From Macrosoma leucophasiata (taxonomy: Eukaryota; Arthropoda; Insecta; Lepidoptera; Hedylidae): DNA of 64,000 bases. Made by a program: the position numbers and the translations under genes. Position 1 is the first letter of the stretch. Each line of letters opens with the position of its first letter. Below, piece after piece: positions 1 through 64,000 of the stretch. The stretch is from the NCBI GenBank assembly GCA_036365455.1, contig JAWQUS010000017.1:2480001-2544000 (forward strand). Reading direction: 5' to 3'. Under the pieces are notes generated by a model. That model saw only the letters and a list, made by a program, of their open reading frames with translations, was not told the origin of the DNA and did not search any database.

Positions 1-59
1 TACCTATTTATACCCATTTATATTTCGTACGTTTCATCTATACTTAATATTATACATTT

Positions 60-125
60 GTGTGTTTGTATGTACATATGTTTGTAATGTTTTCTCGCAA
101 AAACTACTCGACCGATTTCAAAAAA
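60..125 (+). mobile_element. Fragment of a Helitron-like or G-family repeat
   Basis: CTCGCAAAAACTACTCGACC and CGATTTCAAAAAAA match the conserved middle of such repeats. Confidence 0.4.
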
Positions 126-173
126 AATATTTATGTTAGAAACTTAGATTGGTTTTAACGTATTGAAGGTGAT

Positions 174-266
174 TGTTAAGTGATGACTGCAGCCTATGGA
201 GACCCATACAAAGACCAGAGGTCCAAATGAAGATGCGTTGCCACCCCTGAGACCTTAGGATGAGAC
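174..266 (-). mobile_element. Family S fragment
   Basis: GTTAAGTGATGACTGCAGCC through GAGACCTTAGG, antisense. It is directly followed by a fragment of the MITE found complete at 41221-41346. Confidence 0.7.
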
Positions 267-335
267 TCACAAATGCCACTACGACTTCACTTTCAGCAAA
301 GTAGGTATGCTTAGAACTGCCAAAACTCATACTTT
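266..335. mobile_element. Fragment of the 126-bp MITE family
   Basis: GAGACTCACAAATGCCACTACGACTT-like sequence (start at 266) and AGCAAAGTAGG match the left end of the copy at 41221-41346. Followed by a small hairpin, AAAGCAAAGTATCAA...TTGATACTTTGCTTT. Confidence 0.6.
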
Positions 336-390
336 ACTGTCAGTGAAGACGAGTTCATAGAAAAGCAAAGTATCAAAAGTTGATACTTTG

Positions 391-680
391 CTTTTTTTAT
401 GTCAGGAAGGTTGCAAGCAAGCATGCAGCTCACATTGATGTTAAGTGATAACTGCAGCCTATACACATCTTCATAAAAACCAGAGGTCAAGATGCAGATG
501 TGTTGCCATCCCGGAGACCTAAGTTGTCAAGTCTCTGTGATAGTTATTACGGGGCCATACATTACCATCTAACCGGAACACGATATGGCTGAAGACTACC
601 ATTCGGCCGCGATAGAATAGGTAATGCGGTAGTGTCTACGCTCTCTATCTTCTACCTACACTGAAACTCTACCACCAGCC
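391..680 (-). mobile_element. Family S, subfamily B, near full length
   Basis: Starts at a T-run (antisense poly(A)), ends at CTACCACCAG (antisense 5' hairpin). Contains the subfamily B signature GATAGTTATTACGGGGCC. Confidence 0.85.
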
Positions 681-752
681 AAAAGATCATAATAATAATT
701 ATACTAGGTTCGTCTACTGATGAACGGAGTAGTAGGTATAATTATGACACGT

Positions 753-1227
753 AAAGGAGATGTTGCGAGCTCGGCTCTGGTTCGTACACGCCCTCAAAAA
801 ATGGGTAAATTAAAGAAGAATCCGAAAAAAATACAATTAATTTATTCAAGAATATATTTTAGAGTTACGACCACATTTAATTCAAACGATTTTATCATTT
901 TCAACTATATTCAACATGGCGGCGATACAGCCGACGTTTGGGACCAATCGATTTCGACAGTATTTAGAAAATGTTACTTTTTTCTTCAAGTACTACATAA
1001 TCAAAATACAATTTAAAAATGAAAATGCCAAAATGACATCGCCCGCCATATTCGCCATGTTGGTTTTGAGTTGCAATTCTAACTGCAAATAATGTTTTGT
1101 AACTGCAAACAAAGCTAAATAAGTGATTATATGCAGTAAAAAACGTTATTATATTGATTTTGCCTGTTTAATGATATTGTGTACAATACATGGCCGGAGG
1201 TCCATACATTTTTGCAACATCTCCTTT
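753..1227. mobile_element. Family M MITE, longest copy (475 bp)
   Basis: Ends AAAGGAGATGTTGC and GCAACATCTCCTTT. Related copies are at 9956-10326, 45910-46467 and 59401-59721. The inverted repeats are short (11-14 bp). Interior includes AACATGGCGGCGATACAG. An open stretch of ~98 codons crosses its left end and looks accidental. No convincing duplication, so no superfamily is assigned. Confidence 0.8.
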
Positions 1228-2896
1228 GTCTGTAATTTGACACTATTCTTCATGACACCATTGATGCGTACGCACACCATACAATCCAAGGCGTGATGTT
1301 AGAAACATATTCTTCCCCAAACATTCTGTAAAAAAGTCACATCCAACTGATCAGTTACTCTTCTTTTCAGATATCGCGTCAAGAACATTGTATAAACCCA
1401 TAACTTTACTAACCTAAATACCCTAAAACTTCCGTTGTTTGACCTTGTTGCACTAAAATCAAATAGCAAAACACTTAAGTTAGGGCATGCCTTGACTGAC
1501 ATGACACGATTTTAGTTTTCAGACTAAACTTGTTACAAGGAGTAACACGCACAAGGGGTTGATAACACCACTTAAAGCACGAAGTTTCATGTTTAATTTC
1601 GTCTATCGCATTTTTAATCTAATGGAAACAACAATGTTGTTTACAATTTTGTAAAATAAAGGTATGATTTGGATTGGGAACGATAGAATATTAATTAATT
1701 ATTTTATCGTATATTTTAACCGATAAAAAAATACAACTTTACTTAGTATTAACATTGAATCTTCAATTGGCGGATCCTAGGAGTAATAGTAGCTAGTAAA
1801 AAATAAGGCAAAAGAACCGCTATGAAAATGGGTACGGATCTGTCTTTTTCTACGGATATTCGGAACATCACTAGTTATAGGCAACATACAACTTAAAACC
1901 GCAAAGTATCGGGCTGTAAATTATTACGACATTTTCCATATTTTCATTTAACGTACCTATAAAAAAAGGTGAAACAGCTTTAGAATCAATATTATCCCAA
2001 CATTAAAAAAAAATTACCTCATCATAATAAAAAATACGTTTAATATCATGTAGTGACAATTAAGTTAACCTACTAACTTGCACTCACACAAAAAATTAAG
2101 TAACTACGACTAGTAGGTATTTAATTATTTTTTGTAATTTTTCGAGGTTCTTAGATATTTAATGTTCCATAACTAATATGTGGTGACACCATGGAAAAAA
2201 TTTTTTTTTTCAAAATAATTATAGCTACTTATTTATGCGAATCATAGTAACATGAAGTTTATATATTACATACATTTGAAGGCAAATTTAAGTTTGGATT
2301 TGAATAAACAGAGTAGGTATACGCAAATACTCACATTTACTATGTATTTTTTTCTCAAGTGACAAATCTTAAATTACTTTTTAAAATACATTGCATGCAG
2401 TTTTACTGTAATGATGGACAACTGAGAAGGCGGCATTTTTTTTTAAGAATAACATTTTATTACCACCTTTAATCATGTGGTTGAGCATTCTGTATTTAAT
2501 GAATATTAAAAGCCATTCGTCAATACAGAAGGCGACAGCCACAAAAACTGTACAAACTCATTGATATTCAACACAAAGTCGCCCACATTGTTTACTATTG
2601 ACATAAATAGATTTTATTGCTCTTTATGTCAATCGATTGTTGTTTTATCGCAAGCTGATCAATCTATTTGAATATATGGGTTCGTTACGAAACGATGGTA
2701 GCGCAGGTTGACAGTAGCCGCCATATTGAATAAACGAGGCTCTAACTGTTTTAGCAAACAAATTGACAGTTTCTTGCTATCATATCAATGTAACGGATGC
2801 TTGGAAAACTCTACACTAACTTGTAAAACAATGATTAATATACTTTTAAACCTACTAAGAGTTCTGTAGGACTTAAAACTTATTTCAAAAAGGTTT
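1228..2896. other. AT-rich DNA, no feature recognised
   Basis: No coding potential or repeat border recognised. Homopolymer A and T runs are common. Confidence 0.6.
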
Positions 2897-2985
2897 ATTG
2901 ATGGTGGGTTTGGTAGAATTTAAGTGTCGGAGCTCTAGGGCGTAGTCACCACCGCATTACCATATTTACCTGTCACCAATTGATG
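2897..2985 (+). mobile_element. Degenerate family S 5' fragment
   Basis: GGAGCTCTAGGGCGTAG and CACCACCGCATTACC match the S 5' region; the rest has decayed. Confidence 0.45.
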
Positions 2986-2989
2986 CCGT

Positions 2990-3614
2990 TCTTGCTCACA
3001 AAATTATACTAAAAATGGTACGTATTTCGGGGAAATAGGTACCTACTATTCTTCTCTGACGCACGGTAAAACTCGAACGATATACCTATGTGGCGTTATA
3101 CTGTTTTGTGTAGTTACTAAATATTGTACTTATGTTTTTTAATAAATACAAAAAAACAAACAGACAATTTATTTCTACTCAATACCAGACTCTTTAGCAA
3201 TTTAAAGATTAAAGGGTTAGAAACGTTTTCTACAAATAACTAGGGATTCCTAAAAATAAAAAAATGCCCATTAGCTCAGCTACTGTTTTATCTTTCCGCA
3301 CCGAATCGCGTGATTGGTCCGCAAATGTATATTAGCGTGCAACCGTTACGTTGCTTCAAAAACCTAATACTTTTTAAATTGCCTTAATTATGCAGTATTC
3401 ATAAAACTTGCCACAAACTAATGCATTAAAATAATTATACAAAAGAACAGCGTAAAAAGTATTGACGAGATAATCTATTTTTCAAGCGCCAATATTGGCA
3501 ATACAGACCAATATTGGGACCAACGTTACCAACATGGGGACGGTAGCAATCCAGTTAAACTTAAGTCCAGTTGTTCTATTCATTTTTATTTCAACTCGAT
3601 TATGAAACTTGAAA
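2990..3614. other. No feature recognised
   Basis: AT-rich; CAATATTGGC/CCAATATTGG motifs near 3490-3520 have a faint echo at 6831-6860. Confidence 0.5.
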
Positions 3615-3626
3615 ATGTACCTAAGT

Positions 3627-3800
3627 AACGTTTTCGTAGGTTTTCGCGAGCTTCATACATTGTAGAAATTAAACTTGCGAATTTTCTCGCGTATACAACA
3701 CTCCCAAACTTCTTACACCCGACGTTTCCGTCGCTTTCCATCTACCGTTGTCACGGGCAGACTGTCGCGAGAATATCCGCAAGTTTAATTTCTACAAAAG
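3627..3800 (-). mobile_element. U1: short retroposon-like element, 12-bp TSD, inverted 5' part
   Basis: Flanked by perfect 12-bp repeats ATGTACCTAAGT (3615-3626 and 3801-3812). Read on the minus strand it starts with TTGTAGAAATTAAACTTGCG, continues through unique sequence, then carries the reverse complement of that segment and ends CGAAAACCTACGAAAACG. The inverted arms are 3660-3691 and about 3766-3797. Confidence 0.65.
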
Positions 3801-3812
3801 ATGTACCTAAGT

Positions 3813-4158
3813 TTTTCTAGTGGTAGAGTCCCAGTGTAGAGAATTGCCATCATTTTTACCAAAAAAAAAATAGTGATCTTATTGCTGCAACTCACCTTGC
3901 TACCTTAATCAATCTAACTATCTAGGTTGTTATGAAACGCATATTTTGTAGGTAGGTGGTAGGTACATACAAATCACACAGACACCTGGCGGTTTTTAGA
4001 TTCTTCCATCAAGCTCTTTAGTTTGCAAAAAGAAATATGTTTCCGTTTTTAACAGACATATGCGAGAGTGATCTTCGACTACTATATTAATTTTCTCTTT
4101 AATCGCAATCAGTACAGTACAGTGGTTCAATTCAAAGCTGGAGTGACGTTATATACAA
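3813..4158. other. No feature recognised
   Basis: AT-rich spacer between U1 and an S copy. Confidence 0.5.
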
Positions 4159-4430
4159 TTTTACTGGTGGTATAGCTCCAGTGACGCAGCTTCCGGGTGT
4201 AGGCACTTCCGCATTACCTAATCTACTTGCCGCTAAATGGTAGTGTTCAGCACTATCGTGTTCCGTTCAGGTGGTAATCTACGGCACTGTGTTTTCCCTC
4301 ACAGAGACATAATACCTTAGGCCTCAGGCGTTGCAAGGTATTACATTAAAATATCTGGTTTCATGTAGATGTTTACTTACCAACATTATAAACTCTGTGC
4401 CTTTTTTACCACTTGATGACATAAAAAAAA
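4159..4430 (+). mobile_element. Family S, diverged, near full length
   Basis: TTACTGGTGGTATAGCTCC start, CACTATCGTGTTCCG core, poly(A) end at 4422-4430. More substitutions than the reference, so an older insertion. Confidence 0.8.
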
Positions 4431-4710
4431 CGAAACGTTGTTTGAAAACCGAAATTCCATTGAAAGCTGAGGACAAATTATTTTATCGCGTGCCATGAGT
4501 TTATCATAATATTTTGGATAGATGAAAAATCGTAGTTCGTACTGAACCATTACTTAACTACGAGTAATTTGAGAGAATCCATTTTGTCCATTAACTTTTT
4601 TTGAACTACCACAGTTACCAATGACTTACAAATAGCTCATATTATGTAACTATCTACCTACTACAAACTTTTTGGTGGAAGTAGGTTAAATAAGAAAAAC
4701 AATCGATGTT

Positions 4711-5091
4711 TGTTTTATGTTATTTCGCATTAACACATGCTTGTGAAATATATTTTTAATTAAAGAAAAATGGAAAGAAAAATTTGACTTCAGGCGAGAC
4801 TCGACCTCGCGGCCTACTGGGAATCCAGTCCAGCCGCTCTTCCAATTGAGCTACTGAAGTCCTGCCCGATTTGTCAAATCTTTCCTTCACATTTATTGCA
4901 TTGCTTTATGGTAGCAGCAGCGCCATCTATTGCCAACTATGCTAGTTAGGCAACCGATATAATAGACTTTGCAGTTTATTGAATATCGTAAAGAAGCTTC
5001 TTTGCGCGGCTAGACTAGATTCCCAGCAGGGCGCGAGTTCGAGTCTCGCCTGAAGTCAAATTTTTCTTTCCATTTTTCTTTAATTAAAAAT
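4711..5091 (+). mobile_element. T1: tRNA-derived inverted dimer, 12-bp TSD
   Basis: The element lies between direct repeats ACAATCGATGTT (4699-4710) and ACAATCAATGTT (5092-5103), 12 bp with one mismatch. It starts with an AT-rich leader containing CACATGCTTGTG, then a 76-nt antisense tRNA-like unit (4786-4861), an antisense body with CAGCGCCATCTATT, a junction near 4998-5006 at the palindrome AAGAAGCTTCTT, then the sense 3' half of the tRNA-like unit and the tail TTTCTTTCCATTTTTCTTT. The tRNA-like unit has box A-like and box B-like (GAGTTCGAGTCTC) sequences and an 8-bp acceptor stem, GACTTCAG with CTGAAGTC. The fold has a 9-nt anticodon loop, so I read it as a SINE-type pseudo-tRNA, not a working tRNA gene. 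The duplication and structure are seen; movement by reverse transcription is inferred. Confidence 0.85.
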
Positions 5092-5103
5092 ACAATCAAT
5101 GTT

Positions 5104-6164
5104 GCTTGTCTTTTGCCCGACAGTACCTACTCGATTCCTTGGTGGTCTGCAGATGTAGGTCGTCTATGGATTTTTTTGTCAACATTCTGTCAATTTTTAT
5201 GACAATTAGTGCCTCCTATAAAAAGAATAACGATATCGCCTATCATTATCGCTTGTTTATCACCTACGAAAGTGTATGTGAGATTGTAAACATGTCATGG
5301 TGTTGCATTTGTGTTAGAAATGAAATGGTGAGAGTCTAACGGCGAAAATGGCCCTAATACCAAATTGAAGTCGAAAAAAGTCGCAAATGCAGAAATCGCA
5401 AAAGAATTATGTAAGTTAATTCCTCGCCAGTAACATTTTCCTTTCTATTTCCTTATATTATTATCAGTAATAGTTTAAGTTTGTATTGGGTACGATGGGG
5501 TTGAAATGTCGTGAGACAAAATCACTTTAAAAAAAAAAAAATTACAATCGTTCAAATTTCTTCAATTACAGAAAACTTAAATTCAACAACATATCTAACG
5601 TAAAAGTTCAGTGACTGAAAAAATAGTAAAGTATCGGTTAAGTAGTAAGTAGTAAGTTCTCTTTTCGGTCATACGGGTTGATTTCTATGAATTTGCATGC
5701 ATAGTGGCTGTAATAATAATATGGAGATGAATTCACCCGCTTTCCTTCGTAAAACATAGGAATATAGAAGGATTTTTGGGGTTAAATAACATTAATACCT
5801 GTGGTGTTGATAAATCAAAAAATACAAAGAGTAACAATATATTTTATAAACTATATTTTATGTTTAGAACCCTTAAAGGAACATTGTCTTGTTTTTCCGA
5901 TTCGGACAATGTTCACCTGACTTCTGTTTTAGGCTGGAACGCCTACTGCGCTCGCGGTGAAGTAGACTAGTGCCGTCTTGAGACATGACACCTACATAAG
6001 TCCGTCCTAAAAAAAGCTTGTCTTCTGCGGAACGTTATGAGAAATGAAGATTTTCTAAAGAACAGCGAGACCGTGTCTCATAGAGTAGTAAGTGATGTAG
6101 TATTACTGGGCTCATGTGGACAGGAACTGCTGTTTTATCCCTCAAACAATACACCAGTCCACAC
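5104..6164. other. No feature recognised
   Basis: AT-rich. ATCGCTTGTTTATCACCTAC near 5250 faintly resembles the MITE interior near 12165. Confidence 0.5.
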
Positions 6165-6495
6165 TAAGGTTCATCGCTCACAACAGCCACCCGCAGCCGA
6201 CCAGCACCACCTAGTTTTACGCCGTCCACTCGTTGTCGACGGGTGGTCGACGGATGGTCCACGGGTGAATCACGCTATGTTACTTGTGAACCACTCGCGG
6301 ACCGCGGACCGCGCGCGATCCCCTTGGGAACAGCGAGTTGGATGCAAAATCAAAGCAAGACAGCCTAGTGGTCACCGAGTAATCAACTCGCCGCCCGCGC
6401 GTGAACCGGCTTGCGGCTTACGGATCGGGGTCGATGTAATGAGCGCAGACCGCCCGAGGCGGTCGGGCGCTGGACGGGTGCCGACTGACTCTAGT
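6165..6495. other. GC-rich island with short repeated motifs
   Basis: Strongly GC-rich against the surroundings. GTCGACGGGTGGTCGACGGA and GGTCCACGGGTG variants, CGCGGACCGCGGACCGCGCG and GCCCGAGGCGGTCGGGC (a hairpin) occur. A 155-codon open frame covers it on the plus strand, but its amino acid content looks like GC-driven noise. It may be a subterminal part of an unknown transposon or a regulatory GC island. Confidence 0.45.
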
Positions 6496-7620
6496 GAGCT
6501 ATGACCCTAAGAATCTTATTGATAAAAAACGACACCAGAAAGTCTGATTTAAATTGCTCACTGTCTTATCTGATTAGGTACGTTCCATAGAGCATAGAGT
6601 TGATTATTGAGACCATCTCATTTTTTATATACATCGAGCAAGTCATTATGACAAACAGCAAAACCGTATTTCATTGAGTTAATTCTTCGGATCATGAAGG
6701 GAAAAAAATCTGCCATTTCATCAACGGTCAATGACACTCACAGAGGTCTCCCACCCTAAATAATACTATTCATAGTTAGACACACTGATCTCCTTAATTA
6801 TCTAAAGCTAACCGACATTTTAACCCAAACCGCCAATATTGGTGCCAATGTTGGTGCCAACTGAAGTGTCTATAGCTAAGCCACAGGTCGCTCACCCCGC
6901 TTATGAAATATTCAATATTTTGAACACTGAAATTGGTCCGCGAACCGTACGTTTTGGTGTCATAATATTTCCATGCGATACTCGATTCATAATCGTATGC
7001 TATTTTTAAATGGGTCAACCTGTATGCTAAGTTATGAATAATTTAATGTTCTGGTTATTATAGGTTAGGATCCCACTGCAGAATCATTTCGTTCATCCAG
7101 ATATGCCGCAAACCTCATTTTTACGCATATTTATAATCTAGAAAATATTATATCCACTAGGTTGCCTATCAAAAAATGGCCGCAAGTTTTTTTTTACTGT
7201 ACCTATTCACTATTCACTCTTGGTACCTACCTAATTTGTGACTTTCTTTCTTTCGAAGCACTCGTTATCGGAGCGTATGATCTGTATCGTCTTCTAAAAG
7301 AATAAACGTATCAATCATTATCAATTCATCAGATTTGTGTGAAATAATGTAATGAGCCTTCGTACGCCTATTCTTTTACCTAGGTAACGTAAAGTACTTA
7401 GGTAAAAGTTATACCCTAATCCTCTTTCATAAATTTAATGATACGCGTTCGAAAATCTTTTGCCGAATAATTGCCAATTACCGAATATTCGTACTCACTG
7501 AATATCCACTTGACATTCGTTGAAAATAATTGGATAAATCCCAATGTAATCGAAGTGTAGGGGTTTAATGGAAAGTCATGAAGGTATACCTAGTTGTATT
7601 CAAGAAATATTAATATATTT
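6496..7620. other. No feature recognised
   Basis: AT-rich with no repeat borders that I can recognise. Confidence 0.5.
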
Positions 7621-7805
7621 GACGATCCAGTTGGTCCAGTGGCTTGTGACGGCCTCACGGGTTCGATCCCCGTACCGGGCGGGACAAATATTTGTATCGC
7701 CTTCAGATATTTGTGCCAGGTCTCGGTGTTTGTGTATGTATTGTGTGTGTACAACGGCACCCATGATACAGGTTTATACCTAGTGTGGGGCTGTCAGTGT
7801 ACCTA
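7621..7805 (+). mobile_element. tRNA-headed SINE (ACAAATATTTGT family)
   Basis: The head has GTTGGTCCAGTGG (box A-like) and GGGTTCGATCCCCGT (box B), then GGGACAAATATTTGTATC and GTACAACGGCACCCATGATA. It ends TGTGGGGCTGTCAGTGT. A second copy is at 36322-36520. Confidence 0.8.
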
Positions 7806-7838
7806 AGCGAATTTAGTTCAATTAATTTAGTGTATGTA

Positions 7839-8152
7839 ACTGCCTCTGTAGCGTAGTGGTAGCAGGCCACTACTATTACGCTGGAGGTCCCAGGTTCGAA
7901 TCCCGGGTCGGGGGCTGTCAGAGATAACGGTTTAAAAACCTTTATCTCTGGTTCTATTGAGATTTTTCCATTTTCTGGAAGTTTCTCATTACCTCGGAGT
8001 TTGATAATGTGCCCGGAGATGGCAACAGGTTCGCCACCTGTTACATGGGCCAAAACGTAAGCGGCAAATCGTGGGTTTGCATGTATGCTTGAATGCATGC
8101 ATTTACCTCTGCCTACCCCTTCGGAGATTACAGGCGTGAAGTTACGTTTAAT
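7839..8152 (+). mobile_element. tRNA-headed SINE (GGCGTGAAGTTACG 3' end)
   Basis: Head TGCCTCTGTAGCGTAGTGGT with CCCAGGTTCGAATCCCGGG box B; body CAGAGATAACGG...CCTTTATCTCTGG forms a hairpin; 3' end CCCTTCGGAGATTACAGGCG TGAAGTTACG. It starts ~35 bp after the previous SINE ends. An antisense copy is at 44325-44600. Confidence 0.82.
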
Positions 8153-8164
8153 TTATGTATTTAG

Positions 8165-8305
8165 TAGGTGATAGTGATGATGAGAGATGATGGTGGAGGG
8201 TGTCGCTACTCACCAACAGCTCGCCACAAGCTGCTCTGCCCTCTTATTATCATTATTATAACCTTTGCCTTGCCCTTCGGAGAATACAGACGTGAAGTTA
8301 CATAC
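8165..8305 (+). mobile_element. SINE 3'-end variant
   Basis: GATGATGAGAGATGATGGTG, then TTGCCTTGCCCTTCGGAGAA and ACAGACGTGAAGTTACAT, a variant of the 3' end of the preceding SINE. Confidence 0.5.
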
Positions 8306-8563
8306 AAAAGAATTTCATAATGTCACAATTAGAATGAATAAGGAAAATAAATAATATCACTTGAATATTTTCATTTCATGGAATAACATGATCACGGTAA
8401 AAGGAAATACTTAATTTTATTTGTGATTCGTTTCACTTTCCGGGAAAAGCTGGCAATGTTTAGAAAATATATTACACAGAATAACGTTAATATTATTACG
8501 TTTTCTTCTCTGAATAGAAAAAAGTACTTATTTATATCCGCTGAATATTTATTTATTTATATA

Positions 8564-8657
8564 AGAAATTAAAGAAAAAACGGAAAGAACAATTGAAGTC
8601 GCAGGCTCGATTCCTGCCCGAAGTCAAATTTTTCTTACCGTTTTTTCTATAATTTCT
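8564..8657. repeat. Short palindromic relative of family T
   Basis: A ~94-bp imperfect hairpin with AGAAATTAAAGAAAAAACGG on the left and its near complement on the right. The centre holds a box B-like GCTCGATTCCTGC and the GAAGTCAAATTTTTCTT tail signature of family T. No clear duplication was found. Confidence 0.55.
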
Positions 8658-8689
8658 AAACTTCACGATATACCTATTTTTAAATATTA

Positions 8690-9175
8690 ACTAGCTGTCC
8701 CGGCTAACTAACCGGCTTTTTACTGGTGGTAGAGCTCCAGTGACGGAGCTCGCGGGCTTAGGCACCACCGCATTACCTAATATACTTGCCGCTAAATGGT
8801 AGTGTTCAGCACTATCATGTTCCGGTCAGGTGGTAATGTACGGCCCTAGTACAGAGGCATAACACCTTAGGCCTCAGGAGTGGCAACGCATCTGCATTTT
8901 GACCTTGGTCTTTGTGTGGGTGTCTATAGGCTGCAGTCATCACTTAACATCAATGTGAACTGCATGCTTGATTGCCACTTCCATAACAAAAAAAAAAAAA
9001 AAAAAAACTTTGTATCGCCCCAGAAAAAAAAATTGTCCAAAAATTTTATGAAAAATAGATCTTGGCCGATTCTCAGACCTACCCAATATGCTCACAAAAT
9101 TTCATGAGAATCTGTCCAGCCGTTTCGGAGGAGTATGGCAACGAAAACTGTGACACGAGAATTTTATACATTAGA
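8690..9175 (+). mobile_element. G-family repeat split by an S copy
   Basis: AACTAGCTGTCCCGGC (8690) and, after the S insertion, CTTTGTATCGCCCCAG, CCGTTTCGGAGGAGTATGG and GACACGAGAATTTTATACAT. The same family is at 63281-63575. Confidence 0.65.
8717..9006 (+). mobile_element. Family S, subfamily A, inserted in a G-family repeat
   Basis: Complete from TTTTACTGG to a long A-run. It splits a CTAGCTGTCCCGG...TTTCGGAGGAGTAT repeat whose halves lie at 8690-8716 and 9007-9175. Confidence 0.88.
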
Positions 9176-9610
9176 TAAAAGTCAGGACAAGAAAGGTACG
9201 AGTATTTATTCCTGGTACGGGCGTGGTACGCTACAGTCGCAAGATGCAGATTGCATGGTCTAGCCGACTCTCGGAGCGGGGCCACTTAGCAACAACCTTG
9301 GTACGTTACATTGAACTTACGCGTACTACCAGGGCTGCCACAGACCACTTTTTTCTTTTTTTTAAACTGTAGTGGCGAACGAGTTCAGTTAACTCGCTGA
9401 TTATTTTGTTGTGACAACATTTCGGATAAAAACGTTTACGGTTATACTTTTAGGATGAATGCCTTGTTAAATGGTAGTCATGATTGAGTAACTGACATAA
9501 TAGGATAGTGATTTCGGCTTCATTGTTTAGTTAAATGCTAAAAAAAATATAAAGTTGTGGTAACTTTTAGCAAACTATTTCTTTAATCAATATATATTAT
9601 TATCTTCATA
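9176..9610. other. No feature recognised
   Basis: Slightly GC-richer around 9210-9300, without open frame or repeat match. Confidence 0.5.
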
Positions 9611-9756
9611 CCCCCTTATTCATAAACGTATTTTAGCTAAAGTGTTGCTAATCTCTCCTTTTTCTTTTTCTATCCTGCACATTTGACAATGCAACTGACA
9701 AAGACAAAGCATTCTATAGCTAAAACGTATCTAATGAACGTTTATGAATAAGGGGG
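9611..9756. mobile_element. 146-bp MITE
   Basis: Ends CCCCCTTATTCATAAACGT and ACGTTTATGAATAAGGGGG, a 19-bp nearly exact inverted repeat. The interior has TCTTTTTCTATCC and an AAAGACAAAG stretch. TTAA follows the right end. Confidence 0.82.
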
Positions 9757-9762
9757 TTAATA

Positions 9763-9955
9763 TATAAAAAATACGTGTCACAGTGTTTGTCCGCGATGGA
9801 CTCCTAAACTACTCAACCGATTTAAATCAAACTTGCACACCGTGTCCAGTTTGATCCAACTTACCAGATAGGATAGCGTACATCTCAATTTATGGTTGCA
9901 ATATTATTTAAGTACCTTAACTGCACCCGTGCGAAGCCGGTGCAGGTCGCTAGTA
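9763..9955 (+). mobile_element. Helitron-like repeat, CTAGT end
   Basis: AAACTACTCAACCGATTTAA in the middle; the 3' end GCACCCGTGCGAAGCCGGTG...GTCGCTAGT contains a short GC hairpin and a CTAGT terminus, as in lepidopteran Helitron-like repeats. Confidence 0.6.
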
Positions 9956-10326
9956 AAAGAGATGTTGCGAGCTCGGCTCTGGTTCGTACACTACCTCAAA
10001 AAATGGGTAAATTAAAGAAGAATCCGAAAAAAATACAATTAATTTATTCAAGAATATATTTTAGAGTTACAACCACATTTAATTCAAACGATTTTATCAT
10101 TTTCAATATGAATATTAGTGGAATTCGTCAAAATGACATCGCCCGCCATATTCGTAATCTTGGTTTTGAGTTGCAATTCTAACTGCAAATAATGTTTTGT
10201 AACTGCAAGCAAAGCTTAATTAGTGAATATATGCAGTAAAAAACGTTTTTATATTGATTTTGCCTGTTAATGATGTTGTGTACAATACATGGCCGGAGGT
10301 CCATACATTTATGCAACATCTCCTTT
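9956..10326. mobile_element. Family M MITE, 371 bp
   Basis: GAGATGTTGCGAGCTCGG start, GCAACATCTCCTTT end. It lacks the interior block present at 753-1227. Its left edge coincides with the CTAGT end of a Helitron-like repeat. Confidence 0.8.
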
Positions 10327-10384
10327 ATATTATTGAGCGACGAAAAAAAAACGGAGGAGGTTCTCAAGTCGACGCAAATAAGCG

Positions 10385-10544
10385 TACAGTTTACATTGAT
10401 GGTAAGTAATACAGTAGCATATAAACATTTACGGAGACTGGAGATTTCAATGTGGATGCGTTTCCACTCCTGAGGTCTTAAGTATTATGCTTCTGTGCCG
10501 AAAATTACAGGGCCGTGCATTACCACCTAACCGAAACACTATAG
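10385..10544 (-). mobile_element. Family S, 5'-truncated
   Basis: Antisense tail to middle region, ending at AACACTATAG. It abuts another S copy in the same orientation, giving a head-to-tail pair. Confidence 0.75.
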
Positions 10545-10832
10545 TTTTTTATGTCATAGAAGCGGCAAACAAGCATGCAGTTCACATTGATGTTAAGTGA
10601 CGACTGCAGCCTAGAGACACTTACACAAAGACCAAGGTCAAAATACAGATGCGTTACCACTCCTGAGGCCTAAGATGTTATACCTCTGTGCCGGAAATTA
10701 CAGAGCCGTACATTACCACCTGACCGGAACACGATAGTGCTGAACACTACCATTTAGCGGCAAGTATATTAGGTAATACGGTGGTGCCTACGCCCGCGAG
10801 CTCCGTCACTGGAGCTCTACCACCAGTAAAAA
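10545..10832 (-). mobile_element. Family S, subfamily A, full length
   Basis: T-run at 10545-10550, intact 5' hairpin antisense ending CTACCACCAGTAAAAA. Confidence 0.87.
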
Positions 10833-11048
10833 GTTAAAGTAATTCATCGAAGTTGTCTCAAATTACTTGCATCATCGCAATTCATTTGATTGGTTTGTAG
10901 TTATTACAGAGAAAAACATAATGTTCCCGCAGTAAAAGCCCCCAGAGTTAAAATAATACTTGATTGCCTTGTACAATCAACTACAGATCAACCTAAAAAA
11001 CCGTTCCAACGCCTTTTATAGCGTAATCTGAAGTTGAGTGAACAACAT

Positions 11049-11323
11049 GGGTCTTGGGGTGTTTCGGTCCGCTCGTGTTTCGTCCCGCGGACCGAAACAC
11101 CTAACAATGCCTTCTGAATGGGTCGATTTGGTCCGCGGGACGAATCGCCCCATATTTTTATTATTATAGGGCGATTCGTCCCGATATGAATGCCTGATTT
11201 AAAAGATTTAAGTACAGTTACACTAAATTGAGAAATAAATAAAATGCAATGTATTATGATAAAATTTATATTTATTTATAATTACCTACACAAAAATAAA
11301 CTTAAACAAATAAATCAAATTAA

Positions 11324-11370
<47 letters not shown>

Positions 11371-11617
11371 CATTAATCATATGTAGTCTAGTATCAATCA
11401 CTTGAAAAAACTCAAATAATTGGTGAACGAAAATATTTTTCTTTGTATTCGACTGTACATGACTATATGATTGGACCGAATCTACCCATTTAAGAAGAAC
11501 TCTTGGGCGATTCGGTCCACTTTCCATTTGTGGGCCGAATATCCCCATGAATATAATGCTTATAGGCGTTTCGGTCCGCGGGACGAAACACGAGCGGACC
11601 GAAACGCCCCAAGACCC
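11049..11617. mobile_element. Foldback element with nested stem-loops at both ends
   Basis: Perfect 7-bp flanks ACAACAT (11042-11048, 11618-11624). Ends GGGTCTTGGGGTGTTTCGGT and its complement; inverted similarity is ~55 bp. Each end is itself a hairpin (GTGTTTCGGTCCG... CGGACCGAAACAC). The motif GGTCCGCGGGACGA recurs inside in both orientations. A long (AC)n run sits in the interior. Confidence 0.8.
11331..11367 (+). repeat. (AC)n microsatellite
   Basis: About 18 uninterrupted AC units inside the foldback element. Confidence 0.95.
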
Positions 11618-11761
11618 ACAACATGTACCTACAAGCAGAGGCATGGAGTTATTATTTCAAAAGATATTTTTTTTAGAATAACACAAAATTCCTTATCATG
11701 TTTTAAAACTTTTGTAGGTACTGGAACTTTTAAACGCACACTGCACTGGACAACCATTTCA

Positions 11762-11828
11762 TTTTTTTTTATGTGGTACGCAATCATGCAGTTCACATAG
11801 ATGTTAAGTGATGACTGCAGCCTATACA
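11762..11828 (-). mobile_element. Family S 3' fragment
   Basis: T-run, then GCAGTTCACATAGATGTTAAGTGATG antisense match, only the last ~65 bp of the element (matched motif 11790-11815). Confidence 0.65.
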
Positions 11829-11834
11829 TATATA

Positions 11835-12497
11835 TTTTTTTATTATATGAAAGTGGCAAACAAGCATGCAGTTCACATAGATGTTAAGTTATCTCTGCAG
11901 CCTTTAGACACCCACACAAAAACCTAGGGTGCAACTGCCTATCGACATTGATGATGATTATGACACGATTTGATGACATGATTTATTAATTTCCGGCACA
12001 GAGGCGTAACACCTTAGGCCTCAGAAGTGGTAACGCATCTGCATTTTGACTTCTGGGGTGCGACCGCCTATTGACATTGCTGTCGTCATTGTCATTACTG
12101 TCAAATTTTCATGTCGATTTTTACTTTAACTAAATAACAATAATCTTGATAAGTTACCGTTATCGCTCATTGATCACCTACAAAAGCAAGAAAATCAATC
12201 AGATTACCACCACTGCTCTTAAAGGAGCTACAAATCGACATGAATATTTGACAGCGATGACAATGACTACACCAATGTCGATAGGCGGTCGCACCCCAGA
12301 AGTCAAAATGCAGATGCGTTACCACTTATGAGGCCTAAGGTGTTACGCCTCTGTGCCGGAAATTACAGAGCCGTACATAACCACCTGACCGGAACACGAT
12401 AGTGCTGAACACTACCATTTAGCATCAAGTATATAAGGTAATGCGGTGGTGCCTACGCCCGCGAGCTCCGTCACTGGAGCTCTACCACCAGTAAAAA
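11835..12497 (-). mobile_element. Family S interrupted by a MITE and a palindromic duplication
   Basis: Antisense S tail at 11835-11925 and antisense S head at 12299-12497, with foreign sequence between. The break lies in the region that reads GACCTCTGG in other copies. Between the halves are a partial MITE end, an inverted copy of S sequence (11987-12053) and a MITE with ~65-70-bp terminal repeats (12054-12298). Confidence 0.8.
12054..12298. mobile_element. MITE with ~65-70-bp inverted ends
   Basis: Left end GGGGTGCGACCGCCTATTGA and right end reading the complement, GATAGGCGGTCGCACCCC. The arms stay similar for ~65-70 bp (to ATGTCGATTT). A truncated extra left end with the same motif lies at 11926-11950. 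No superfamily assigned. Confidence 0.75.
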
Positions 12498-12579
12498 TGA
12501 TATACTTGTTTAATGAGAGTCTAGTGGTAAAATGCCTGCTGATTTCATTTTTCGTACCCAAAGACTCACCATGTTAATC

Positions 12580-12735
12580 TACTGGTAGTAGAGCTTATCA
12601 GTGACTTGTCGCTAAATAGTAGTTCAGTGCTATCGTGTTCCGGTCTAGTGGATTATCACTTGCCGGTACCACCGGTAAGCCACCAGGTATCGGTTACAGG
12701 ACTGAACTGTATGCTTGCTTACCACTTCAAGACAG
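12580..12735 (+). mobile_element. Degenerate family S with deletions
   Basis: ACTGGTAGTAGAGCTTATCA start and CTATCGTGTTCCGGTC core, with several internal deletions. Confidence 0.6.
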
Positions 12736-13139
12736 AAATAATCAATCTGACTTCGCCTCTATCGTCTCACAAGTTTCTTTATAACCCCACTACAAACGCT
12801 TAGGTATGTAAGTACTTTAATTATTTCTTAGTGAACATAAAACGATCCTTGTATTCAGTAAACAACTGTCTCTATTTTATATAACAACCTCTTTGTTCCT
12901 TTTTTTAACGGAACGTGGCAAACTCTAATTAAAATTGTATTTAAATAATAAAGGACGTAGTGACGCCGTAATTTATATTTGTTTGTTCGTATTGTTTTAT
13001 GGCGTATTTTTTGTTTACATTCTCATGCCCGTGTTATTCTTTGTTTTACCTGCTAAACTTCTTTTTGTGAGATAATGTTAACCAATTACATGAAATATCA
13101 TCATGAATAATATATAATCCGTATAGACCCTGTGTATTG
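12736..13139. other. No feature recognised
   Basis: AT-rich spacer. Confidence 0.5.
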
Positions 13140-13415
13140 TGACACTAATGGCCAAATACTCAATTTCAAGCAACCCTCAAATGTGCGCTATCTCTATCGT
13201 TTGAACCTGTTTTATAAAGACAGAAGCCTTTTAAGTCCCACTTAGATTTGAGTGACGTTTGAGTATTTGGCCGTAAAACACGAAAAGATTGGACATTTTA
13301 AATGGTTTTAAATTCTTACTAACTTATATAAAAGATTGGATTAATAAAGACTAACCTAAGTTAGTAAGAATTTAAAACCATTTAAAATGTCCAATCTTAT
13401 CGTGTTTTAGTGTCA
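13140..13415. mobile_element. Palindromic MITE with ~55-bp arms, carrying a nested MITE
   Basis: Arms: AAACACGAAAAGATTGGAC...TAACTTA on the left and the near-perfect complement at 13357-13415. The left arm is split after GACACTAA by the 125-bp element at 13149-13273. Restoring that junction gives a continuous left arm. Confidence 0.82.
13149..13273. mobile_element. Family C MITE, TAA duplication
   Basis: Ends TGGCCAAATACTCAA and GAGTATTTGGCCG, flanked by TAA on both sides (13146-13148, 13274-13276). Copies at 20617-20744 and 57137-57271. A 3-bp TAA duplication is compatible with PIF/Harbinger-type elements; TA cannot be excluded. Confidence 0.8.
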
Positions 13416-13523
13416 ACCCAAACAGTTAAAAAAATGACTTAAAAAAATTATATATATAATGTTTCGGCGCTACAATTCGTCTCCCTACAAAAACCGATTG
13501 GAGGTAATCATAGTAAATGAGTA

Positions 13524-13735
13524 TAGTGGTAGAGCTAGCGGACGTAGGCTCCACCGCATTACCTCTATCTTCCGCCAAATGGTAATGTTCAGCACTATCG
13601 TGTTCCGGTTAGATGGTAATGTATGGCCCCGTAATAACTATCTCAGAGACATAACAACTTAGTTCTCAGAGGTGGCAACGCATCTGCAATTTGACCTCTG
13701 GATTTTATTTAGATGTCTGTAGGCTGCAGTCATTA
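13524..13735 (+). mobile_element. Family S, subfamily B, 3'-clipped
   Basis: GTGGTAGAGCTAGCGGACG start, TAATAACTATCTCAGAGAC signature, ending in GGCTGCAGTCATTAG without tail. Confidence 0.75.
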
Positions 13736-13879
13736 GACAGACTTAATTACATTAAAAATTTTTTAATTATTTAACCTTCATATTCAAACTTCAACCAATT
13801 CAAATGAAATCTCAATTATAACTACCAACCTAAACTGATTTCATTTATTAATTTATATTTCAGCTACGTGTATGTAGGT

Positions 13880-13972
13880 ATGTATCTTCACGCCAAGTCC
13901 CTTACGGGGTAGGTAGAAAATGTGGAGCGCTTTAGATTCCGATCCTGATGCACTTCCCGTGCTTCTTCTACA
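13880..13972 (-). repeat. Short repeat with CCTACCCCGTAAGGGACTTG
   Basis: Antisense to the copy at 23690-23781: CTTCACGCCAAGTCCCTTAC and CACTTCCCGTGCTTCTTCT. Confidence 0.55.
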
Positions 13973-13999
13973 TTAATATTTCAGGTTTATGAATATACT

Positions 14000-14165
14000 A
14001 GCTGTTGCCTACGGCATCACGTTAAAAAAGTATCCTATGTTCTTTCTCAATGTCAACTCTATCACTGTACCAAATTTCATCAAAATAGGTTCAGTCCTTT
14101 GGACGTGAAAGGTAACAGGCAGACAGAGTTACTTTCGCATTTATAATATTAAGAAGGGATTTATT
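14000..14165 (-). mobile_element. Helitron-like repeat
   Basis: ACTAGCTGTTGCCTACGGC start (antisense 3' end), CATCAAAATAGGTTCAG, and ACTTTCGCATTTATAATATT at the other end. Confidence 0.6.
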
Positions 14166-15181
14166 TCTCATCAAGAATGACAATTCACTTATTTCAGAAA
14201 GTTTTATAATATTAACATGTTCATGATTATTTTTTTTAATAAGAATAATATTTTAAATTTTAAATATTAAATTAATTCAAATCAAGATGCAGATTATAAT
14301 TAAGAATATGATGGATCGTCTGATCAAATACCTTTATTTGTATGAGCAGTAGGTGGTTATGGGATATTACGGGTTATATTAATATTAGAAAAAAATAATA
14401 TGAAATTAAAATTTATTTGAATTTCTATTAGAATGATTGGGGGATTTTATATTAGATTAAAATGTTTTATAGTTCGAGTATTTTTTTATTTTATTGCAGC
14501 CCTACCTACGAGACTTGACTTGTGTGTGTGCATAAACGAACGTACGACACAGCATAACAAACGGAGATAGCGTTGTAAACACTACAGTTTAATGACTGTT
14601 ATTGTCTATTCTATATTTAAAGAGTTCCATAACTACAATTGGGACTCCTTTTTATGTCAAGTCATCAAAGTGGCCCATCAAATTGCCAGTCGTTGCCATA
14701 CCTATTTTAAGTCTGTGGCATACCTACATTATCATCTGTTCGCAATAGGATAATCTGAACACACGACCATTTGGCAAGTACCTACAAGCATCATGGATTT
14801 GTGATTTTGGATTTGTATTCAAAAATTTAAACCTAAGGGGCCGTTCATAATGTGCGTTTGCATACGAAGAGGAGGGGTGGGGCCTCGCTGAGCGGGACGA
14901 GATGTGACAGAGGGGACGGTGGGTTAAGCTCGTAATATTTTATTGTATAAGATGACACACTATGTAATTTTACCCAATAGTCTAAGATGACACAGTATGT
15001 CATTTTATCCCATAATTATGTCGTCTTACACATGTCAACCAAAGTGCTATTTAAGTAAGTTTTGTTAAAACCTAATGTTATTTTGTTAATTATGATTCAT
15101 TTAAGAACATACGCAGTATCCTGATCACACATGGCTTTATTTATTTCACATATCTATTTGTTTAAAAAGAAAAAGTATGTC
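14166..15181. other. Mostly unassigned; possible DNA-transposon end
   Basis: AAGGGGCCGTTCATAA at 14835 resembles the terminal repeat of the element at 19068, but no partner end is seen. AAGATGACACACTATGT and AAGATGACACAGTATGT (about 14950 and 14992) are a short local duplication. Confidence 0.4.
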
Positions 15182-15189
15182 ATCTTGAG

Positions 15190-15360
15190 AATGTTCAGGC
15201 TCAGTAATAACTATCACAGACAACAATTTAGGTCTCAGGGGTGGCAACGCATCTGCATTTTGACCTCTGTTTTTATGAAGATGTCTATAGACTGCAGTCA
15301 TCACTTAACATCAATATGAGCTGAATGTTTCTTTGCCACCTTCCTTACAATAAAAAAAAA
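15190..15360 (+). mobile_element. Family S, subfamily B, 5'-truncated, 8-bp TSD
   Basis: ATCTTGAG precedes (15182-15189) and follows (15361-15368) the copy. It begins in CAGTAATAACTATCAC and ends in an A-run. The short duplication contrasts with the 12 bp of families T and U. Confidence 0.82.
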
Positions 15361-15384
15361 ATCTTGAGCACAATTTAATTTTTA

Positions 15385-15640
15385 GTTTCAATGTAATATT
15401 CTGAAACAGTTCCTTTCATACAGAACACCGTAAAAATTATATTATTATATAATTTTACAGTTAAATTGTAAATTAAAATAAAGGTAAAAAACGGTATATA
15501 TTTTAATTGAAAATGGTATCGCGTAACGACCCGGTTCAAAATGTGTGTGATGTATGAAAGATTTATATGTAAAGTCATCAAGTTATAATTTTTATGGTGT
15601 TCTGTATGAAAGGAACTGTTTCAGAATATTACATTGAAAC
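15385..15640. mobile_element. 256-bp MITE with ~55-bp inverted ends
   Basis: GTTTCAATGTAATATTCTGA at the left and its complement at the right; arms remain similar for about 55 bp. AT-rich interior. It starts 17 bp after the 8-bp duplication of an S copy. Confidence 0.82.
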
Positions 15641-15660
15641 TTCTGCTTTAACTTGTGTCA

Positions 15661-15713
15661 TTAGTAGGTATAAATCGCACCCGTACGAAGCCATGGTGAG
15701 ACGCTAGTAAATA
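15661..15713 (+). mobile_element. Helitron-like 3' end fragment
   Basis: CGCACCCGTACGAAGCCATG and GACGCTAGT. Confidence 0.45.
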
Positions 15714-15724
15714 GTTGGTAGAAT

Positions 15725-15922
15725 CAGATATGTCAGTCATCAGACAATGCACAGTAGATATGCAAGTCGTTAGAAATGTATGGGAATCTGAGAAAGTTAC
15801 GTTTAATTTAACCCCAACCTCGACCCGGCAATAAAGCCCCTCATGCATTAAGATGCGGTCACACAGCTGTAATACGGTTGCCACTTGCTTTAATTGATTT
15901 CTACCGCATATATTACGTGTTT
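15725..15922 (+). repeat. Local direct repeat, copy 1
   Basis: Shares TATGGGAATCTGAGAAAGTT, CCCGGCAATAAAGCC, CATTAAGATGCGG and TTAATTGATTTC with 16345-16526, about 620 bp downstream. Confidence 0.75.
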
Positions 15923-16344
15923 TCAGGTATCTCTACCCAAAGGGTTCTAATGAAACATTATTGAGCTGAGTATCTCTTCCTGAAACAGGGCTCTTCTTTG
16001 TACAATCTAAAATCTTTGCCTTCGCGAGCCTAAGTCGCAATTGGTCGCTTTTCTCATGTGGTTGACTCACAAACCATTATTTATGAGCTCTTTTATAGTT
16101 AACAAAGAGATACAATACATAAAAAATATCATTTTTATGCTTGTAAAAATAGGACGTAATAATTTAAATGTAACATTTTAAAATATACACAAAGAAGTCG
16201 ATAATAGATTCTGGAAGTTCTTAATTAACGAGATTTTATAAGGTGATGGGCGAACGAGCCTTTATAGCCAAGAATCGTTTCATTCCTCATCTAAATTCAT
16301 AATTACATATTTTCAATGCCTGCAGATAGCCAGTTTATGATAGC

Positions 16345-16526
16345 ATCAGATAATATGTCAATCGTCAAACAACGCTCAGGAGATATGCACGTCGTTAGAA
16401 ATATATGGGAATCTGAGAAAGTTACCCCGGCAATAAAGCCTCTCATGTATTAAGATGCGGACACACAGTAGTAGTACCGTTGCCACTTCCTTTAATTGAT
16501 TTCAGCTGCATATATTACAGATTTGC
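16345..16526 (+). repeat. Local direct repeat, copy 2
   Basis: Counterpart of 15725-15922. A further shared segment, ATTCCTCATCTAAATTCATA, occurs at about 16282 and 17001, so the region may have been duplicated more than once. Confidence 0.7.
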
Positions 16527-16622
16527 TAAAATAGAATGTACTGAGTTGTGCCTCCTAATATCTTTGGAACCGTAATGCTTTTACACAATGTAGGCTCTAG
16601 CAAAACAAATAATATAAAATGA

Positions 16623-16690
16623 CGTTTTCGTAGGTTTTCGCGTGCTTCATACGTTGTAGAAATTAAACTTGCGGATTTTCTCGCGTATAC
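16623..16690 (-). mobile_element. U2: 68-bp truncated copy of the U family, 12-bp TSD
   Basis: Nearly identical to 3629-3695 of U1. Flanked by perfect 12-bp repeats AATATAAAATGA (16611-16622 and 16691-16702). The end it shares with U1 is CGTTTTCGTAGG (+ strand), taken as the element's 3' end; the other end is clipped. Confidence 0.7.
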
Positions 16691-16702
16691 AATATAAAAT
16701 GA

Positions 16703-18335
16703 TTATTCAACATAAATAAAAAATGAAGTCTGGTTAGATAAGGTTATATACAGCAGAAATCTGTTTTTTTTTATTTAGAATTTCAAGAACAGTACTATTA
16801 TGTAAGAGTTCTATCAAAACGGTAACGGTTTATTTTTCCTTCTAGTTTTTAAACATTATTTCGTATTAGAATTACTATTCGTTTTAGAAGGGAGTTCAAA
16901 AGAGCTGCAGTCATTACAAACAACACAACAACGGAGTCTACAAACAGGTCGTTTTCATCCTCTGATTACGTAACTGTGAAGCCAATAATAGATTAATTCC
17001 TCATCTAAATTCATATTTATACACCTCTAGTGTCTGCAGAATTTTCTCTCATTAGAAATTGAAAAATCGACGTACTCTATTGCGCCATTGTATCGCGCCT
17101 TAAGGTGAGGTCAGTCAACCGCCGGGACGATACTATCTCGGACCAATCCATCACCGTCAGGAAACATTTCAAGTAGTTATTTTTTTTCACCAGTGCATTA
17201 AGGAAAATTCTGCCGTACAATACATGATTGAAGCGATAGGTGCATACTTAATTGTAAGATGTGGAATGCAAGTGAATTTCTGACATAATTATTTCATTCA
17301 TATTCTTCGTTGTAAAAATGCATATGACCCTTGATTGATCTGTATTGATCTTTATTATCTGACCAAACTGATAAATAGTTTGATTGGAAAGCTAATTATG
17401 CACAAAACTAGAGGTTTTGGAACTACGATCAAGTACCTTCGTAGCATCTGCCGAAGGTGTAGGTATACTGACATGATACTTCTTTAGCTATGGCCAACGA
17501 GGTTAGTAATGTTAGTATAGGTAAAGAGGAGCCACTGGGAACAAACAGCCAGTTCCATTTTTAAATTGCTTTGACAGATATCTAGTGAGACGTTTCCACG
17601 TCATCATCATCATGTTACTTACTATGTGTAAGTTTGGTAAATTGACTTCTGAAACTGGAACCATACTACCAAGACTAGTATCCTGTCTACTCAATGGCTA
17701 TGAAATAAAATTTCGGTTAAATTACCGCATAAATTTATGTTATGTGAATAAATTTTATTACAATTTTAAACTCTTGGTAACATGGTTCAATTTTCATGTA
17801 TACCTTGATTGCTTTTAGCATTACTAAATATAGATACAAACAGAAATAAAACATGAAATTTGTTACATAAAGTTTGAATATGCAAAGGAGAAATTAATTT
17901 ATAAATAGTAGCATCCATCTTACAAAACTGTAATCTATAAAAATCATTGTATAATTATATAAACAATAATAGGTCAAATATGCTCTAAAATAAAATATAA
18001 CGAATGTTAAAATAAAAAATTCCCGATAATACAAGTACATCTTTAAATCTCGAATATCTTCGCCCTTACCCGAAAGCATTGTTTATTATTCAATATGACC
18101 TCATTCCATACGTTATTTAATTCCAAAGATCGATACGTCCCGCCAGTACCCGATCCGGTGTGGGCTCTTTTGTATTTCGTTCCATATTTGAATGAAAAAT
18201 GTCATGGCAATTTATTACGCAATGTTTTATGACATTACTAAATTAAGCATTATTCGCACTTATGTTTCAATTAATTGCAAGTACTAAGAACTTTTTTTGT
18301 AATTACCTTCGATATATTAAGGATTATAATTTTTG
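16703..18335. other. No feature recognised
   Basis: AT-rich; apart from the short shared segment near 17001 there is no repeat or coding signal. Confidence 0.5.
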
Positions 18336-18482
18336 ACGTGACAACGTCTTAAATTAGGTTGCGGCTCGGAGTCACTCATGAAAAAGTGTAACGCCCGGTA
18401 ACGTAACGATGAGTCACCGAACGAGAGAGAGGCCTGCCGGACCGGCGAATGCCTTTCTACCGAGAAAAAGACGTTGTCACGT
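18336..18482. mobile_element. 147-bp GC-rich element with 15-bp inverted ends
   Basis: Ends ACGTGACAACGTCTT and AAGACGTTGTCACGT, exact complements. The interior is GC-rich with CGGCTCGGAGTCACTCATG and ACGATGAGTCACCGAACGAG. I recall similar sequences in other insects, but cannot name the family. Confidence 0.7.
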
Positions 18483-19064
18483 AAAATCTTCGCCCGTAAA
18501 ACCGACTTTACAGGCAACCAGTTTTTTTTTTTTTATAATTTGTCGTGACCATTGATACAGAGTCTTTCAGTCGTATACATATTGAATTTCACATTTCTTT
18601 AAATTAATGAATATCCATATGGAAGATGACGATGATTAAATGCTTCCATGAGGAATATGATGAGATGATGGGGTGGCTCCAGTAAAGCGATGGGGACTTT
18701 ACTGAAGTTTTTACGAAGTTTTGGAGGCAATACGAAAAATCACTTTTCACTTCATAATATCACAATCAACATTATCGAATGCTTTATGATAAAAATTCCA
18801 CCATTTTTACGAGTACACATAAAAACGCGACTATACACAAATTTCGAAAATAATATCACGCAGCGACACAGCTCTTTTCCGCGTTCCCGCCAATACTCCT
18901 TATGGATTATAACAATATTACATGTTGCCAGTTACAAAAAATACTCTTATGGTTAAGTAGACAGATTGATGTATTTTTTTATTTTTAGACGTTGTAGCAA
19001 ATTGTAAAAAAAGATATTGACTCTGTTGACGAATGAGGACGTTCTTGATGGTGCGAAAAGTTGT
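18483..19064. other. No feature recognised
   Basis: An 88-codon open stretch at 18690-18956 has no recognisable composition or domain. Confidence 0.45.
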
Positions 19065-19067
19065 TAA

Positions 19068-19820
19068 GGGGCCATCCATAAATTACGTCACCCGTAAATG
19101 GGGAGGGAGGGTATCACCGAAATGTGACAATGTGTGACAAGGGGCAGGAGGGGTCGAAAGTTTTGTGACGTCACATGTTAAAATTTATAATACTGAAACG
19201 TGAAATCTAGATGTGAATAAAAAACTCTAAAAATCTACGAACTTGATCTATATTTATCAATAATTCACTATATTTATTGATTCGAGTGAGACTCAACTTC
19301 ACAAGAATTCAAATTCGTCCTCAAAGAATTGCAGCTAGACGTGCCCGAGAAATTCTCTGTTTAATGAATGATGACGATGCTTTATGGATGGAAGAAAATG
19401 ATGTCGACATAAAGGATGTTCCTGATGTTCAAATTAAGAACGAAAATGAAGTGCCTGATTTACCAGTAATTGCTGATATAAAAGAGTGGATCCAAAGCCC
19501 ATGGACACTAGATAATTAAGTTTTTTATATATATAATTAACGTAATTAGTCGTTTATTGTTTTTTAACTAGTCGTTGTTTTTTCAGTTATCTGAAATATT
19601 GGAATTTATGTTGATTTTATAAGATTATTTAATAAAAATAAGCAAAAAATGGAAAAAGCTGTTTTCTCTCGATTATTTTTGAGTACATGAATAAATTTTA
19701 AAAATATGTGACGTCACATCAGGAGGGGGGGGCTTATAAAAATGTGACAACCTGTGACAAGGACGGGGGGAGGGGTCCAAAAGTCCCGAAATTCGTGTGA
19801 CGTAATTTATGGATGGCCCC
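19068..19820. mobile_element. 753-bp DNA transposon remnant, TAA duplication
   Basis: Left GGGGCCATCCATAAATTACG and right CGTAATTTATGGATGGCCCC are exact complements. TAA flanks both sides (19065-19067, 19821-19823). Subterminal blocks repeat TGTGACAA and GTGACGTCACAT. The interior contains the 3' end of an open frame and AATAAA downstream. TAA suggests a Harbinger-like element, but no catalytic motif is left to prove it. Confidence 0.8.
19277..19519 (+). pseudogene. C-terminal remnant of a transposon-encoded protein (unrecognised)
   Basis: An 80-codon open stretch inside the TAA-flanked element at 19068-19820. It begins at a non-ATG codon, is basic at first (RIAARRAREIL), then acidic (NDDDALWMEENDVDIKDVPD), and ends SPWTLDN before TAA. 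An AATAAA-type signal follows about 110 bp later, so it looks like the 3' end of a transposase or accessory gene whose 5' part was deleted. I do not recognise the family. Codon use and length give little support on their own; the support is its position between the terminal repeats. Confidence 0.45.
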
Positions 19821-19841
19821 TAATGGTAAATTAATGTGAAA

Positions 19842-20152
19842 TTTTTTACTGGTTGTAGAGCTCCAGTGACGGAGCTCGCGGGGGTAGGCACCACCGCATT
19901 ACCTAATATACTTGCCGCTAAATGGTAGTGTTCAGCACTATCGTGTTCCGGTCAGGTGGTAATGTACGGCCCTGTAATTTCCGGCACAGAGGCATAACAC
20001 CTAATGCCTCAGGAGTGGCAGCGCATCTGCATTTTGACCTCTGGTCATTGTGTGGGTGTCTATAGGCTGCAGTCATCACATGACATCAATGTGAACTGCA
20101 TTCTTGATTGCCACTTTTCTTAAATTAAATAAATAATTAAAAAATTTAAAAA
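19842..20152 (+). mobile_element. Family S, subfamily A, full length
   Basis: Intact 5' hairpin, full core, and an A-rich tail with TAAAT units. It begins 22 bp after a DNA transposon ends. Confidence 0.85.
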
Positions 20153-20367
20153 ATGCACGAAAGGTGTCGTAACCGTAGTGCAGTAACCATGAAATAAAAT
20201 GTGACGGCATGTACCAAGCATTTGTTTTGTAATTGATTTGAAATGTGTGCTAATTTTACTGTCGAATGTTTACTTAGTAATGTTAAGTTAACATAATGAC
20301 GAATGATAGTGTAGTGTGACAAGAAATTAACACCTTGATAGTAATAAATGTAGGTACCTTAAAGATG

Positions 20368-20588
20368 TTTTAGGTAACGAATGCGGCATACAAAAATGCA
20401 ATTCACATAGATGTTGTGTGTTCACAAGTGATGACTGCGCATATACACAAAACCCAGAGGTCAAAATTCTGTTGCGTTGCCACCCTGAGACCTTAGGTGT
20501 TATGTCGTGCTGTGTAGTTATTACAGGACCATACATTATCATCTAATCGGGACACGATAGTGCTGAACACTATCTACGATTTAGCTGA
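20368..20588 (-). mobile_element. Family S, subfamily B, diverged
   Basis: Antisense GATGACTGC, GAGACCTTAGGTGTTATG and CACGATAGTGCTGAACACTA; the 5' hairpin is missing. Confidence 0.7.
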
Positions 20589-20616
20589 AAATGTCTTCAG
20601 TGTATACCTAGTGTAA

Positions 20617-20744
20617 TGGCCGAATACTCAAACGTCACTCAATTTTAAGCAAACCTCAAATGTGCACTATCTCTATCGTGTTTTATAAAGACAGAAGACT
20701 TTTAAGTCCCACTTAGATTTAAGTGACGTTTGAGTATTTGGCCG
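20617..20744. mobile_element. Family C MITE, TAA duplication
   Basis: TGGCCGAATACTCAAACGTC to TGAGTATTTGGCCG, flanked by TAA (20614-20616, 20745-20747). The inverted ends extend about 28 bp. Confidence 0.85.
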
Positions 20745-20747
20745 TAA

Positions 20748-21549
20748 GTCAATTATATAGATATCTCAGAGGCTTAGCGGTAGTAAGGCTCTTCTACTAA
20801 GCGGTCCGCATTCATCCCCATGTATGGAATCAAATAATATTTTTAATGCAATTAGTAGGTATATGCATACATGCACGTATGAATATACCTTTGCGGTCTC
20901 TTGACTACCCGTTCATACAAAGAAATGCATTGAATTATGTTTATGTAGGCTCAATTATAAATTAAAAAAAAACCTATCTTAACGTGCACAGCATTAGTAG
21001 ACTTTAGGTAGGTACAGCTATTTATGCTAAATAAAAATATATTTAAATACATTGACGGATTAATATTAATTAAACATGCGATGAGCCTATGAAGCTAATC
21101 ATCATGACTACTAAAGTTCATAGAAAAGCGTTAAATTAAGACAAACGTCGCTTGATTTCATTAAATTCCCACCTTTCCCTACAAAAAAAGACCCCTAAGG
21201 GGAAATATTAATAACCCTCAATCTCCACAGGGAGTTTTAATTTCCCTTCTCAATTTATTTGAATTTTTAAGGCGCTATGAATAGGTTACCTTAATAAAAA
21301 AATGTATATTTCCATTTCTTCTATCAAAATCTTTATATTATTTCACTGGCATGTCTTTATTTTTGAGAAAAATTGATCAAATTCAAATCACCTTTTATCA
21401 ACTAATAAGAGTATATATAGGTAGGTTGTACCTTTCATATGTTACTGCGATCATTAAAAAGAAATCAATTTCGAATATTCGATCATTATTAAATTTGTAT
21501 ACATAAACACCACCATATTGTAAGAAAGATGTAAATATAATATATATAT
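20748..21549. other. No feature recognised
   Basis: AT-rich spacer with several A and T runs. Confidence 0.5.
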
Positions 21550-21712
21550 TATGTAATGGAAGTAGCAAACAAGCTTGCAGTTCACATTGATGTTAAGTGA
21601 TGACTGCAGCCTATAGACACTCACACAAAGACCGAGGTCAAAATGCCGATGCGTTACCACTCCTGAGCCCTAAGGTGTTATGCCTCTGTGCCGGAAATTA
21701 CAAGGCCATTCA
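21550..21712 (-). mobile_element. Family S, subfamily A, 5'-truncated
   Basis: ATGTAATGGAAGTAGCAAAC start (antisense tail) to GGAAATTACAAGGCC. Confidence 0.8.
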
Positions 21713-21748
21713 TATGCCAAAATGCCAATAAACAAGATGTGTGGCCTC

Positions 21749-21869
21749 ACAATAACTATCACAGAGACATAACAACTTAGGTCTCAGGGGTCATTTCGAC
21801 CTCTGGTTTTTATGTAGGAGTCTTTAGGCTGCAGTCATCACTTAACATCAATGTTTAACACAAAAAAAA
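21749..21869 (+). mobile_element. Family S, subfamily B, truncated
   Basis: ATAACTATCACAGAGACATA through AACATCAATG and an A-run. Head-on to the preceding S copy. Confidence 0.72.
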
Positions 21870-22033
21870 TTAATTAGGTACATAGAAACTTATTTTTTAT
21901 TACAGTTTTTCGCAATAAGACATCGTACCTTTAGAATTAAAGTGGCATATCTCTAAAAAATAAGAAAATGACTTTCATACATCAAACGACTTAAGAACAT
22001 ATAATCTATCAAATTATTAATAATTTAATAGTA

Positions 22034-22434
22034 TTTTATTTTTAAAGAAAAATGGAAAGAAAAATTTGACTTCAGGCGAGACTCGAACTCGCGACCTACT
22101 GGGAATCTAGTCCAGCCGCTCTTCCAATTGAGCTACTGAAGTCCTGCCCGATTTGTCAAATCTTTCCTTCACATCTATTGCATTGCTTTATGGTAGCAGC
22201 AGCGCCATCTATTACCAACTATGCTAGTAGTAAGTATAAGTATTGCAATAGATGTGAAGGAAAGATTTGACAAATCGGGCAGGACTTCAGTAGCTCAATT
22301 GGAAGAGCGGCTGGACAAGATTCCCAGTAGGTCGCGAGTTCGAGTCTCGCCTGAAGTCAAATTTTTCCTTCCATTTTTCTTTAAAAATAAAATATATTTC
22401 ACAAGCATGTGTTAATACGAAATAATATAAAAAC
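22034..22434 (-). mobile_element. T2: tRNA-derived inverted dimer, 12-bp TSD
   Basis: Flanked by perfect 12-bp repeats AATTTAATAGTA (22022-22033 and 22435-22446). The + strand reads the tail (antisense), a complete antisense tRNA-like unit (22068-22143), the body, an inversion junction around 22225-22240, then a complete sense unit (22283-22358) and the leader with CACAAGCATGTG. The insertion sense is the minus strand, because the A-rich 3' terminus (AAAAATAAAAT when read in sense) is on the left. Both arms are nearly identical over more than 150 bp, which implies the palindrome formed at or near insertion. Confidence 0.87.
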
Positions 22435-22639
22435 AATTTAATAGTAGTTATTGATAGTTTAACATGTTTTTTAAGTCGTTTGATGAATAAAAGTCATTTT
22501 CTAAATTTTTTGCGATGCCACTTTAATTCTAAACGTGCAATATACGAGTGAAATACTTTTGGAAAAATAAAATTAAAAAGGAAATGCAATAATGTGAAAG
22601 AGATATTCGATAGTCGAGTGTGCTACGGTAACTTAGTAA

Positions 22640-22730
22640 TAAGATTGCTTAGACTAGTGATCCAGTGGTAGCGGATTCAAGTCCCGCGAAGTCAAGTCAA
22701 ATATTTCTTTCCATTTTTTAAATACTTAAT
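22640..22730 (+). repeat. Degenerate tRNA-like T relative
   Basis: Contains GATTCAAGTCCCGCGAAGTC followed by AAATATTTCTTTCCATTTTT, matching the T-arm/acceptor and tail layout of family T with a different box B. Too degraded to fold reliably. Confidence 0.45.
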
Positions 22731-22805
22731 ATGGAAATCAAAAACTCAAAATGCCACAGCAATCAAATGAATAACAAATCCGACAACCAGTAAAACAGTT
22801 AAAGG

Positions 22806-23200
22806 TTAAGAAAACCGGTTAAGTGCGTGTCGAACCACGCGCAGTGCAGAGTTCCGTAGTTTTTAGGTTTGATTAATGTAATGAAAAAAACTTTCTATGG
22901 AGTTGTTCAAATTTCGAGTGTTACATTTGGTCGACTATTACTCGCAAACTTGTAAAGCCAACTTAGGTGTGATAGTTTTCTTTTTAATTTCGTTATAATA
23001 TGTAGCTACTATTGCCATAACGTTTGAATTTCTAACAACAACCGTTTAGTACGTAGAGGGGTGGGGGAACACATGACTCTAATGAAAATTCGCACTTTCA
23101 GTCACGAACAGTTAACCGAATCGAAAAATGATGTTAGCACATCCCTAACATTTTTAAAAGACCTATCCAACCATATCCTACACAATTTAAAAATTAAAAA
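22806..23200 (-). repeat. Antisense repeat with CCGGTT...GTTCCGTAG end
   Basis: AAACCGGTTAAGTGCGTG and GCAGAGTTCCGTAG resemble the complement of the 3' end of the GGGTTCCGTAC repeat; the remainder (ACAGTTAACCGAATCG, AGACCTATCCAACCATATCC) appears to be a different subfamily. Confidence 0.5.
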
Positions 23201-23689
23201 TCATACATGTCGACACCATGTCGACGTCACTGACTAGGGTTGAGATATTTACGTTATCCAATAAGTATAACGTAATAACGAAAGATCTGTGAACCAGGTT
23301 TCGTTGATCCGTGTGCGCCGCGGTCGCGATCGCTCCCAGGGGACGTGAGGGTCTGTTGAACAAGTTTTCTTATTCAAATCACAGTACAAAGCTGATCAGG
23401 GCTTTTCAATTCTCATGATCGCTTTAGGTGGTTAGGGTTAGACGAGAACTTTCTTTTATTTGAATACGAAATATTTTTTCATCAGGGCGTGCCTACTGAA
23501 ATAGTTTGAAAGAAAATTAACAATACTAAAGACAAAATACTTATTTTAATCTTATAGTATGAATTGTAAGGTATCTAAATTGTTATTAAAAAGTTTCCTA
23601 GCATTGTGTCGATAATCTGTCTGTTCCACTCTGTGGAATCAGATATGCACACTAAATATAGTTCAAAATCTTTTGAATTTAAAAGAAAG
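23201..23689. other. No feature recognised
   Basis: A small GC-rich patch, GTGTGCGCCGCGGTCGCG, at about 23310-23330; nothing else. Confidence 0.45.
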
Positions 23690-23781
23690 AAGAAGAAGCA
23701 CGGGAGGTATGTCAGGGCCGGGAAATCTGACGCTTCACACATTGTACCTACCCCGTAAGGGACTTGGCGTGAAGATACATT
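23690..23781 (+). repeat. Short repeat with CCTACCCCGTAAGGGACTTG
   Basis: AGAAGAAGCACGGGAGG to GGCGTGAAGATACAT, sense copy of 13880-13972; a SINE or LINE tail of unknown family. Confidence 0.55.
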
Positions 23782-23920
23782 AAAAGAAATAAAATTATAT
23801 GTTATATGCATAGGAGATAACTTCTTTGAAATAAATTGTAGGTATAATGTTTACATTTTTTGCTATCAACAGTTTTCAGTTTACCAGACAAAGGATTTAA
23901 AAAGAACGAAATGTATTTTA

Positions 23921-24116
23921 TCCCTTCTTCCTACTTAATATTATAAATGCGAAAGTAACTCTGTCTGTCTGTCTGTCCTTTTCATTGTTACCTTTTCACG
24001 TCAAAACGACTGAACCGATTTTAATGGAATTCGGTACAGAGATAGAGCTGACTTTGAGAAAGAACATAGGCTACTTAGTTATTTATAAAACGACGTTCAC
24101 GCGGGCGATAACTAGA
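23921..24116 (+). mobile_element. Helitron-like repeat
   Basis: CTTAATATTATAAATGCGAA, GTAACTCTGTCTGTCTGTC, CGACTGAACCGATTTTAATG and CACGCGGGCGATAACTAG. Sense counterpart of 14000-14165. Confidence 0.65.
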
Positions 24117-24744
24117 AGGTTATATTTACAAAAAGAGCAACATATAGGTGCATTAGGTACATGGTGTTGCCAAGTAACCAATGAAATCTTGGCGGGTCGA
24201 CATCTGCAGATAAGTTATCTTTGCATTATAAATTGCATCCACTTCCGTTCTCTCACTATGGAACGCATGAATAACCATTTATATACGTAGAAAACTTTAT
24301 AAATGTACCTCTGTTAATGTTGCATAGCCATCGGCAAATCAGTTTGAGGTAGAATGTTTTCAAGGTTAATTATACGCAATTGAGCTTAGTATTCAATCGA
24401 ATAGCCTCGTTCGAATAGCCCATATCTATGATTTGTCTCTTTTATCAGAGATAGAAGTAAGGGATGTTATGGAGTTCCGTATCCGTAATGAAACTGCCGG
24501 ATATCCGCAATACTTCATACGTTCATCCATGACCGAATCCGATTTAAAAATTAATCTGGATAAATTAGGATATTAGCGCAGTCTAAATAAGACGTCATAG
24601 CTTTTTGACTAGATGTGTAACCACTGGAAATGCACCGTAGCCAAGTTACCACAACTTGGCTTTCTTACCTTTTTTCGGCTCACATTAAGGTACCTGAGAG
24701 TGCGTTCCGAGTCTGATTTAATTTTATCATTTTATAACCAAGCG
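24117..24744. other. No feature recognised
   Basis: No repeat border or coding signal. Confidence 0.45.
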
Positions 24745-24885
24745 GAAAACGAAGCGTAAGCAGGCGTCCCACAAGATGGACCAATCGCTGGACGAGGGCG
24801 GCCCAGAACCGTTCGTTGTGGCATTCTTTGGGGTAAGCCTTTGTTCAGCAGTGGACGTCTTTTGGCTGAAATGATGATGATGATA
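24745..24885 (+). mobile_element. RTE-type LINE 3' end, short
   Basis: CACAAGATGGACCAATCGCT, TTTGTTCAGCAGTGGACGTC and TTTTGGCTGAAATGATGATG match the tail of the element at 52160-52550. Confidence 0.75.
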
Positions 24886-25779
24886 ACCAAGAATGTAACT
24901 AAAAAAACTGATACTTAGTTGCAAATTATGTGAAATAGTTATTTAACCATTCTTATAACGGATTCCAAATAACGCTGTATCCGAAATAATTTCATATCCA
25001 TAACTGTAATCGGAGCCGGTAAAGTTTTATAAATTAATCATATATCCATGTTAAAAAAAATCACATACGTAACATCTGATATTTGTATGTTGTAACATAA
25101 AAACTATTCTTCGACATAAGTATGATTATATGTAACATTGAACGTTGATGCCGTTGATGGTAATCTTTGAGCCTCTGTTTCCTTTATTAATATGTTATCG
25201 TACGCCAATGTTGAGCAATGAGCTATTCCATTGCAGTTTTAACAACTTGGACGTTTATTCTATTGGTGTCCAATTTGTTAGTGTAACATATATACAAAAC
25301 AGCACAACATACATTCATAATTACATTTCCCTACAAAGATAAATTGAAGAGAAGTAATTTTGATGTCAGTCCTATGTGACTAGTCCAAAGAGTTACTGGA
25401 GTTTTTTTTAAGGGAATAAATCCCAGTTCCTCAAGCTTGCCAATAGCGATCTCGAATTCTAAGCCACCGGGTAGATAGAAATATATAAATAGATGTACAA
25501 GGATAAATATTTACACTAAGATGTTTAATCCCGGCTCAGTGCTGCTCCTATCTCAGCAGCGAGACGCCGATGTCACTAATGAGATTAAAAAAGCACCGGC
25601 TGCGTTCAGATTTTCCATGAAAAGTTTACGCTTCATCCCTTAATGCGTTGGAACCAAAAATATTTTCTTATATTTCGTTTATATATGCCACAACATAAAG
25701 TTGATTGAGAACATATTTTTTATTAGACGAACAAAATTTAGATTTGATGAAATTAAACGAATATGTTTATTATGGATTA
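24886..25779. other. No feature recognised
   Basis: No repeat border or coding signal. Confidence 0.45.
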
Positions 25780-25870
25780 GGTCTCAAAAGAAAAAAGAAA
25801 TCTTGAGAAGTAAGATAACTCGTGCGTCTCTCTGTCTGTCACAGCGAATTTACTTCAAAACTTAAGAATC
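25780..25870 (+). repeat. Degenerate GGGTTCCGTAC-type fragment
   Basis: TCTCAAAAGAAAAAAGAAA and ACTCGTGCGTCTCTCTGTCT, CACAGCGAATTTACTTC. Confidence 0.45.
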
Positions 25871-26984
25871 GATTGAATTGAAATTTGAGACATTCTTAAC
25901 TACCTACCTATATGTTATTCTGTTACACAAACAAGGACATAATATAACAAAAAATACATACATTTCGAACATGAGGGCAAATAAGAAAAGAACTTTAAAA
26001 GTTGTGAAAGATATATTATTTGACATACCTACTTACCCATCATTAACCAAGAGAAGGCCTTACTTTGAGATTTTTATCAATAAAAAAGTTACTTAAGCAA
26101 AAAACAGCTTCTAATCATACATCTTCTCCAATCGCCAATATTTTAAAAACTACTAGGAACTCAATTTTGAAAAAAAAAATACAAAAATAGATCTAACCTA
26201 TCTATAGAGAAACCTATATAACCTAATATTTTCTCTATATATATACCTAATATATATATAGAGAAACCTATCTCACAGGATTTTTTAAAGAATTCTATGT
26301 ATGGTGTTTATGGTAAAATATGCAAACTCTCAGTTAAGTACGGAAATCTATTCACGTTAATTCTGACTTATGTTTAATCAGTTTTTTTTTAATGTTTATA
26401 ACATTTATTCCTAAAGAACAGCAGATTAACATTTTACGTTAAAATATGTGCATCTGCCACAGGATGTGTATCTGTCAGTCGGTAAGTCATAACGATTTTC
26501 TACAATGTACGTCTGAATAATAATCTGAGTAATACCACATATCAAGAAACATTAAAAATAAATATTCCTTACTCGCTTCATTCATTTGGATCTGCGTGAG
26601 GTCACTGTTTCACATATTATAAATCAAGGCATAGTACTACACGCTATCGATTTTGCTGATGCAAGCAAATGTAACCCCAATTACATGTGACATGTGACCT
26701 ATTTGGGCGTGCCACCCTGTGACCTAGAAACGAACTCATAATTCGCAACAGGGACGCATTCGGAAGAAAAAAAGTCGCTCATTAATTTTAGTTATGTACG
26801 GTTACATAACATTATTATTGCATTCCATATTTTTGCGCTGATCTCAAAACTAATATTTTTTGTATTAAGTAAAGTAAAGAACTTTCGAACAAAATGAACA
26901 TCGAAAAAATTAATTCTTTACAATTAGAATTAAAACATGAAACCATAATAGTGCCTTATTTAGTAATGTACAGTCGTGGAACGC
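25871..26984. other. No element recognised; short AT tandem repeat
   Basis: ATATATAGAGAAACCTAT occurs twice at about 26205-26275 within a TA-rich tract. Confidence 0.45.
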
Positions 26985-27038
26985 AAAAGCTTTATTTATA
27001 TAGATAAGCCTAAGCTTATCTATATAAATAAAGCTTTT
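26985..27038. repeat. Perfect palindrome with 25-bp arms
   Basis: AAAAGCTTTATTTATATAGA...GC, 4-nt spacer CTAA, then the exact complement. It abuts the CTAGT terminus of the Helitron-like repeat at 27039. Confidence 0.85.
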
Positions 27039-27250
27039 ACTAGCGACCCGCCCGGCTTCGCGCGGGTGCAATGTTACCTACCCTCTCCTATTCATCTTAG
27101 CGTGATATTTTAGCCTAATCCCTTCCTCGATAGATAAGCTATTTAACACTGTATGTATCTAACACAGTAGTTCCTGAGATAGCGCGTTCAAGCAAAACAA
27201 CAAACAAACAAACTCTTCAGCTTTACAGTTTCAGTAGGTATAGATTACAA
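27039..27250 (-). mobile_element. Helitron-like repeat, CTAGT end
   Basis: ACTAGCGACCCGCCCGGCTT at the left (3' end antisense), GTAGTTCCTGAGATAGCGCG and AAACAAACTCTTCAGCTTTA. Confidence 0.65.
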
Positions 27251-27356
27251 CCTCATAATGGTCAAGCGGCGAGATCCCTGATTGTATCTACATTGACTTA
27301 TTTTCCAAATGTTGTGTTTCATCATCATTATTTTCATTGGTTACTACATCAGTCAT

Positions 27357-27686
27357 ATTTTATTTTAAAGAAAAATGGAAAGAAAAATTTGACTTTAGGC
27401 GAGACTCGAACTCGCGGCCTACTGGGAATCTAGTCCAGCCGCTCTTCCAATTGAGCTACTGAAGTCCTGCCCGATTTGTCAAATCTTTCCTTCACATTTA
27501 TTGCCTTGCTTTATGGTAGCAGTAGCGCCATCTATTACCAACTCAATTGGAAGAGCGGCTGGACTAGATTCCCAGTAGGCCGCGAGTTCGAGTCTCGCCT
27601 GAAGTCAAATTTTTCTTTCCATTTTTCTTTAAAATAAAATATATTTCACAAGCATGTGTTAATGCGAAATAATATAAAAAAACAAT
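27357..27686 (-). mobile_element. T3: tRNA-derived inverted dimer, 12-bp TSD
   Basis: Flanked by perfect 12-bp repeats TACATCAGTCAT (27345-27356 and 27687-27698). It has one full antisense tRNA-like unit (27391-27466), a short body, a junction at about 27538-27545, and a 5'-clipped sense unit (27543-27606) followed by tail and leader. The junction falls inside the tRNA D-arm region, unlike T1, T2 and T5. This copy lies about 100 bp beyond a Helitron-like fragment. Confidence 0.87.
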
Positions 27687-27698
27687 TACATCAGTCAT

Positions 27699-28142
27699 GT
27701 TTAAAAATACGTAGGTACTTCCTACAAGCCTATACTTATGCGTCGTCTTATGGCGCTAACAGTGCATGCTTTGATATAACGGGTCCACCTACCCAGTAAG
27801 TACACCACACTTGATAAAGCTGTCCATTATCCAAAATTCAGAGTTATTGCTCAAAGCGTGAATTTCGATACGTTGCCGGAAACGTTCCCTAATATCGTTA
27901 CCAATAACGTTTGCAGTGGCAACGTCCGTACCTATCGTAAAGGTATAGCGACAAACGTCCTGGAAGCGGGCAGCAGACGGAACAAATTAATCAATTACAC
28001 AACATAATTGCATTGCTCGTTCGGCCGCGTTTGTAATCCGGTTTGCTGGTGACACGTCTTATGGCGCTAACAGAGCTGGCGGTACACGTTTGTAATAAAA
28101 TTATCGCGTCTTCTTGTTATGTGAATATGACTTAAATACAGA
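27699..28142. other. Unassigned; contains a 19-bp direct repeat
   Basis: CGTCTTATGGCGCTAACAG occurs at 27744-27762 and 28055-28073. Confidence 0.5.
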
Positions 28143-28670
28143 GTGTCCCAGAAATCAACGAGAAACCGAAAACAGGTGATAGGCCAAGTCATGACAGTTA
28201 TTAGAAAAATGTGAAAAAATATATTTGTGAATGAATGAAACTTTTTGTGGTGTATAGATACTAAGCCTGGCCAACGTTTAGGCTACTTTTTACTGCGGCA
28301 AAATCACTTATTCCCACGGGAATCTCTACATTTAATTTCATTTTCCTATGCAATATCTAACCTTTGACACATTATTTCATTGTGAGGCGATACGAAGTTT
28401 GCCGGGTCAGCTAGTTTTTAATATTATAAGGATTTAAAAAAATATCGGTAAAACTCCTAAGACTACAAATAAGTCAAGTCTAAGACTACAAATATAACTT
28501 TAAAAAAAAAAAGTAATATCTGTAGTCTTAGGACTTGAAAAATCATCACATTTGTTTAATTCTTTTAATATGAAAAATACATGACAATTTTTTTTTTCTC
28601 ACATTTTTCTAATAACTGTCATGACTTGGCCTATCAAACGTTTTGAGTTTATCGTTGATTTCTGGGACAA
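28143..28670. mobile_element. DNA transposon with ~70-bp inverted ends, nested repeat inside
   Basis: Left GTGTCCCAGAAATCAACGAG and right (antisense) GTTGTCCCAGAAATCAACGA. CCAAGTCATGACAGTTATTA is identical in both arms. The interior holds an antisense Helitron-like fragment (28255-28418). No transposase frame is left. Confidence 0.8.
28255..28418 (-). mobile_element. Helitron-like fragment nested in a DNA transposon
   Basis: TATTCCCACGGGAATCTC and GGCGATACGAAGTTTGCCGG...CAGCTAGT, antisense. Confidence 0.55.
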
Positions 28671-28707
28671 CCTATATACTTTTTATACGAGATATTTTAC
28701 ATTAACA

Positions 28708-28984
28708 TTTTACTTGTGGTAGAGCTCCAGTGACGGAGTTTGCGTGCGTAGGCACCACCGCATTACCTAATATACTTGCCGCTAAATGGTAGTGTTCAGC
28801 ACTATCGTGTTCCGGTCAGGTAATGTACGGCCCTGTAATTTCCGGCACAGAGGCAAAACACCTTAGGCCTCAAGAGTGGTAATCTGCATTTTGACCTTGG
28901 TCTTTTTGTGGGTGTCTATAAGCTGCAGTGATCACTTAACATCAATGTGAACTGCATGCTTGTTTGCCACTTCCATTACATAAA
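28708..28984 (+). mobile_element. Family S, subfamily A, full length
   Basis: Starts TTTACTTGTGGTAGAGCTCC and ends CCATTACATAAATCA with almost no A-run left. Confidence 0.83.
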
Positions 28985-29361
28985 TCATATATAGACCGGT
29001 ATATAAGCCTCACAAAAAATCTGAGTTCTCTTTCATCATTTCAAATATCGTAAAAGTAAGTAAAAGCTGTTCTTCTAAAACACATAAATACTAGAAGTAA
29101 CACAGCTCCAAGCAACGAGAATCCTCGTTCGTCTTCCCTATACCTACTTTGTATACATATAGAGTGCACGCATGGGGTGTGTAACGGGCGGGGTGGGAAC
29201 CACCCCGGGGTGGCGCAACCCACCCCACTCGCACGATCGTTAAAATACACCAAACCTCTCTGCGATAAGCATGCCGTAATCATGCTTCTATATCTATCTG
29301 TTATAGTTGTGCAGCTTTTTTTATATTAATTGGTATGAAGTTAAAGATTGATTAGCAAAAC
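28985..29361. other. Unassigned; GC hairpin
   Basis: GGGGTGGGAACCACCCC and GGGGTGGCGCAACCCACCCC lie side by side at about 29189-29227. No supported gene. Confidence 0.45.
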
Positions 29362-29714
29362 TTTTTTTTTATGTAATGGAAGTAGCAAACAAGCATGCAG
29401 TTCACATTGATGTAAAATGATGATTTCAGCCTATAGACACTTACAAAAAGACCAAGGTAAAAATGCAGATTCGTTACCAATCCTGAGGCCTAAGATGTTG
29501 TTATGCCTCTGTGCCGGAAATTACGGTTCCGTACATTACCACCTGACCGGAACACGATAGTGCTGAACACTATCACTTAGTGCCAAGTATATTAGGTAAT
29601 ACGGTGGTATCTCGCCTGAAGTCAAAATTTTTCTTTCCATTTTTCTTTAAAATAAAAATACGGTGGTGCCTACGCCCGCAAGCTCCGTCACTGGAGCTCT
29701 ACTACCAGTAAAAG
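29362..29714 (-). mobile_element. Family S, subfamily A, carrying nested T6
   Basis: T-run at 29362, antisense core, interrupted at GGTAATACGGTGGT by T6, then the antisense 5' hairpin ending ACCAGTAAAAG. The T insertion is therefore younger than this S copy. Confidence 0.87.
29609..29656 (+). mobile_element. T6: 48-bp 5'-truncated T copy nested in an S element
   Basis: Only the end of the T-arm, acceptor strand and tail (CTCGCCTGAAGTC to CTTTAAAATAAAA) is present. It is bounded by AATACGGTGGT on both sides (29598-29608 and 29657-29667), an 11-bp duplication of S sequence. This small insertion fixes the 3' end of the family and shows that copies can be severely 5'-truncated. Confidence 0.85.
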
Positions 29715-29805
29715 ATAAAACCAATTTGTACATATTGAAACGCCAAGCATCTTGAATGGATTAGATAAAGACAATTATTGTATTTAAAAGTCATTACTTC
29801 TCTTT

Positions 29806-29895
29806 AAGAAAAAATAAATTTTGACTTCAGGCGGGACTTGAACCCGCGACCATTGGGTTCTCTAGTCCGGTATCCCAACAGGACTCCATTATTCT
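29806..29895 (-). repeat. Antisense tRNA-like element related to family T
   Basis: The minus strand reads a box B-like GGGTTCAAGTCCCGCC and then CTGAAGTC and a T-rich tail. The anticodon-side sequence differs from T1-T5, so this may be a separate subfamily with a different tRNA head. No duplication seen. Confidence 0.45.
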
Positions 29896-30309
29896 GTTAA
29901 AAAAATTATCTCGCCTGTGTTATTGCCTGTTGAGACATGAGCTAACTTAACTTTTGTTCCTATATGCCAAAAATTAAAAAAAAACTATATAATGATTAAA
30001 ATAATATCTACCTACCATCTCGCGTAAGTAGGTATATCAAACTAAAATAATATTTTGTTTAGTAAATATACGCGAGATTAATCCGTAAAACAGTTTTTTA
30101 TCAATGAGTGTAGCTAACCTAGGAACACATCAAACTATACTTTAATGTTACCTACCTACCCTTCCGCGACTTACAGGCGTGAGACGTGGTGTAACGTTTG
30201 ACGTTTGTAACAATTTTCTCGTTCGAAGACTTGAACGTAGGACTCTTTCGCATGCATTTATGTTCAATCACCGCAGTTCAGTTCCAACATCATCATCACT
30301 ATCACTACA

Positions 30310-30592
30310 TATCACTCGTATAAAGTAAAGTCCGCCTTGTTTCTCTCTCTCTCTCTCTCTCTCTCTGTCTGTATGTATGCGCTAATCTCGGAAAGTTGTG
30401 AACGTATTTTGTTCCTTTTTTCCCCTTATTTTTGTATAATTTTGGAAAGAGGGTTTTCTGAGGAAGGTTTATACCTATAATTTATCAATATCGCACTTAT
30501 ATTTACCGAAATATGACGATTCTTGTCAAAGAAGTCGGGTTCCCCACAATATAATAAATGCTACCCGCGCGAAGCCGGGACGGGTCGCTAGT
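30310..30592 (+). mobile_element. Helitron-like repeat with (TC)n run
   Basis: GTATAAAGTAAAGTCCGCC, a (TC) run at 30342-30367, GCGCTAATCTCGGAAA and the 3' end CCCGCGCGAAGCCGGGACGG GTCGCTAGT with GC hairpin. Confidence 0.62.
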
Positions 30593-30717
30593 CTTTATAT
30601 AGGTAATGTGTGGTTGAATCTAGCGGGGTCAAATAGCTAGAGCATGCTGGAGATGACCAATTTGAAAGACTTCAATGTACCTTCTTAATATGATAATGAA
30701 ATTAAATCCATTGTACA

Positions 30718-30810
30718 TTTGCCGCTAAATGGTAGTGTTCAGCACTATCGTGTTCCGGTCAGGTGGTAATGTACGGCTCTGTAATTTCCGGCACAGAGGC
30801 ATAACCATGG
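30718..30810 (+). mobile_element. Family S internal fragment
   Basis: TTGCCGCTAAATGGTAGTG through GGCACAGAGGCATAACC; both ends missing. Confidence 0.72.
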
Positions 30811-32682
30811 CCTAGGACTGAGCACTATCAAAAAAGGTATTAACAAAAATGAACTTTAAAGTTATAGTAATAAGGTTAACTTTTGGATAAACGATCTAAG
30901 AGGGCCAAAACGAGCCGAGAGAGATAGCTAGAACAAAGGCCGTTTGTCCCTTTCTCAGACTTGCCATACTACAAAAATCATGAACATAGTAGGAAAATTA
31001 GGAACTGCATAAATTAAAGTGCGACTGAAATATTTAAATACAAAACGAATTTCGTATGTTTTAAAGAAAGTTAATGAAAAGTAATAATTATTACATTTTT
31101 TTTACATTTACTGTGGTTAAGCAAATGTAAAGCGATGAAATGTAAAATTGTCTAGAATTTTTTCTCATTATTGTTCTGGTATCCCTCATTCATAGAACTA
31201 CCACAGTGTAATGTCCGACATATAAACCTAAACAAACATAACCTATGTTGCATTGTGGAAACGAAGAAGCATCAAATTTTCAACTGTTTGATATCCAAAA
31301 TGGTAAAGAAATGTTGTGTTTAAACTTGTGCAAGTGAATCCTACAGTGGTTGCGGTATTTCATTTCACATAAGTCAATCATTGTTTATTTACATTTTTGC
31401 AGACTAAAGTGACCTCACTTTATGAAATTTATGGTATTTTTGTTTTAAAAGTCTCTGATATAATCTTCTTTTAATGGTGCTCGATAGTTATTTAGGTGAT
31501 GTTATGTAGGTAGAATCATCGTTTTATACTGTGATATAATAAATTTTCCCCAAGAACAAGAATGCTTTCAGAGAATGTGAAGTTTAGAGAAGTATAGTCA
31601 GTTAATATTCAATAATCATTTTATCACGTGGGATTTTATAAATCGCTTGAGAAGCGTTCAGTTGCAAATTAATACAAAAGAGAAAAAAAACTTAGGTGAA
31701 TAACAATAGATAAACTTTGTCAATTTAAATCTTTATCTATTAAAAAATTAATGTTAGTTGTAGGTAAATAGTTAATAATAAATGTTTTTTCAAGTGTGTG
31801 TTTTCCTGTTTACTTTTATTTCACATTAACGAATACCCCCATCTATAGTCTCAAATGGCGCAGAAAATCTATTTTGTTGAAAGAAAACCTAACATAATTA
31901 AAATTGTGATTCTCATTATTTAGAGACTCCAGAATTTCTGCGTATGTAAACAACCTTACAACTAAGTACTAATACACATAAAAAAAATATGCAAAGACAA
32001 GGTACTTTTCGAAGAATTTATATTTATTTAGAGCCTCTACAAGAGTCGATGCTGTGTCGAAGCGTTAGCAGACAAACTGCTGCTTCTTTTTTAAATCAGT
32101 TAAATCATAACGGGAAGAAGGCTTCACCATTTTGTCATTCTGATTCATTCTCAGGTAGCGTGTCAAAGTCTCGACGCTGTAGACACAGTACGTGACGACC
32201 CCACCGCCCACTAGCGGAAGAATTTTCTTCTACTGAAAGAGAATTCTACTAATGCAGTCAATCAATCGACCAATGGCGGTCTAACCATTCCAATGGGATG
32301 GCGGTAGTAAATGCAATAATGCAAGAGCAGCAGCGTCCTGCAATAAAACTACCGCCACTGCGATCGGTAATCCGCATGCCAAGCGTGGCGATTATGGCAT
32401 ATCCCCCTGTGGGAAGGCTTTGGTCCAGTAGTAAACTCTTCTTTTCTTATGACTGCTATGATGAATATCATTTACATTACACTCAGTTGAAAATTACGTG
32501 TTGCAAGTAGGTACACGTAATTTATTTTGACCTATTCAATAGTAGGTCAAAGTAAGTGGAGTTAAAATATACCTATTGAAACTTGGTTAATAGCATTCTA
32601 TTCCAATGCAAATTCAACTTAATCTTCGACATTTTTGAAGGCTTTAAATTTTTGCTATTGTTGTAACATTTCACAAGATATA
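30811..32682. other. Mostly unassigned
   Basis: Apart from the THAP-like remnant at 31300, no gene or repeat is recognised. Two open stretches (31989-32195, 32298-32510) have no recognisable domain. Confidence 0.45.
31300..31377 (+). pseudogene. THAP-like zinc-finger start remnant
   Basis: ATG at 31300 gives MVKKCCV, an in-frame TAA, then TCASESYSGCGISFH. The spacing of Cys pairs and SFH near residue 22 resembles the first part of a THAP domain (C-x2-4-C ... FHxFP), a DNA-binding finger found in P-element-type transposases and in host genes. The stop codon and loss of similarity after FH suggest a dead fragment. Short similarity only. Confidence 0.3.
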
Positions 32683-32850
32683 CGACCCTGTAATTTCGTG
32701 TGTTAGATGCAAAAGATCCTAGACCTTGAGAGTGGCAACTCTCAAAGATCTCAATACACCTTTGGGTTTGTGTAGATATTTATGGCCTGCAGTATTAACC
32801 TTCTACCAATGTGAACTGTATACTTTTTGCAATATGTATTGGACTCGTAT
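32683..32850 (+). mobile_element. Strongly degenerate family S copy
   Basis: CCCTGTAATTTCGTGTG, GCAAAAGATCC and GGCCTGCAGTATTAACC align weakly with the S 3' half. Confidence 0.45.
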
Positions 32851-33321
32851 AAAAAAAAGGTCATCAGGGGCCCAGGGCGGCATTTGGCATTTGAAGGCCC
32901 AATAGCCTGACGCACGAGAAAAAAAGGTCATGAGTAAAAATTAGGGGGCCCCCGCTCACGAACATACTACCCCCCCCCCCCATATTATTGATACGGTTGA
33001 TAGATTCTAAAATACACGTCAAGAGAAACGCGCGAGCAAAAAATAAAAACGATATTTCCCTTCGTAAGCTCTACAAATCTTTCATGATTTTCAGCGGCCA
33101 GTCGACCTTTGGAGGCCCATGGCGGACCAATATTTATTGTTTAGTTGGCAACAAAAACAAAAAATATCAAAACGAATTAAAATGTAGATTTATACATTCG
33201 ATTTTTTTTTTACATTTTGAGAAGCTTCGCTGTGTTTTTTTTGCTCGTTCGTCTTTTTATAATTTTGTAGTTGGATCAAGGAAGAGATTAATCGATGACA
33301 CGCAGGGTCAAATAATTTTTT
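32851..33321. other. Unassigned; poly(C) run
   Basis: A C-run of about 13 at 32969-32982. A 111-codon open frame (32988-33323) has no recognisable domain. Confidence 0.45.
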
Positions 33322-33668
33322 AAAAATTATTTATTTATTTAAACTTTAATGCACCTAGTACATAAGGCGGACTTAATGCCATAGGGCATTCTCTACCAGT
33401 CAACCTTGAGGTAGTGGGATACTGATAGTAGGGGTGCAATAATAAAAACTATATGGACAGTAAGAAATAGGTATTGTTTAGAAACAAAAACATTATAAAT
33501 TGTATTTAACAATCAATAAAAAGATAAAAATATATTAGATATAATTATTATATTTACGTATCATAAGTAATATATACATAACTTATACAGTATATAGATA
33601 ATATATACAATAATATATTATAAATATATATTATAAATATATATGCATAGGACGACAGAAAGTTAAAA

Positions 33669-34247
33669 CTAAGGCATCGACTCCAGGAAGTGACTATAGA
33701 GCTTTCGTTTGAATGAAAACTTAGAGGGAGACTTACGAATGTCAAGGGGCAGCGTGTTCCAGAGCTTAATCGCAGATATTACCAAAGATTTCGACAAAAA
33801 AACAGAATGGTGGGAAGGTATTGCAAGCGTCAAATTCTCCGATGAACGAAGAGAAAGACTGTGGGAGTCGCCGAGAAAGTTAAATTTTGTTTGAAGATAA
33901 TTCGAAGAACATGGATCGTTAATGATTGAAAAAAGAAAACAGAGTATCCGCCAGGAACGTCTCTGGCGGATAGGAAGCCATTTAAGCTTAGAACGATAGA
34001 GGGAGATGTGGTCATATTTTCGCAGGCCAAAGATAAAGCGAATGGAAGTATTAAGTAATCGATAAAATTTGTTGAGAAGTTCTTGTGAGATATCTGAGAA
34101 ACAAACATCAGCATAATCAAGAGTGGGTAAAATAATAGAACAAACCAGGAGAATCTTTGTGCCGGTGGGTAAAAAGTTTTTATATCTATAAAGAGAGCGT
34201 AAGGTAGCGATAGTATTTTGACTAATTTTGTTTACCTGTTTTTCCAT
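33669..34247 (-). pseudogene. LINE reverse transcriptase, C-terminal part
   Basis: A 192-codon stretch continuing the reverse transcriptase at 34482-35456 after two compensating frameshifts. It shows thumb and C-terminal signatures common in CR1/Jockey-type LINEs: PTLDYADVCFSDIS (~41-54), LKWLPIRQRRSWRIL and, near the end, LWNTLPLDIRKSPSKFSFKR. It ends a few residues after this at a stop, followed by ~340 bp of AT-rich 3' UTR. Not functional. Confidence 0.85.
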
Positions 34248-34481
34248 TTTAGAGTTGAATCTATGTGTAGTCCTAAATCCTTAACGTTATCTACAAATGG
34301 TATGATTGAATTGTCAAACACAACAGGAGGCAAATGATTCAGGTCAAGTTTATTAATAAAATATGTGCTGCCAATTACTATAGCTTGACATTTCGATGTA
34401 TTTACAGAAATCCCAAATTTACGTGACCACTCACATATAGCTAGTAGATCCCTATTAATGTTAGTGATAGCCGAATGTAAA

Positions 34482-35456
34482 TTAGAAATTGATTGAGTGA
34501 AAGAGTGAAATCAGTGATTGAGTGTAAATCTGAAGGTCATCAGCATACAGATGATAAGAGCAGTGAAGATAAGAAGTGATAAGATTTATAAACAAAGAAA
34601 ATAAAAGAGGAGAAAGAATTCCGCCTTGTGGGACACCAGCGACAAGATTGCACCAGCCAGAAAGCTCCTGATTGACGCGCACTGCCTGCTGGCGACCACG
34701 AAGATACGAGGAGAACCATTCCTGGCCCAGTGATGAGATCCCAGTGAAGTTGAGTATGCTGAGGAGAATGTCATGGTCAACATTATTAAAAGCATTGGAG
34801 AAATCTACAAGGACAAGTACAGTCACTTGAGAGTTCTCCATATTTAATCTGACATCCTCCAACACCTTTACAAGAGCAGTCGATGTGCTATGCCCAGGTC
34901 GAAATCCTGATTGAAATTGGGAAAGAATGTTATTAGAAAGGATAAATTTAGACATTTGTTTGTGGACTGCGGCTTCTAGAACCTTAGAAAGAAAAGGCAG
35001 AATTGAAATGGGTCTGTAATGAGTGGGGAGACAGGGACTAGAGGATTTAGGACAAGGTACAATAAAGGCTTTCCGCCAAGCTGATGGGTAAGTACCAGAG
35101 AGAAGGGAAAAGTTAATAATGTGCGTGAAGATGGGCAGCACGGAGTCAAGTATGAGAAGAATCATTCTTCTACTAATACCATCGACTCCCATAGCATTGG
35201 ATTTTAATGCAATAAGTATTTTGTAGACCTCATCAATGGACACAGGAGAAAAAGTAAATAATCCACGAGTCAGAATCGGCATGGAAGCAAGGTTATGGAT
35301 GGTAGCTAATTTAGTATTTACGTCAAACGGAGGGGATGTAGAGAAATGTACGTTAAGATCGTTAAGGGTGCAGTTTAGAGAAGTCGGATTGAACTTGGGC
35401 TTGGAGAAGCCGAGGGTCTTAAGAAACTTCCATATATCGGCCGGAGAAGAATGCAA
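34482..35456 (-). pseudogene. LINE reverse transcriptase (5'-truncated, frameshifted)
   Basis: A 324-codon stretch with fingers/palm motifs in order: ALKSNAMGVDGIS (residues ~84-95), HYRPISILPFLSKVLE (~146-161), LVDFSNAFNNVDHD (~216-229, first catalytic Asp), AGVPQGGILSPLLF (~273-286) and YADDLQIY (~304-311, catalytic Asp pair). The N-terminal endonuclease is absent because of 5' truncation. The frame is lost about 20 residues after YADD; the protein continues in another frame (FGISVNTSKCQ, DLGLHIDSTLKW) and returns to the first frame at 34247. The ATG used is internal to the original gene and has no significance. Confidence 0.88.
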
Positions 35457-35474
35457 AACATTATCAAAAATTAT

Positions 35475-35936
35475 ATTGATATATCCATAATTTTTTCGAT
35501 ATATCGAACACTGATACTGATATTTTTAAAATAAAAAGATCAACAGCCCTACATCGAGTTTGACAAGCTGACAACTACAAGACAGTGACATTTACAATTT
35601 TTTTTAGGGTCACGGCACAAGGCAATGGTTCTACCGCCATTCCACCCTATGTGTGACGACATATGGCGCATACGTCTTTTTAGAATACACTAACTTTCAA
35701 AGTAGAAATTATGAATGAAAAGTACAAAATTTCGAAAAATGGTTAAACACGGGTGCCCTAGTTTTGGATTAACTTTTAAATAATGTAATAAAACATGTAG
35801 GATAAAAATATGAAATGTTGTCAATTGTAAGTTGTCTGACGCTCGAGGGTGCCAATTTCAAGAACTTGGCGTTTTAGACAATAATAGGTACGAAGTTATT
35901 GCACCCTATTAGTACCCGGTACTATGGTACACAAAA
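35475..35936. other. No feature recognised
   Basis: TTTTTCGATATATCGAACAC near 35491 is a small palindrome; otherwise nothing. Confidence 0.45.
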
Positions 35937-36231
35937 TGGTGGTAGAGCGCCAGTGACGGAGCTCGCGGGCGTAGGCACCACCGCATTACCTGATTTACTT
36001 GCCGCTAAATGGTAGTGTTCAGCACTATCGTGTTCCGGTCAGGTGGTAATGTACGGCCCCGTAATTTCCGGCACAGAGGCATAACACCTTAGGCCTCAGG
36101 AGTGGTAACGCATTTGCATTTTGACCTTGGTCTTTGTGTGGGTGTCTATAGGCTGCAGTCATCACTTAAGATCAATGTGAACTGCATGCTTGTTTGCCAC
36201 TTCAATTACATAAAAAAAAAAAAAAAAAAAA
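35937..36231 (+). mobile_element. Family S, subfamily A, full length
   Basis: ATGGTGGTAGAGCGCCAGTG start, poly(A) of about 22 at the end. Confidence 0.86.
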
Positions 36232-36321
36232 TAATGTGCTCCCACAGAGCTATTTATTTATCGTTAGAAAATGTTGCTTATCACTTACCTATTGGCTTTA
36301 ACTGACAAATACAACAGAACA

Positions 36322-36520
36322 GACGACCTGGTTAGTCCAGCGGTGTGAAACCACCGCTTGATTCGAAGGGTCGCGGGTTCGATCACCGCACCGGGACAAA
36401 TATTTGTATGGCGTAGAGATATTTGTTTCGGGTCTGGGTGTTTGTGTATGTGTTGTGTGTGTACAACGGCACCCACGACACAGGTTATACCTAGTGTGGG
36501 GCTGTGAGTGTAAGCGTTTT
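36322..36520 (+). mobile_element. tRNA-headed SINE (ACAAATATTTGT family)
   Basis: GACGACCTGGTTAGTCCAGC head, GCGGGTTCGATCACCGC box B, GGGACAAATATTTGTATGG, GTGTGTACAACGGCACCC, end at GTAAGCG and a T-run. Confidence 0.82.
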
Positions 36521-36562
36521 TTTTTTTAAACTTTAATAGACAAATTGTAACTAAAAAAAAAC

Positions 36563-37072
36563 TAATCGTGTTCTAGTCAGGTGGTAATTTACGGCACAGG
36601 CATAATACCTTAGGCCTCAGGAGTGGCAACGCATCTTCATTGAAATCTCTGGTTTCATGTAGATCAGAGGTTCCCAAACTATTTTTTCTTGTAGACCCTT
36701 TACAATTTTTTCTGGTTTCTGTGGACCCCCGTCCTTGCTACATTTATATCACATTCCCATATTTCCATTATTTATTCACGCCTACGTAGATTCCCATCGA
36801 GTCTCCCATGGACCACTTTGGGAATCACTGGTATGATGTAAGTAAATTGGTACTATCAGTGTAAGTGTTGAGATCCATTAACGTGGGCCCCCATTTCCAT
36901 TACATGGACCCTCAAATTTTTTTTCGCTGACGCACACCCCTTTCATGTTTTCATAGACCCCAGGGGTCGATATAGACCACTTTGGGAATCACTGATGTAG
37001 ATGTTTATTACATCATTACTTACCATCAATGTAAACTGTAGGTGTTTGCCTATTCATGACATAAAAAAAATA
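36563..37072 (+). mobile_element. Family S split by a hAT-type MITE
   Basis: S sequence 36563-36664 (AATCGTGTTCTAGTCAGG...GGTTTCATGTAGAT) resumes at 36995 (ATGTAGATGTTTATTACATC) and ends in an A-run. The interruption is the element at 36665-36994. Confidence 0.8.
36665..36994. mobile_element. hAT-type non-autonomous element, 8-bp TSD
   Basis: Ends are CAGAGGTTCCCAAACT and (right end, antisense) CAGTGATTCCCAAAGTGG, typical of hAT terminal repeats. The 8-bp duplication ATGTAGAT is perfect (36657-36664, 36995-37002). An extra internal right end, GACCACTTTGGGAATCACTG, lies at about 36811-36830, so the element looks like two stacked copies. Confidence 0.85.
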
Positions 37073-37513
37073 GTTCCATACCCCATCGGAGAGTATGTAG
37101 TAAGTAACTTAGCAAACTTTAATCAAAGTAAATTAGAGGCTTTCGTTTGAATCTCTATAAAAAAGCTGTCAAGTTTGCAGCATTCAGTAACTATTCATAA
37201 AAACCATATTATTATTAAAACTAACATTACCAAAGACAAAAAAAAGTATTTGTCCGTAATTCATTGATTAATGGAACATCCGAAATGCATTTTAATTTGT
37301 GAGTCCGTCTGTTGCAATAGCGAAGGGAGCCGCGGGCGTGTCGGGCCGCGGGCCACGTCTGTCCCGCCAAACTCGGCCCGACATCCAAACACGATAACGA
37401 AATTGTATGGATGAAATTTCAATGTCACTGCATTGCATCATGCTATGTTTTCATGCTACTTTATATTTTACGAAGTTGTGTGGACTTTAACTCTACAACT
37501 TCGTCGTACGAGT
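37073..37513. other. No feature recognised
   Basis: A GC-rich patch (GCCGCGGGCGTGTCGGGCCG) at about 37329-37350 without an open frame worth noting. Confidence 0.45.
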
Positions 37514-37687
37514 TTTTTTTTTAATGTAATGGAAGTGGCAAACAAGCATGCAGTTCACATTGATGTTATGTGATGACTGCAGCCTACAGACACCCACACA
37601 AAGACCGAGGTCAAAATGCAGATGCGTTACCACTCCTGAGGCCTAAGGTGTTATGCTTCTGTGCCGGAAATTACAGGGCCGTACATT
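37514..37687 (-). mobile_element. Family S, subfamily A, 5'-truncated
   Basis: T-run, antisense tail to GGGCCGTACAT. It ends just before the mariner at 37695. Confidence 0.82.
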
Positions 37688-37873
37688 TATAATAAGTTGA
37701 GGAAAAAGTCTTTTCGCATTATAGTATGTATGAACTTGTAATAAAATCTCTTTGGCTGGAGTATTTGTATCTGGCTGGTTTTGGTATCATTGAAAGTTAA
37801 AATTTTAAAGGACATAATTCCAAATTCAAATTAGGCAAATGTGTGATTTTCATTTGTTTTTCGTACTGTCAAG

Positions 37874-38731
37874 ATGAGTGAATCTAATGAAGAAATTCGA
37901 TACATTTTAAAATTTTACTACAAAAAAGCTAAAAATAGGACTATCGATTCTGAACTCTACTGCGAACAACTGATGAGATGAAAGCAAGAAGTTGAAAGAA
38001 AGCGGCCGGAATTGATCAACAGAAGGGGTGTGGTGTTTCATCATGATAACGCTAGACCTCACACATCTATAGCCACTCAGCAAAAATTAAGAGAGTTTGG
38101 CTGGGGGAGGTGTTAATGCATCCGCCGTATAGTCCTGACCTTGCACCTTCAGATTTCCACCTGTTTCGGTCTCTTCAGAATTCTTTATGCAATATTTTAT
38201 TTTTAAAGAAAAATGGAAAGAAAACATTGACTTCAGGCGAGGCTCGAACTCGCGACCTACTGGGAATCTAGTCCAGCCGCTCTTCCAATTGAGCTACTGA
38301 AGCCCTGCCCGATTTGTCAAATCTTTCCTTCACATCTATTGCATTGCTTTATGGTAGCAGCAGCGCCATCTATTACCAACTATGCTAATAGTTAGGCAAC
38401 CGATATAATAGACTTTTCAGTTTATTGAATATCGTAAAGAAGTCGCTTTTACCCTTAATAATTGTTTTATATTATTTCGCATTAACACATGCTTGTGAAA
38501 TATATTTTATTTTTAAAGAAAAATGGAAAGAAAAAATTGACTTCAGGCGAGGCTCGAATCTTTATGCAATGTTAGGTTAACATCACGAGAGGACTGCCAA
38601 ATCCACTTGTCGCGGTATTTTGATGAGAAGTCCCAAAATTTTTATAGCAATGGGATCATGTCCCTACCGACAAGATGGCAAAAGGTTATCGAACAAAATG
38701 GTACATACATACTTTAGTTAAATTTAAATAA
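37874..38731 (+). pseudogene. mariner transposase remnant
   Basis: The ATG at 37874 opens MSESNEEIRYILKFYYKKAK, a mariner-type N-terminus, followed after an internal deletion and a stop (TGA near 37979) by the catalytic region around VVFHHDNARPHTS (about 38030-38070). The frame is broken again, then PPYSPDLAPSDFHLF (about 38120-38165) supplies the third catalytic aspartate region. T4 splits the remnant after this, and a last piece with SLPTRWQKVIEQNG follows near 38660-38700. Most of the helix-turn-helix and the first catalytic aspartate region are missing, so it cannot be active. Confidence 0.85.
38194..38558 (-). mobile_element. T4: direct (tandem) dimer of the tRNA-derived unit
   Basis: Flanked by perfect 12-bp repeats TCTTTATGCAAT (38182-38193 and 38559-38570) and inserted in the coding remnant of a mariner transposon. 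Read on the minus strand, it begins inside the T-arm of one tRNA-like unit, runs through tail, leader and body, reaches a complete second tRNA-like unit (38229-38304), and ends in the same tail as the other copies. GACTTCAGG recurs at 38229 and 38539, giving a 310-bp unit. This copy supplies the linear order of the unit that the inverted copies scramble. Confidence 0.88.
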
Positions 38732-39059
38732 ACTATATTAAAAAATGTTTTGAATTATCTTAAAAAATGCGAAGAAACTTTTTCCCCAACCTTAGATAGG
38801 TCGTAGTTTATGGTGGCAGAAAGTTGACGACTTATATCCAAGCGTCGCAGTTTTCATCGGAACGATATTACCACTACTGTATGACAAGTCTTCTCAGGTA
38901 TTTTTTTTATTAGATACCTAGATTAATTAGAAGTTTTATTAAATGAGATAATTCACATCAACCTTTCCTATTCGGCAGTTAAATATTTATATGTTAACAA
39001 TATACAGATGTTATAAATGGAATTCATCATGTTGTGTGAAAATATGTAATAATTATAAA

Positions 39060-40221
39060 TGTTAAAATGTATAAATCTTTATCTACATCTATACAAATAA
39101 ATAAAATTGGAGTGTCTGTTTGTAATATTAAAATAACAGTTTTTTACTTAATGCATAAGTATGTATACACGATACATATACCAAAACAACATTTTTTACA
39201 ATTTTTGTCTGTCTGTCTGTTTGGCGGGGCTAATCTTGGGAACGGCTGGACCGATTTTGACGGGACTTTCACTGGCAGATAGCTGATGTGACAAGGAGTA
39301 ACTTAGGCTACTTTTATCTCCATACATCCATACATACACGGGTAGGTAGCTGATGTAATAAGGAGTAACTTAGGCTACTTTTATCTCCGTACAACCATAC
39401 ATGCATACCTACATAAAAATAAGTAGAATTGGAGTGTATCCGACTTTGATGGGACTTCCACAGGTAGATAGCTGATGTAATAAGGAGTAACTTAGGCTAC
39501 TTTTATCTCCATACATACATACATACATACATAATAATAATAATGGCAACCCATTATACGTCCCACTGCTGGGCACGAGTCTCTCCCCTTTTTTTTGGGG
39601 GGGGAGGCCTGGAGCTTACTCCACCACGCTGCTCCAATGCGGATTGGTGGAGGTGGGTGGGTTAGTGGCCAACCCACTGTCGGATGTTTTCAAACCGCCC
39701 ATAAGGCCTCCGACAAGGTTTAACGACTGCTATCCATCGATAGCAACCGGGACCGACGGCTTAACGTGCCCTCCGAAGCACGGAAACGCGCATTTAATTT
39801 GCCACTAGCGGTCACCCAGCACACTACCCGACCGCGCCCGTAGTGCTTAACCGAGCAGATCGCTTACGATCTACACCAGCCGGTGGGCCATGCGCGCTTC
39901 ATTGCGACATACATACAAACAAGTAGAATTGGAGTGTATCCGACTTTGATGGGACTTCCACGGGTAGGTAGCTGATGTAATAAGGAGTAACTTAGGCTAC
40001 TTTTATCTCCATACAACCATACATACATACATACCTACATACAAATGAATAGAATTTGAGTGTCTCCGATTTTGACGGGACCTATACCACTGGCTATACA
40101 TCTGGTGTAATAAGGAGTAACTTAATCTATTTTTATACTAGCTGCGCCCACGACTTCGTCCGGGTAGATACTGAACAATCATATTTTTTCTCACGTGGAC
40201 GAAGTCGCGGGCACAGCTAGT
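39060..40221 (+). mobile_element. Helitron-like element with internal tandem repeats
   Basis: GTCTGTCTGTCTGTTTGGCG and GGAACGGCTGGACCGATTTT, then repeated units each containing TAGCTGATGTAATAAGGAG and AGGCTACTTTTATCTCC (near 39280, 39347, 39470, 39970; degenerate near 40100). A LINE-like repeat splits the array at 39532-39906. It ends with ACTAGCTGCGCCCACGACTT and an inverted second end at 40191-40221. Confidence 0.6.
39532..39906 (-). mobile_element. LINE-3'-end-like repeat (CCCACTGCTGGGCACGAG family)
   Basis: ATAATAATAATGGCAACCC followed by GTCCCACTGCTGGGCACGAG; ends near CCGGTGGGCCATGCGCGC. It splits a tandem-repeat Helitron-like region. A second copy is at 53374-53680. Orientation is inferred from the (TTA)n tail reading on the minus strand. 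Confidence 0.65.
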
Positions 40222-41220
40222 ACTTAATATAAGCCTATTTAAGAAAGTAGAAGCATATATTAAAAAACTATGAACAAGTAGGTAAAGTAAATGATGAGTC
40301 TTGATTCTAGATATGAGACCCAATGAGGTACATACACTCATAGTTCGTGGAAATTGCATACGTAGCGCATCGCGTTAGGACTGTTGTGTTCTAATTTGAA
40401 ATCAAAATTAATTCCATTCAAAAACGTTCGACAAGCGAAAGCTTGTACAAATAAATTATAGCCGCCGAAAGCCCCATTCCAAAGGGAAATAAGGGAGGTT
40501 TTGTTTTATTTCTCTCGTCTGAACAGCAACAAACCATTAGCCATCGAGCTCAGCTTTCAGATGGAATCTGGAAACATGCATAGGTACGATAAAATAGATA
40601 GCGAATAAATAAAAATACACGCTAAGTACCAACGTCCCTGTATCCGCCCCGCTTCGCGAACGGCCGCCAAAAAAGAGAATTCTGGTACATTTTTTTCTTT
40701 ACGCCGGTGAAATTCGCGAAAAATGTTACATGTATATTTTATGTGGGATAGAGTTTTTTGTTGAGTTCTGGTGTTGATGGAAGTTTGTAATGAAACTCGG
40801 ATGGTAAAATAGAATGTATCTTTTTTGCCGCATCGCCTTTCATGTGAACTGTATGTATTACATAAAAGATATGAACTAGAATCTAACGCATAAATTAATC
40901 ACTGATTAAAATAAGTGCACTTACCTTCTACTTCAGAAGTATTCCAGCAAATTGGCTGTGAGAGACGGGTATACATATGGACAGACGCATGCATCCGTGA
41001 AGTTAGCTACAAGTTGCTGTGAAGATTTTATGGTATAGAAAGGATACGCGACGAGAAAAATGTATGAGTAGTCTGCCTTCATCACTTCAACATTGAAACT
41101 CACCTTCTTTCTCGTCTGGTGTGGTCGTTGTTGCAGAAACTGGTGCAAAGTTCACGAATGCGGCTTCACTTAGTGACATTTAAGTTTTGTGCATACTGTA
41201 CTTGGCACTTCTAAGGGCAA
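40222..41220. other. No feature recognised
   Basis: No coding or repeat signal recognised. Confidence 0.45.
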
Positions 41221-41346
41221 GATTCACAAACCGCATTACGACTTTACTTTCGAGCAAAGTACGCTTCGAACTGTCAAAACCCATACATTTCTGACAGTTC
41301 TAAGCATACTTTGTTCAAAATAAAGTCGTAGTTCGGTCTTTGAATC
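41221..41346. mobile_element. 126-bp MITE
   Basis: Left GATTCACAAACCGCATTACG, right (antisense) GATTCAAAGACCGAACTACG. The arms also share ACTTTGCTC/GAGCAAAGT-type motifs, so most of the element is palindromic. A fragment lies at 266-335. Confidence 0.8.
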
Positions 41347-41738
41347 TCTCACTAAGAGTAAAATCCCCGCATAATATGAGATAATTCGATTTACGAATTT
41401 CAACTTTATGTTATGTTGGGGCACCCTTAGCTCCTGTCACTCACATACGAACATATCACAAATCTCTACCGTCTTTCCATTGCCGCGTTATTCCCAAATA
41501 CACGTAATATTTTGAATAGATTTATCTATGTAGACATATTTCGCGGTGACACAATTTCACACGTTTCATACGCGTTGGATAGAAGGATGGCAGAATTCGT
41601 GACATGTGCGCGATAATTTCCGCGTAGATAGATATAAAATCAATGATGAATTTTATGAAGTAAATATTAAATATATAGGTACCTATATCTACATCAGTAG
41701 ATTGTAGAGAGTAGGTATTTTATTCATACAGTACATAA

Positions 41739-42073
41739 AGAATCATGGCAAAGTTTCATACATTGATTTGTACAAAAAAAGTTAGAAAAAGGTACAAGGT
41801 AAAACGGATTAGAAATATTATCTAGGGAACCTAAATAACATATTCTGGTATTTAAAATATTTTTAAATCACCGGAATTAAAATCGTTTTTCCTAACAACA
41901 GTAGAAGCACTCCATAAGTCCATACTAAAGTTCAATTTCAAACTTTTTATTCCGGAGAGTAAAAAATATTTTAAGTATCAGGAAATGTTGTTTAGGTTCA
42001 CTGGATAATATTTCCATGCTGTTTTACCGTGTACCTTTTTTTCATTTTTTCTGTAGAAATCTTGCCATGATTT
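41739..42073. repeat. Old long inverted repeat, ~120-bp arms
   Basis: AATCATGGCAA...GGTACAAGGTAAAAC...CCTAAATAACAT...TTAAAATATTTTT on the left is mirrored by the right arm from 41955 to 42073, with roughly four fifths of bases matching by eye. Loop ~90 bp. Either an old MITE or a hairpin-forming locus. Confidence 0.7.
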
Positions 42074-42375
42074 TTTAAATATTATTCATATTTGTGTGAG
42101 TTTCTACCTGTTGTTGTGTGGGTACCTACTACACAGTGAATGACACTCGTAACATAAGACGAGTATGTTCGAATATTTCATAAAATGCAACCATTTCATC
42201 TGTTATCACTTTCTTTCTCTGTCACAAGAAAATTTTATTTAACTTTTATCATACGGTTTCCTTTCTCACTAGTTTAAAGTCCGCCCGTGATGGTTAAAGT
42301 AAGACAGCCAATCGTATCAATTGTCCTTCTACAACTAAGTATTTCGATACGAAATTAATGACTTGTTACTGGAAT

Positions 42376-43888
42376 AACAAACGCAAACAAATCTTATAAA
42401 TCAGAGCTCTCAAGATGAAAAATTTCCTGATCGCTTTAAAGTATCTTTACTAAAACCATTACACAAAAAGGGTGATGTTTCTAATCCTGCTAATTATAGA
42501 CCAATATCTCTGCTCTCAACATTTTCTAAAGTGATCGAGAGAGCTATGTGTAATCGACTATATTGTTTTTTGGAAAAAAATCACTTACTTGATGATAGTC
42601 AAAATGGTTTTAGAAAATATAGATCAACAACATTAGCGGTTTATAAATACGTCCAAACGGCTCTACAACATATCGTATTAACGATAAAAAATACGTGTTT
42701 GGAATACTACTTGACATGACCAAAGCGTACGATAAAATTCCATACGACATATTGCTAAGGAAACTGTACGGCTCAGGAATACGTGGCTCAGCTTACGAAT
42801 GGCTTAAATCATATCTGGAAAAAAGATCGCAAATAGTCGAAATCGAAAACTATGACGCCAGTAAAAATGAAATAGTTACAGTAAGATCTAGAGAGCGGAC
42901 AATGTGTTGCTCTATCCCACAAGGAAGTGTGCTAGGGTGCGTTCATTTTTTGATATATATAAATGACCTACCTAAACACTTGAAAAATGAAAACACTCTA
43001 CCAGTCATGTTTGCAGATGACCTATCTATACTTATAAAATTAGAAAATTACAATGATATTAATTCCGAATTTCAAGAAATCTTACAAACAGTGACCGATT
43101 GGCTTCAGGATCACAATCTTGAAATAAATAATAGCAAAACGAAAATAATACAATTTAAATCTTATAAAACGCCTTCTCTTTCATTAAACATCCATTTTCA
43201 AAACATACCTTTTGAAACTGTAGACAAAGCGAATTTACTAGGAATACATATCGATTCAAATATAAACTGGAAATCACATATACAGTACATAAAGTCTAAA
43301 CTATCCAAATTTATATACGCGCTTTTTCAATTAAAATGTAGCACTAACATAAGTACTGCTATGTCCGCATATTGCGCATACGCATATTCACGACTGACAT
43401 ACGGTGTGATGTTATGGGGAAATAGTGTCAATATTAATGAATTATTTGTATTACAAAAGAAATGCGTTAGAATCATAGCTCAAATCGATAATCGAACTAG
43501 CTGTAAACCTTATTTACAAAATTATCAACTTTTAACACTCCCGTCGATTTACATTTATGAAACCTGCAAATTTTCCTTTAAAAATATAAAAGATTTTACA
43601 AAAGTAGAAGAGATACATAATATCAATACGCGTGGAAAAGGTAGATTATATTTGCCTGCCTCTAGAATAAAAATGCTTAGTAAAAGTCCGTATCACATGG
43701 CAATAAAAATATTTAATAAACTACCAGTAGAAATTACACAGGAAACGAAATTGCTTACTTTTCAGAAACGATTGAAGAATTATTTAATATCGAAGTGTTT
43801 TTATTCCGTTGAAGAATACTTTAAAGAACCTGTAGCCAAAAGTTTATTTAAAAAATTTTATAACTATGTGTACCTACCACAAAAATGA
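42376..43888 (+). pseudogene. LINE reverse transcriptase (two frames)
   Basis: The first part, from about 42376 to 42690, reads FPDRFKVSLLKPLHKKGD, YRPISLLSTFSKVIERAM and QNGFRKYRSTTLAV. A one-base shift near 42690 moves to the 397-codon frame ending at 43888. There LDMTKAYDKIPYD (residues ~6-18 of that frame) is the first catalytic motif, SIPQGSVLG (~73-81) the next, and FADDLSIL (~106-113) the catalytic Asp pair. KANLLGIHIDSNINWKSHI and LWGNSVNINELFVLQKKCVR follow. The long second frame implies a fairly young copy. The endonuclease domain is missing. Confidence 0.9.
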
Positions 43889-44324
43889 ATAATAAGATAA
43901 CATAAAATAAATATTTTTACATTTAAAGTCTAAGAAATAAAAATAAATAAATAAATAAAAATTAACAATAAAATGGTAAATGATTAGACAACTTTTTAAA
44001 TGCTCAGAGTGAATAAATAAACAAATTAAATTACATCGAATAATTAATTTTTCAATATGACGGTCGGCGCGCACACTGTGTATGTTTATAATATAATATA
44101 TGTATAAGACAATTATGAGGAGCTAACGTTAATTTTACTCTTTAAAATGAATAATTAAAAAATAAAATTAAAATGTTTGATGAATGTTATATAATAAAAA
44201 TAATAAATATTAGAATAAGAATTTGCAGCACCTGGAAAAGGTACCTAAGTACTGTAAAAATTTAATTTAAGATCTTTGTATAAACTTAGTTGGCAAATAA
44301 AGAATTGAATTTAATTGAATTGAA
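42376..44324 (+). mobile_element. 5'-truncated non-LTR retrotransposon (LINE)
   Basis: Plus-strand reverse transcriptase remnant followed by ~430 bp of AT-rich 3' UTR that ends GCAAATAAAGAATTGAATTT plus ATTGAA repeats. Different from the LINE at 33331 in sequence and tail. The 5' end is undefined. Confidence 0.85.
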
Positions 44325-44600
44325 ACGTAACTTCACGCCTGTAATCCCCGAAGGGGTAGGCAGAGGTAAATGCATGCATTCAATCATACATGCAAACACC
44401 CACGATTCGCCGGTTACGTTTTGGCACATGTAACAGGTGGCGAGCCTATTACCAAACTTCAAGGTACTGGGAAACCTCCAGAAAATGTAAAACCCCAATA
44501 GAACCAGAGATAAAGAATTTGCACCGTTGTCTCTAATATCCCCGACCCAGGAATCGAACCCTGGACCCCAGCGTAGTAGTAGTGGATACCGTGTTACTAA
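44325..44600 (-). mobile_element. tRNA-headed SINE, antisense copy
   Basis: CGTAACTTCACGCCTGTAAT at the left (3' end) to CAGGAATCGAACCCTGG (box B antisense) and GCGTAGTAGTAGTGG at the right. It abuts the microsatellite tail of the LINE at 42376-44324. Confidence 0.82.
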
Positions 44601-44960
44601 CTAAAATACTATTCGTTTAATAAAAGGCTATTTTATACCTATAATCTCTAAGATATTAAATATCCAGCAGATGTATATTCAGGCCGCAAAAGAAGTGGCT
44701 CCATTATATACATAATAGCCAATACATAAACGTGATTCAACACATGACCATATAAAACACTATTAGAACATCGGCAATACATCTCATTGACATTTACGGT
44801 ACAGCTGGCGGCCCGAGGTCGGGGACCAATTGCCTCCAATTGGCATGTGACCCCGCCGTGCGAAATATTAAATGTCTAGTTAAGTAGTTAGACAAGTGGC
44901 GCGGTGGTTTTCTCGTAGAGTAGGCTTGAAAATTTTGAGACCATGGACATATATGTACAG
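44601..44960. other. No feature recognised
   Basis: No coding or repeat signal recognised. Confidence 0.45.
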
Positions 44961-45239
44961 TTTTTTATATGTAAGGAAGGTGGAAAACAAGCATACTGAT
45001 GTTAAGTGATGACTGCAGCCTATAGACACTTACATAAAGAACAGAAGTCACAATGCAGATGCGTTGCCAACGGTGAGACCTTCGTTGTTATGCCTCTGTG
45101 ATATGTTATTACGGGGCCATACATTACCATCTAACCGGAACACGATAGTGCTAAACACTACCATATGGGAGCAGATAGATTGGGTAATGCGGTGGTGCCT
45201 ACGACCTCGAGCTCCTACACTGTAACTCTACCACCAGTA
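44961..45239 (-). mobile_element. Family S, subfamily B, near full length
   Basis: T-run, TATGTAAGGAAGGTGG, signature ATATGTTATTACGGGGCC, antisense hairpin ending CTACCACCAGTAG. Confidence 0.85.
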
Positions 45240-45584
45240 GTCGTTTTCAAATCGATGGACGTAGCAAATAATTTTGGATCCGCTGTTGTTCAAATGTCAT
45301 CTTATTCTGCCCAGGAGCACGAAACTATAGTGACCTGCTACAACTACAGTCAAAAATAGGTAACTGATGAATATAGACTTTTACTTATTAAGAAAAATGT
45401 TTGGCAAAAATAAACTAAGTAGGTATAAATTATAAATAAGAAATAAAATAAAATGCCTTTATTTTGACCAAAGCTACATGCTACATTTATTTTGTTTCAG
45501 TGTCTAAAAATTTTACTTACTAATACATAATGTTATTTTTTTTACATAATCCTAGTTGTCTTATTATTATTCCTTAAGCTAGGT
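45240..45584. other. No feature recognised
   Basis: AT-rich spacer. Confidence 0.45.
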
Positions 45585-45909
45585 CCCCAGGTTAGGTAAA
45601 AGCCTCCTCCAAAGATGTCCACTTCTCTCTATCCTGCGCTATTTGCCACCAGTTTGAGCCAGTGACTTTTTGTATTACATTGTCCCATCGAATAGAGGGT
45701 CTTCCTCTACTTCTTTTCCTTGAGGTCCTCTCCATATAGTGATGTTAAATGTCCATGTATTGTCACAGTAGCCTCGCTGTGTGACCGGCCCACCCCCATT
45801 TTAACTTTTGTGCATAGCTCAAAGCTTCAGTGACTTTTGTTAGTACTCGTGTTTTTGTATGACGAATATTATCTAGTTTTTTACTATAAGCATGCTTGAC
45901 CTTAGATGT
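45585..45909 (-). mobile_element. RTE-type LINE 3' remnant
   Basis: The minus strand encodes KTRVLTKVTEALSYAQKLKW followed by GWAGHTARL, the signature end of RTE-type LINE proteins (usually WQWAGHIAR), then a decayed continuation and GAGGCTTTTACCTAACC. Family M interrupts its 5' side at 45910. Confidence 0.78.
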
Positions 45910-46467
45910 AAAGGAGATGTTGCAAGCTCGGCTCTGGTTCGTACAATACCTCAAAAAATGGGTAAATTATAGAAGAATCCGAAAAAAATACAATTAAAGG
46001 AGATGTTGCGAGCTCGGCTCTGGTTCGTACAGTAGTACCTCAAAAAATAGGTAAATTATAGAAGAATCCGAAAAATATACAATTAAATTATTCAAGAATA
46101 TATTTTCGAGTTACAACCACATTTAATTCAAACGATTTTATCATTTTCAATCTTGTTCAACATGGCGGCGATACAGCCTACGCCTGGGATAGTACCTATG
46201 TAGATAAAACAAAACCTAATCCACTAATAATCGATTAAAAAAAATAGTATCGATTATTATTGGAATTTGTCAAAATGACATTGCCCGCCATATTCGTCGT
46301 GTTGGTTTTGAGTTGCAATTCTAACTGCAAATAATGTTTTGTAACTGCAAACAAAGCTAAATAAGTGAAAATATGCAGTAAAAAACGTATTTATAATGAT
46401 TTTTCCTGTTAATGATGTTGTGTACAATACATGGCCGGATATCCATACATTTTTGCAACATCTCTTT
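45910..46467. mobile_element. Family M MITE with duplicated left end
   Basis: The left ~86 bp (45910-45995) is repeated immediately at 45996-46082, each beginning AAAGGAGATGTTGC. The right end reads GCAACATCTCTTTT. The copy interrupts or abuts an RTE LINE remnant (45585-45909). Confidence 0.78.
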
Positions 46468-46759
46468 TCCATGTTTGACATCCATATAAAAAACCCAAAC
46501 TAGGTACTTTCTTCTAACTCGAAGCGAACTCAAAGCATCCAGCCATTTAACAAACTATGCATAGAACATAAAACAGCTCTCTGAAGCGGCATACCTAATT
46601 GGTATTTGTAAAGAGCTAGGTTACGGCGCGAGCGTGAAATGTCAAGAAACTATGCGACCTTCTAAACTGATGTTTGACGAATGACAGCTACGTAGCGTGG
46701 ATTTTATTAGCTGCGTTTTTCTAGGTCTCTAGGTTTAACTAGAACTGGTATCATGGTAC

Positions 46760-46828
46760 GTGAATACTGCAGCTATAGACATCTACACAAGAAGCAAAGC
46801 TCAAAATACAGATGCGTTGCCAAGTTTT
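46760..46828 (-). mobile_element. Family S fragment
   Basis: CTGCAGCTATAGACATCTAC and AATACAGATGCGTTGCC antisense; a new T-run follows. Confidence 0.5.
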
Positions 46829-46993
46829 TTATGTAAAAAGTAACGGTTGTCATTTATTCCGGTCACGTTTTGATAAGAGAACCAACCAAACGATTAGGGT
46901 TGCACTCCAAACCAACGCATATTCACTTATTCTTGCTAAAAGAGTAATTAAAAATGTTCCTAATTACCCCTTACATTATCAACTGCCATACAT

Positions 46994-47300
46994 TGCTAGG
47001 CATAGAGCAACACGGGCCACCGGCCGCGGCGGACTGGGGGGGAGTAGCCATAGCGTTTATTACCGATGCAAAACAGTCTGTATTTTTTTGCGGGGGCAAT
47101 GCGTGCAACACACACGCCCACTACAAAAATCGTCCATTACTACGAAAGTCACACCTTGACTTTAACAAAATTCTGAAACAATTTCACGCACACATTTAAA
47201 CATCTAGGCGACAGGTATAAGCCCATTTGGGCTTGTACTTTGACAGAGGGGAAAGCCTGCGTATGGCTACTCCCCTCCGGTGTTGCTCTTTGTTGCTAGG
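46994..47300. mobile_element. Probable ~307-bp element with inverted ends
   Basis: Left TGCTAGGCATAGAGCAACAC with GGGGAGTAGCCATA; right (antisense) CCTAGCAACAAAGAGCAACA with GGGGAGTAGCCATA. The arms align with small gaps. The left arm is GC-rich (CACCGGCCGCGGCGGAC). No clear duplication. Confidence 0.6.
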
Positions 47301-47400
47301 TGATAGTACAAAAATGTTTAGATTCGACAAGTTGTTTCAAATACTTCGAACTTATAAACGGCATAATACGATTAACCATCGTTCTTTTCATCGTTCATGT

Positions 47401-47489
47401 TTATTTATTTATTTATTTAAACTTTAATGCACCTAGTACATAAGGCGGACTTAATGCCATAGGGCATTCTCTACCAGTCAACCTTGAGG
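47401..47489 (-). mobile_element. 89-bp 5'-truncated copy of the LINE at 33331, 6-bp TSD
   Basis: Matches the last ~90 bp of that LINE, including AAATAAATAAATAA tail; flanked by TCATGT (47395-47400, 47490-47495). Confidence 0.85.
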
Positions 47490-47525
47490 TCATGTCTCCC
47501 CAAAGTCTCCAAATAGGTAGTTTTT

Positions 47526-47810
47526 TTTACTGATGGTAGAGCTCTTATGGCGGAGCGCGCGAGCGTAGGCACTACCGCATTACCTCTATCTGCCGTCAAA
47601 TGGTACTATTCAGCACTATCGTGATCCAGTTACATGTAAATATATGACCCCCGTAATAACTATCACAGAGACATAACAACTTAGGTCTCAGGGGTGGTAA
47701 CGCATCTGCATTTTGACCTCTGGTTTTTGTGTAGACATCTATAGCCTGCAGTTATCTCTTAACATCAATGTGAGCTGCATGCTTGCTTACCACCTTCCTT
47801 ACATAAAAAA
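47526..47810 (+). mobile_element. Family S, subfamily B, full length
   Basis: TTTACTGATGGTAGAGC start; contains CACAGAGACATAACAACTTA and ends CCTTCCTTACATAAAAAA. Confidence 0.86.
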
Positions 47811-47886
47811 GCAACAGCATTTTTTCCTGAGTTAAAGAGTAGATAGATGGATAACCAAACTTAACAAACAAAATCTTACTGGTGGA

Positions 47887-48184
47887 TTTTACTGGTGGTA
47901 GAGCTCCAGTGACGGAGCTCGCGGGCGTAGGCACCACCGCATTACCTAATATACTTGCCGCTAAATGGCAGTGTTCTGCACTATCGTGTTCCGGTCAGGT
48001 GGTAATGTACGGCCCTGTAATTTCCGGCACAGAGGCATAACACCTTAGGCCTCAGGAGTGGTAACGCATCTGCATTTTTACCTCTGGTCATTGTGTGGGT
48101 GTCTATAGGCTGCAGTCATCACTTAACATCAATGTAAACTGTATGCTTGTTTGCCACTTTTAAAACAATAAAAAAAAAAAAAAA
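47887..48184 (+). mobile_element. Family S, subfamily A, full length
   Basis: Preceded by a stray CTTACTGGTGGA, a partial repeat of its own 5' end. Intact hairpin, core and A-run of about 16. Confidence 0.87.
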
Positions 48185-48617
48185 CATAATATAAGTTAAT
48201 TCAGTTGATTTCCTTTAACAATTCATTTTAAGCCTCTACTGTTAAGTGTTCCCAATTCCCCCACTCTCCCCTACCAAGATTAAACGCATCCTTCATTGTT
48301 TGAGTTCTCAAATTACTCTGCACTCCTCCACTTTGATCTGTACATACACGTCTACATTATAGTAGATATATCAGATTCGATCTCAAGTCACGTAGCTCTA
48401 GCCGAACCCACGCAGAAAACTGAATTGGTTAGCAAATATTAGTTTAGTTAGTATGGAAAAATCAAGGAAGGCTTTTGCTTACTAGTGTTTTCTTTGCACG
48501 TCCTTGTGGCGAATTGGGTTGAAAAAAGTGTGGGCACAATGATCATATGAACTCCATGCAAGTAGGTTTTAAAGGAAGTGGCTATGTATAGGTTATTAGG
48601 TATGAAAGATTGTTATC
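48185..48617. other. No feature recognised
   Basis: Spacer before the poly(A) retroposon. Confidence 0.45.
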
Positions 48618-48627
48618 ACTCGAGAAA

Positions 48628-48924
48628 ACAACACAAACCTAGTGAGAAGACTTAAGAGAACTAAACCTTTTGAGTTAGTGTAGTGTTAAAAAAATAATAG
48701 TGTTAGTGACTTATTTTGCATAATCACACGAACAAAGTGACTTCCCCTTAAGACATACTAAGAAAGTGCCAGTGGACATTTATATAATATAATATAATAT
48801 TTATTATTTTATTAGAAGTTTAAGTTAGCATAAAATTGCTTATTAGTCTTTTAGGCTAGATTGTAATTTTAATAAGGTTCAAAAAAGGACCTTACGTTAA
48901 TTAAAAAAAAAAAAAAAAAAAAAA
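48628..48924 (+). mobile_element. Poly(A) retroposon of unknown source, perfect 10-bp TSD
   Basis: Flanked by ACTCGAGAAA (48618-48627, 48925-48934). The 297-bp insert ends in about 22 A. The last part reads AAGGTTCAAAAAAGGACCTT, a small hairpin, then ACGTTAATT. No match to families S, T or the two LINEs here. It is either a LINE 3' end of another family or a retrocopy of an mRNA 3' end. Confidence 0.78.
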
Positions 48925-48934
48925 ACTCGAGAAA

Positions 48935-49321
48935 GATCGGTTAACTGGAATATTTTATTTTGTTTGTATTGGTCAGGCCAGGGTGAGAGATCTGTTGAGA
49001 TTCACTTGAAAAATAAACAATCGACAAGTTCGACAAAACGAAAAAGATTAAATTATTAGGAAAATACCCGAAAGTATTTTCGTATTATTTAATAATCTTT
49101 AGAAAAACATGTAATGCACATATAATACCTATGCAATAAAATAAATTCAGGGTAAAAACAGCAGCAAAACGGTCGAAATTCGGAATAACAGTAGGTAGTA
49201 GCACAGTCTAAAGAAAACGAACATGGTGGTAGGAGGTAGTACCTACTCGTATGTTGTAATTGATTTCGATCATAACAATAAAAACATATTTTTCCTTGTT
49301 TCCAAAGTATATTTTAGTATT
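48935..49321. other. No feature recognised
   Basis: AT-rich spacer. Confidence 0.45.
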
Positions 49322-49801
49322 TTTAGGGTTCCGTACCTTAAAAGGAAAAAAGAAACCCTTATAGGATCACTCGTGCGTCTGTCTGTCTGTCTGTCCGTCT
49401 GTCACAGCCATATTGCTCCTGCTAATTTGATGAATATATGTAAATTGGTGACCCAAAGAACACGTCAAGTAAAATAATACATTTTAAACAGGGGGGCCAC
49501 TTTCGGGGGGTAAATCAGAAAATTAAAAAAAAAATGTGTCGTGTGACATATCAAATGGAAGAGGTTGTTATCAGCATCTCAGATATTTTTTTTTTATAAT
49601 TTTGGCATAAACAAATTTGAAGTTATTTAAGAAAAACGACGAAAATTGACCATTCCCCCCCCCTCCCCTATCTCCGAAACTACTGAATTTAAAAGTTTGA
49701 AAAAAATGTGGAAAATAGTTCTTTGCCTATAGATAAACCTAAAAGAAGTAAGTACGGAACCCTCACCACGCGAGTCGAACTCACACTTGTCCGGTTTTTA
49801 A
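49322..49801 (+). repeat. Lepidopteran GGGTTCCGTAC repeat
   Basis: TTAGGGTTCCGTACC, CTTATAGGATCACTCGTGCG, GTCTGTCTGTCTGTCCG; ends TACGGAACCCTCACCACGCG and CACACTTGTCCGGTTTTTA. Class unknown to me. Second copy 51058-51627. Confidence 0.75.
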
Positions 49802-50337
49802 TAGGAAATAGGGGTACGTTATATATAATTAACACGAGCTGCTTGTAAGCATATATTCCTAAACCAACGATAGCCTAAGGATACAAGCTGTCGCCTTATA
49901 AAAAGTAAATTCGCTTCCGCACGTCTATAGTCGTGGGATAATTTTATTACGCTGCCTTACTTTCCCATTTGTAATATTAATATAAATTAAACAGATATCT
50001 ACAGATAAACAAAACCCATGTATCTATAAGTACAAACTGGCCGCAAATGGTTTTCCTTAAGCATTAATTACTTCACAAACTAGTAGATACCTAATACTAC
50101 TTCGAATGAATTCTCCATCAAAATAACAGTGCTCAAGCGATTGCGTTTCGTTGTATCCAATAATTACAGGCTACAAGGAACACGATTTCGCTCTCAATAC
50201 TACGATGGAACATCTAAATAAGTACTCTGTTACTCTGTAATGGAATCTAAAATAGTAGCGACTTTATTCACAATAACTTTCTTACTTTCAACTGCACAAA
50301 CTGAACAAAGAATCACCTTCATCTCCAATCTTCCGTG
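49802..50337. other. No feature recognised
   Basis: AT-rich spacer. Confidence 0.45.
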
Positions 50338-50344
50338 AGTTGCT

Positions 50345-50652
50345 TATTTTACTGGTGGTAGAGCTCCAGTGACGGAGCTCGCGGGCGTAGGCACCACCGC
50401 ATTACCTAATATACTTGCCGCTAAATGGTAGTGTTCAGCACTATCGTGTTCCGGTCAGGTGGTAATGTACGGCCCTGTAATTTCCGGCACAGAGACATAA
50501 CACCCTTAGGCCTCAGGAGTGGCAACGCATCTGCATTTTGACCTTGGTCTTTGTGTGGGTGTCTATAGGCTGCAGTCATCACTTAACATCAATGTGAACT
50601 GCACGCTTGTTTGCCACTTCCATTACATTAAAAAAAAAAAAAAAAAAAAAAA
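50345..50652 (+). mobile_element. Family S element, reference copy
   Basis: A ~300-bp element with a poly(A) tail, flanked by AGTTGCT (50338-50344 and 50653-50659). It starts TTTTACTGGTGGTAG and opens with a strong hairpin: GAGCTCC-AGTGAC-GGAGCTC inside GGTGGTA...GCACCACC. It continues through CTATCGTGTTCCGGTCAGG, CACCTTAGGCCTC (here with one extra C) and GGCTGCAGTCATCACTTAAC, ending GCCACTTCCATTACAT and A-run. No tRNA head is seen. The layout resembles the 3' region of a lepidopteran non-LTR family that I know from other moths; whether it is a SINE or a recurrently truncated LINE 3' end is unresolved. This copy represents subfamily A (TAATTTCCGGCACAGAGGC); subfamily B has TAATAACTATCACAGAGAC. 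Confidence 0.85.
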
Positions 50653-50821
50653 AGTTGCTCGTAGGTTGATTTTCAATTAATAGATAAACCGAATCTAGTT
50701 CGACCTTCACCTATCTGTTTACCGAATGAAACATTGTTTTTATTAAAGGAGACGGGTAATTTTGGGCCTGCAAAATCGTACCTGGTTAACCCATTAGACA
50801 GTAGGTACGTACATTTTGTAA

Positions 50822-50874
50822 TACAGTTAACAATTAGCAATAACTAGTTGGATTAGAGCTAATTGTTAACTGTA
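50822..50874. repeat. Perfect 17-bp inverted repeat
   Basis: TACAGTTAACAATTAGC and GCTAATTGTTAACTGTA with a 19-nt loop. Confidence 0.8.
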
Positions 50875-51057
50875 TAACTAACCCAACTTGATCATACGAT
50901 ACTTGATCATATATACTTCAATAACTAATAATTCAAAAATGCCCAATATTCAAATTATTTATTTTATTGTCATTTGAAAATGACATAATTTGTACAGTGA
51001 TAACATCTGGGCCAAGAAATGTATGGAACAGTATCATTCTCCTTTCAAACGTAGACG

Positions 51058-51627
51058 TTTTTAGGGTTCCGTACCTTAAAAGGAAAAAAAGGAACCCTTA
51101 TAGGATCACTCGTGCGTCTGTCTGTCTGTCTGTCTGTCCGTCTGTCACAGCCAATTTGCTCCGAAACTACTCGACCGATTGAGTTGAAATTTGATAAATT
51201 GTAAATTGGTGACCCAAAGATGAACACGCCAAGTAAAATAATAAATTTTAAACAAAAAACCCCCCGAAAGTGGCTCCCCACTTTCGGGGGGTAAATCAGA
51301 AAATTAAAAAAATAGGTTGGAAGAGGTTGTTGTCAGCATCTCAGATATATATTTTTTATAATTTTTGCATAAACAAATTAAAAAAGTAATTTAAGAAAAA
51401 CGACGATAATTGAACTTAAAATTTTGAAAAAAATGTGGAAAATAGTTCTTTGCCTATAGATTACTGGTAAACCTATAAGAAGTTTGAGTATTCAAATTAA
51501 ATCGAAAATTCTTAATAATATAACCCCCCCTGCCGGTACCACCGTAACCGCTATGTCCCTGCATTTTAAATCTGTACTATTTTCGAAAATATTTATTTAA
51601 ATTACGGTACTCTCACCACGCGAGTCT
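51058..51627 (+). repeat. Lepidopteran GGGTTCCGTAC repeat
   Basis: Same start and middle as 49322-49801, including CTTTCGGGGGGTAAATCAGA; an insert with CTGCCGGTACCACCGTAACC precedes the end CTCACCACGCGAGTC. Confidence 0.72.
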
Positions 51628-52159
51628 GTCTTAGACCCCGTGCTCTCTATCCGGTCTTAGGACAAGGGTGTGTGAAAAACCACTGAGCCATCCGGGTCCT
51701 TCCTTCCTACCCAATCCGACCTTGCTACAGTGTAAATTGATATTGATATCAACTATGTTACGTATGACCACAGGAAGTTGCTCACGGTGAATTTTAAAAT
51801 TAAATCTAAATAACAGGAGGCTAGTCTAAGTAAATAGCTAAGGTGACAATGTAGTCGCGCTATTTCAAATGGATTCGACGTTTTGAGGCTAAGTGCCGAG
51901 TTTATCGCGAATGTGCGTTTGTGTAATGTTCCTAGAAATACGTATGGATGGGATCTCTTCTATTTTGTTTGCTAGCTGCAATAGACCTGCAAATATATGT
52001 AAACAAACAAGCGATTCACTTCACAACGGCAGCGACAATTTTGACTGGGTAATTATTTTTCTGTTAATAGATTTTTTTTCTAAAATCACAGGACGACCTA
52101 CCTACGTACCTGGTAATCTAAATAAGTAGGTAAGAACCAACTTATTTAGATTTACGCAA
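51628..52159. other. No feature recognised
   Basis: Small inverted repeat AATCTAAATAAGT / ACTTATTTAGATT at about 52116-52153. Confidence 0.45.
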
Positions 52160-52550
52160 GCTAACACACTCGTTTCATCATCATCATCATCATTGCAGCC
52201 AAAAGACGTCCACTGCTGAACAAAAGCCTCCCCCAAAGAATGCCACAGCGATTGCCCGCGACCTTCCATCTTGTGGGAGGCCTGCCCACGCTTTGCTTTC
52301 CGGTACGTGGTCGCCACTCGAGAACTGCTCTGCCCCAACGGCCGTCAGTTCATCGAGCTATGTGCCCTGCCCACTGCCACTGTAGTCTCGCTATTCGGTG
52401 AGCTATGTCGGTAACTTTGGTTCTCATGCGGATCTCCTCATTTCTGATTCGATCTCGCAGAGAAACTCCAAGCATAGCTCTCTCCATTGCTCTCTGAGTG
52501 ACCTTGAGCCTTCTTATGAGGCCCATAGTGAGCGACCACACACTCGTTTA
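52160..52550 (-). mobile_element. RTE-type LINE 3' end
   Basis: The minus strand encodes RMRTKVTDIAHRIARLQW, then QWAGHIAR, continuing to FGGGFCSAVDVFWLQ before a GATGATGATGATG run. These are typical of the RTE C-terminus and tail. 5'-truncated; T5 follows 15 bp later. Confidence 0.85.
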
Positions 52551-52565
52551 AATAACACAAAGTAT

Positions 52566-52933
52566 TTGTTTTATATTATTCGCATTAACACATGCTTGTG
52601 AAATATATTTTATTTTTAAAAGAAAAATGGAAAGAAAAATTTGACTTCAGGCGAGACTCGAACTCGGGACCTACTGGGAATCTAGTCCAGCCGCTCTTCC
52701 AATTGAGCTACTGAAGCCCTGCCCGATTTGTCAAATCTTTCCTTCACATCTATTGCATTTAATGCATTTAATGCAAATTTCTATTGCATTTAATGAAGGA
52801 AAGATTTGACAAATCGGGCAGGGCTTCAGTAGCTCAATTGGAAGAGCGGCTGGACTAAATTCCCAGTAGGTTGCGAGTTCGAGTCTCGCCTGAAGTCAAA
52901 TTTTTCTTTCCATTTTTCTTTAAAAAATAAAAA
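52566..52933 (+). mobile_element. T5: tRNA-derived inverted dimer, 12-bp TSD
   Basis: Flanked by perfect 12-bp repeats AACACAAAGTAT (52554-52565 and 52934-52945). Leader, full antisense tRNA-like unit (52643-52718), short body, junction zone at 52758-52795 with repeated TTTAATG, full sense unit (52822-52897), tail ending CTTTAAAAAATAAAA. Same polarity as T1, and adjacent to an RTE LINE fragment (52160-52550). Confidence 0.88.
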
Positions 52934-52945
52934 AACACAAAGTAT

Positions 52946-53373
52946 GTACCTACATGTGTAGTATGTTCTTAGGATATCGCGAGCTACAATATTATTTTCT
53001 CTTTATAATATGTTAATATTATAACATAGATGAATGGACATCAATATGAATCGGTATTCTATAGGTAGGTAAGCTCCTCCATTATTTATCTGATGGAATA
53101 TTATTACGATGGACAAGCAATTAAATAATAACTTTTATACTAAAGACCTCAAGCCACCAATCAGTTATTAGTTCCTAACTGTAGTTTAACCACGTACTTA
53201 TAAGCTAACCTCAAAGATTAAAAGCGATGATTCACTGTTAAGATTAAGCTCGTCATCCATTAGCTGGAATTGGTCGGTTAGAGATTTATTAGACAGCACG
53301 TCGAATATTTCAGTAGAAATACATAAGGAAGCTCTTAAACCAACACATCTTTAGGTATTGCACACATTTAAGA
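52946..53373. other. No feature recognised
   Basis: AT-rich spacer. Confidence 0.45.
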
Positions 53374-53680
53374 TATAATAATAATTATGGCAACCCTTGA
53401 GATACGTCCCACTGCTGGGAACGAGTCTCTCCCCTTTTTTGGGGGGAGGCCTGGAGTTTACTCCACCACACTGCTCCAATGCGGGTTAGTGGCCAACCCG
53501 CTGTCGGATGTTTTCAAACCGCCCATAAGGCCTCCGACAAGGTTTCACGACTGCTATCGATAGCGACCGGGACCGACGGCTTAACGTGCCCTCCGAAGCA
53601 CGGAAACGCGCATTTTAACTTTGCTACTAGCGATCACCCATCACTAAACCGACCGCGCTCGTATCGTAACTCAGTTCCTA
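53374..53680 (-). mobile_element. Second copy of the CCCACTGCTGGG family
   Basis: ATAATAATAATTATGGCAAC, GTCCCACTGCTGGGAACGAG, CGTGCCCTCCGAAGCACGGA; about 85-90% like 39532-39906 by eye, shorter at the right. Confidence 0.65.
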
Positions 53681-54029
53681 ATAACTCATAAATTAAGTCA
53701 CAGAACAAAGACAGTTCATTAAAAAACGAAGTGTTAGATTTCACACGTAACAATTCAACATTTATGAAAGCCGGTGGCATTTTCCTTCTAAAATTTCGAA
53801 GTAAAATTTTCCATCGCATCGGCAGTGATCGGCACTAATCTGCAAGTGTTTGAACGCCAATAAATAACTCGAGCGTATGTAGTTAACTTTTTTGCTCATC
53901 ACTCAATGATTTCTTTCGAGGCGCGTCGACAAATTCTTGAGACATTTTGTTCCGTATGATGTGGTGTACGGTGCCACTGCTAGCGGTGATGCAGTCAGAT
54001 TCGTACTTGTTTTATTTTGTTTGACATGT

Positions 54030-54143
54030 ATATCAATTGTTGTTCACTTTAATTTATTTTATTTATTTTTGACGTGTCATAAGAGGTGCCTGTCACCCTA
54101 AATGAATAAATGAGTTTCTGATTCTGATTCTGATTCTGATTCA
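54030..54143 (+). mobile_element. 5'-truncated LINE tail with (TTCTGA)n
   Basis: GTGTCATAAGAGGTGCCTGT, AATGAATAAATGAG, then four TTCTGA units. A 3' UTR plus microsatellite tail is typical of several insect LINE families. Confidence 0.55.
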
Positions 54144-55904
54144 TCCCATTAGGTTAAGCGACCAGTTCTGTTATATTACTTTTACAGTAACGTACTTCTT
54201 TATTAAATTAAAAGGAACACATCTGGAACAATGTTCATGTTATAAAAAAAAATAATAGGTACTTAATTTATTTTCTTTTGCAATGACTTCGATTATGACA
54301 GAACCGATATATTCTGTTCAAAGTAATAGAAGTGTATTTATCTATTTCCTATCAATTATTTAAAGACTAATACTAAATCTAGGTTGTTTTGTAGGACCAA
54401 ACAAGACAACTTTGTAGATTGATTATTTCGCAGTTGTGGGAACGGACACAGAAGTACAGCCATAAATAAACTTGCCACGTAAACACTGATACATTGTGTG
54501 ACATAGTATCGCACTTTGTTCTTGTTCTGCAATATAACTAAAGTGTTGTCTTTTATTTGAAAAGGAGTGCCTTTATAGTCTTTGTTCCAGTTAGAACACG
54601 CGATTCTTAGTTTACATGATTCGAAGGCAATATTTTGTGTTTCTTATAGCTTAAGTAGAGACTGTTCTCTACCTGCGTCAACATTTTTATTACACTGAAA
54701 TATAACACAATACCTCTTGAATATGGATTAAATATGTGTCATCGTCATCATTTAGGCGAAGGACATCCACTGCTGAACAAAAGCAACACCCAGAGTTGCC
54801 ACTACAAACCTGAATAGAATCCTGAATTTTGTCCTATTATTCTCTACAATAATTCTGTTGTCGTTCATCGATTTACTCTACTGTCATAGATGAATAATAA
54901 TGTAATGCATCGTCTCCATTTCTGTCAGCTCTTCGTTATTATTTAAATAAGCTTAATTCTGCTATGAACCTAATAAAATATATGAATACATGATTTTGAA
55001 AGGAGAGTTACCTATAAGATATATGTAAGATAATATAAGATACCTAAAAGAAGCAATGATATACAATATGAAATACAATTTAAAAAACGAAAGTAATATT
55101 TACAACTCCCAAAATCATTAGATAGTATCGCTTCCAGAGGGCCCGTAGCTCGCTAACAATTACTGTATTTTAAGAATTCCTGCGAACGTTGCGTGCGTTG
55201 AAATTCATTTAGTAAATAATTCATAACTTCCAAGTAGGTCAAGTTCGCGTGCATTGCACCCTGAACGATTCGCGCGTCGCAAAAACATACGCAGTGCGTG
55301 GCGATGCATCCCAAGCGTCGCATTTTATGCGGTTTGCTGTCTGGAAAGTCTAGAAATACTGGAAACTACTCGTTGATGGTATATTGAAATTGATCCTATA
55401 ATTAGTTTTGTAAGTAACAGCAGAAAATAACGATGCATGTGTACGTAGGTATACTGATGTTGATATTATTATGTGCGATTTAATCACGGTTTCTGTCCAT
55501 ATAAAGAGAGGTTTAAATCTACTTATAATAATGCTTTAATCTCTTATCTTTTAATTTATTAATACGTAGTGTTTCTCGGGTACATAGGTTATTTCATCTA
55601 CGAAAATTTGTAGAGTTGGCGCAGACATGTGTGCCCACACGTACACTACACACTAACTTTATCAATGTGTGAGGCAGACACAACTGACAGGCACCGCAGG
55701 AGAGGTGGTCAACTGACAATCTTACTTACTATTCGATCATAGGTAATTTTTGGGTTATGTGGCTTCGGCACTTCCATAATATCAACAGTTTAATAGCGTA
55801 TGCTCCCGTAATTTCAGACACACAGTTGATAGATCTTCACTCACCACCAACCTGAACTGTAAGCTTCTTTGCAACGTAGAGAAAAAAAAATGCATTATAA
55901 GACA
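54144..55904. other. Mostly unassigned
   Basis: Apart from an RTE fragment (54735-54790) and a doubtful S-like stretch (about 55745-55892), nothing is recognised. 55160-55330 is somewhat GC-richer. Confidence 0.45.
54735..54790 (-). mobile_element. RTE-type LINE tail fragment
   Basis: CATCGTCATCATTTAGGCG and ATCCACTGCTGAACAAAAG, antisense to the RTE tail. Confidence 0.6.
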
Positions 55905-56040
55905 TATACAATATGAGATTCTCATAAACTGGCGTCAAAAGAGATATTCAGGGCTAGCAGCCCTTTTGCAACTCCCCTGGTGTTGTAAATGTTCATAGGC
56001 GACGGTAACCGCTTTCAATCAGAAGCTCGTCTGTTTGTCT
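55905..56040 (+). mobile_element. LINE-3'-end-like fragment
   Basis: GGCTAGCAGCCCTTTTGCAA, CCCTGGTGTTGTAAATG, ATAGGCGACGGTAACCGC and CGTCTGTTTGTCTAT resemble a common lepidopteran LINE 3' region. It lies directly upstream of the candidate exon at 56111. Confidence 0.5.
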
Positions 56041-56110
56041 ATCAACCTATTGCCCTAAAAAGCGACTTTTGTTAGTCATTATCTCTACAACAACTGTCTC
56101 TTCTTTCCAG

Positions 56111-56228
56111 CCAAAAAAGCTACAACAGCCCATGGAGTTGGACGACGGTGACGGCGACAGGGGACTGACCACGGGCCCCGCGCGGGCCGCCGCCTGCGCA
56201 GTGAGCGCCGGGGAGCGTCCCGGCCGCG
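56111..56228 (+). CDS. Candidate host coding exon (GC-rich, splice-bounded)
   Basis: A pyrimidine-rich stretch CTGTCTCTTCTTTCCAG ends at 56110, a good 3' splice site, and GCG|GTGAGC gives a good 5' splice site at 56228/56229. The 118 bp between are very GC-rich against an AT-rich background. The first frame is open throughout and reads PKKLQQPMELDDGDGDRG followed by an Ala/Gly/Arg-rich run (TGPARAAACAVSAGERPGR); the other frames contain stops. An in-frame ATG at 56132 has a favourable context (CAGCCCATGG), so it could be a start-codon exon with the seven preceding codons as 5' UTR. No domain is recognised. The rest of the gene would lie outside or in undetected exons downstream. A chance GC island remains possible. 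Confidence 0.4.
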
Positions 56229-57136
56229 GTGAGCTTGGCTGAACGTGTGCAACCCTACTTACACGCCTACTCATGTGAGACTTTTGACGTTCGCTGAAAT
56301 GTGAGACTAGCTTAAGTTTGACGTTTGACGTAAATAGACTGTCATATTTTGATTTTAGAATGGTTAAAACTGTGAAGTAAAGCAACGAGTTACTGGTGGA
56401 ACATTTATATCGTATGTGATTAACTCGTTCTTTACTTAAATTATTGTAAAACGACCATTTAAACTTCAATAAAATTTAAATTATAACTAACATTATGAAA
56501 GACGTGTAATATTATCTATGTACAGAATGTTAAAATAACATCTTTTCCACTACCTATCACAAAGAATATATTTTTAGATTCTTCATTGTCATAATTAATG
56601 TATGTAGCAGTTAGATAATGCAGTTTACTTTTCAATCCGCGCTTTGCATTGAATTGCAGAAAAATAAATAAACTGAAATAAATTATCAAAATCGTGCCAA
56701 TTAGAAGATACACCTACACTTTGAAGATTATTTTTCTACTGTGACAGACAAAAAGACAGTTGATCGAATGTCAAATATGTCCATGCGTCCCTGGTCTTAC
56801 ATGATTTGGCCTTTATCTGTTGTTGTTATGGATTTTTTTTCAAATCAAGGTCTATCTTTTTCATGGATTAAAATAGTGGACTATTATTGGCAGTGGTCCG
56901 TGCGATTAGCCACCTTATATGTAAGATTTTATATATTATTTAAGTCTGTTTCTAGGTTCTAAAAAGGTGTAACTCAAGTTTTTAGGTTTATGTAAATTAA
57001 ACTTTTGGCCATGTTCACAATAAATTATGTATTATAATAACAACAGGTTATATCTTATTACATAGAAGAAAAGGTACCGTTAGGTGTATGTACCCAAGTG
57101 AAATAATGCCGATATTCTGATTGGTTACTTAACTAA
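56229..57136. other. No feature recognised
   Basis: If the exon at 56111-56228 is real, this would be intron. Confidence 0.4.
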
Positions 57137-57271
57137 CGGCCGAACACTCAGACGTCACTCAATTTTAAGCAACCCTCAAATGTGCGCTATCTCTATCGTT
57201 CGAACGTGTTTATAAAGACAGAAGACTTTTAAGTCCCACTTAGATTTGAGTGACGTTTGAGTATTTGCCCG
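57137..57271. mobile_element. Family C MITE
   Basis: CGGCCGAACACTCAGACGTC to TGAGTATTTGCCCG. Left flank TAA, right flank TAT, so one side has mutated or the duplication is TA. Confidence 0.82.
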
Positions 57272-57710
57272 TATCTTATGAAAATAACATTTATCTTTGT
57301 CCACTCAAGCATTATTGTCTGTTATGCGAGTTGGTATTGACAAAATGTAGTTTCTTTTTATAATTATTATTCGAAAAATGATGAACCTACCCTACTTTCC
57401 ACGTAGTATATCGAGTCATATCTCTTATGAAGTCTAATGTATATAATAATATTTAACAATCAAGACTAAACCCTTATATGTTCCTATTTATCCAACCAAA
57501 TTCACCAGCACAAATAGAAATTCAACCATACATTTTTAAATTAATTAACATCAAGTAAAGTGCTTTTCAAATTGTAATAAGATATATTTGCGACTGTCGT
57601 TATACTTTTCAAACGCAGAAACGTAAACATGACCAGCAGTTTGATACTTTGAGATCACATCGCAAAGTATTTCGTTAGAGACACAATACACGTTTCGCTT
57701 CACACCTCAC

Positions 57711-57774
57711 CTGTACCCGAGGCCGAGAACGAAATGATCCGTCCGATGTTGTTAGCTCCCCGTGGACTCACCAT
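57711..57774 (-). CDS. Candidate host first coding exon, minus strand
   Basis: On the minus strand an ATG at 57774 opens MVSPRGANNIGRIISFSASG and runs 21 codons plus one base to ACAG|GTGAGG, a strong 5' splice site at 57711/57710. The frame is also open upstream of the ATG for about 13 codons (EFAYVSPHGTI) to a TAG, so the stretch could be an internal exon if an acceptor (TTACGTCAG, weak) at about 57790 is used. No domain is recognised. Opposite in strand to the candidate at 56111, so the two would not belong to one transcript. Confidence 0.3.
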
Positions 57775-57789
57775 GATGGTCCCGTGTGG

Positions 57790-58870
57790 ACTGACGTAAG
57801 CGAATTCGCGCTATCTAATGTAGTCATCACGATACCGAGGAAGAATTTCATACATTAACCTATTTATATCAGTCTTTGTCGCACCTGCGTAAATATCATC
57901 CCTCACGTGACGGCGTTTAATATCTATATGAGTGTGAAGCAAAATAGTAACGCTGGAGTGACAGAGAAGGTATTAAATTCTTACTGTTTCACAACCACAG
58001 TTTGAGGGCTATGATTGATGGAGATCAAAGTCATCGAAACTTTGATCGCTATACAGACGTCGCGTCGCTGGTAGCACGAATTCGGCTTGCAAGTCTCGGG
58101 CTTCTTGAAGCCAGCAATGGGTTAATGGTACTGTACCTTTATAATGTATGGAAATGGACTGAACGTGTAACTACGCCTTTTAATGGCGATATATTTTTTC
58201 TTTAATCTTTTTGTAGTTAATGTCACAGTCCATTTCATTATAATAATAGATATGTACCTCTATGTCTGACGTGGCAAAAATCTATGTAATTTATTAGAAA
58301 TTTGGAACTGTTGATAGATCGAATATGCTTTTTTTGTCAGGAGTGCGTGATTGAGGTGCAATTTTTGGATTGATTTTTGTCACATAAGACTCAGTTTTAC
58401 TTTGTCTGCCAAAAAAGGCGTATTGGTACACTACCTAGTCTTTCGAATTGTATATTTAATAGCGCCTATGGTGATTTTACAAAATTCTATACTTTTGAAA
58501 TTACCTACATATTTTCAAATATAACATCTCATTATAAAATTTGATTACGAATTTGACAATACTAATAACTGTAATGAAAAAACATTCAATCCTAACTGAA
58601 TTTTTAGATTATATGTCATTAGGTAATTTATTTCGAAAAGTGAGGTTTTTGAAAAATTACTTGCTGATTCGGTGGCAAGCTACATGAAGCCTTTACCAGT
58701 GATACGGGGTGTGAACTTGGCTTTATTACCTACTACTAACTAAAAAGTACCTACATGTATATATACCGCATAACAATGCCTGAATGCCTATATTCATGTT
58801 ATGCCATAGGTATCACGTTTGCAGATTTTTTTCGGCTATCATACAACCCAGTTATACATTTTATGGAGCA
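57790..58870. other. No feature recognised
   Basis: No coding or repeat signal recognised. Confidence 0.45.
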
Positions 58871-59055
58871 TTTTTTTTATGTAATGGAAGTGGTAAACAA
58901 GCATGCCTCTGTGCCGGCAATTACATGGCCATACATTACCACCTAACCGGTACACGATAGTGCTGAACACTACCATTTAGCGGCAAATATATTAAGTAAT
59001 GCGGTGGTGCCTACCCACGCGAGCTCCATCACTGGAGCTCTACCACCAGTAAAAA
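58871..59055 (-). mobile_element. Family S with internal deletion
   Basis: Antisense tail AACAAGCATG joins directly to CCTCTGTGCCGG; about 120 bp between are missing, with a shared ATGC at the join. The 5' hairpin is intact. Confidence 0.83.
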
Positions 59056-59400
59056 ATAAAGCGTTACTGACTGATATAAATACGCTGTTTTATTAAGCAT
59101 TGGCTGAGCTTTTATTACATTAACCTAGATACTTCGAGAATAGATTAACAAAAGCACAATCAAAATTTATTTCTGTTCTGAATTCGAATAATTTTAGACC
59201 AATCGAAACTGCAGCAAGTCTATTTTAGTAATTCAAACCCGTTGGCCATTGTTAGCATTTGATTGCTCAGTTGCAGTTTTAAACCACAGACCACTAACAA
59301 CTTTCATAAGTAATGGAGCTAAAATACATAAATGGTACCTAGCTACCCGCGGTGAGGTCAAATTGTTAAGACTATGTACTTTTATTACAGTAGTTTACTT
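59056..59400. other. No feature recognised
   Basis: AT-rich spacer between S and M copies. Confidence 0.45.
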
Positions 59401-59721
59401 AGATGTTGCGAGCTCGGCTCTGGTTCGTACACGTCCTCAAAAAGTGGGTAATTAAAGAAGAATCCGAAAAAAATACAATTAATTTATTCAAGAGTATATT
59501 TTAGAGTTACAAACACATTTAATTCAAACATGATTTTCAAACTGATATCGCCCGCCATATTCGCCATGTTGGTTTTGAGTTGCAATTCTAACTGCAAATA
59601 ATGTTTCGTAACTGCAAGTAAAATATGCAGTAAAAAACGTTTTTATATTGATTTTGCATGTTTAATGATATTGTGTACAATACATGGCCGGAGGTCCATA
59701 CATTTTTGCAACGTCTCCTTT
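59401..59721. mobile_element. Family M MITE, internally deleted
   Basis: AGATGTTGCGAGCTCGGCTC start and GCAACGTCTCCTTTC end; the left GG is lost and the interior is shortened. Confidence 0.76.
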
Positions 59722-60932
59722 CTGATTTGCTAACTTAACAATATATTTTTATAAAGTTGCCTTGATAATTGGAGTAAATCCTGCAAGTCGGTCAATCCTA
59801 TGTCAAATGTGTCAATTGATCTGAAAGAGAATATAACCACGACAGTTGATCGATATATTTTTATAAACATAACCACTCGAATTATAGACATTTTTTAAAA
59901 ATCACTGCACCAATACGTGCGCTACCCTAATGTGGGAAACACGCCGTGCCACTTTCAAACGGCAACACTAATGTTTTATTAATTGCCAACGGAAGTCAAT
60001 GACTTGGCCATATTTAGGACGCCATTTAAAATTACTTTGTACTTAACTCAGCTGCTTTTAAGTTACTAACTCTGCAATAAAAGAAATATAGAACAGCTAA
60101 ATTAAATGTTTTAAGGCATGAACTACATTACAATTAGTTCGTTGGGTTCATACATCAGTTAATAGCTTAGTACCTATTAGCCCTGTTTTTAAAGGCTTGG
60201 CATGGGTTTGATCTCGGATTCGATAAATGAGACATTGTGTGTATTCCAATTGGATAGACTTTTAGAGGCATCACTTATTTGGAAATGTGCCTAATGCCAA
60301 TAGGCTCGCCCCTGTTGCTTGAAGCTATAACGTAACGTACCGGCTACGTAAATGCCAAAACGTGCGTTTATACGAGTATGTAGATATTTATGTATATCTA
60401 CCCTCCGAGAAAAAATGTATAAAGTCATATTTCTGTCGTTCCATAAATAGCATTTGTATCTCCATGACCACCATCGTTTATTATACCATACTGACAGAAC
60501 CACGATCTTTGCCACTGTACGGCTCGTTTATTTTAATTATACCCTCATAAATTGGAGCAAACTCCCTTTCATCGTATCTAAGTACAGTCTCACACGCCTT
60601 TCCTGAAAAGCCAGCCTCTGGAGATATTGATAGATTAATTTCCCACAGTAATTAATCACGATATACTTTGATCTTTGCAGACATGCTCGACCCCAACGTA
60701 TGCGACATTTTAACTTCACGTACGAAAATGTCAAGGCATTTAGTTGTCATGAGAATGCCACATGAAATAAAGCTCGCATTAAATATTATTTGAGTACATA
60801 CCTGAAATTTATACCTAGTTTTGTTTGAGATTGGTTGACACAAATGATCGGATATTCCTTGTTAATTTTTCCTACTTTTAAAATAACGCAAATCTTTAAA
60901 AAAAGACGAAAAATATTCGATTCGATCGAAAA
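59722..60932. other. No feature recognised
   Basis: Several overlapping short open frames on both strands, none recognised. Confidence 0.45.
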
Positions 60933-61183
60933 ATACTGGTGGTAGAGTTCCAGTGTAGGAGCTCGAGGGCGTAGGCACCACCGCATTACCTAATCTAGCC
61001 GCCAAATGGTAGTGTTCAACACTATCGTGTTCCGGTTAGATGGTAATGTATGACCCTGTAATCATTATCACAGAGACATCACAGAGAAACAACTACGGTA
61101 ACAGGGGTGGCAACGCGTGTGTAGGCATCACTTAACATCAGTGTGAACTGCATGTGTGTTTACCACCTTCCTATCATAAAAAT
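60933..61183 (+). mobile_element. Family S, subfamily B, with internal deletion
   Basis: ACTGGTGGTAGAGTTCCAGT start; GCAACGCGTGTGTAGGC shows loss of the segment with CATCTGCATTTTGACC. Ends CTATCATAAAAA. Confidence 0.82.
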
Positions 61184-63050
61184 GAATCCTATTCAAAGCA
61201 TTGAAGCATATACTTAAGAACATGGAGAGCCTGCCGCTAGGCCTCTCCCGTCTTTATCATCCGCCACAAGTAAGAGCAATTAGCCGCGATATCGGCTGAT
61301 CTAACGAAGTAAATATGCAGGCAAGTTCACACCGCCGTGTCTAACCACTGGAACGGAATTGCAAATTCTTGTAAAACCCACCTTAAGAGCGTCTACAATC
61401 TAAACTCGACGTTTGGTACTGTTCCCTATTACTTTTACAATATACTTAATCGGGTATAAAATAATGTTAATAGTATTTGTTTAGATGTACGTGTAATGTA
61501 TATGATATTATTTATAACGGCCATTTTGTGAAGTGTCACGAAATGGCGGCGGTAGTATCTGTAAAAGTCCTCGGTGTTAATTGCAGAATGTACTCTAAAG
61601 AAAAAATAAAATAGATGTAAGATTGAAATACCATATTCTTTGAAATTTCATGTTGTGAAATATAATATAATTTGTGATGGATAATAAATAATGTACCTAA
61701 TATAATTGTATGTACCAAATGAAAGTAGACGCTCGGAATACCATATCCCTAAATTATAAGATGGTGCATGAAATCGGGTATAGTGACGGAATAAACTGCA
61801 TAGAGCATAATTTATTATTTAGTTGTGATACATATTTATTAAAAAAAATGGTAACGCGCGCCGGCGTCCGCGCGTATAGTTCCAAATGAGTGCAATCCGT
61901 GTTGGACTGTAAATGTATATCGTAGTTAGACAAGTTAAGTGGCGGTACGGTGCATTTAATTTATATATGGGTGCGGTACGATGCAGATTGAATTTGAAAT
62001 ATAAGTGCGTTTTGAGTGCAATCACTGTTTCGTTGTTACCGCTACGTGGCGTTTATTATTGTTAAAAACTGTTTATTGTGCAATTTATCAATCTATATTT
62101 AAGTTTAAAATTACTGTTCACATTAGCTGTATAAAGCTATTTTTAATTTTCACATTAATGTTGCCACATTATAATTTCAAGCATAGTGTAAGCTGTTTCG
62201 GAGTCAACCTGCATTAGCGCATATTTACTTGTAGAACAGAAGCGTGGAGATGCGACAACTCCTAATTTAAAATAATAATTCGAAACAGCAACACTACAAA
62301 TCGATATCGCTCGAGTCACGACCACAATAAAATCTATTTTCGTCTGTGTTCTGGGTTTATGACTTCGAAGGTTTTTGCTTATTGGACTAATGACCGAGTC
62401 GTGAGCGCGCCTCGATTATGGAGTTGTTGAATCGACGTAACAATCGGATTAAAATGAGAGCAGAAGACAAAATGTTTACGATCTCTAACTTACGTAGGTA
62501 TTAGGCTAGAGCTAGCTTTATGTCGAACTATTACATTGAATAGATGACCTGGATACGTGTTTAGAACTTGTTAATTTTCCCTCCTTACGATTGATTAGCG
62601 TTCGTCTAAACAGAACTGAATCGGTTTTCATATTACTTGTGTAATAGTTCGGTTTAACCAGCTTTACTTTAATTATAATTATTACTGCTCTCATTAGAAT
62701 CGGTTTGAATCTGTGTTAGTATCTAATTAATATACTGACGGTCTGTTCGTGCGATTCCTAGAACATGAGTTTGATAATTTTAATTTAATGTAATTTCAAT
62801 TCGGAGCCGTTGTATCTAATTACTAAATTGAATTTATACTGGCGCTATAAATAATTCATTTCATTGCGCCGTTTCTTAGAAGCTAAGCCAGTAATACATT
62901 TTCTATTTCTTAAATCCATTAGCTTTGTAGATAAAATGGCGTTGAAAGTATAATTTTATCTCAACGCTAGACATCCATGAATCTAGACTTGAAACGTATC
63001 GGAAGTGAAATAGATCAATAACGCAGGAGGTGAGGACCGGGCAAGATGGC
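61184..63050. other. No feature recognised
   Basis: Low repeat content compared with the rest of the window, no recognised gene. Confidence 0.45.
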
Positions 63051-63190
63051 GCTTCCGACCGTTCGTGCACGCGAATATAACACTTCGACAACTGTAATTG
63101 AGACGAATATCCCGTGTTCGTGTGTGAAATGTATTGATAACAACGAGAAAGCGGGCAATGTAACGTCCCATTACATACTATATACATAGA
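63051..63190 (+). CDS. Weak candidate short coding segment
   Basis: GGGCAAGATGGCGCTTCCG provides an ATG in good context; 47 codons follow (MALPTVRAREYNTSTTVIET start) to TAG at 63188. The start is locally GC-rich and AATAACGCAGGAGGTGAGG upstream contains a donor-like GGTGAGG. Overlapping minus-strand open frames exist. Not recognised. Confidence 0.15.
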
Positions 63191-63280
63191 AGATTATATG
63201 TGTAGCTACTCTGTGTGGTTTCAGTGTTTGAGGTTATATTTCCAATTTCACGCTCTCTGATATTATTTTATACATAAACT

Positions 63281-63575
63281 AGGCTGACCCGACGAATCGT
63301 ATCGAAGTCGTATCGCCTGATAAATTGAAAGTGCTACCTGCACTTTCTACTTTTGAGAAATAAGGGTTAGTGATAGTAAAAATAAAAGTCAAACATTCTG
63401 TCCCAGAAATAAGAAAAAAAAATTGGGCTGGGCAACCCATATTTTGGAGTAAAAAAATATTTTATAACCGATTCTCATACCTATCAAATACACACACAAT
63501 ATTTTATCATAATCGGTCAAGCCGTTTCGGAGGAGTATTGTTACAAACACTGTGACACGAGAATTTTATAGGTAT
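63281..63575 (+). mobile_element. G-family repeat
   Basis: AGGCTGACCCGACGAATCGT, TATCGCCTGAT, AAGCCGTTTCGGAGGAGTAT and GACACGAGAATTTTATAGGT. Confidence 0.65.
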
Positions 63576-64000
63576 TTTAGATGTGAAGCCAAAATTGTCT
63601 ATCAAAGGAAAGACGAGGTATTGTTGTTAAAATGTTAAAGGAATTGTATGAACAGACTGTAAAATGACATTTTTTTTAATGAAGAGAAAAAGTATTTATT
63701 TTGTTATTCTTTAAGTTTACGATGATTTTAATTGTTCACGTTAGTTTCCTTGGGAATCTTTATCGATTTTTAGTATTAAGTACAACAGTGCGAGACGGGG
63801 ATCGAATGCCGGTAGTAATAAAAAAAAACCGAATCAATTAATCAAATTATCGGTGTTAACTACTTTTCTAGTGTACAATTCCATTTTTTCTATTCCGGCA
63901 ATTGTATAATTAACCGGTATTTACCGGTTTTTCGCCGGTTCTATCCCCGTTATTAAAGTTGTTTAAAAATTCATGGGTACTTCTCAATTCCAAGTTTCCT
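63576..64000. other. No feature recognised
   Basis: CCGGTATTTACCGGTTTTTC at about 63915 repeats the CCGGT motif; nothing else. Confidence 0.4.

Follow-up and report, generated by a model that had tools for sequence, protein, structure and literature searches.

Penelope-like elements (PLEs) of the GIY-YIG group form tandem and head-to-head inverted partial copies, as described for PAc of the anole Anolis carolinensis (PMC11167929) and for the Penelopes of Adineta vaga (PMC3846280). In these accounts, reverse transcription begins at two internal start sites, both target strands are cut and extended, and cuts fall preferentially at ATT-type sequences with a short target duplication. For PAc, ATT is reported as favored on each strand, and the bulk start site as the same for both strands, with no difference between them (PMC11167929). 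An optional tail of 30 to 40 nt is described as well, located at one inverted end in an A. vaga example, and the A. vaga duplications described measure 8 to 10 bp, one case having none (PMC3846280). The same source reports an NRPS gene between Pen3a pLTRs, a single event in which PLE machinery apparently moved foreign sequence in trans. Metazoan retrozymes, as presented in PMC7229834, are nonautonomous tandem elements of about 300 bp with hammerhead ribozymes, and PLEs are proposed there as their drivers on the grounds of shared habits and coexistence. Lepidoptera also harbor short tRNA-derived SINEs, including HaSE1 and HaSE2 (PMC3272025) and PxSE1 to PxSE3 (PMC8010984); the HaSE elements are described with a 5′ tRNA head joined to a 3′ part of LINE-like or mariner-like sequence, and duplications of 5 to 18 bp are given for HaSE1 (PMC3272025).

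We present here family T, identified in a 64,000-nucleotide stretch of the Macrosoma leucophasiata genome (the window; assembly GCA_036365455.1, contig JAWQUS010000017.1, positions 2,480,001 to 2,544,000). Its unit is 310 bp long, circularly permuted, and composed of tail, body, and tRNA, with no protein gene. Most copies have their outer ends at S or L, two fixed sites separated by 45 nt. T resembles the GIY-YIG PLEs in its copy forms, which have the pseudo-LTR structure of head-to-head inverted and tandem partial copies, and in its paired start sites, its use of both strands, its cut preference and its short duplication. The 45 nt between its two fixed sites correspond to the optional tail and slightly exceed the reported length. 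T differs from these PLEs in lacking an ORF, in carrying a tRNA, and in its S-L distance; its duplication is 12 bp, longer than in the A. vaga cases, and the near-obligatory pairing of S with L is not given as a rule in the accounts of PAc and the A. vaga elements (PMC11167929, PMC3846280). T is like the retrozymes in size, nonautonomy, and tandem form, but no hammerhead was found in it, and its link to PLEs comes from shared termini and insertion pattern. Like the lepidopteran SINEs, it is short and tRNA derived; it is set apart from HaSE1 and HaSE2 as described by the position of its tRNA on the 3′ side, by the circular permutation of its unit, and by a terminus of PLE type. T shares its end architecture with the A. 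vaga NRPS insertion but is a high-copy family. The literature searched, which did not extend to Repbase or most subscription journals, yielded no account of a PLE-driven family that carries a tRNA.

Results

The initial annotation had placed five long copies, T1 to T5, in the window, and all five were found at those positions (Table 1), with T1, T2, T3, and T5 inverted and T4 a direct tandem, in line with its count of four inverted dimers and one direct dimer. The flanking repeats of exactly 12 bp that it assigned to all five are present in T2, T3, T4, and T5 as the longest exact repeat, while those of T1 are 12 bp long with one mismatch. A sixth copy, T6, had been overlooked; it is 49 bp long with an 11-bp repeat. 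Both arms of T1 carry the uncommon variant TTTAATTAAAAAT, and the arms of T5 are separated by filler made of short TTTAATGCA repeats. The direct tandem in T4, in which a full unit spans 38195 to 38504, shows the 310-bp unit to be circularly permuted. An autonomous PLE would have an ORF for a telomerase-like RT with GIY-YIG endonuclease; none of T1 to T5 overlaps a window ORF of at least 110 aa.

Table 1. Copies of family T in the window, with flanking target duplications and tRNA-like regions
Feature	Coordinates	Strand	Details
T1 left target duplication	4699..4710		ACAATCGATGTT; one mismatch to right copy
T1 insertion	4711..5091		L arm (antisense) 4711-4996; S arm (sense) ~5006-5091
T1 tRNA-like region	4785..4861	-	ARAGORN: tRNA-Ser GGA; no cmscan call
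T1 right target duplication	5092..5103		ACAATCAATGTT
T2 left duplication	22022..22033		AATTTAATAGTA
T2 insertion	22034..22434		S arm (antisense) up to 22234; L arm (sense) starts 22238
T2 S-arm tRNA-like region	22068..22142	-	52.6 bits
T2 L-arm tRNA-like region	22284..22358	+	52.3 bits
T2 right duplication	22435..22446		
T3 left duplication	27345..27356		TACATCAGTCAT
T3 insertion	27357..27686		S arm (antisense) up to ~27543; remainder L arm (sense)
T3 tRNA-like region	27391..27465	-	48.2 bits
T3 right duplication	27687..27698		
T6, short one-ended S-type copy	29609..29657	+	AATACGGTGGT on both sides, 29598-29608 and 29658-29668
T4 left duplication	38182..38193		TCTTTATGCAAT
T4 insertion	38194..38558	-	One-ended direct tandem, ~1.2 units, S end at left
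T4 tRNA-like region	38228..38304	-	49.4 bits in scan of T4 stretch; absent from whole-window cmscan list
T4 right duplication	38559..38570		
T5 left duplication	52554..52565		AACACAAAGTAT
T5 insertion	52566..52933		L arm (antisense) up to 52759; S arm (sense) from ~52795
T5 L-arm tRNA-like region	52643..52717	-	42.4 bits
T5 S-arm tRNA-like region	52823..52897	+	51.7 bits
T5 right duplication	52934..52945		

Genome counts were taken from the window's own assembly (616 Mb). An exact 26-mer of T occurs 13,337 times, and its reversed control 0 times; with the first 100 matches representing 78 loci, the number of insertions is estimated at about 10,000. The C1 sample comprises 83 copies of all classes picked by a body 26-mer, a choice that biases it against short copies like T6. 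In C1, 49 of the 83 copies are inverted with both outer ends at S or L and 22 are one-ended; the predominance of ordinary monomers, named in the initial annotation as evidence against its reading, is thus not seen.

Allowing one mismatch, a flanking repeat above the score cut was found in 59 of 72 copies with one S and one L end and in none of the other 13. Its length is 11 bp in 2 copies, 12 bp in 21, 13 bp in 11, 14 bp in 8, and 15 to 21 bp in 17; T5 itself is scored as 16. By exact matching, repeats of at least 11 bp flank 48 of the 83 C1 copies, compared with 0.34 expected from pairing the flanks of different copies (491 pairings, scaled to 83), and 12 of the 46 S/L copies of C1 have only 6 to 9 bp, which is the chance range. 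The broad distribution that would have spoken against a fixed length was not observed in these sampled copies, in which clear repeats peak at 12 bp. The "exactly 12" of the initial annotation is best read as a 12-bp stagger lengthened by chance or by flanks resembling the element's end.

The initial annotation had not seen that most copies end at one or other of two fixed sites, nor that two-ended copies nearly always have one of each. Among 128 copies, 72 are L/S, 3 L/L, 1 S/S, 19 one-ended S, 17 one-ended L, and 16 others. Both ends could be assigned to S or L in 76 inverted copies, and 72 of these pair one S with one L end (P = 1.8e-17 under 50:50), leaving 4 exceptions; in C1 alone the figure is 46 of 49 (P = 3.5e-11). 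A further 14 inverted copies have one end outside both sites (11 L/x and 3 S/x). In 71 of 71 copies the junction has a coordinate of its own, although 7 copies fall in three near-coincident groups, and arrays of more than 3 units exist. At 114 of 312 positions (0.365) the two arms of a copy agree in a non-consensus allele, whereas 1,000 permutations give a mean of 0.079 and never exceed 0.131. Sharing so far above chance indicates one source RNA or later homogenization; gene conversion between arms could be its alternative source.

An RTT-like motif is preferred after both target cuts among the 21 S/L copies scored with a 12-bp duplication. The next three bases are G/A in 19, T in 17, and T in 15 at the S-priming cut, and G/A in 16, T in 15, and T in 14 at the L-priming cut in the same set. 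G is found in 15 of 21 at the S cut and 8 of 21 at the L cut (p = 0.06), and no difference is claimed. Predicted RNA folding at the start sites is no better than in shuffled sequence (z = -0.77 for T; z = 0.25 for PLE-D, a PLE subfamily of this genome considered below).

The tRNA occupies unit positions 199 to 276 of 310, on the 3′ side, followed by T-runs and then the S end, and the tRNA-like region has a good cloverleaf score. The reduced divergence that would signal selection was not seen in this region, either at all sites (0.029, body 0.022) or with common variants removed (0.0136, body 0.0126). IMG/VR returned 0 matches to one 26-mer of the region. The 5′ ends of 9 of 36 one-ended copies lie just 3′ of the tRNA, at positions 277 to 296, and 11 of 36 form a second cluster at 101 to 126 (P = 1e-4, with the interval picked post hoc). 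RNase Z/P cleavage at the tRNA could generate the 5′ ends of templates, but this is only a lead: ends also lie at 101 to 126, and if every tRNA were followed by a cut, S and L would be lost.

PLE reverse transcriptase is encoded at at least 150 places in the genome (150 scored among 676 candidates), about 30 of them within open frames of 832 to 854 aa (counted by hand from the list). The PLE frame L125 shares 41% identity across 814 alignment columns with an anole protein whose first 50 residues match those of the published PAc RNA with one difference. The Pfam GIY-YIG profile PF01541 was dropped as a handle on PLEs, having one match in the genome and failing to detect the domain in three complete or partial PLE frames; G(V/I)Y...YIG is nonetheless legible in the PLE proteins of this genome. 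Three inverted PLE-D insertions were examined, and all three pair an S with an L end: C18 (L/S, 12 to 13 bp), C14 (L/S, 12 bp), and C7 (S/L, 12 bp; its L end stops 3 nt early). Their duplications agree with the mode of 12 bp in T. By eye, RTT follows only one of their six cuts, and their S-L distance is 31 nt, compared with 45 nt in T.

T and PLE-D agree over the last 10 nt of the L end, the terminus-anchored run TAAAACAATT; the T end reads GAAATAATATAAAACAATT/A, and the PLE-D end GAAAGTTTAAAACAATT/A at ORF nt 32. This is the site homologous to the in vitro start of PAc (nt 111 to 118), within GAAAGCCTTCGACAACACATT. T shares little else with the PLE pieces examined. Because unanchored local alignment of the T end zone is weak against crude shuffles (p = 0.23 for PLE-D, 0.04 for PLE-A, 0.37 for PLE-B, and 0.50 for PLE-C), the link between T and PLEs rests on the anchored run together with the shared architecture. 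The initial annotation had proposed looking for a PLE or LINE with the tail TTTCTTTCCATTTTTCTTT. That tail sits just inside the S end; what T has in common with the PLE is the L terminus.

Discussion

Origin as an ordinary tRNA-derived SINE, mobilized by a LINE and inverted by twin priming, would account for the tRNA-like region with its cloverleaf and for the inverted pieces, and window ORFs with an RVT_1 domain are present. LINE-dependent SINEs have a 5′ Pol III tRNA head, a LINE-like or A-rich 3′ tail, and duplications of variable length. In T, the tRNA lies on the 3′ side of the unit and is followed by T-runs and the S end, duplications peak at 12 bp among the S/L copies with a clear repeat, and units are circularly permuted in arrays of more than three. 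In twin priming, the second cDNA begins at a variable internal site; it would not give a second fixed start site, and T has two fixed outer ends with one of each in nearly every inverted copy. We regard this origin as very unlikely. The inverted arms and nearly fixed duplication could also be those of a foldback or other DNA transposon, the arms being terminal inverted repeats and the transposase making the 12-bp duplication, except that the S and L termini are unlike, every junction is distinct, 36 of 128 copies are single-ended with no inverted arm, and circularly permuted units in tandem are what RNA templates typically yield. Such an element is extremely improbable.

An RNA template of another kind is offered by the metazoan retrozymes, ribozyme-processed circular RNA elements of about 300 nt that are similar to T in the size, tandem arrangement, and low G+C of their units and in having PLEs proposed as drivers (PMC7229834). 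The type I hammerhead expected of a retrozyme was not found in T: no hammerhead reached the Rfam gathering score in a cmscan of the whole window, and the sole weak match up to E 10 in a scan of the T4 stretch (E 0.31) falls beyond T4, in flanking sequence. None was found up to E 0.5 in the PLE pieces of the genome either, so the search may miss degenerate hammerheads. It is improbable to a high degree that T is a retrozyme.

The initial annotation favored Penelope-type machinery moving a tRNA-like passenger, and the many PLEs of the genome and the three PLE-D insertions with like ends, pairing, and duplication support this. T is very probably a nonautonomous PLE that carries a tRNA as passenger and depends in trans on a PLE of the same genome, most likely one of the PLE-D subfamily. 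Under this PLE-driven mechanism, the enzyme would cut both target strands 12 nt apart, preferably before RTT, and each cut 3′ end would prime cDNA synthesis from a start site within T RNA. One strand would begin at S and the other at L, which lies 45 nt further 3′ along the same RNA. Both cDNAs would be made on one RNA molecule rather than on two RNAs of one source locus. They would converge and be joined at a position that varies between insertions. The product would be a head-to-head inverted dimer, bounded by an S end and an L end and flanked by a 12-bp duplication. Extension of a single strand would leave a one-ended direct copy, which may exceed one unit if the RNA template is tandem or circular. 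The chances seem about even that PLE integration is obligatorily asymmetric, in that a single RNA held by an enzyme dimer offers two start sites, each staggered cut takes a different one, and complete insertions all have one S and one L; in T, the tRNA may stand in for the ribozyme of other small PLE-driven elements as an RNA-processing or stability module.

The roughly 10,000 estimated insertions of T form a natural record of the PLE insertion reaction. This record suggests cuts staggered by 12 nt with RTT at each, one start site per strand, and arms from one source RNA. They provide sequence-level evidence for a short noncoding family moved by PLEs instead of LINEs and add a tRNA to the list of PLE passengers. 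The S/L rule is open to direct test with purified PLE protein and in existing insect assemblies.

Family T in the window

The initial annotation described five long copies (T1 to T5) of the tRNA-bearing repeat family T with 12-bp flanking repeats, and these are present in the window as claimed. A sixth copy, of 49 bp, was also found (table). Read in tRNA sense, T4 holds one full 310-bp unit in the order 45-nt tail, body, tRNA-like region, and T-rich stretch, after which the unit restarts. Most copy ends fall at two fixed sites, L and S. The S end of T4 runs straight into a new unit start, and the unit is therefore circularly permuted; segments with more than three consecutive units were found. 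ARAGORN predicted seven tRNA-like regions in the window, five of which were also found by a whole-window cmscan (42 to 53 bits). The T4 region scored 49.4 bits in a small scan. Conservation of the tRNA region does not exceed that of the body. Three variants are common in it, at unit positions 202, 250, and 263, and need not break the cloverleaf, as judged by eye. T-runs lie directly after the tRNA, ahead of S, and would presumably end a Pol III transcript too early for use as template. Two further T-related stretches possibly represent older or sister families, and T4 may have inserted inside mariner-like sequence.

Locations of features of family T and of Penelope-like elements (PLEs)
Feature	Location	Details
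Sixth T copy	window 29609-29657	
L end	T4, tRNA sense	close of 45-nt tail, ...GCGAAATAATATAAAACAATT
tRNA-like region	T4, unit positions about 199-276 of 310	
S end	T4, tRNA sense	close of T-rich stretch, ...CTTTAAAAATAAAA(T)
T-related stretch	window 29821-29868 (-)	82% over 49 columns; with GACTTCAGGCG arm; anticodon region differs by eye
T-related stretch	window 22583-22718 (+)	69% over 140 columns
Mariner-transposase-like sequence (by eye)	window about 38000-38180	adjoins T4
Mariner-transposase-like sequence (by eye)	locus L124, 112-915	next to a PLE
Tandem T pieces	locus L025, 386-1193	two pieces, each unit position 281 to L end, joined by about 6 nt
Tandem PLE arrays	C30:17485953-17501144; C5:7801178-7809493; C17:908593-914445	open frames of 843-854 aa
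PLE-D insertion	C18	L/S; 12-13-bp duplication
PLE-D insertion	C14	L/S; 12-bp duplication
PLE-D insertion	C7	S/L; 12-bp duplication; L end 3 nt short
Weak mir-1010-like match	locus L127, 1121-1212, both strands	inverted PLE-D junction; E 0.011/0.041, below Rfam threshold

Sampling and insertion ends

The assembly (616 Mb, 61 contigs) contains 13,337 exact occurrences of a 26-mer from the T body and 0 of the reversed pattern. The list's first 100 entries, which all lie on contig C1, gave 78 loci, every one of which was fetched. They contain 84 closed elements, of which 83 exceed 150 bp, plus two cut by the stretch end. This C1 sample was picked without regard to end structure and misses copies lacking the 26-mer, the sixth window copy (T6) among them. 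Searching with T4 supplied a second set (30 loci and 14 further stretches), which is biased towards long copies. The combined count of 128 elements omits repeated loci (L006, L007, L008, and L030), the unrelated L045, and elements that were cut by the stretch end or measured 150 bp or less; it includes a few degenerate relatives, such as the second element of L066 (75 to 81% identity).

The 128 copies have 217 outward 3′ ends, of which 202 lie at S or L (position windows covering 63 of the 310 unit positions) and 15 elsewhere. Inverted copies with one end of each kind (L/S) number 72, while three are L/L (L041, L094, and L109) and one is S/S (L056). One-ended copies comprise 19 S and 17 L, and the remaining classes account for 16, including 14 inverted copies in which one end lies outside both sites. 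Since S and L are about equally frequent among one-ended copies, independent choice predicts mixed ends in about half of the pairs. Mixed ends were found in 72 of 76 (P = 1.8e-17 against that expectation), in 46 of 49 in the C1 sample alone (P = 3.5e-11), and in 72 of 90 when the 14 unclassified inverted copies are counted as failures. Among the four exceptions, only L094 has a clear duplication.

In one-ended copies, 5′ ends are concentrated at unit positions 101-126 (11/36) and 277-296 (9/36), which suggests favoured RNA 5′ ends or reverse transcriptase stops. The L025 tandem looks like the product of a reverse transcriptase jump from one RNA's 5′ end onto a following RNA at its L site.

Exact flanking repeats of at least 11 bp occur in 48 of 83 C1-sample copies; pairing flanks from different copies gives an expectation of 0.34. 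Among the sample's 46 S/L copies, 34 have such repeats and 12 have repeats of 6 to 9 bp, which is the chance range. With one mismatch allowed, 59 of the 72 S/L copies in the combined set have a repeat above the score cutoff and the other 13 have none. Lengths were 11 bp in 2, 12 bp in 21, 13 bp in 11, 14 bp in 8, and 15 to 21 bp in 17; some of the longer values arise because element ends resemble the flank. Repeats are rarer in one-ended copies (16/36).

The 21 copies with 12-bp duplications were oriented by their S and L ends. In these, the bases after the S-priming cut are G (15) or A (4), T (17), and T (15), and those after the L-priming cut are G (8) or A (8), T (15), and T (14). The two cuts have the same preference, G/A-T-T (RTT). 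This is consistent with PAc, the Anolis carolinensis PLE studied in vitro, which is reported to cut at ATT on both strands (PMC11167929).

Both arms were aligned to the unit for 71 of the 72 S/L copies. They carry the same allele at 114 of the 312 positions where either differs from consensus (0.365, with adjacent columns of one indel scored separately), compared with a mean of 0.079 and a highest value of 0.131 in 1000 permutations of arms among insertions. In the 54 pairs whose arms share 20 or more columns, arms differ by 2.7% when they belong to one insertion and by 5.5% across insertions. Gene conversion between the two arms may also have contributed to this concordance. The internal junctions form 71 distinct coordinate pairs in 71 copies, seven of them in three near-coincident groups; most inverted copies were therefore made anew, not copied as units.

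Proposed link to Penelope-like elements

Searching with a PLE reverse transcriptase consensus produced 676 candidates, of which 150 places were scored, roughly 30 of these with open frames of 832 to 854 aa. Some PLE frames are tandem at about 2.6 to 2.7 kb and some are in inverted pairs. The arrays and the many identical scores across the list suggest recent activity. The best named relatives of one PLE protein are mostly lepidopteran, in line with the host group assumed in the initial annotation. Frames from L125 (818 aa) and L127 (494 aa) are 41% and 42% identical, respectively, to an anole protein whose first 50 residues match those of the published PAc RNA with one difference. Pfam RVT_1 matched L125 below the curated cutoff (8.5e-06) and L127 above it (1.4e-10). 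GIY-YIG was not detected in the frames by Pfam; the motif is readable by eye. The mir-1010-like match at the L127 junction is an inverted-repeat hairpin.

Both ends were read in three inverted insertions of PLE-D, the subfamily proposed to drive T (table). At the L terminus, PLE-D (ORF nt 32) ends in ...GAAAGTTTAAAACAATT and T in ...GAAATAATATAAAACAATT, each followed by A. PAc starts at nt 111-118, inside ...GAAAGCCTTCGACAACACATT (PMC11167929), and the peptide at the start site, ESLRQH in PAc, is homologous to ESLKQL. Unanchored local alignments of the T end zone, evaluated by crude shuffles, are unconvincing (p = 0.23 for PLE-D, 0.04 for PLE-A, and 0.37 and 0.50 for two others). The putative PLE link is argued from the identity right at the terminus. 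S and L are 31 nt apart in PLE-D versus 45 nt in T. RTT follows only 1 of 6 PLE-D cuts in the three insertions, as read by eye, and the motif is thus unconfirmed for PLE-D.

PMC3846280 describes inverted partial copies of PLEs, a tail that is optional at one of the inverted pseudo-LTRs, and apparent trans-mobilization of a host gene; PMC7229834 proposes hammerhead retrozymes as small PLE-driven elements. The full-text literature covered, which excludes most subscription papers and Repbase, yielded no account of a PLE-driven family with a tRNA, of a rule that pairs S with L, or of arms that stem from the same source.

In the simplest reading, one RNA in an enzyme dimer would provide both start sites, S for one of the cuts and L for its partner, and filling in of a 12-nt stagger would produce the target duplication. 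As reported in PMC11167929, PAc cuts and extends both strands in vitro and starts reverse transcription internally at two adjacent sites, the intervening sequence corresponding to the genomic tail; in bulk, the start site shows no strand difference, which fits either strand using either site. The T data add that, within one insertion, each strand starts at a different site, on RNA of a single source.
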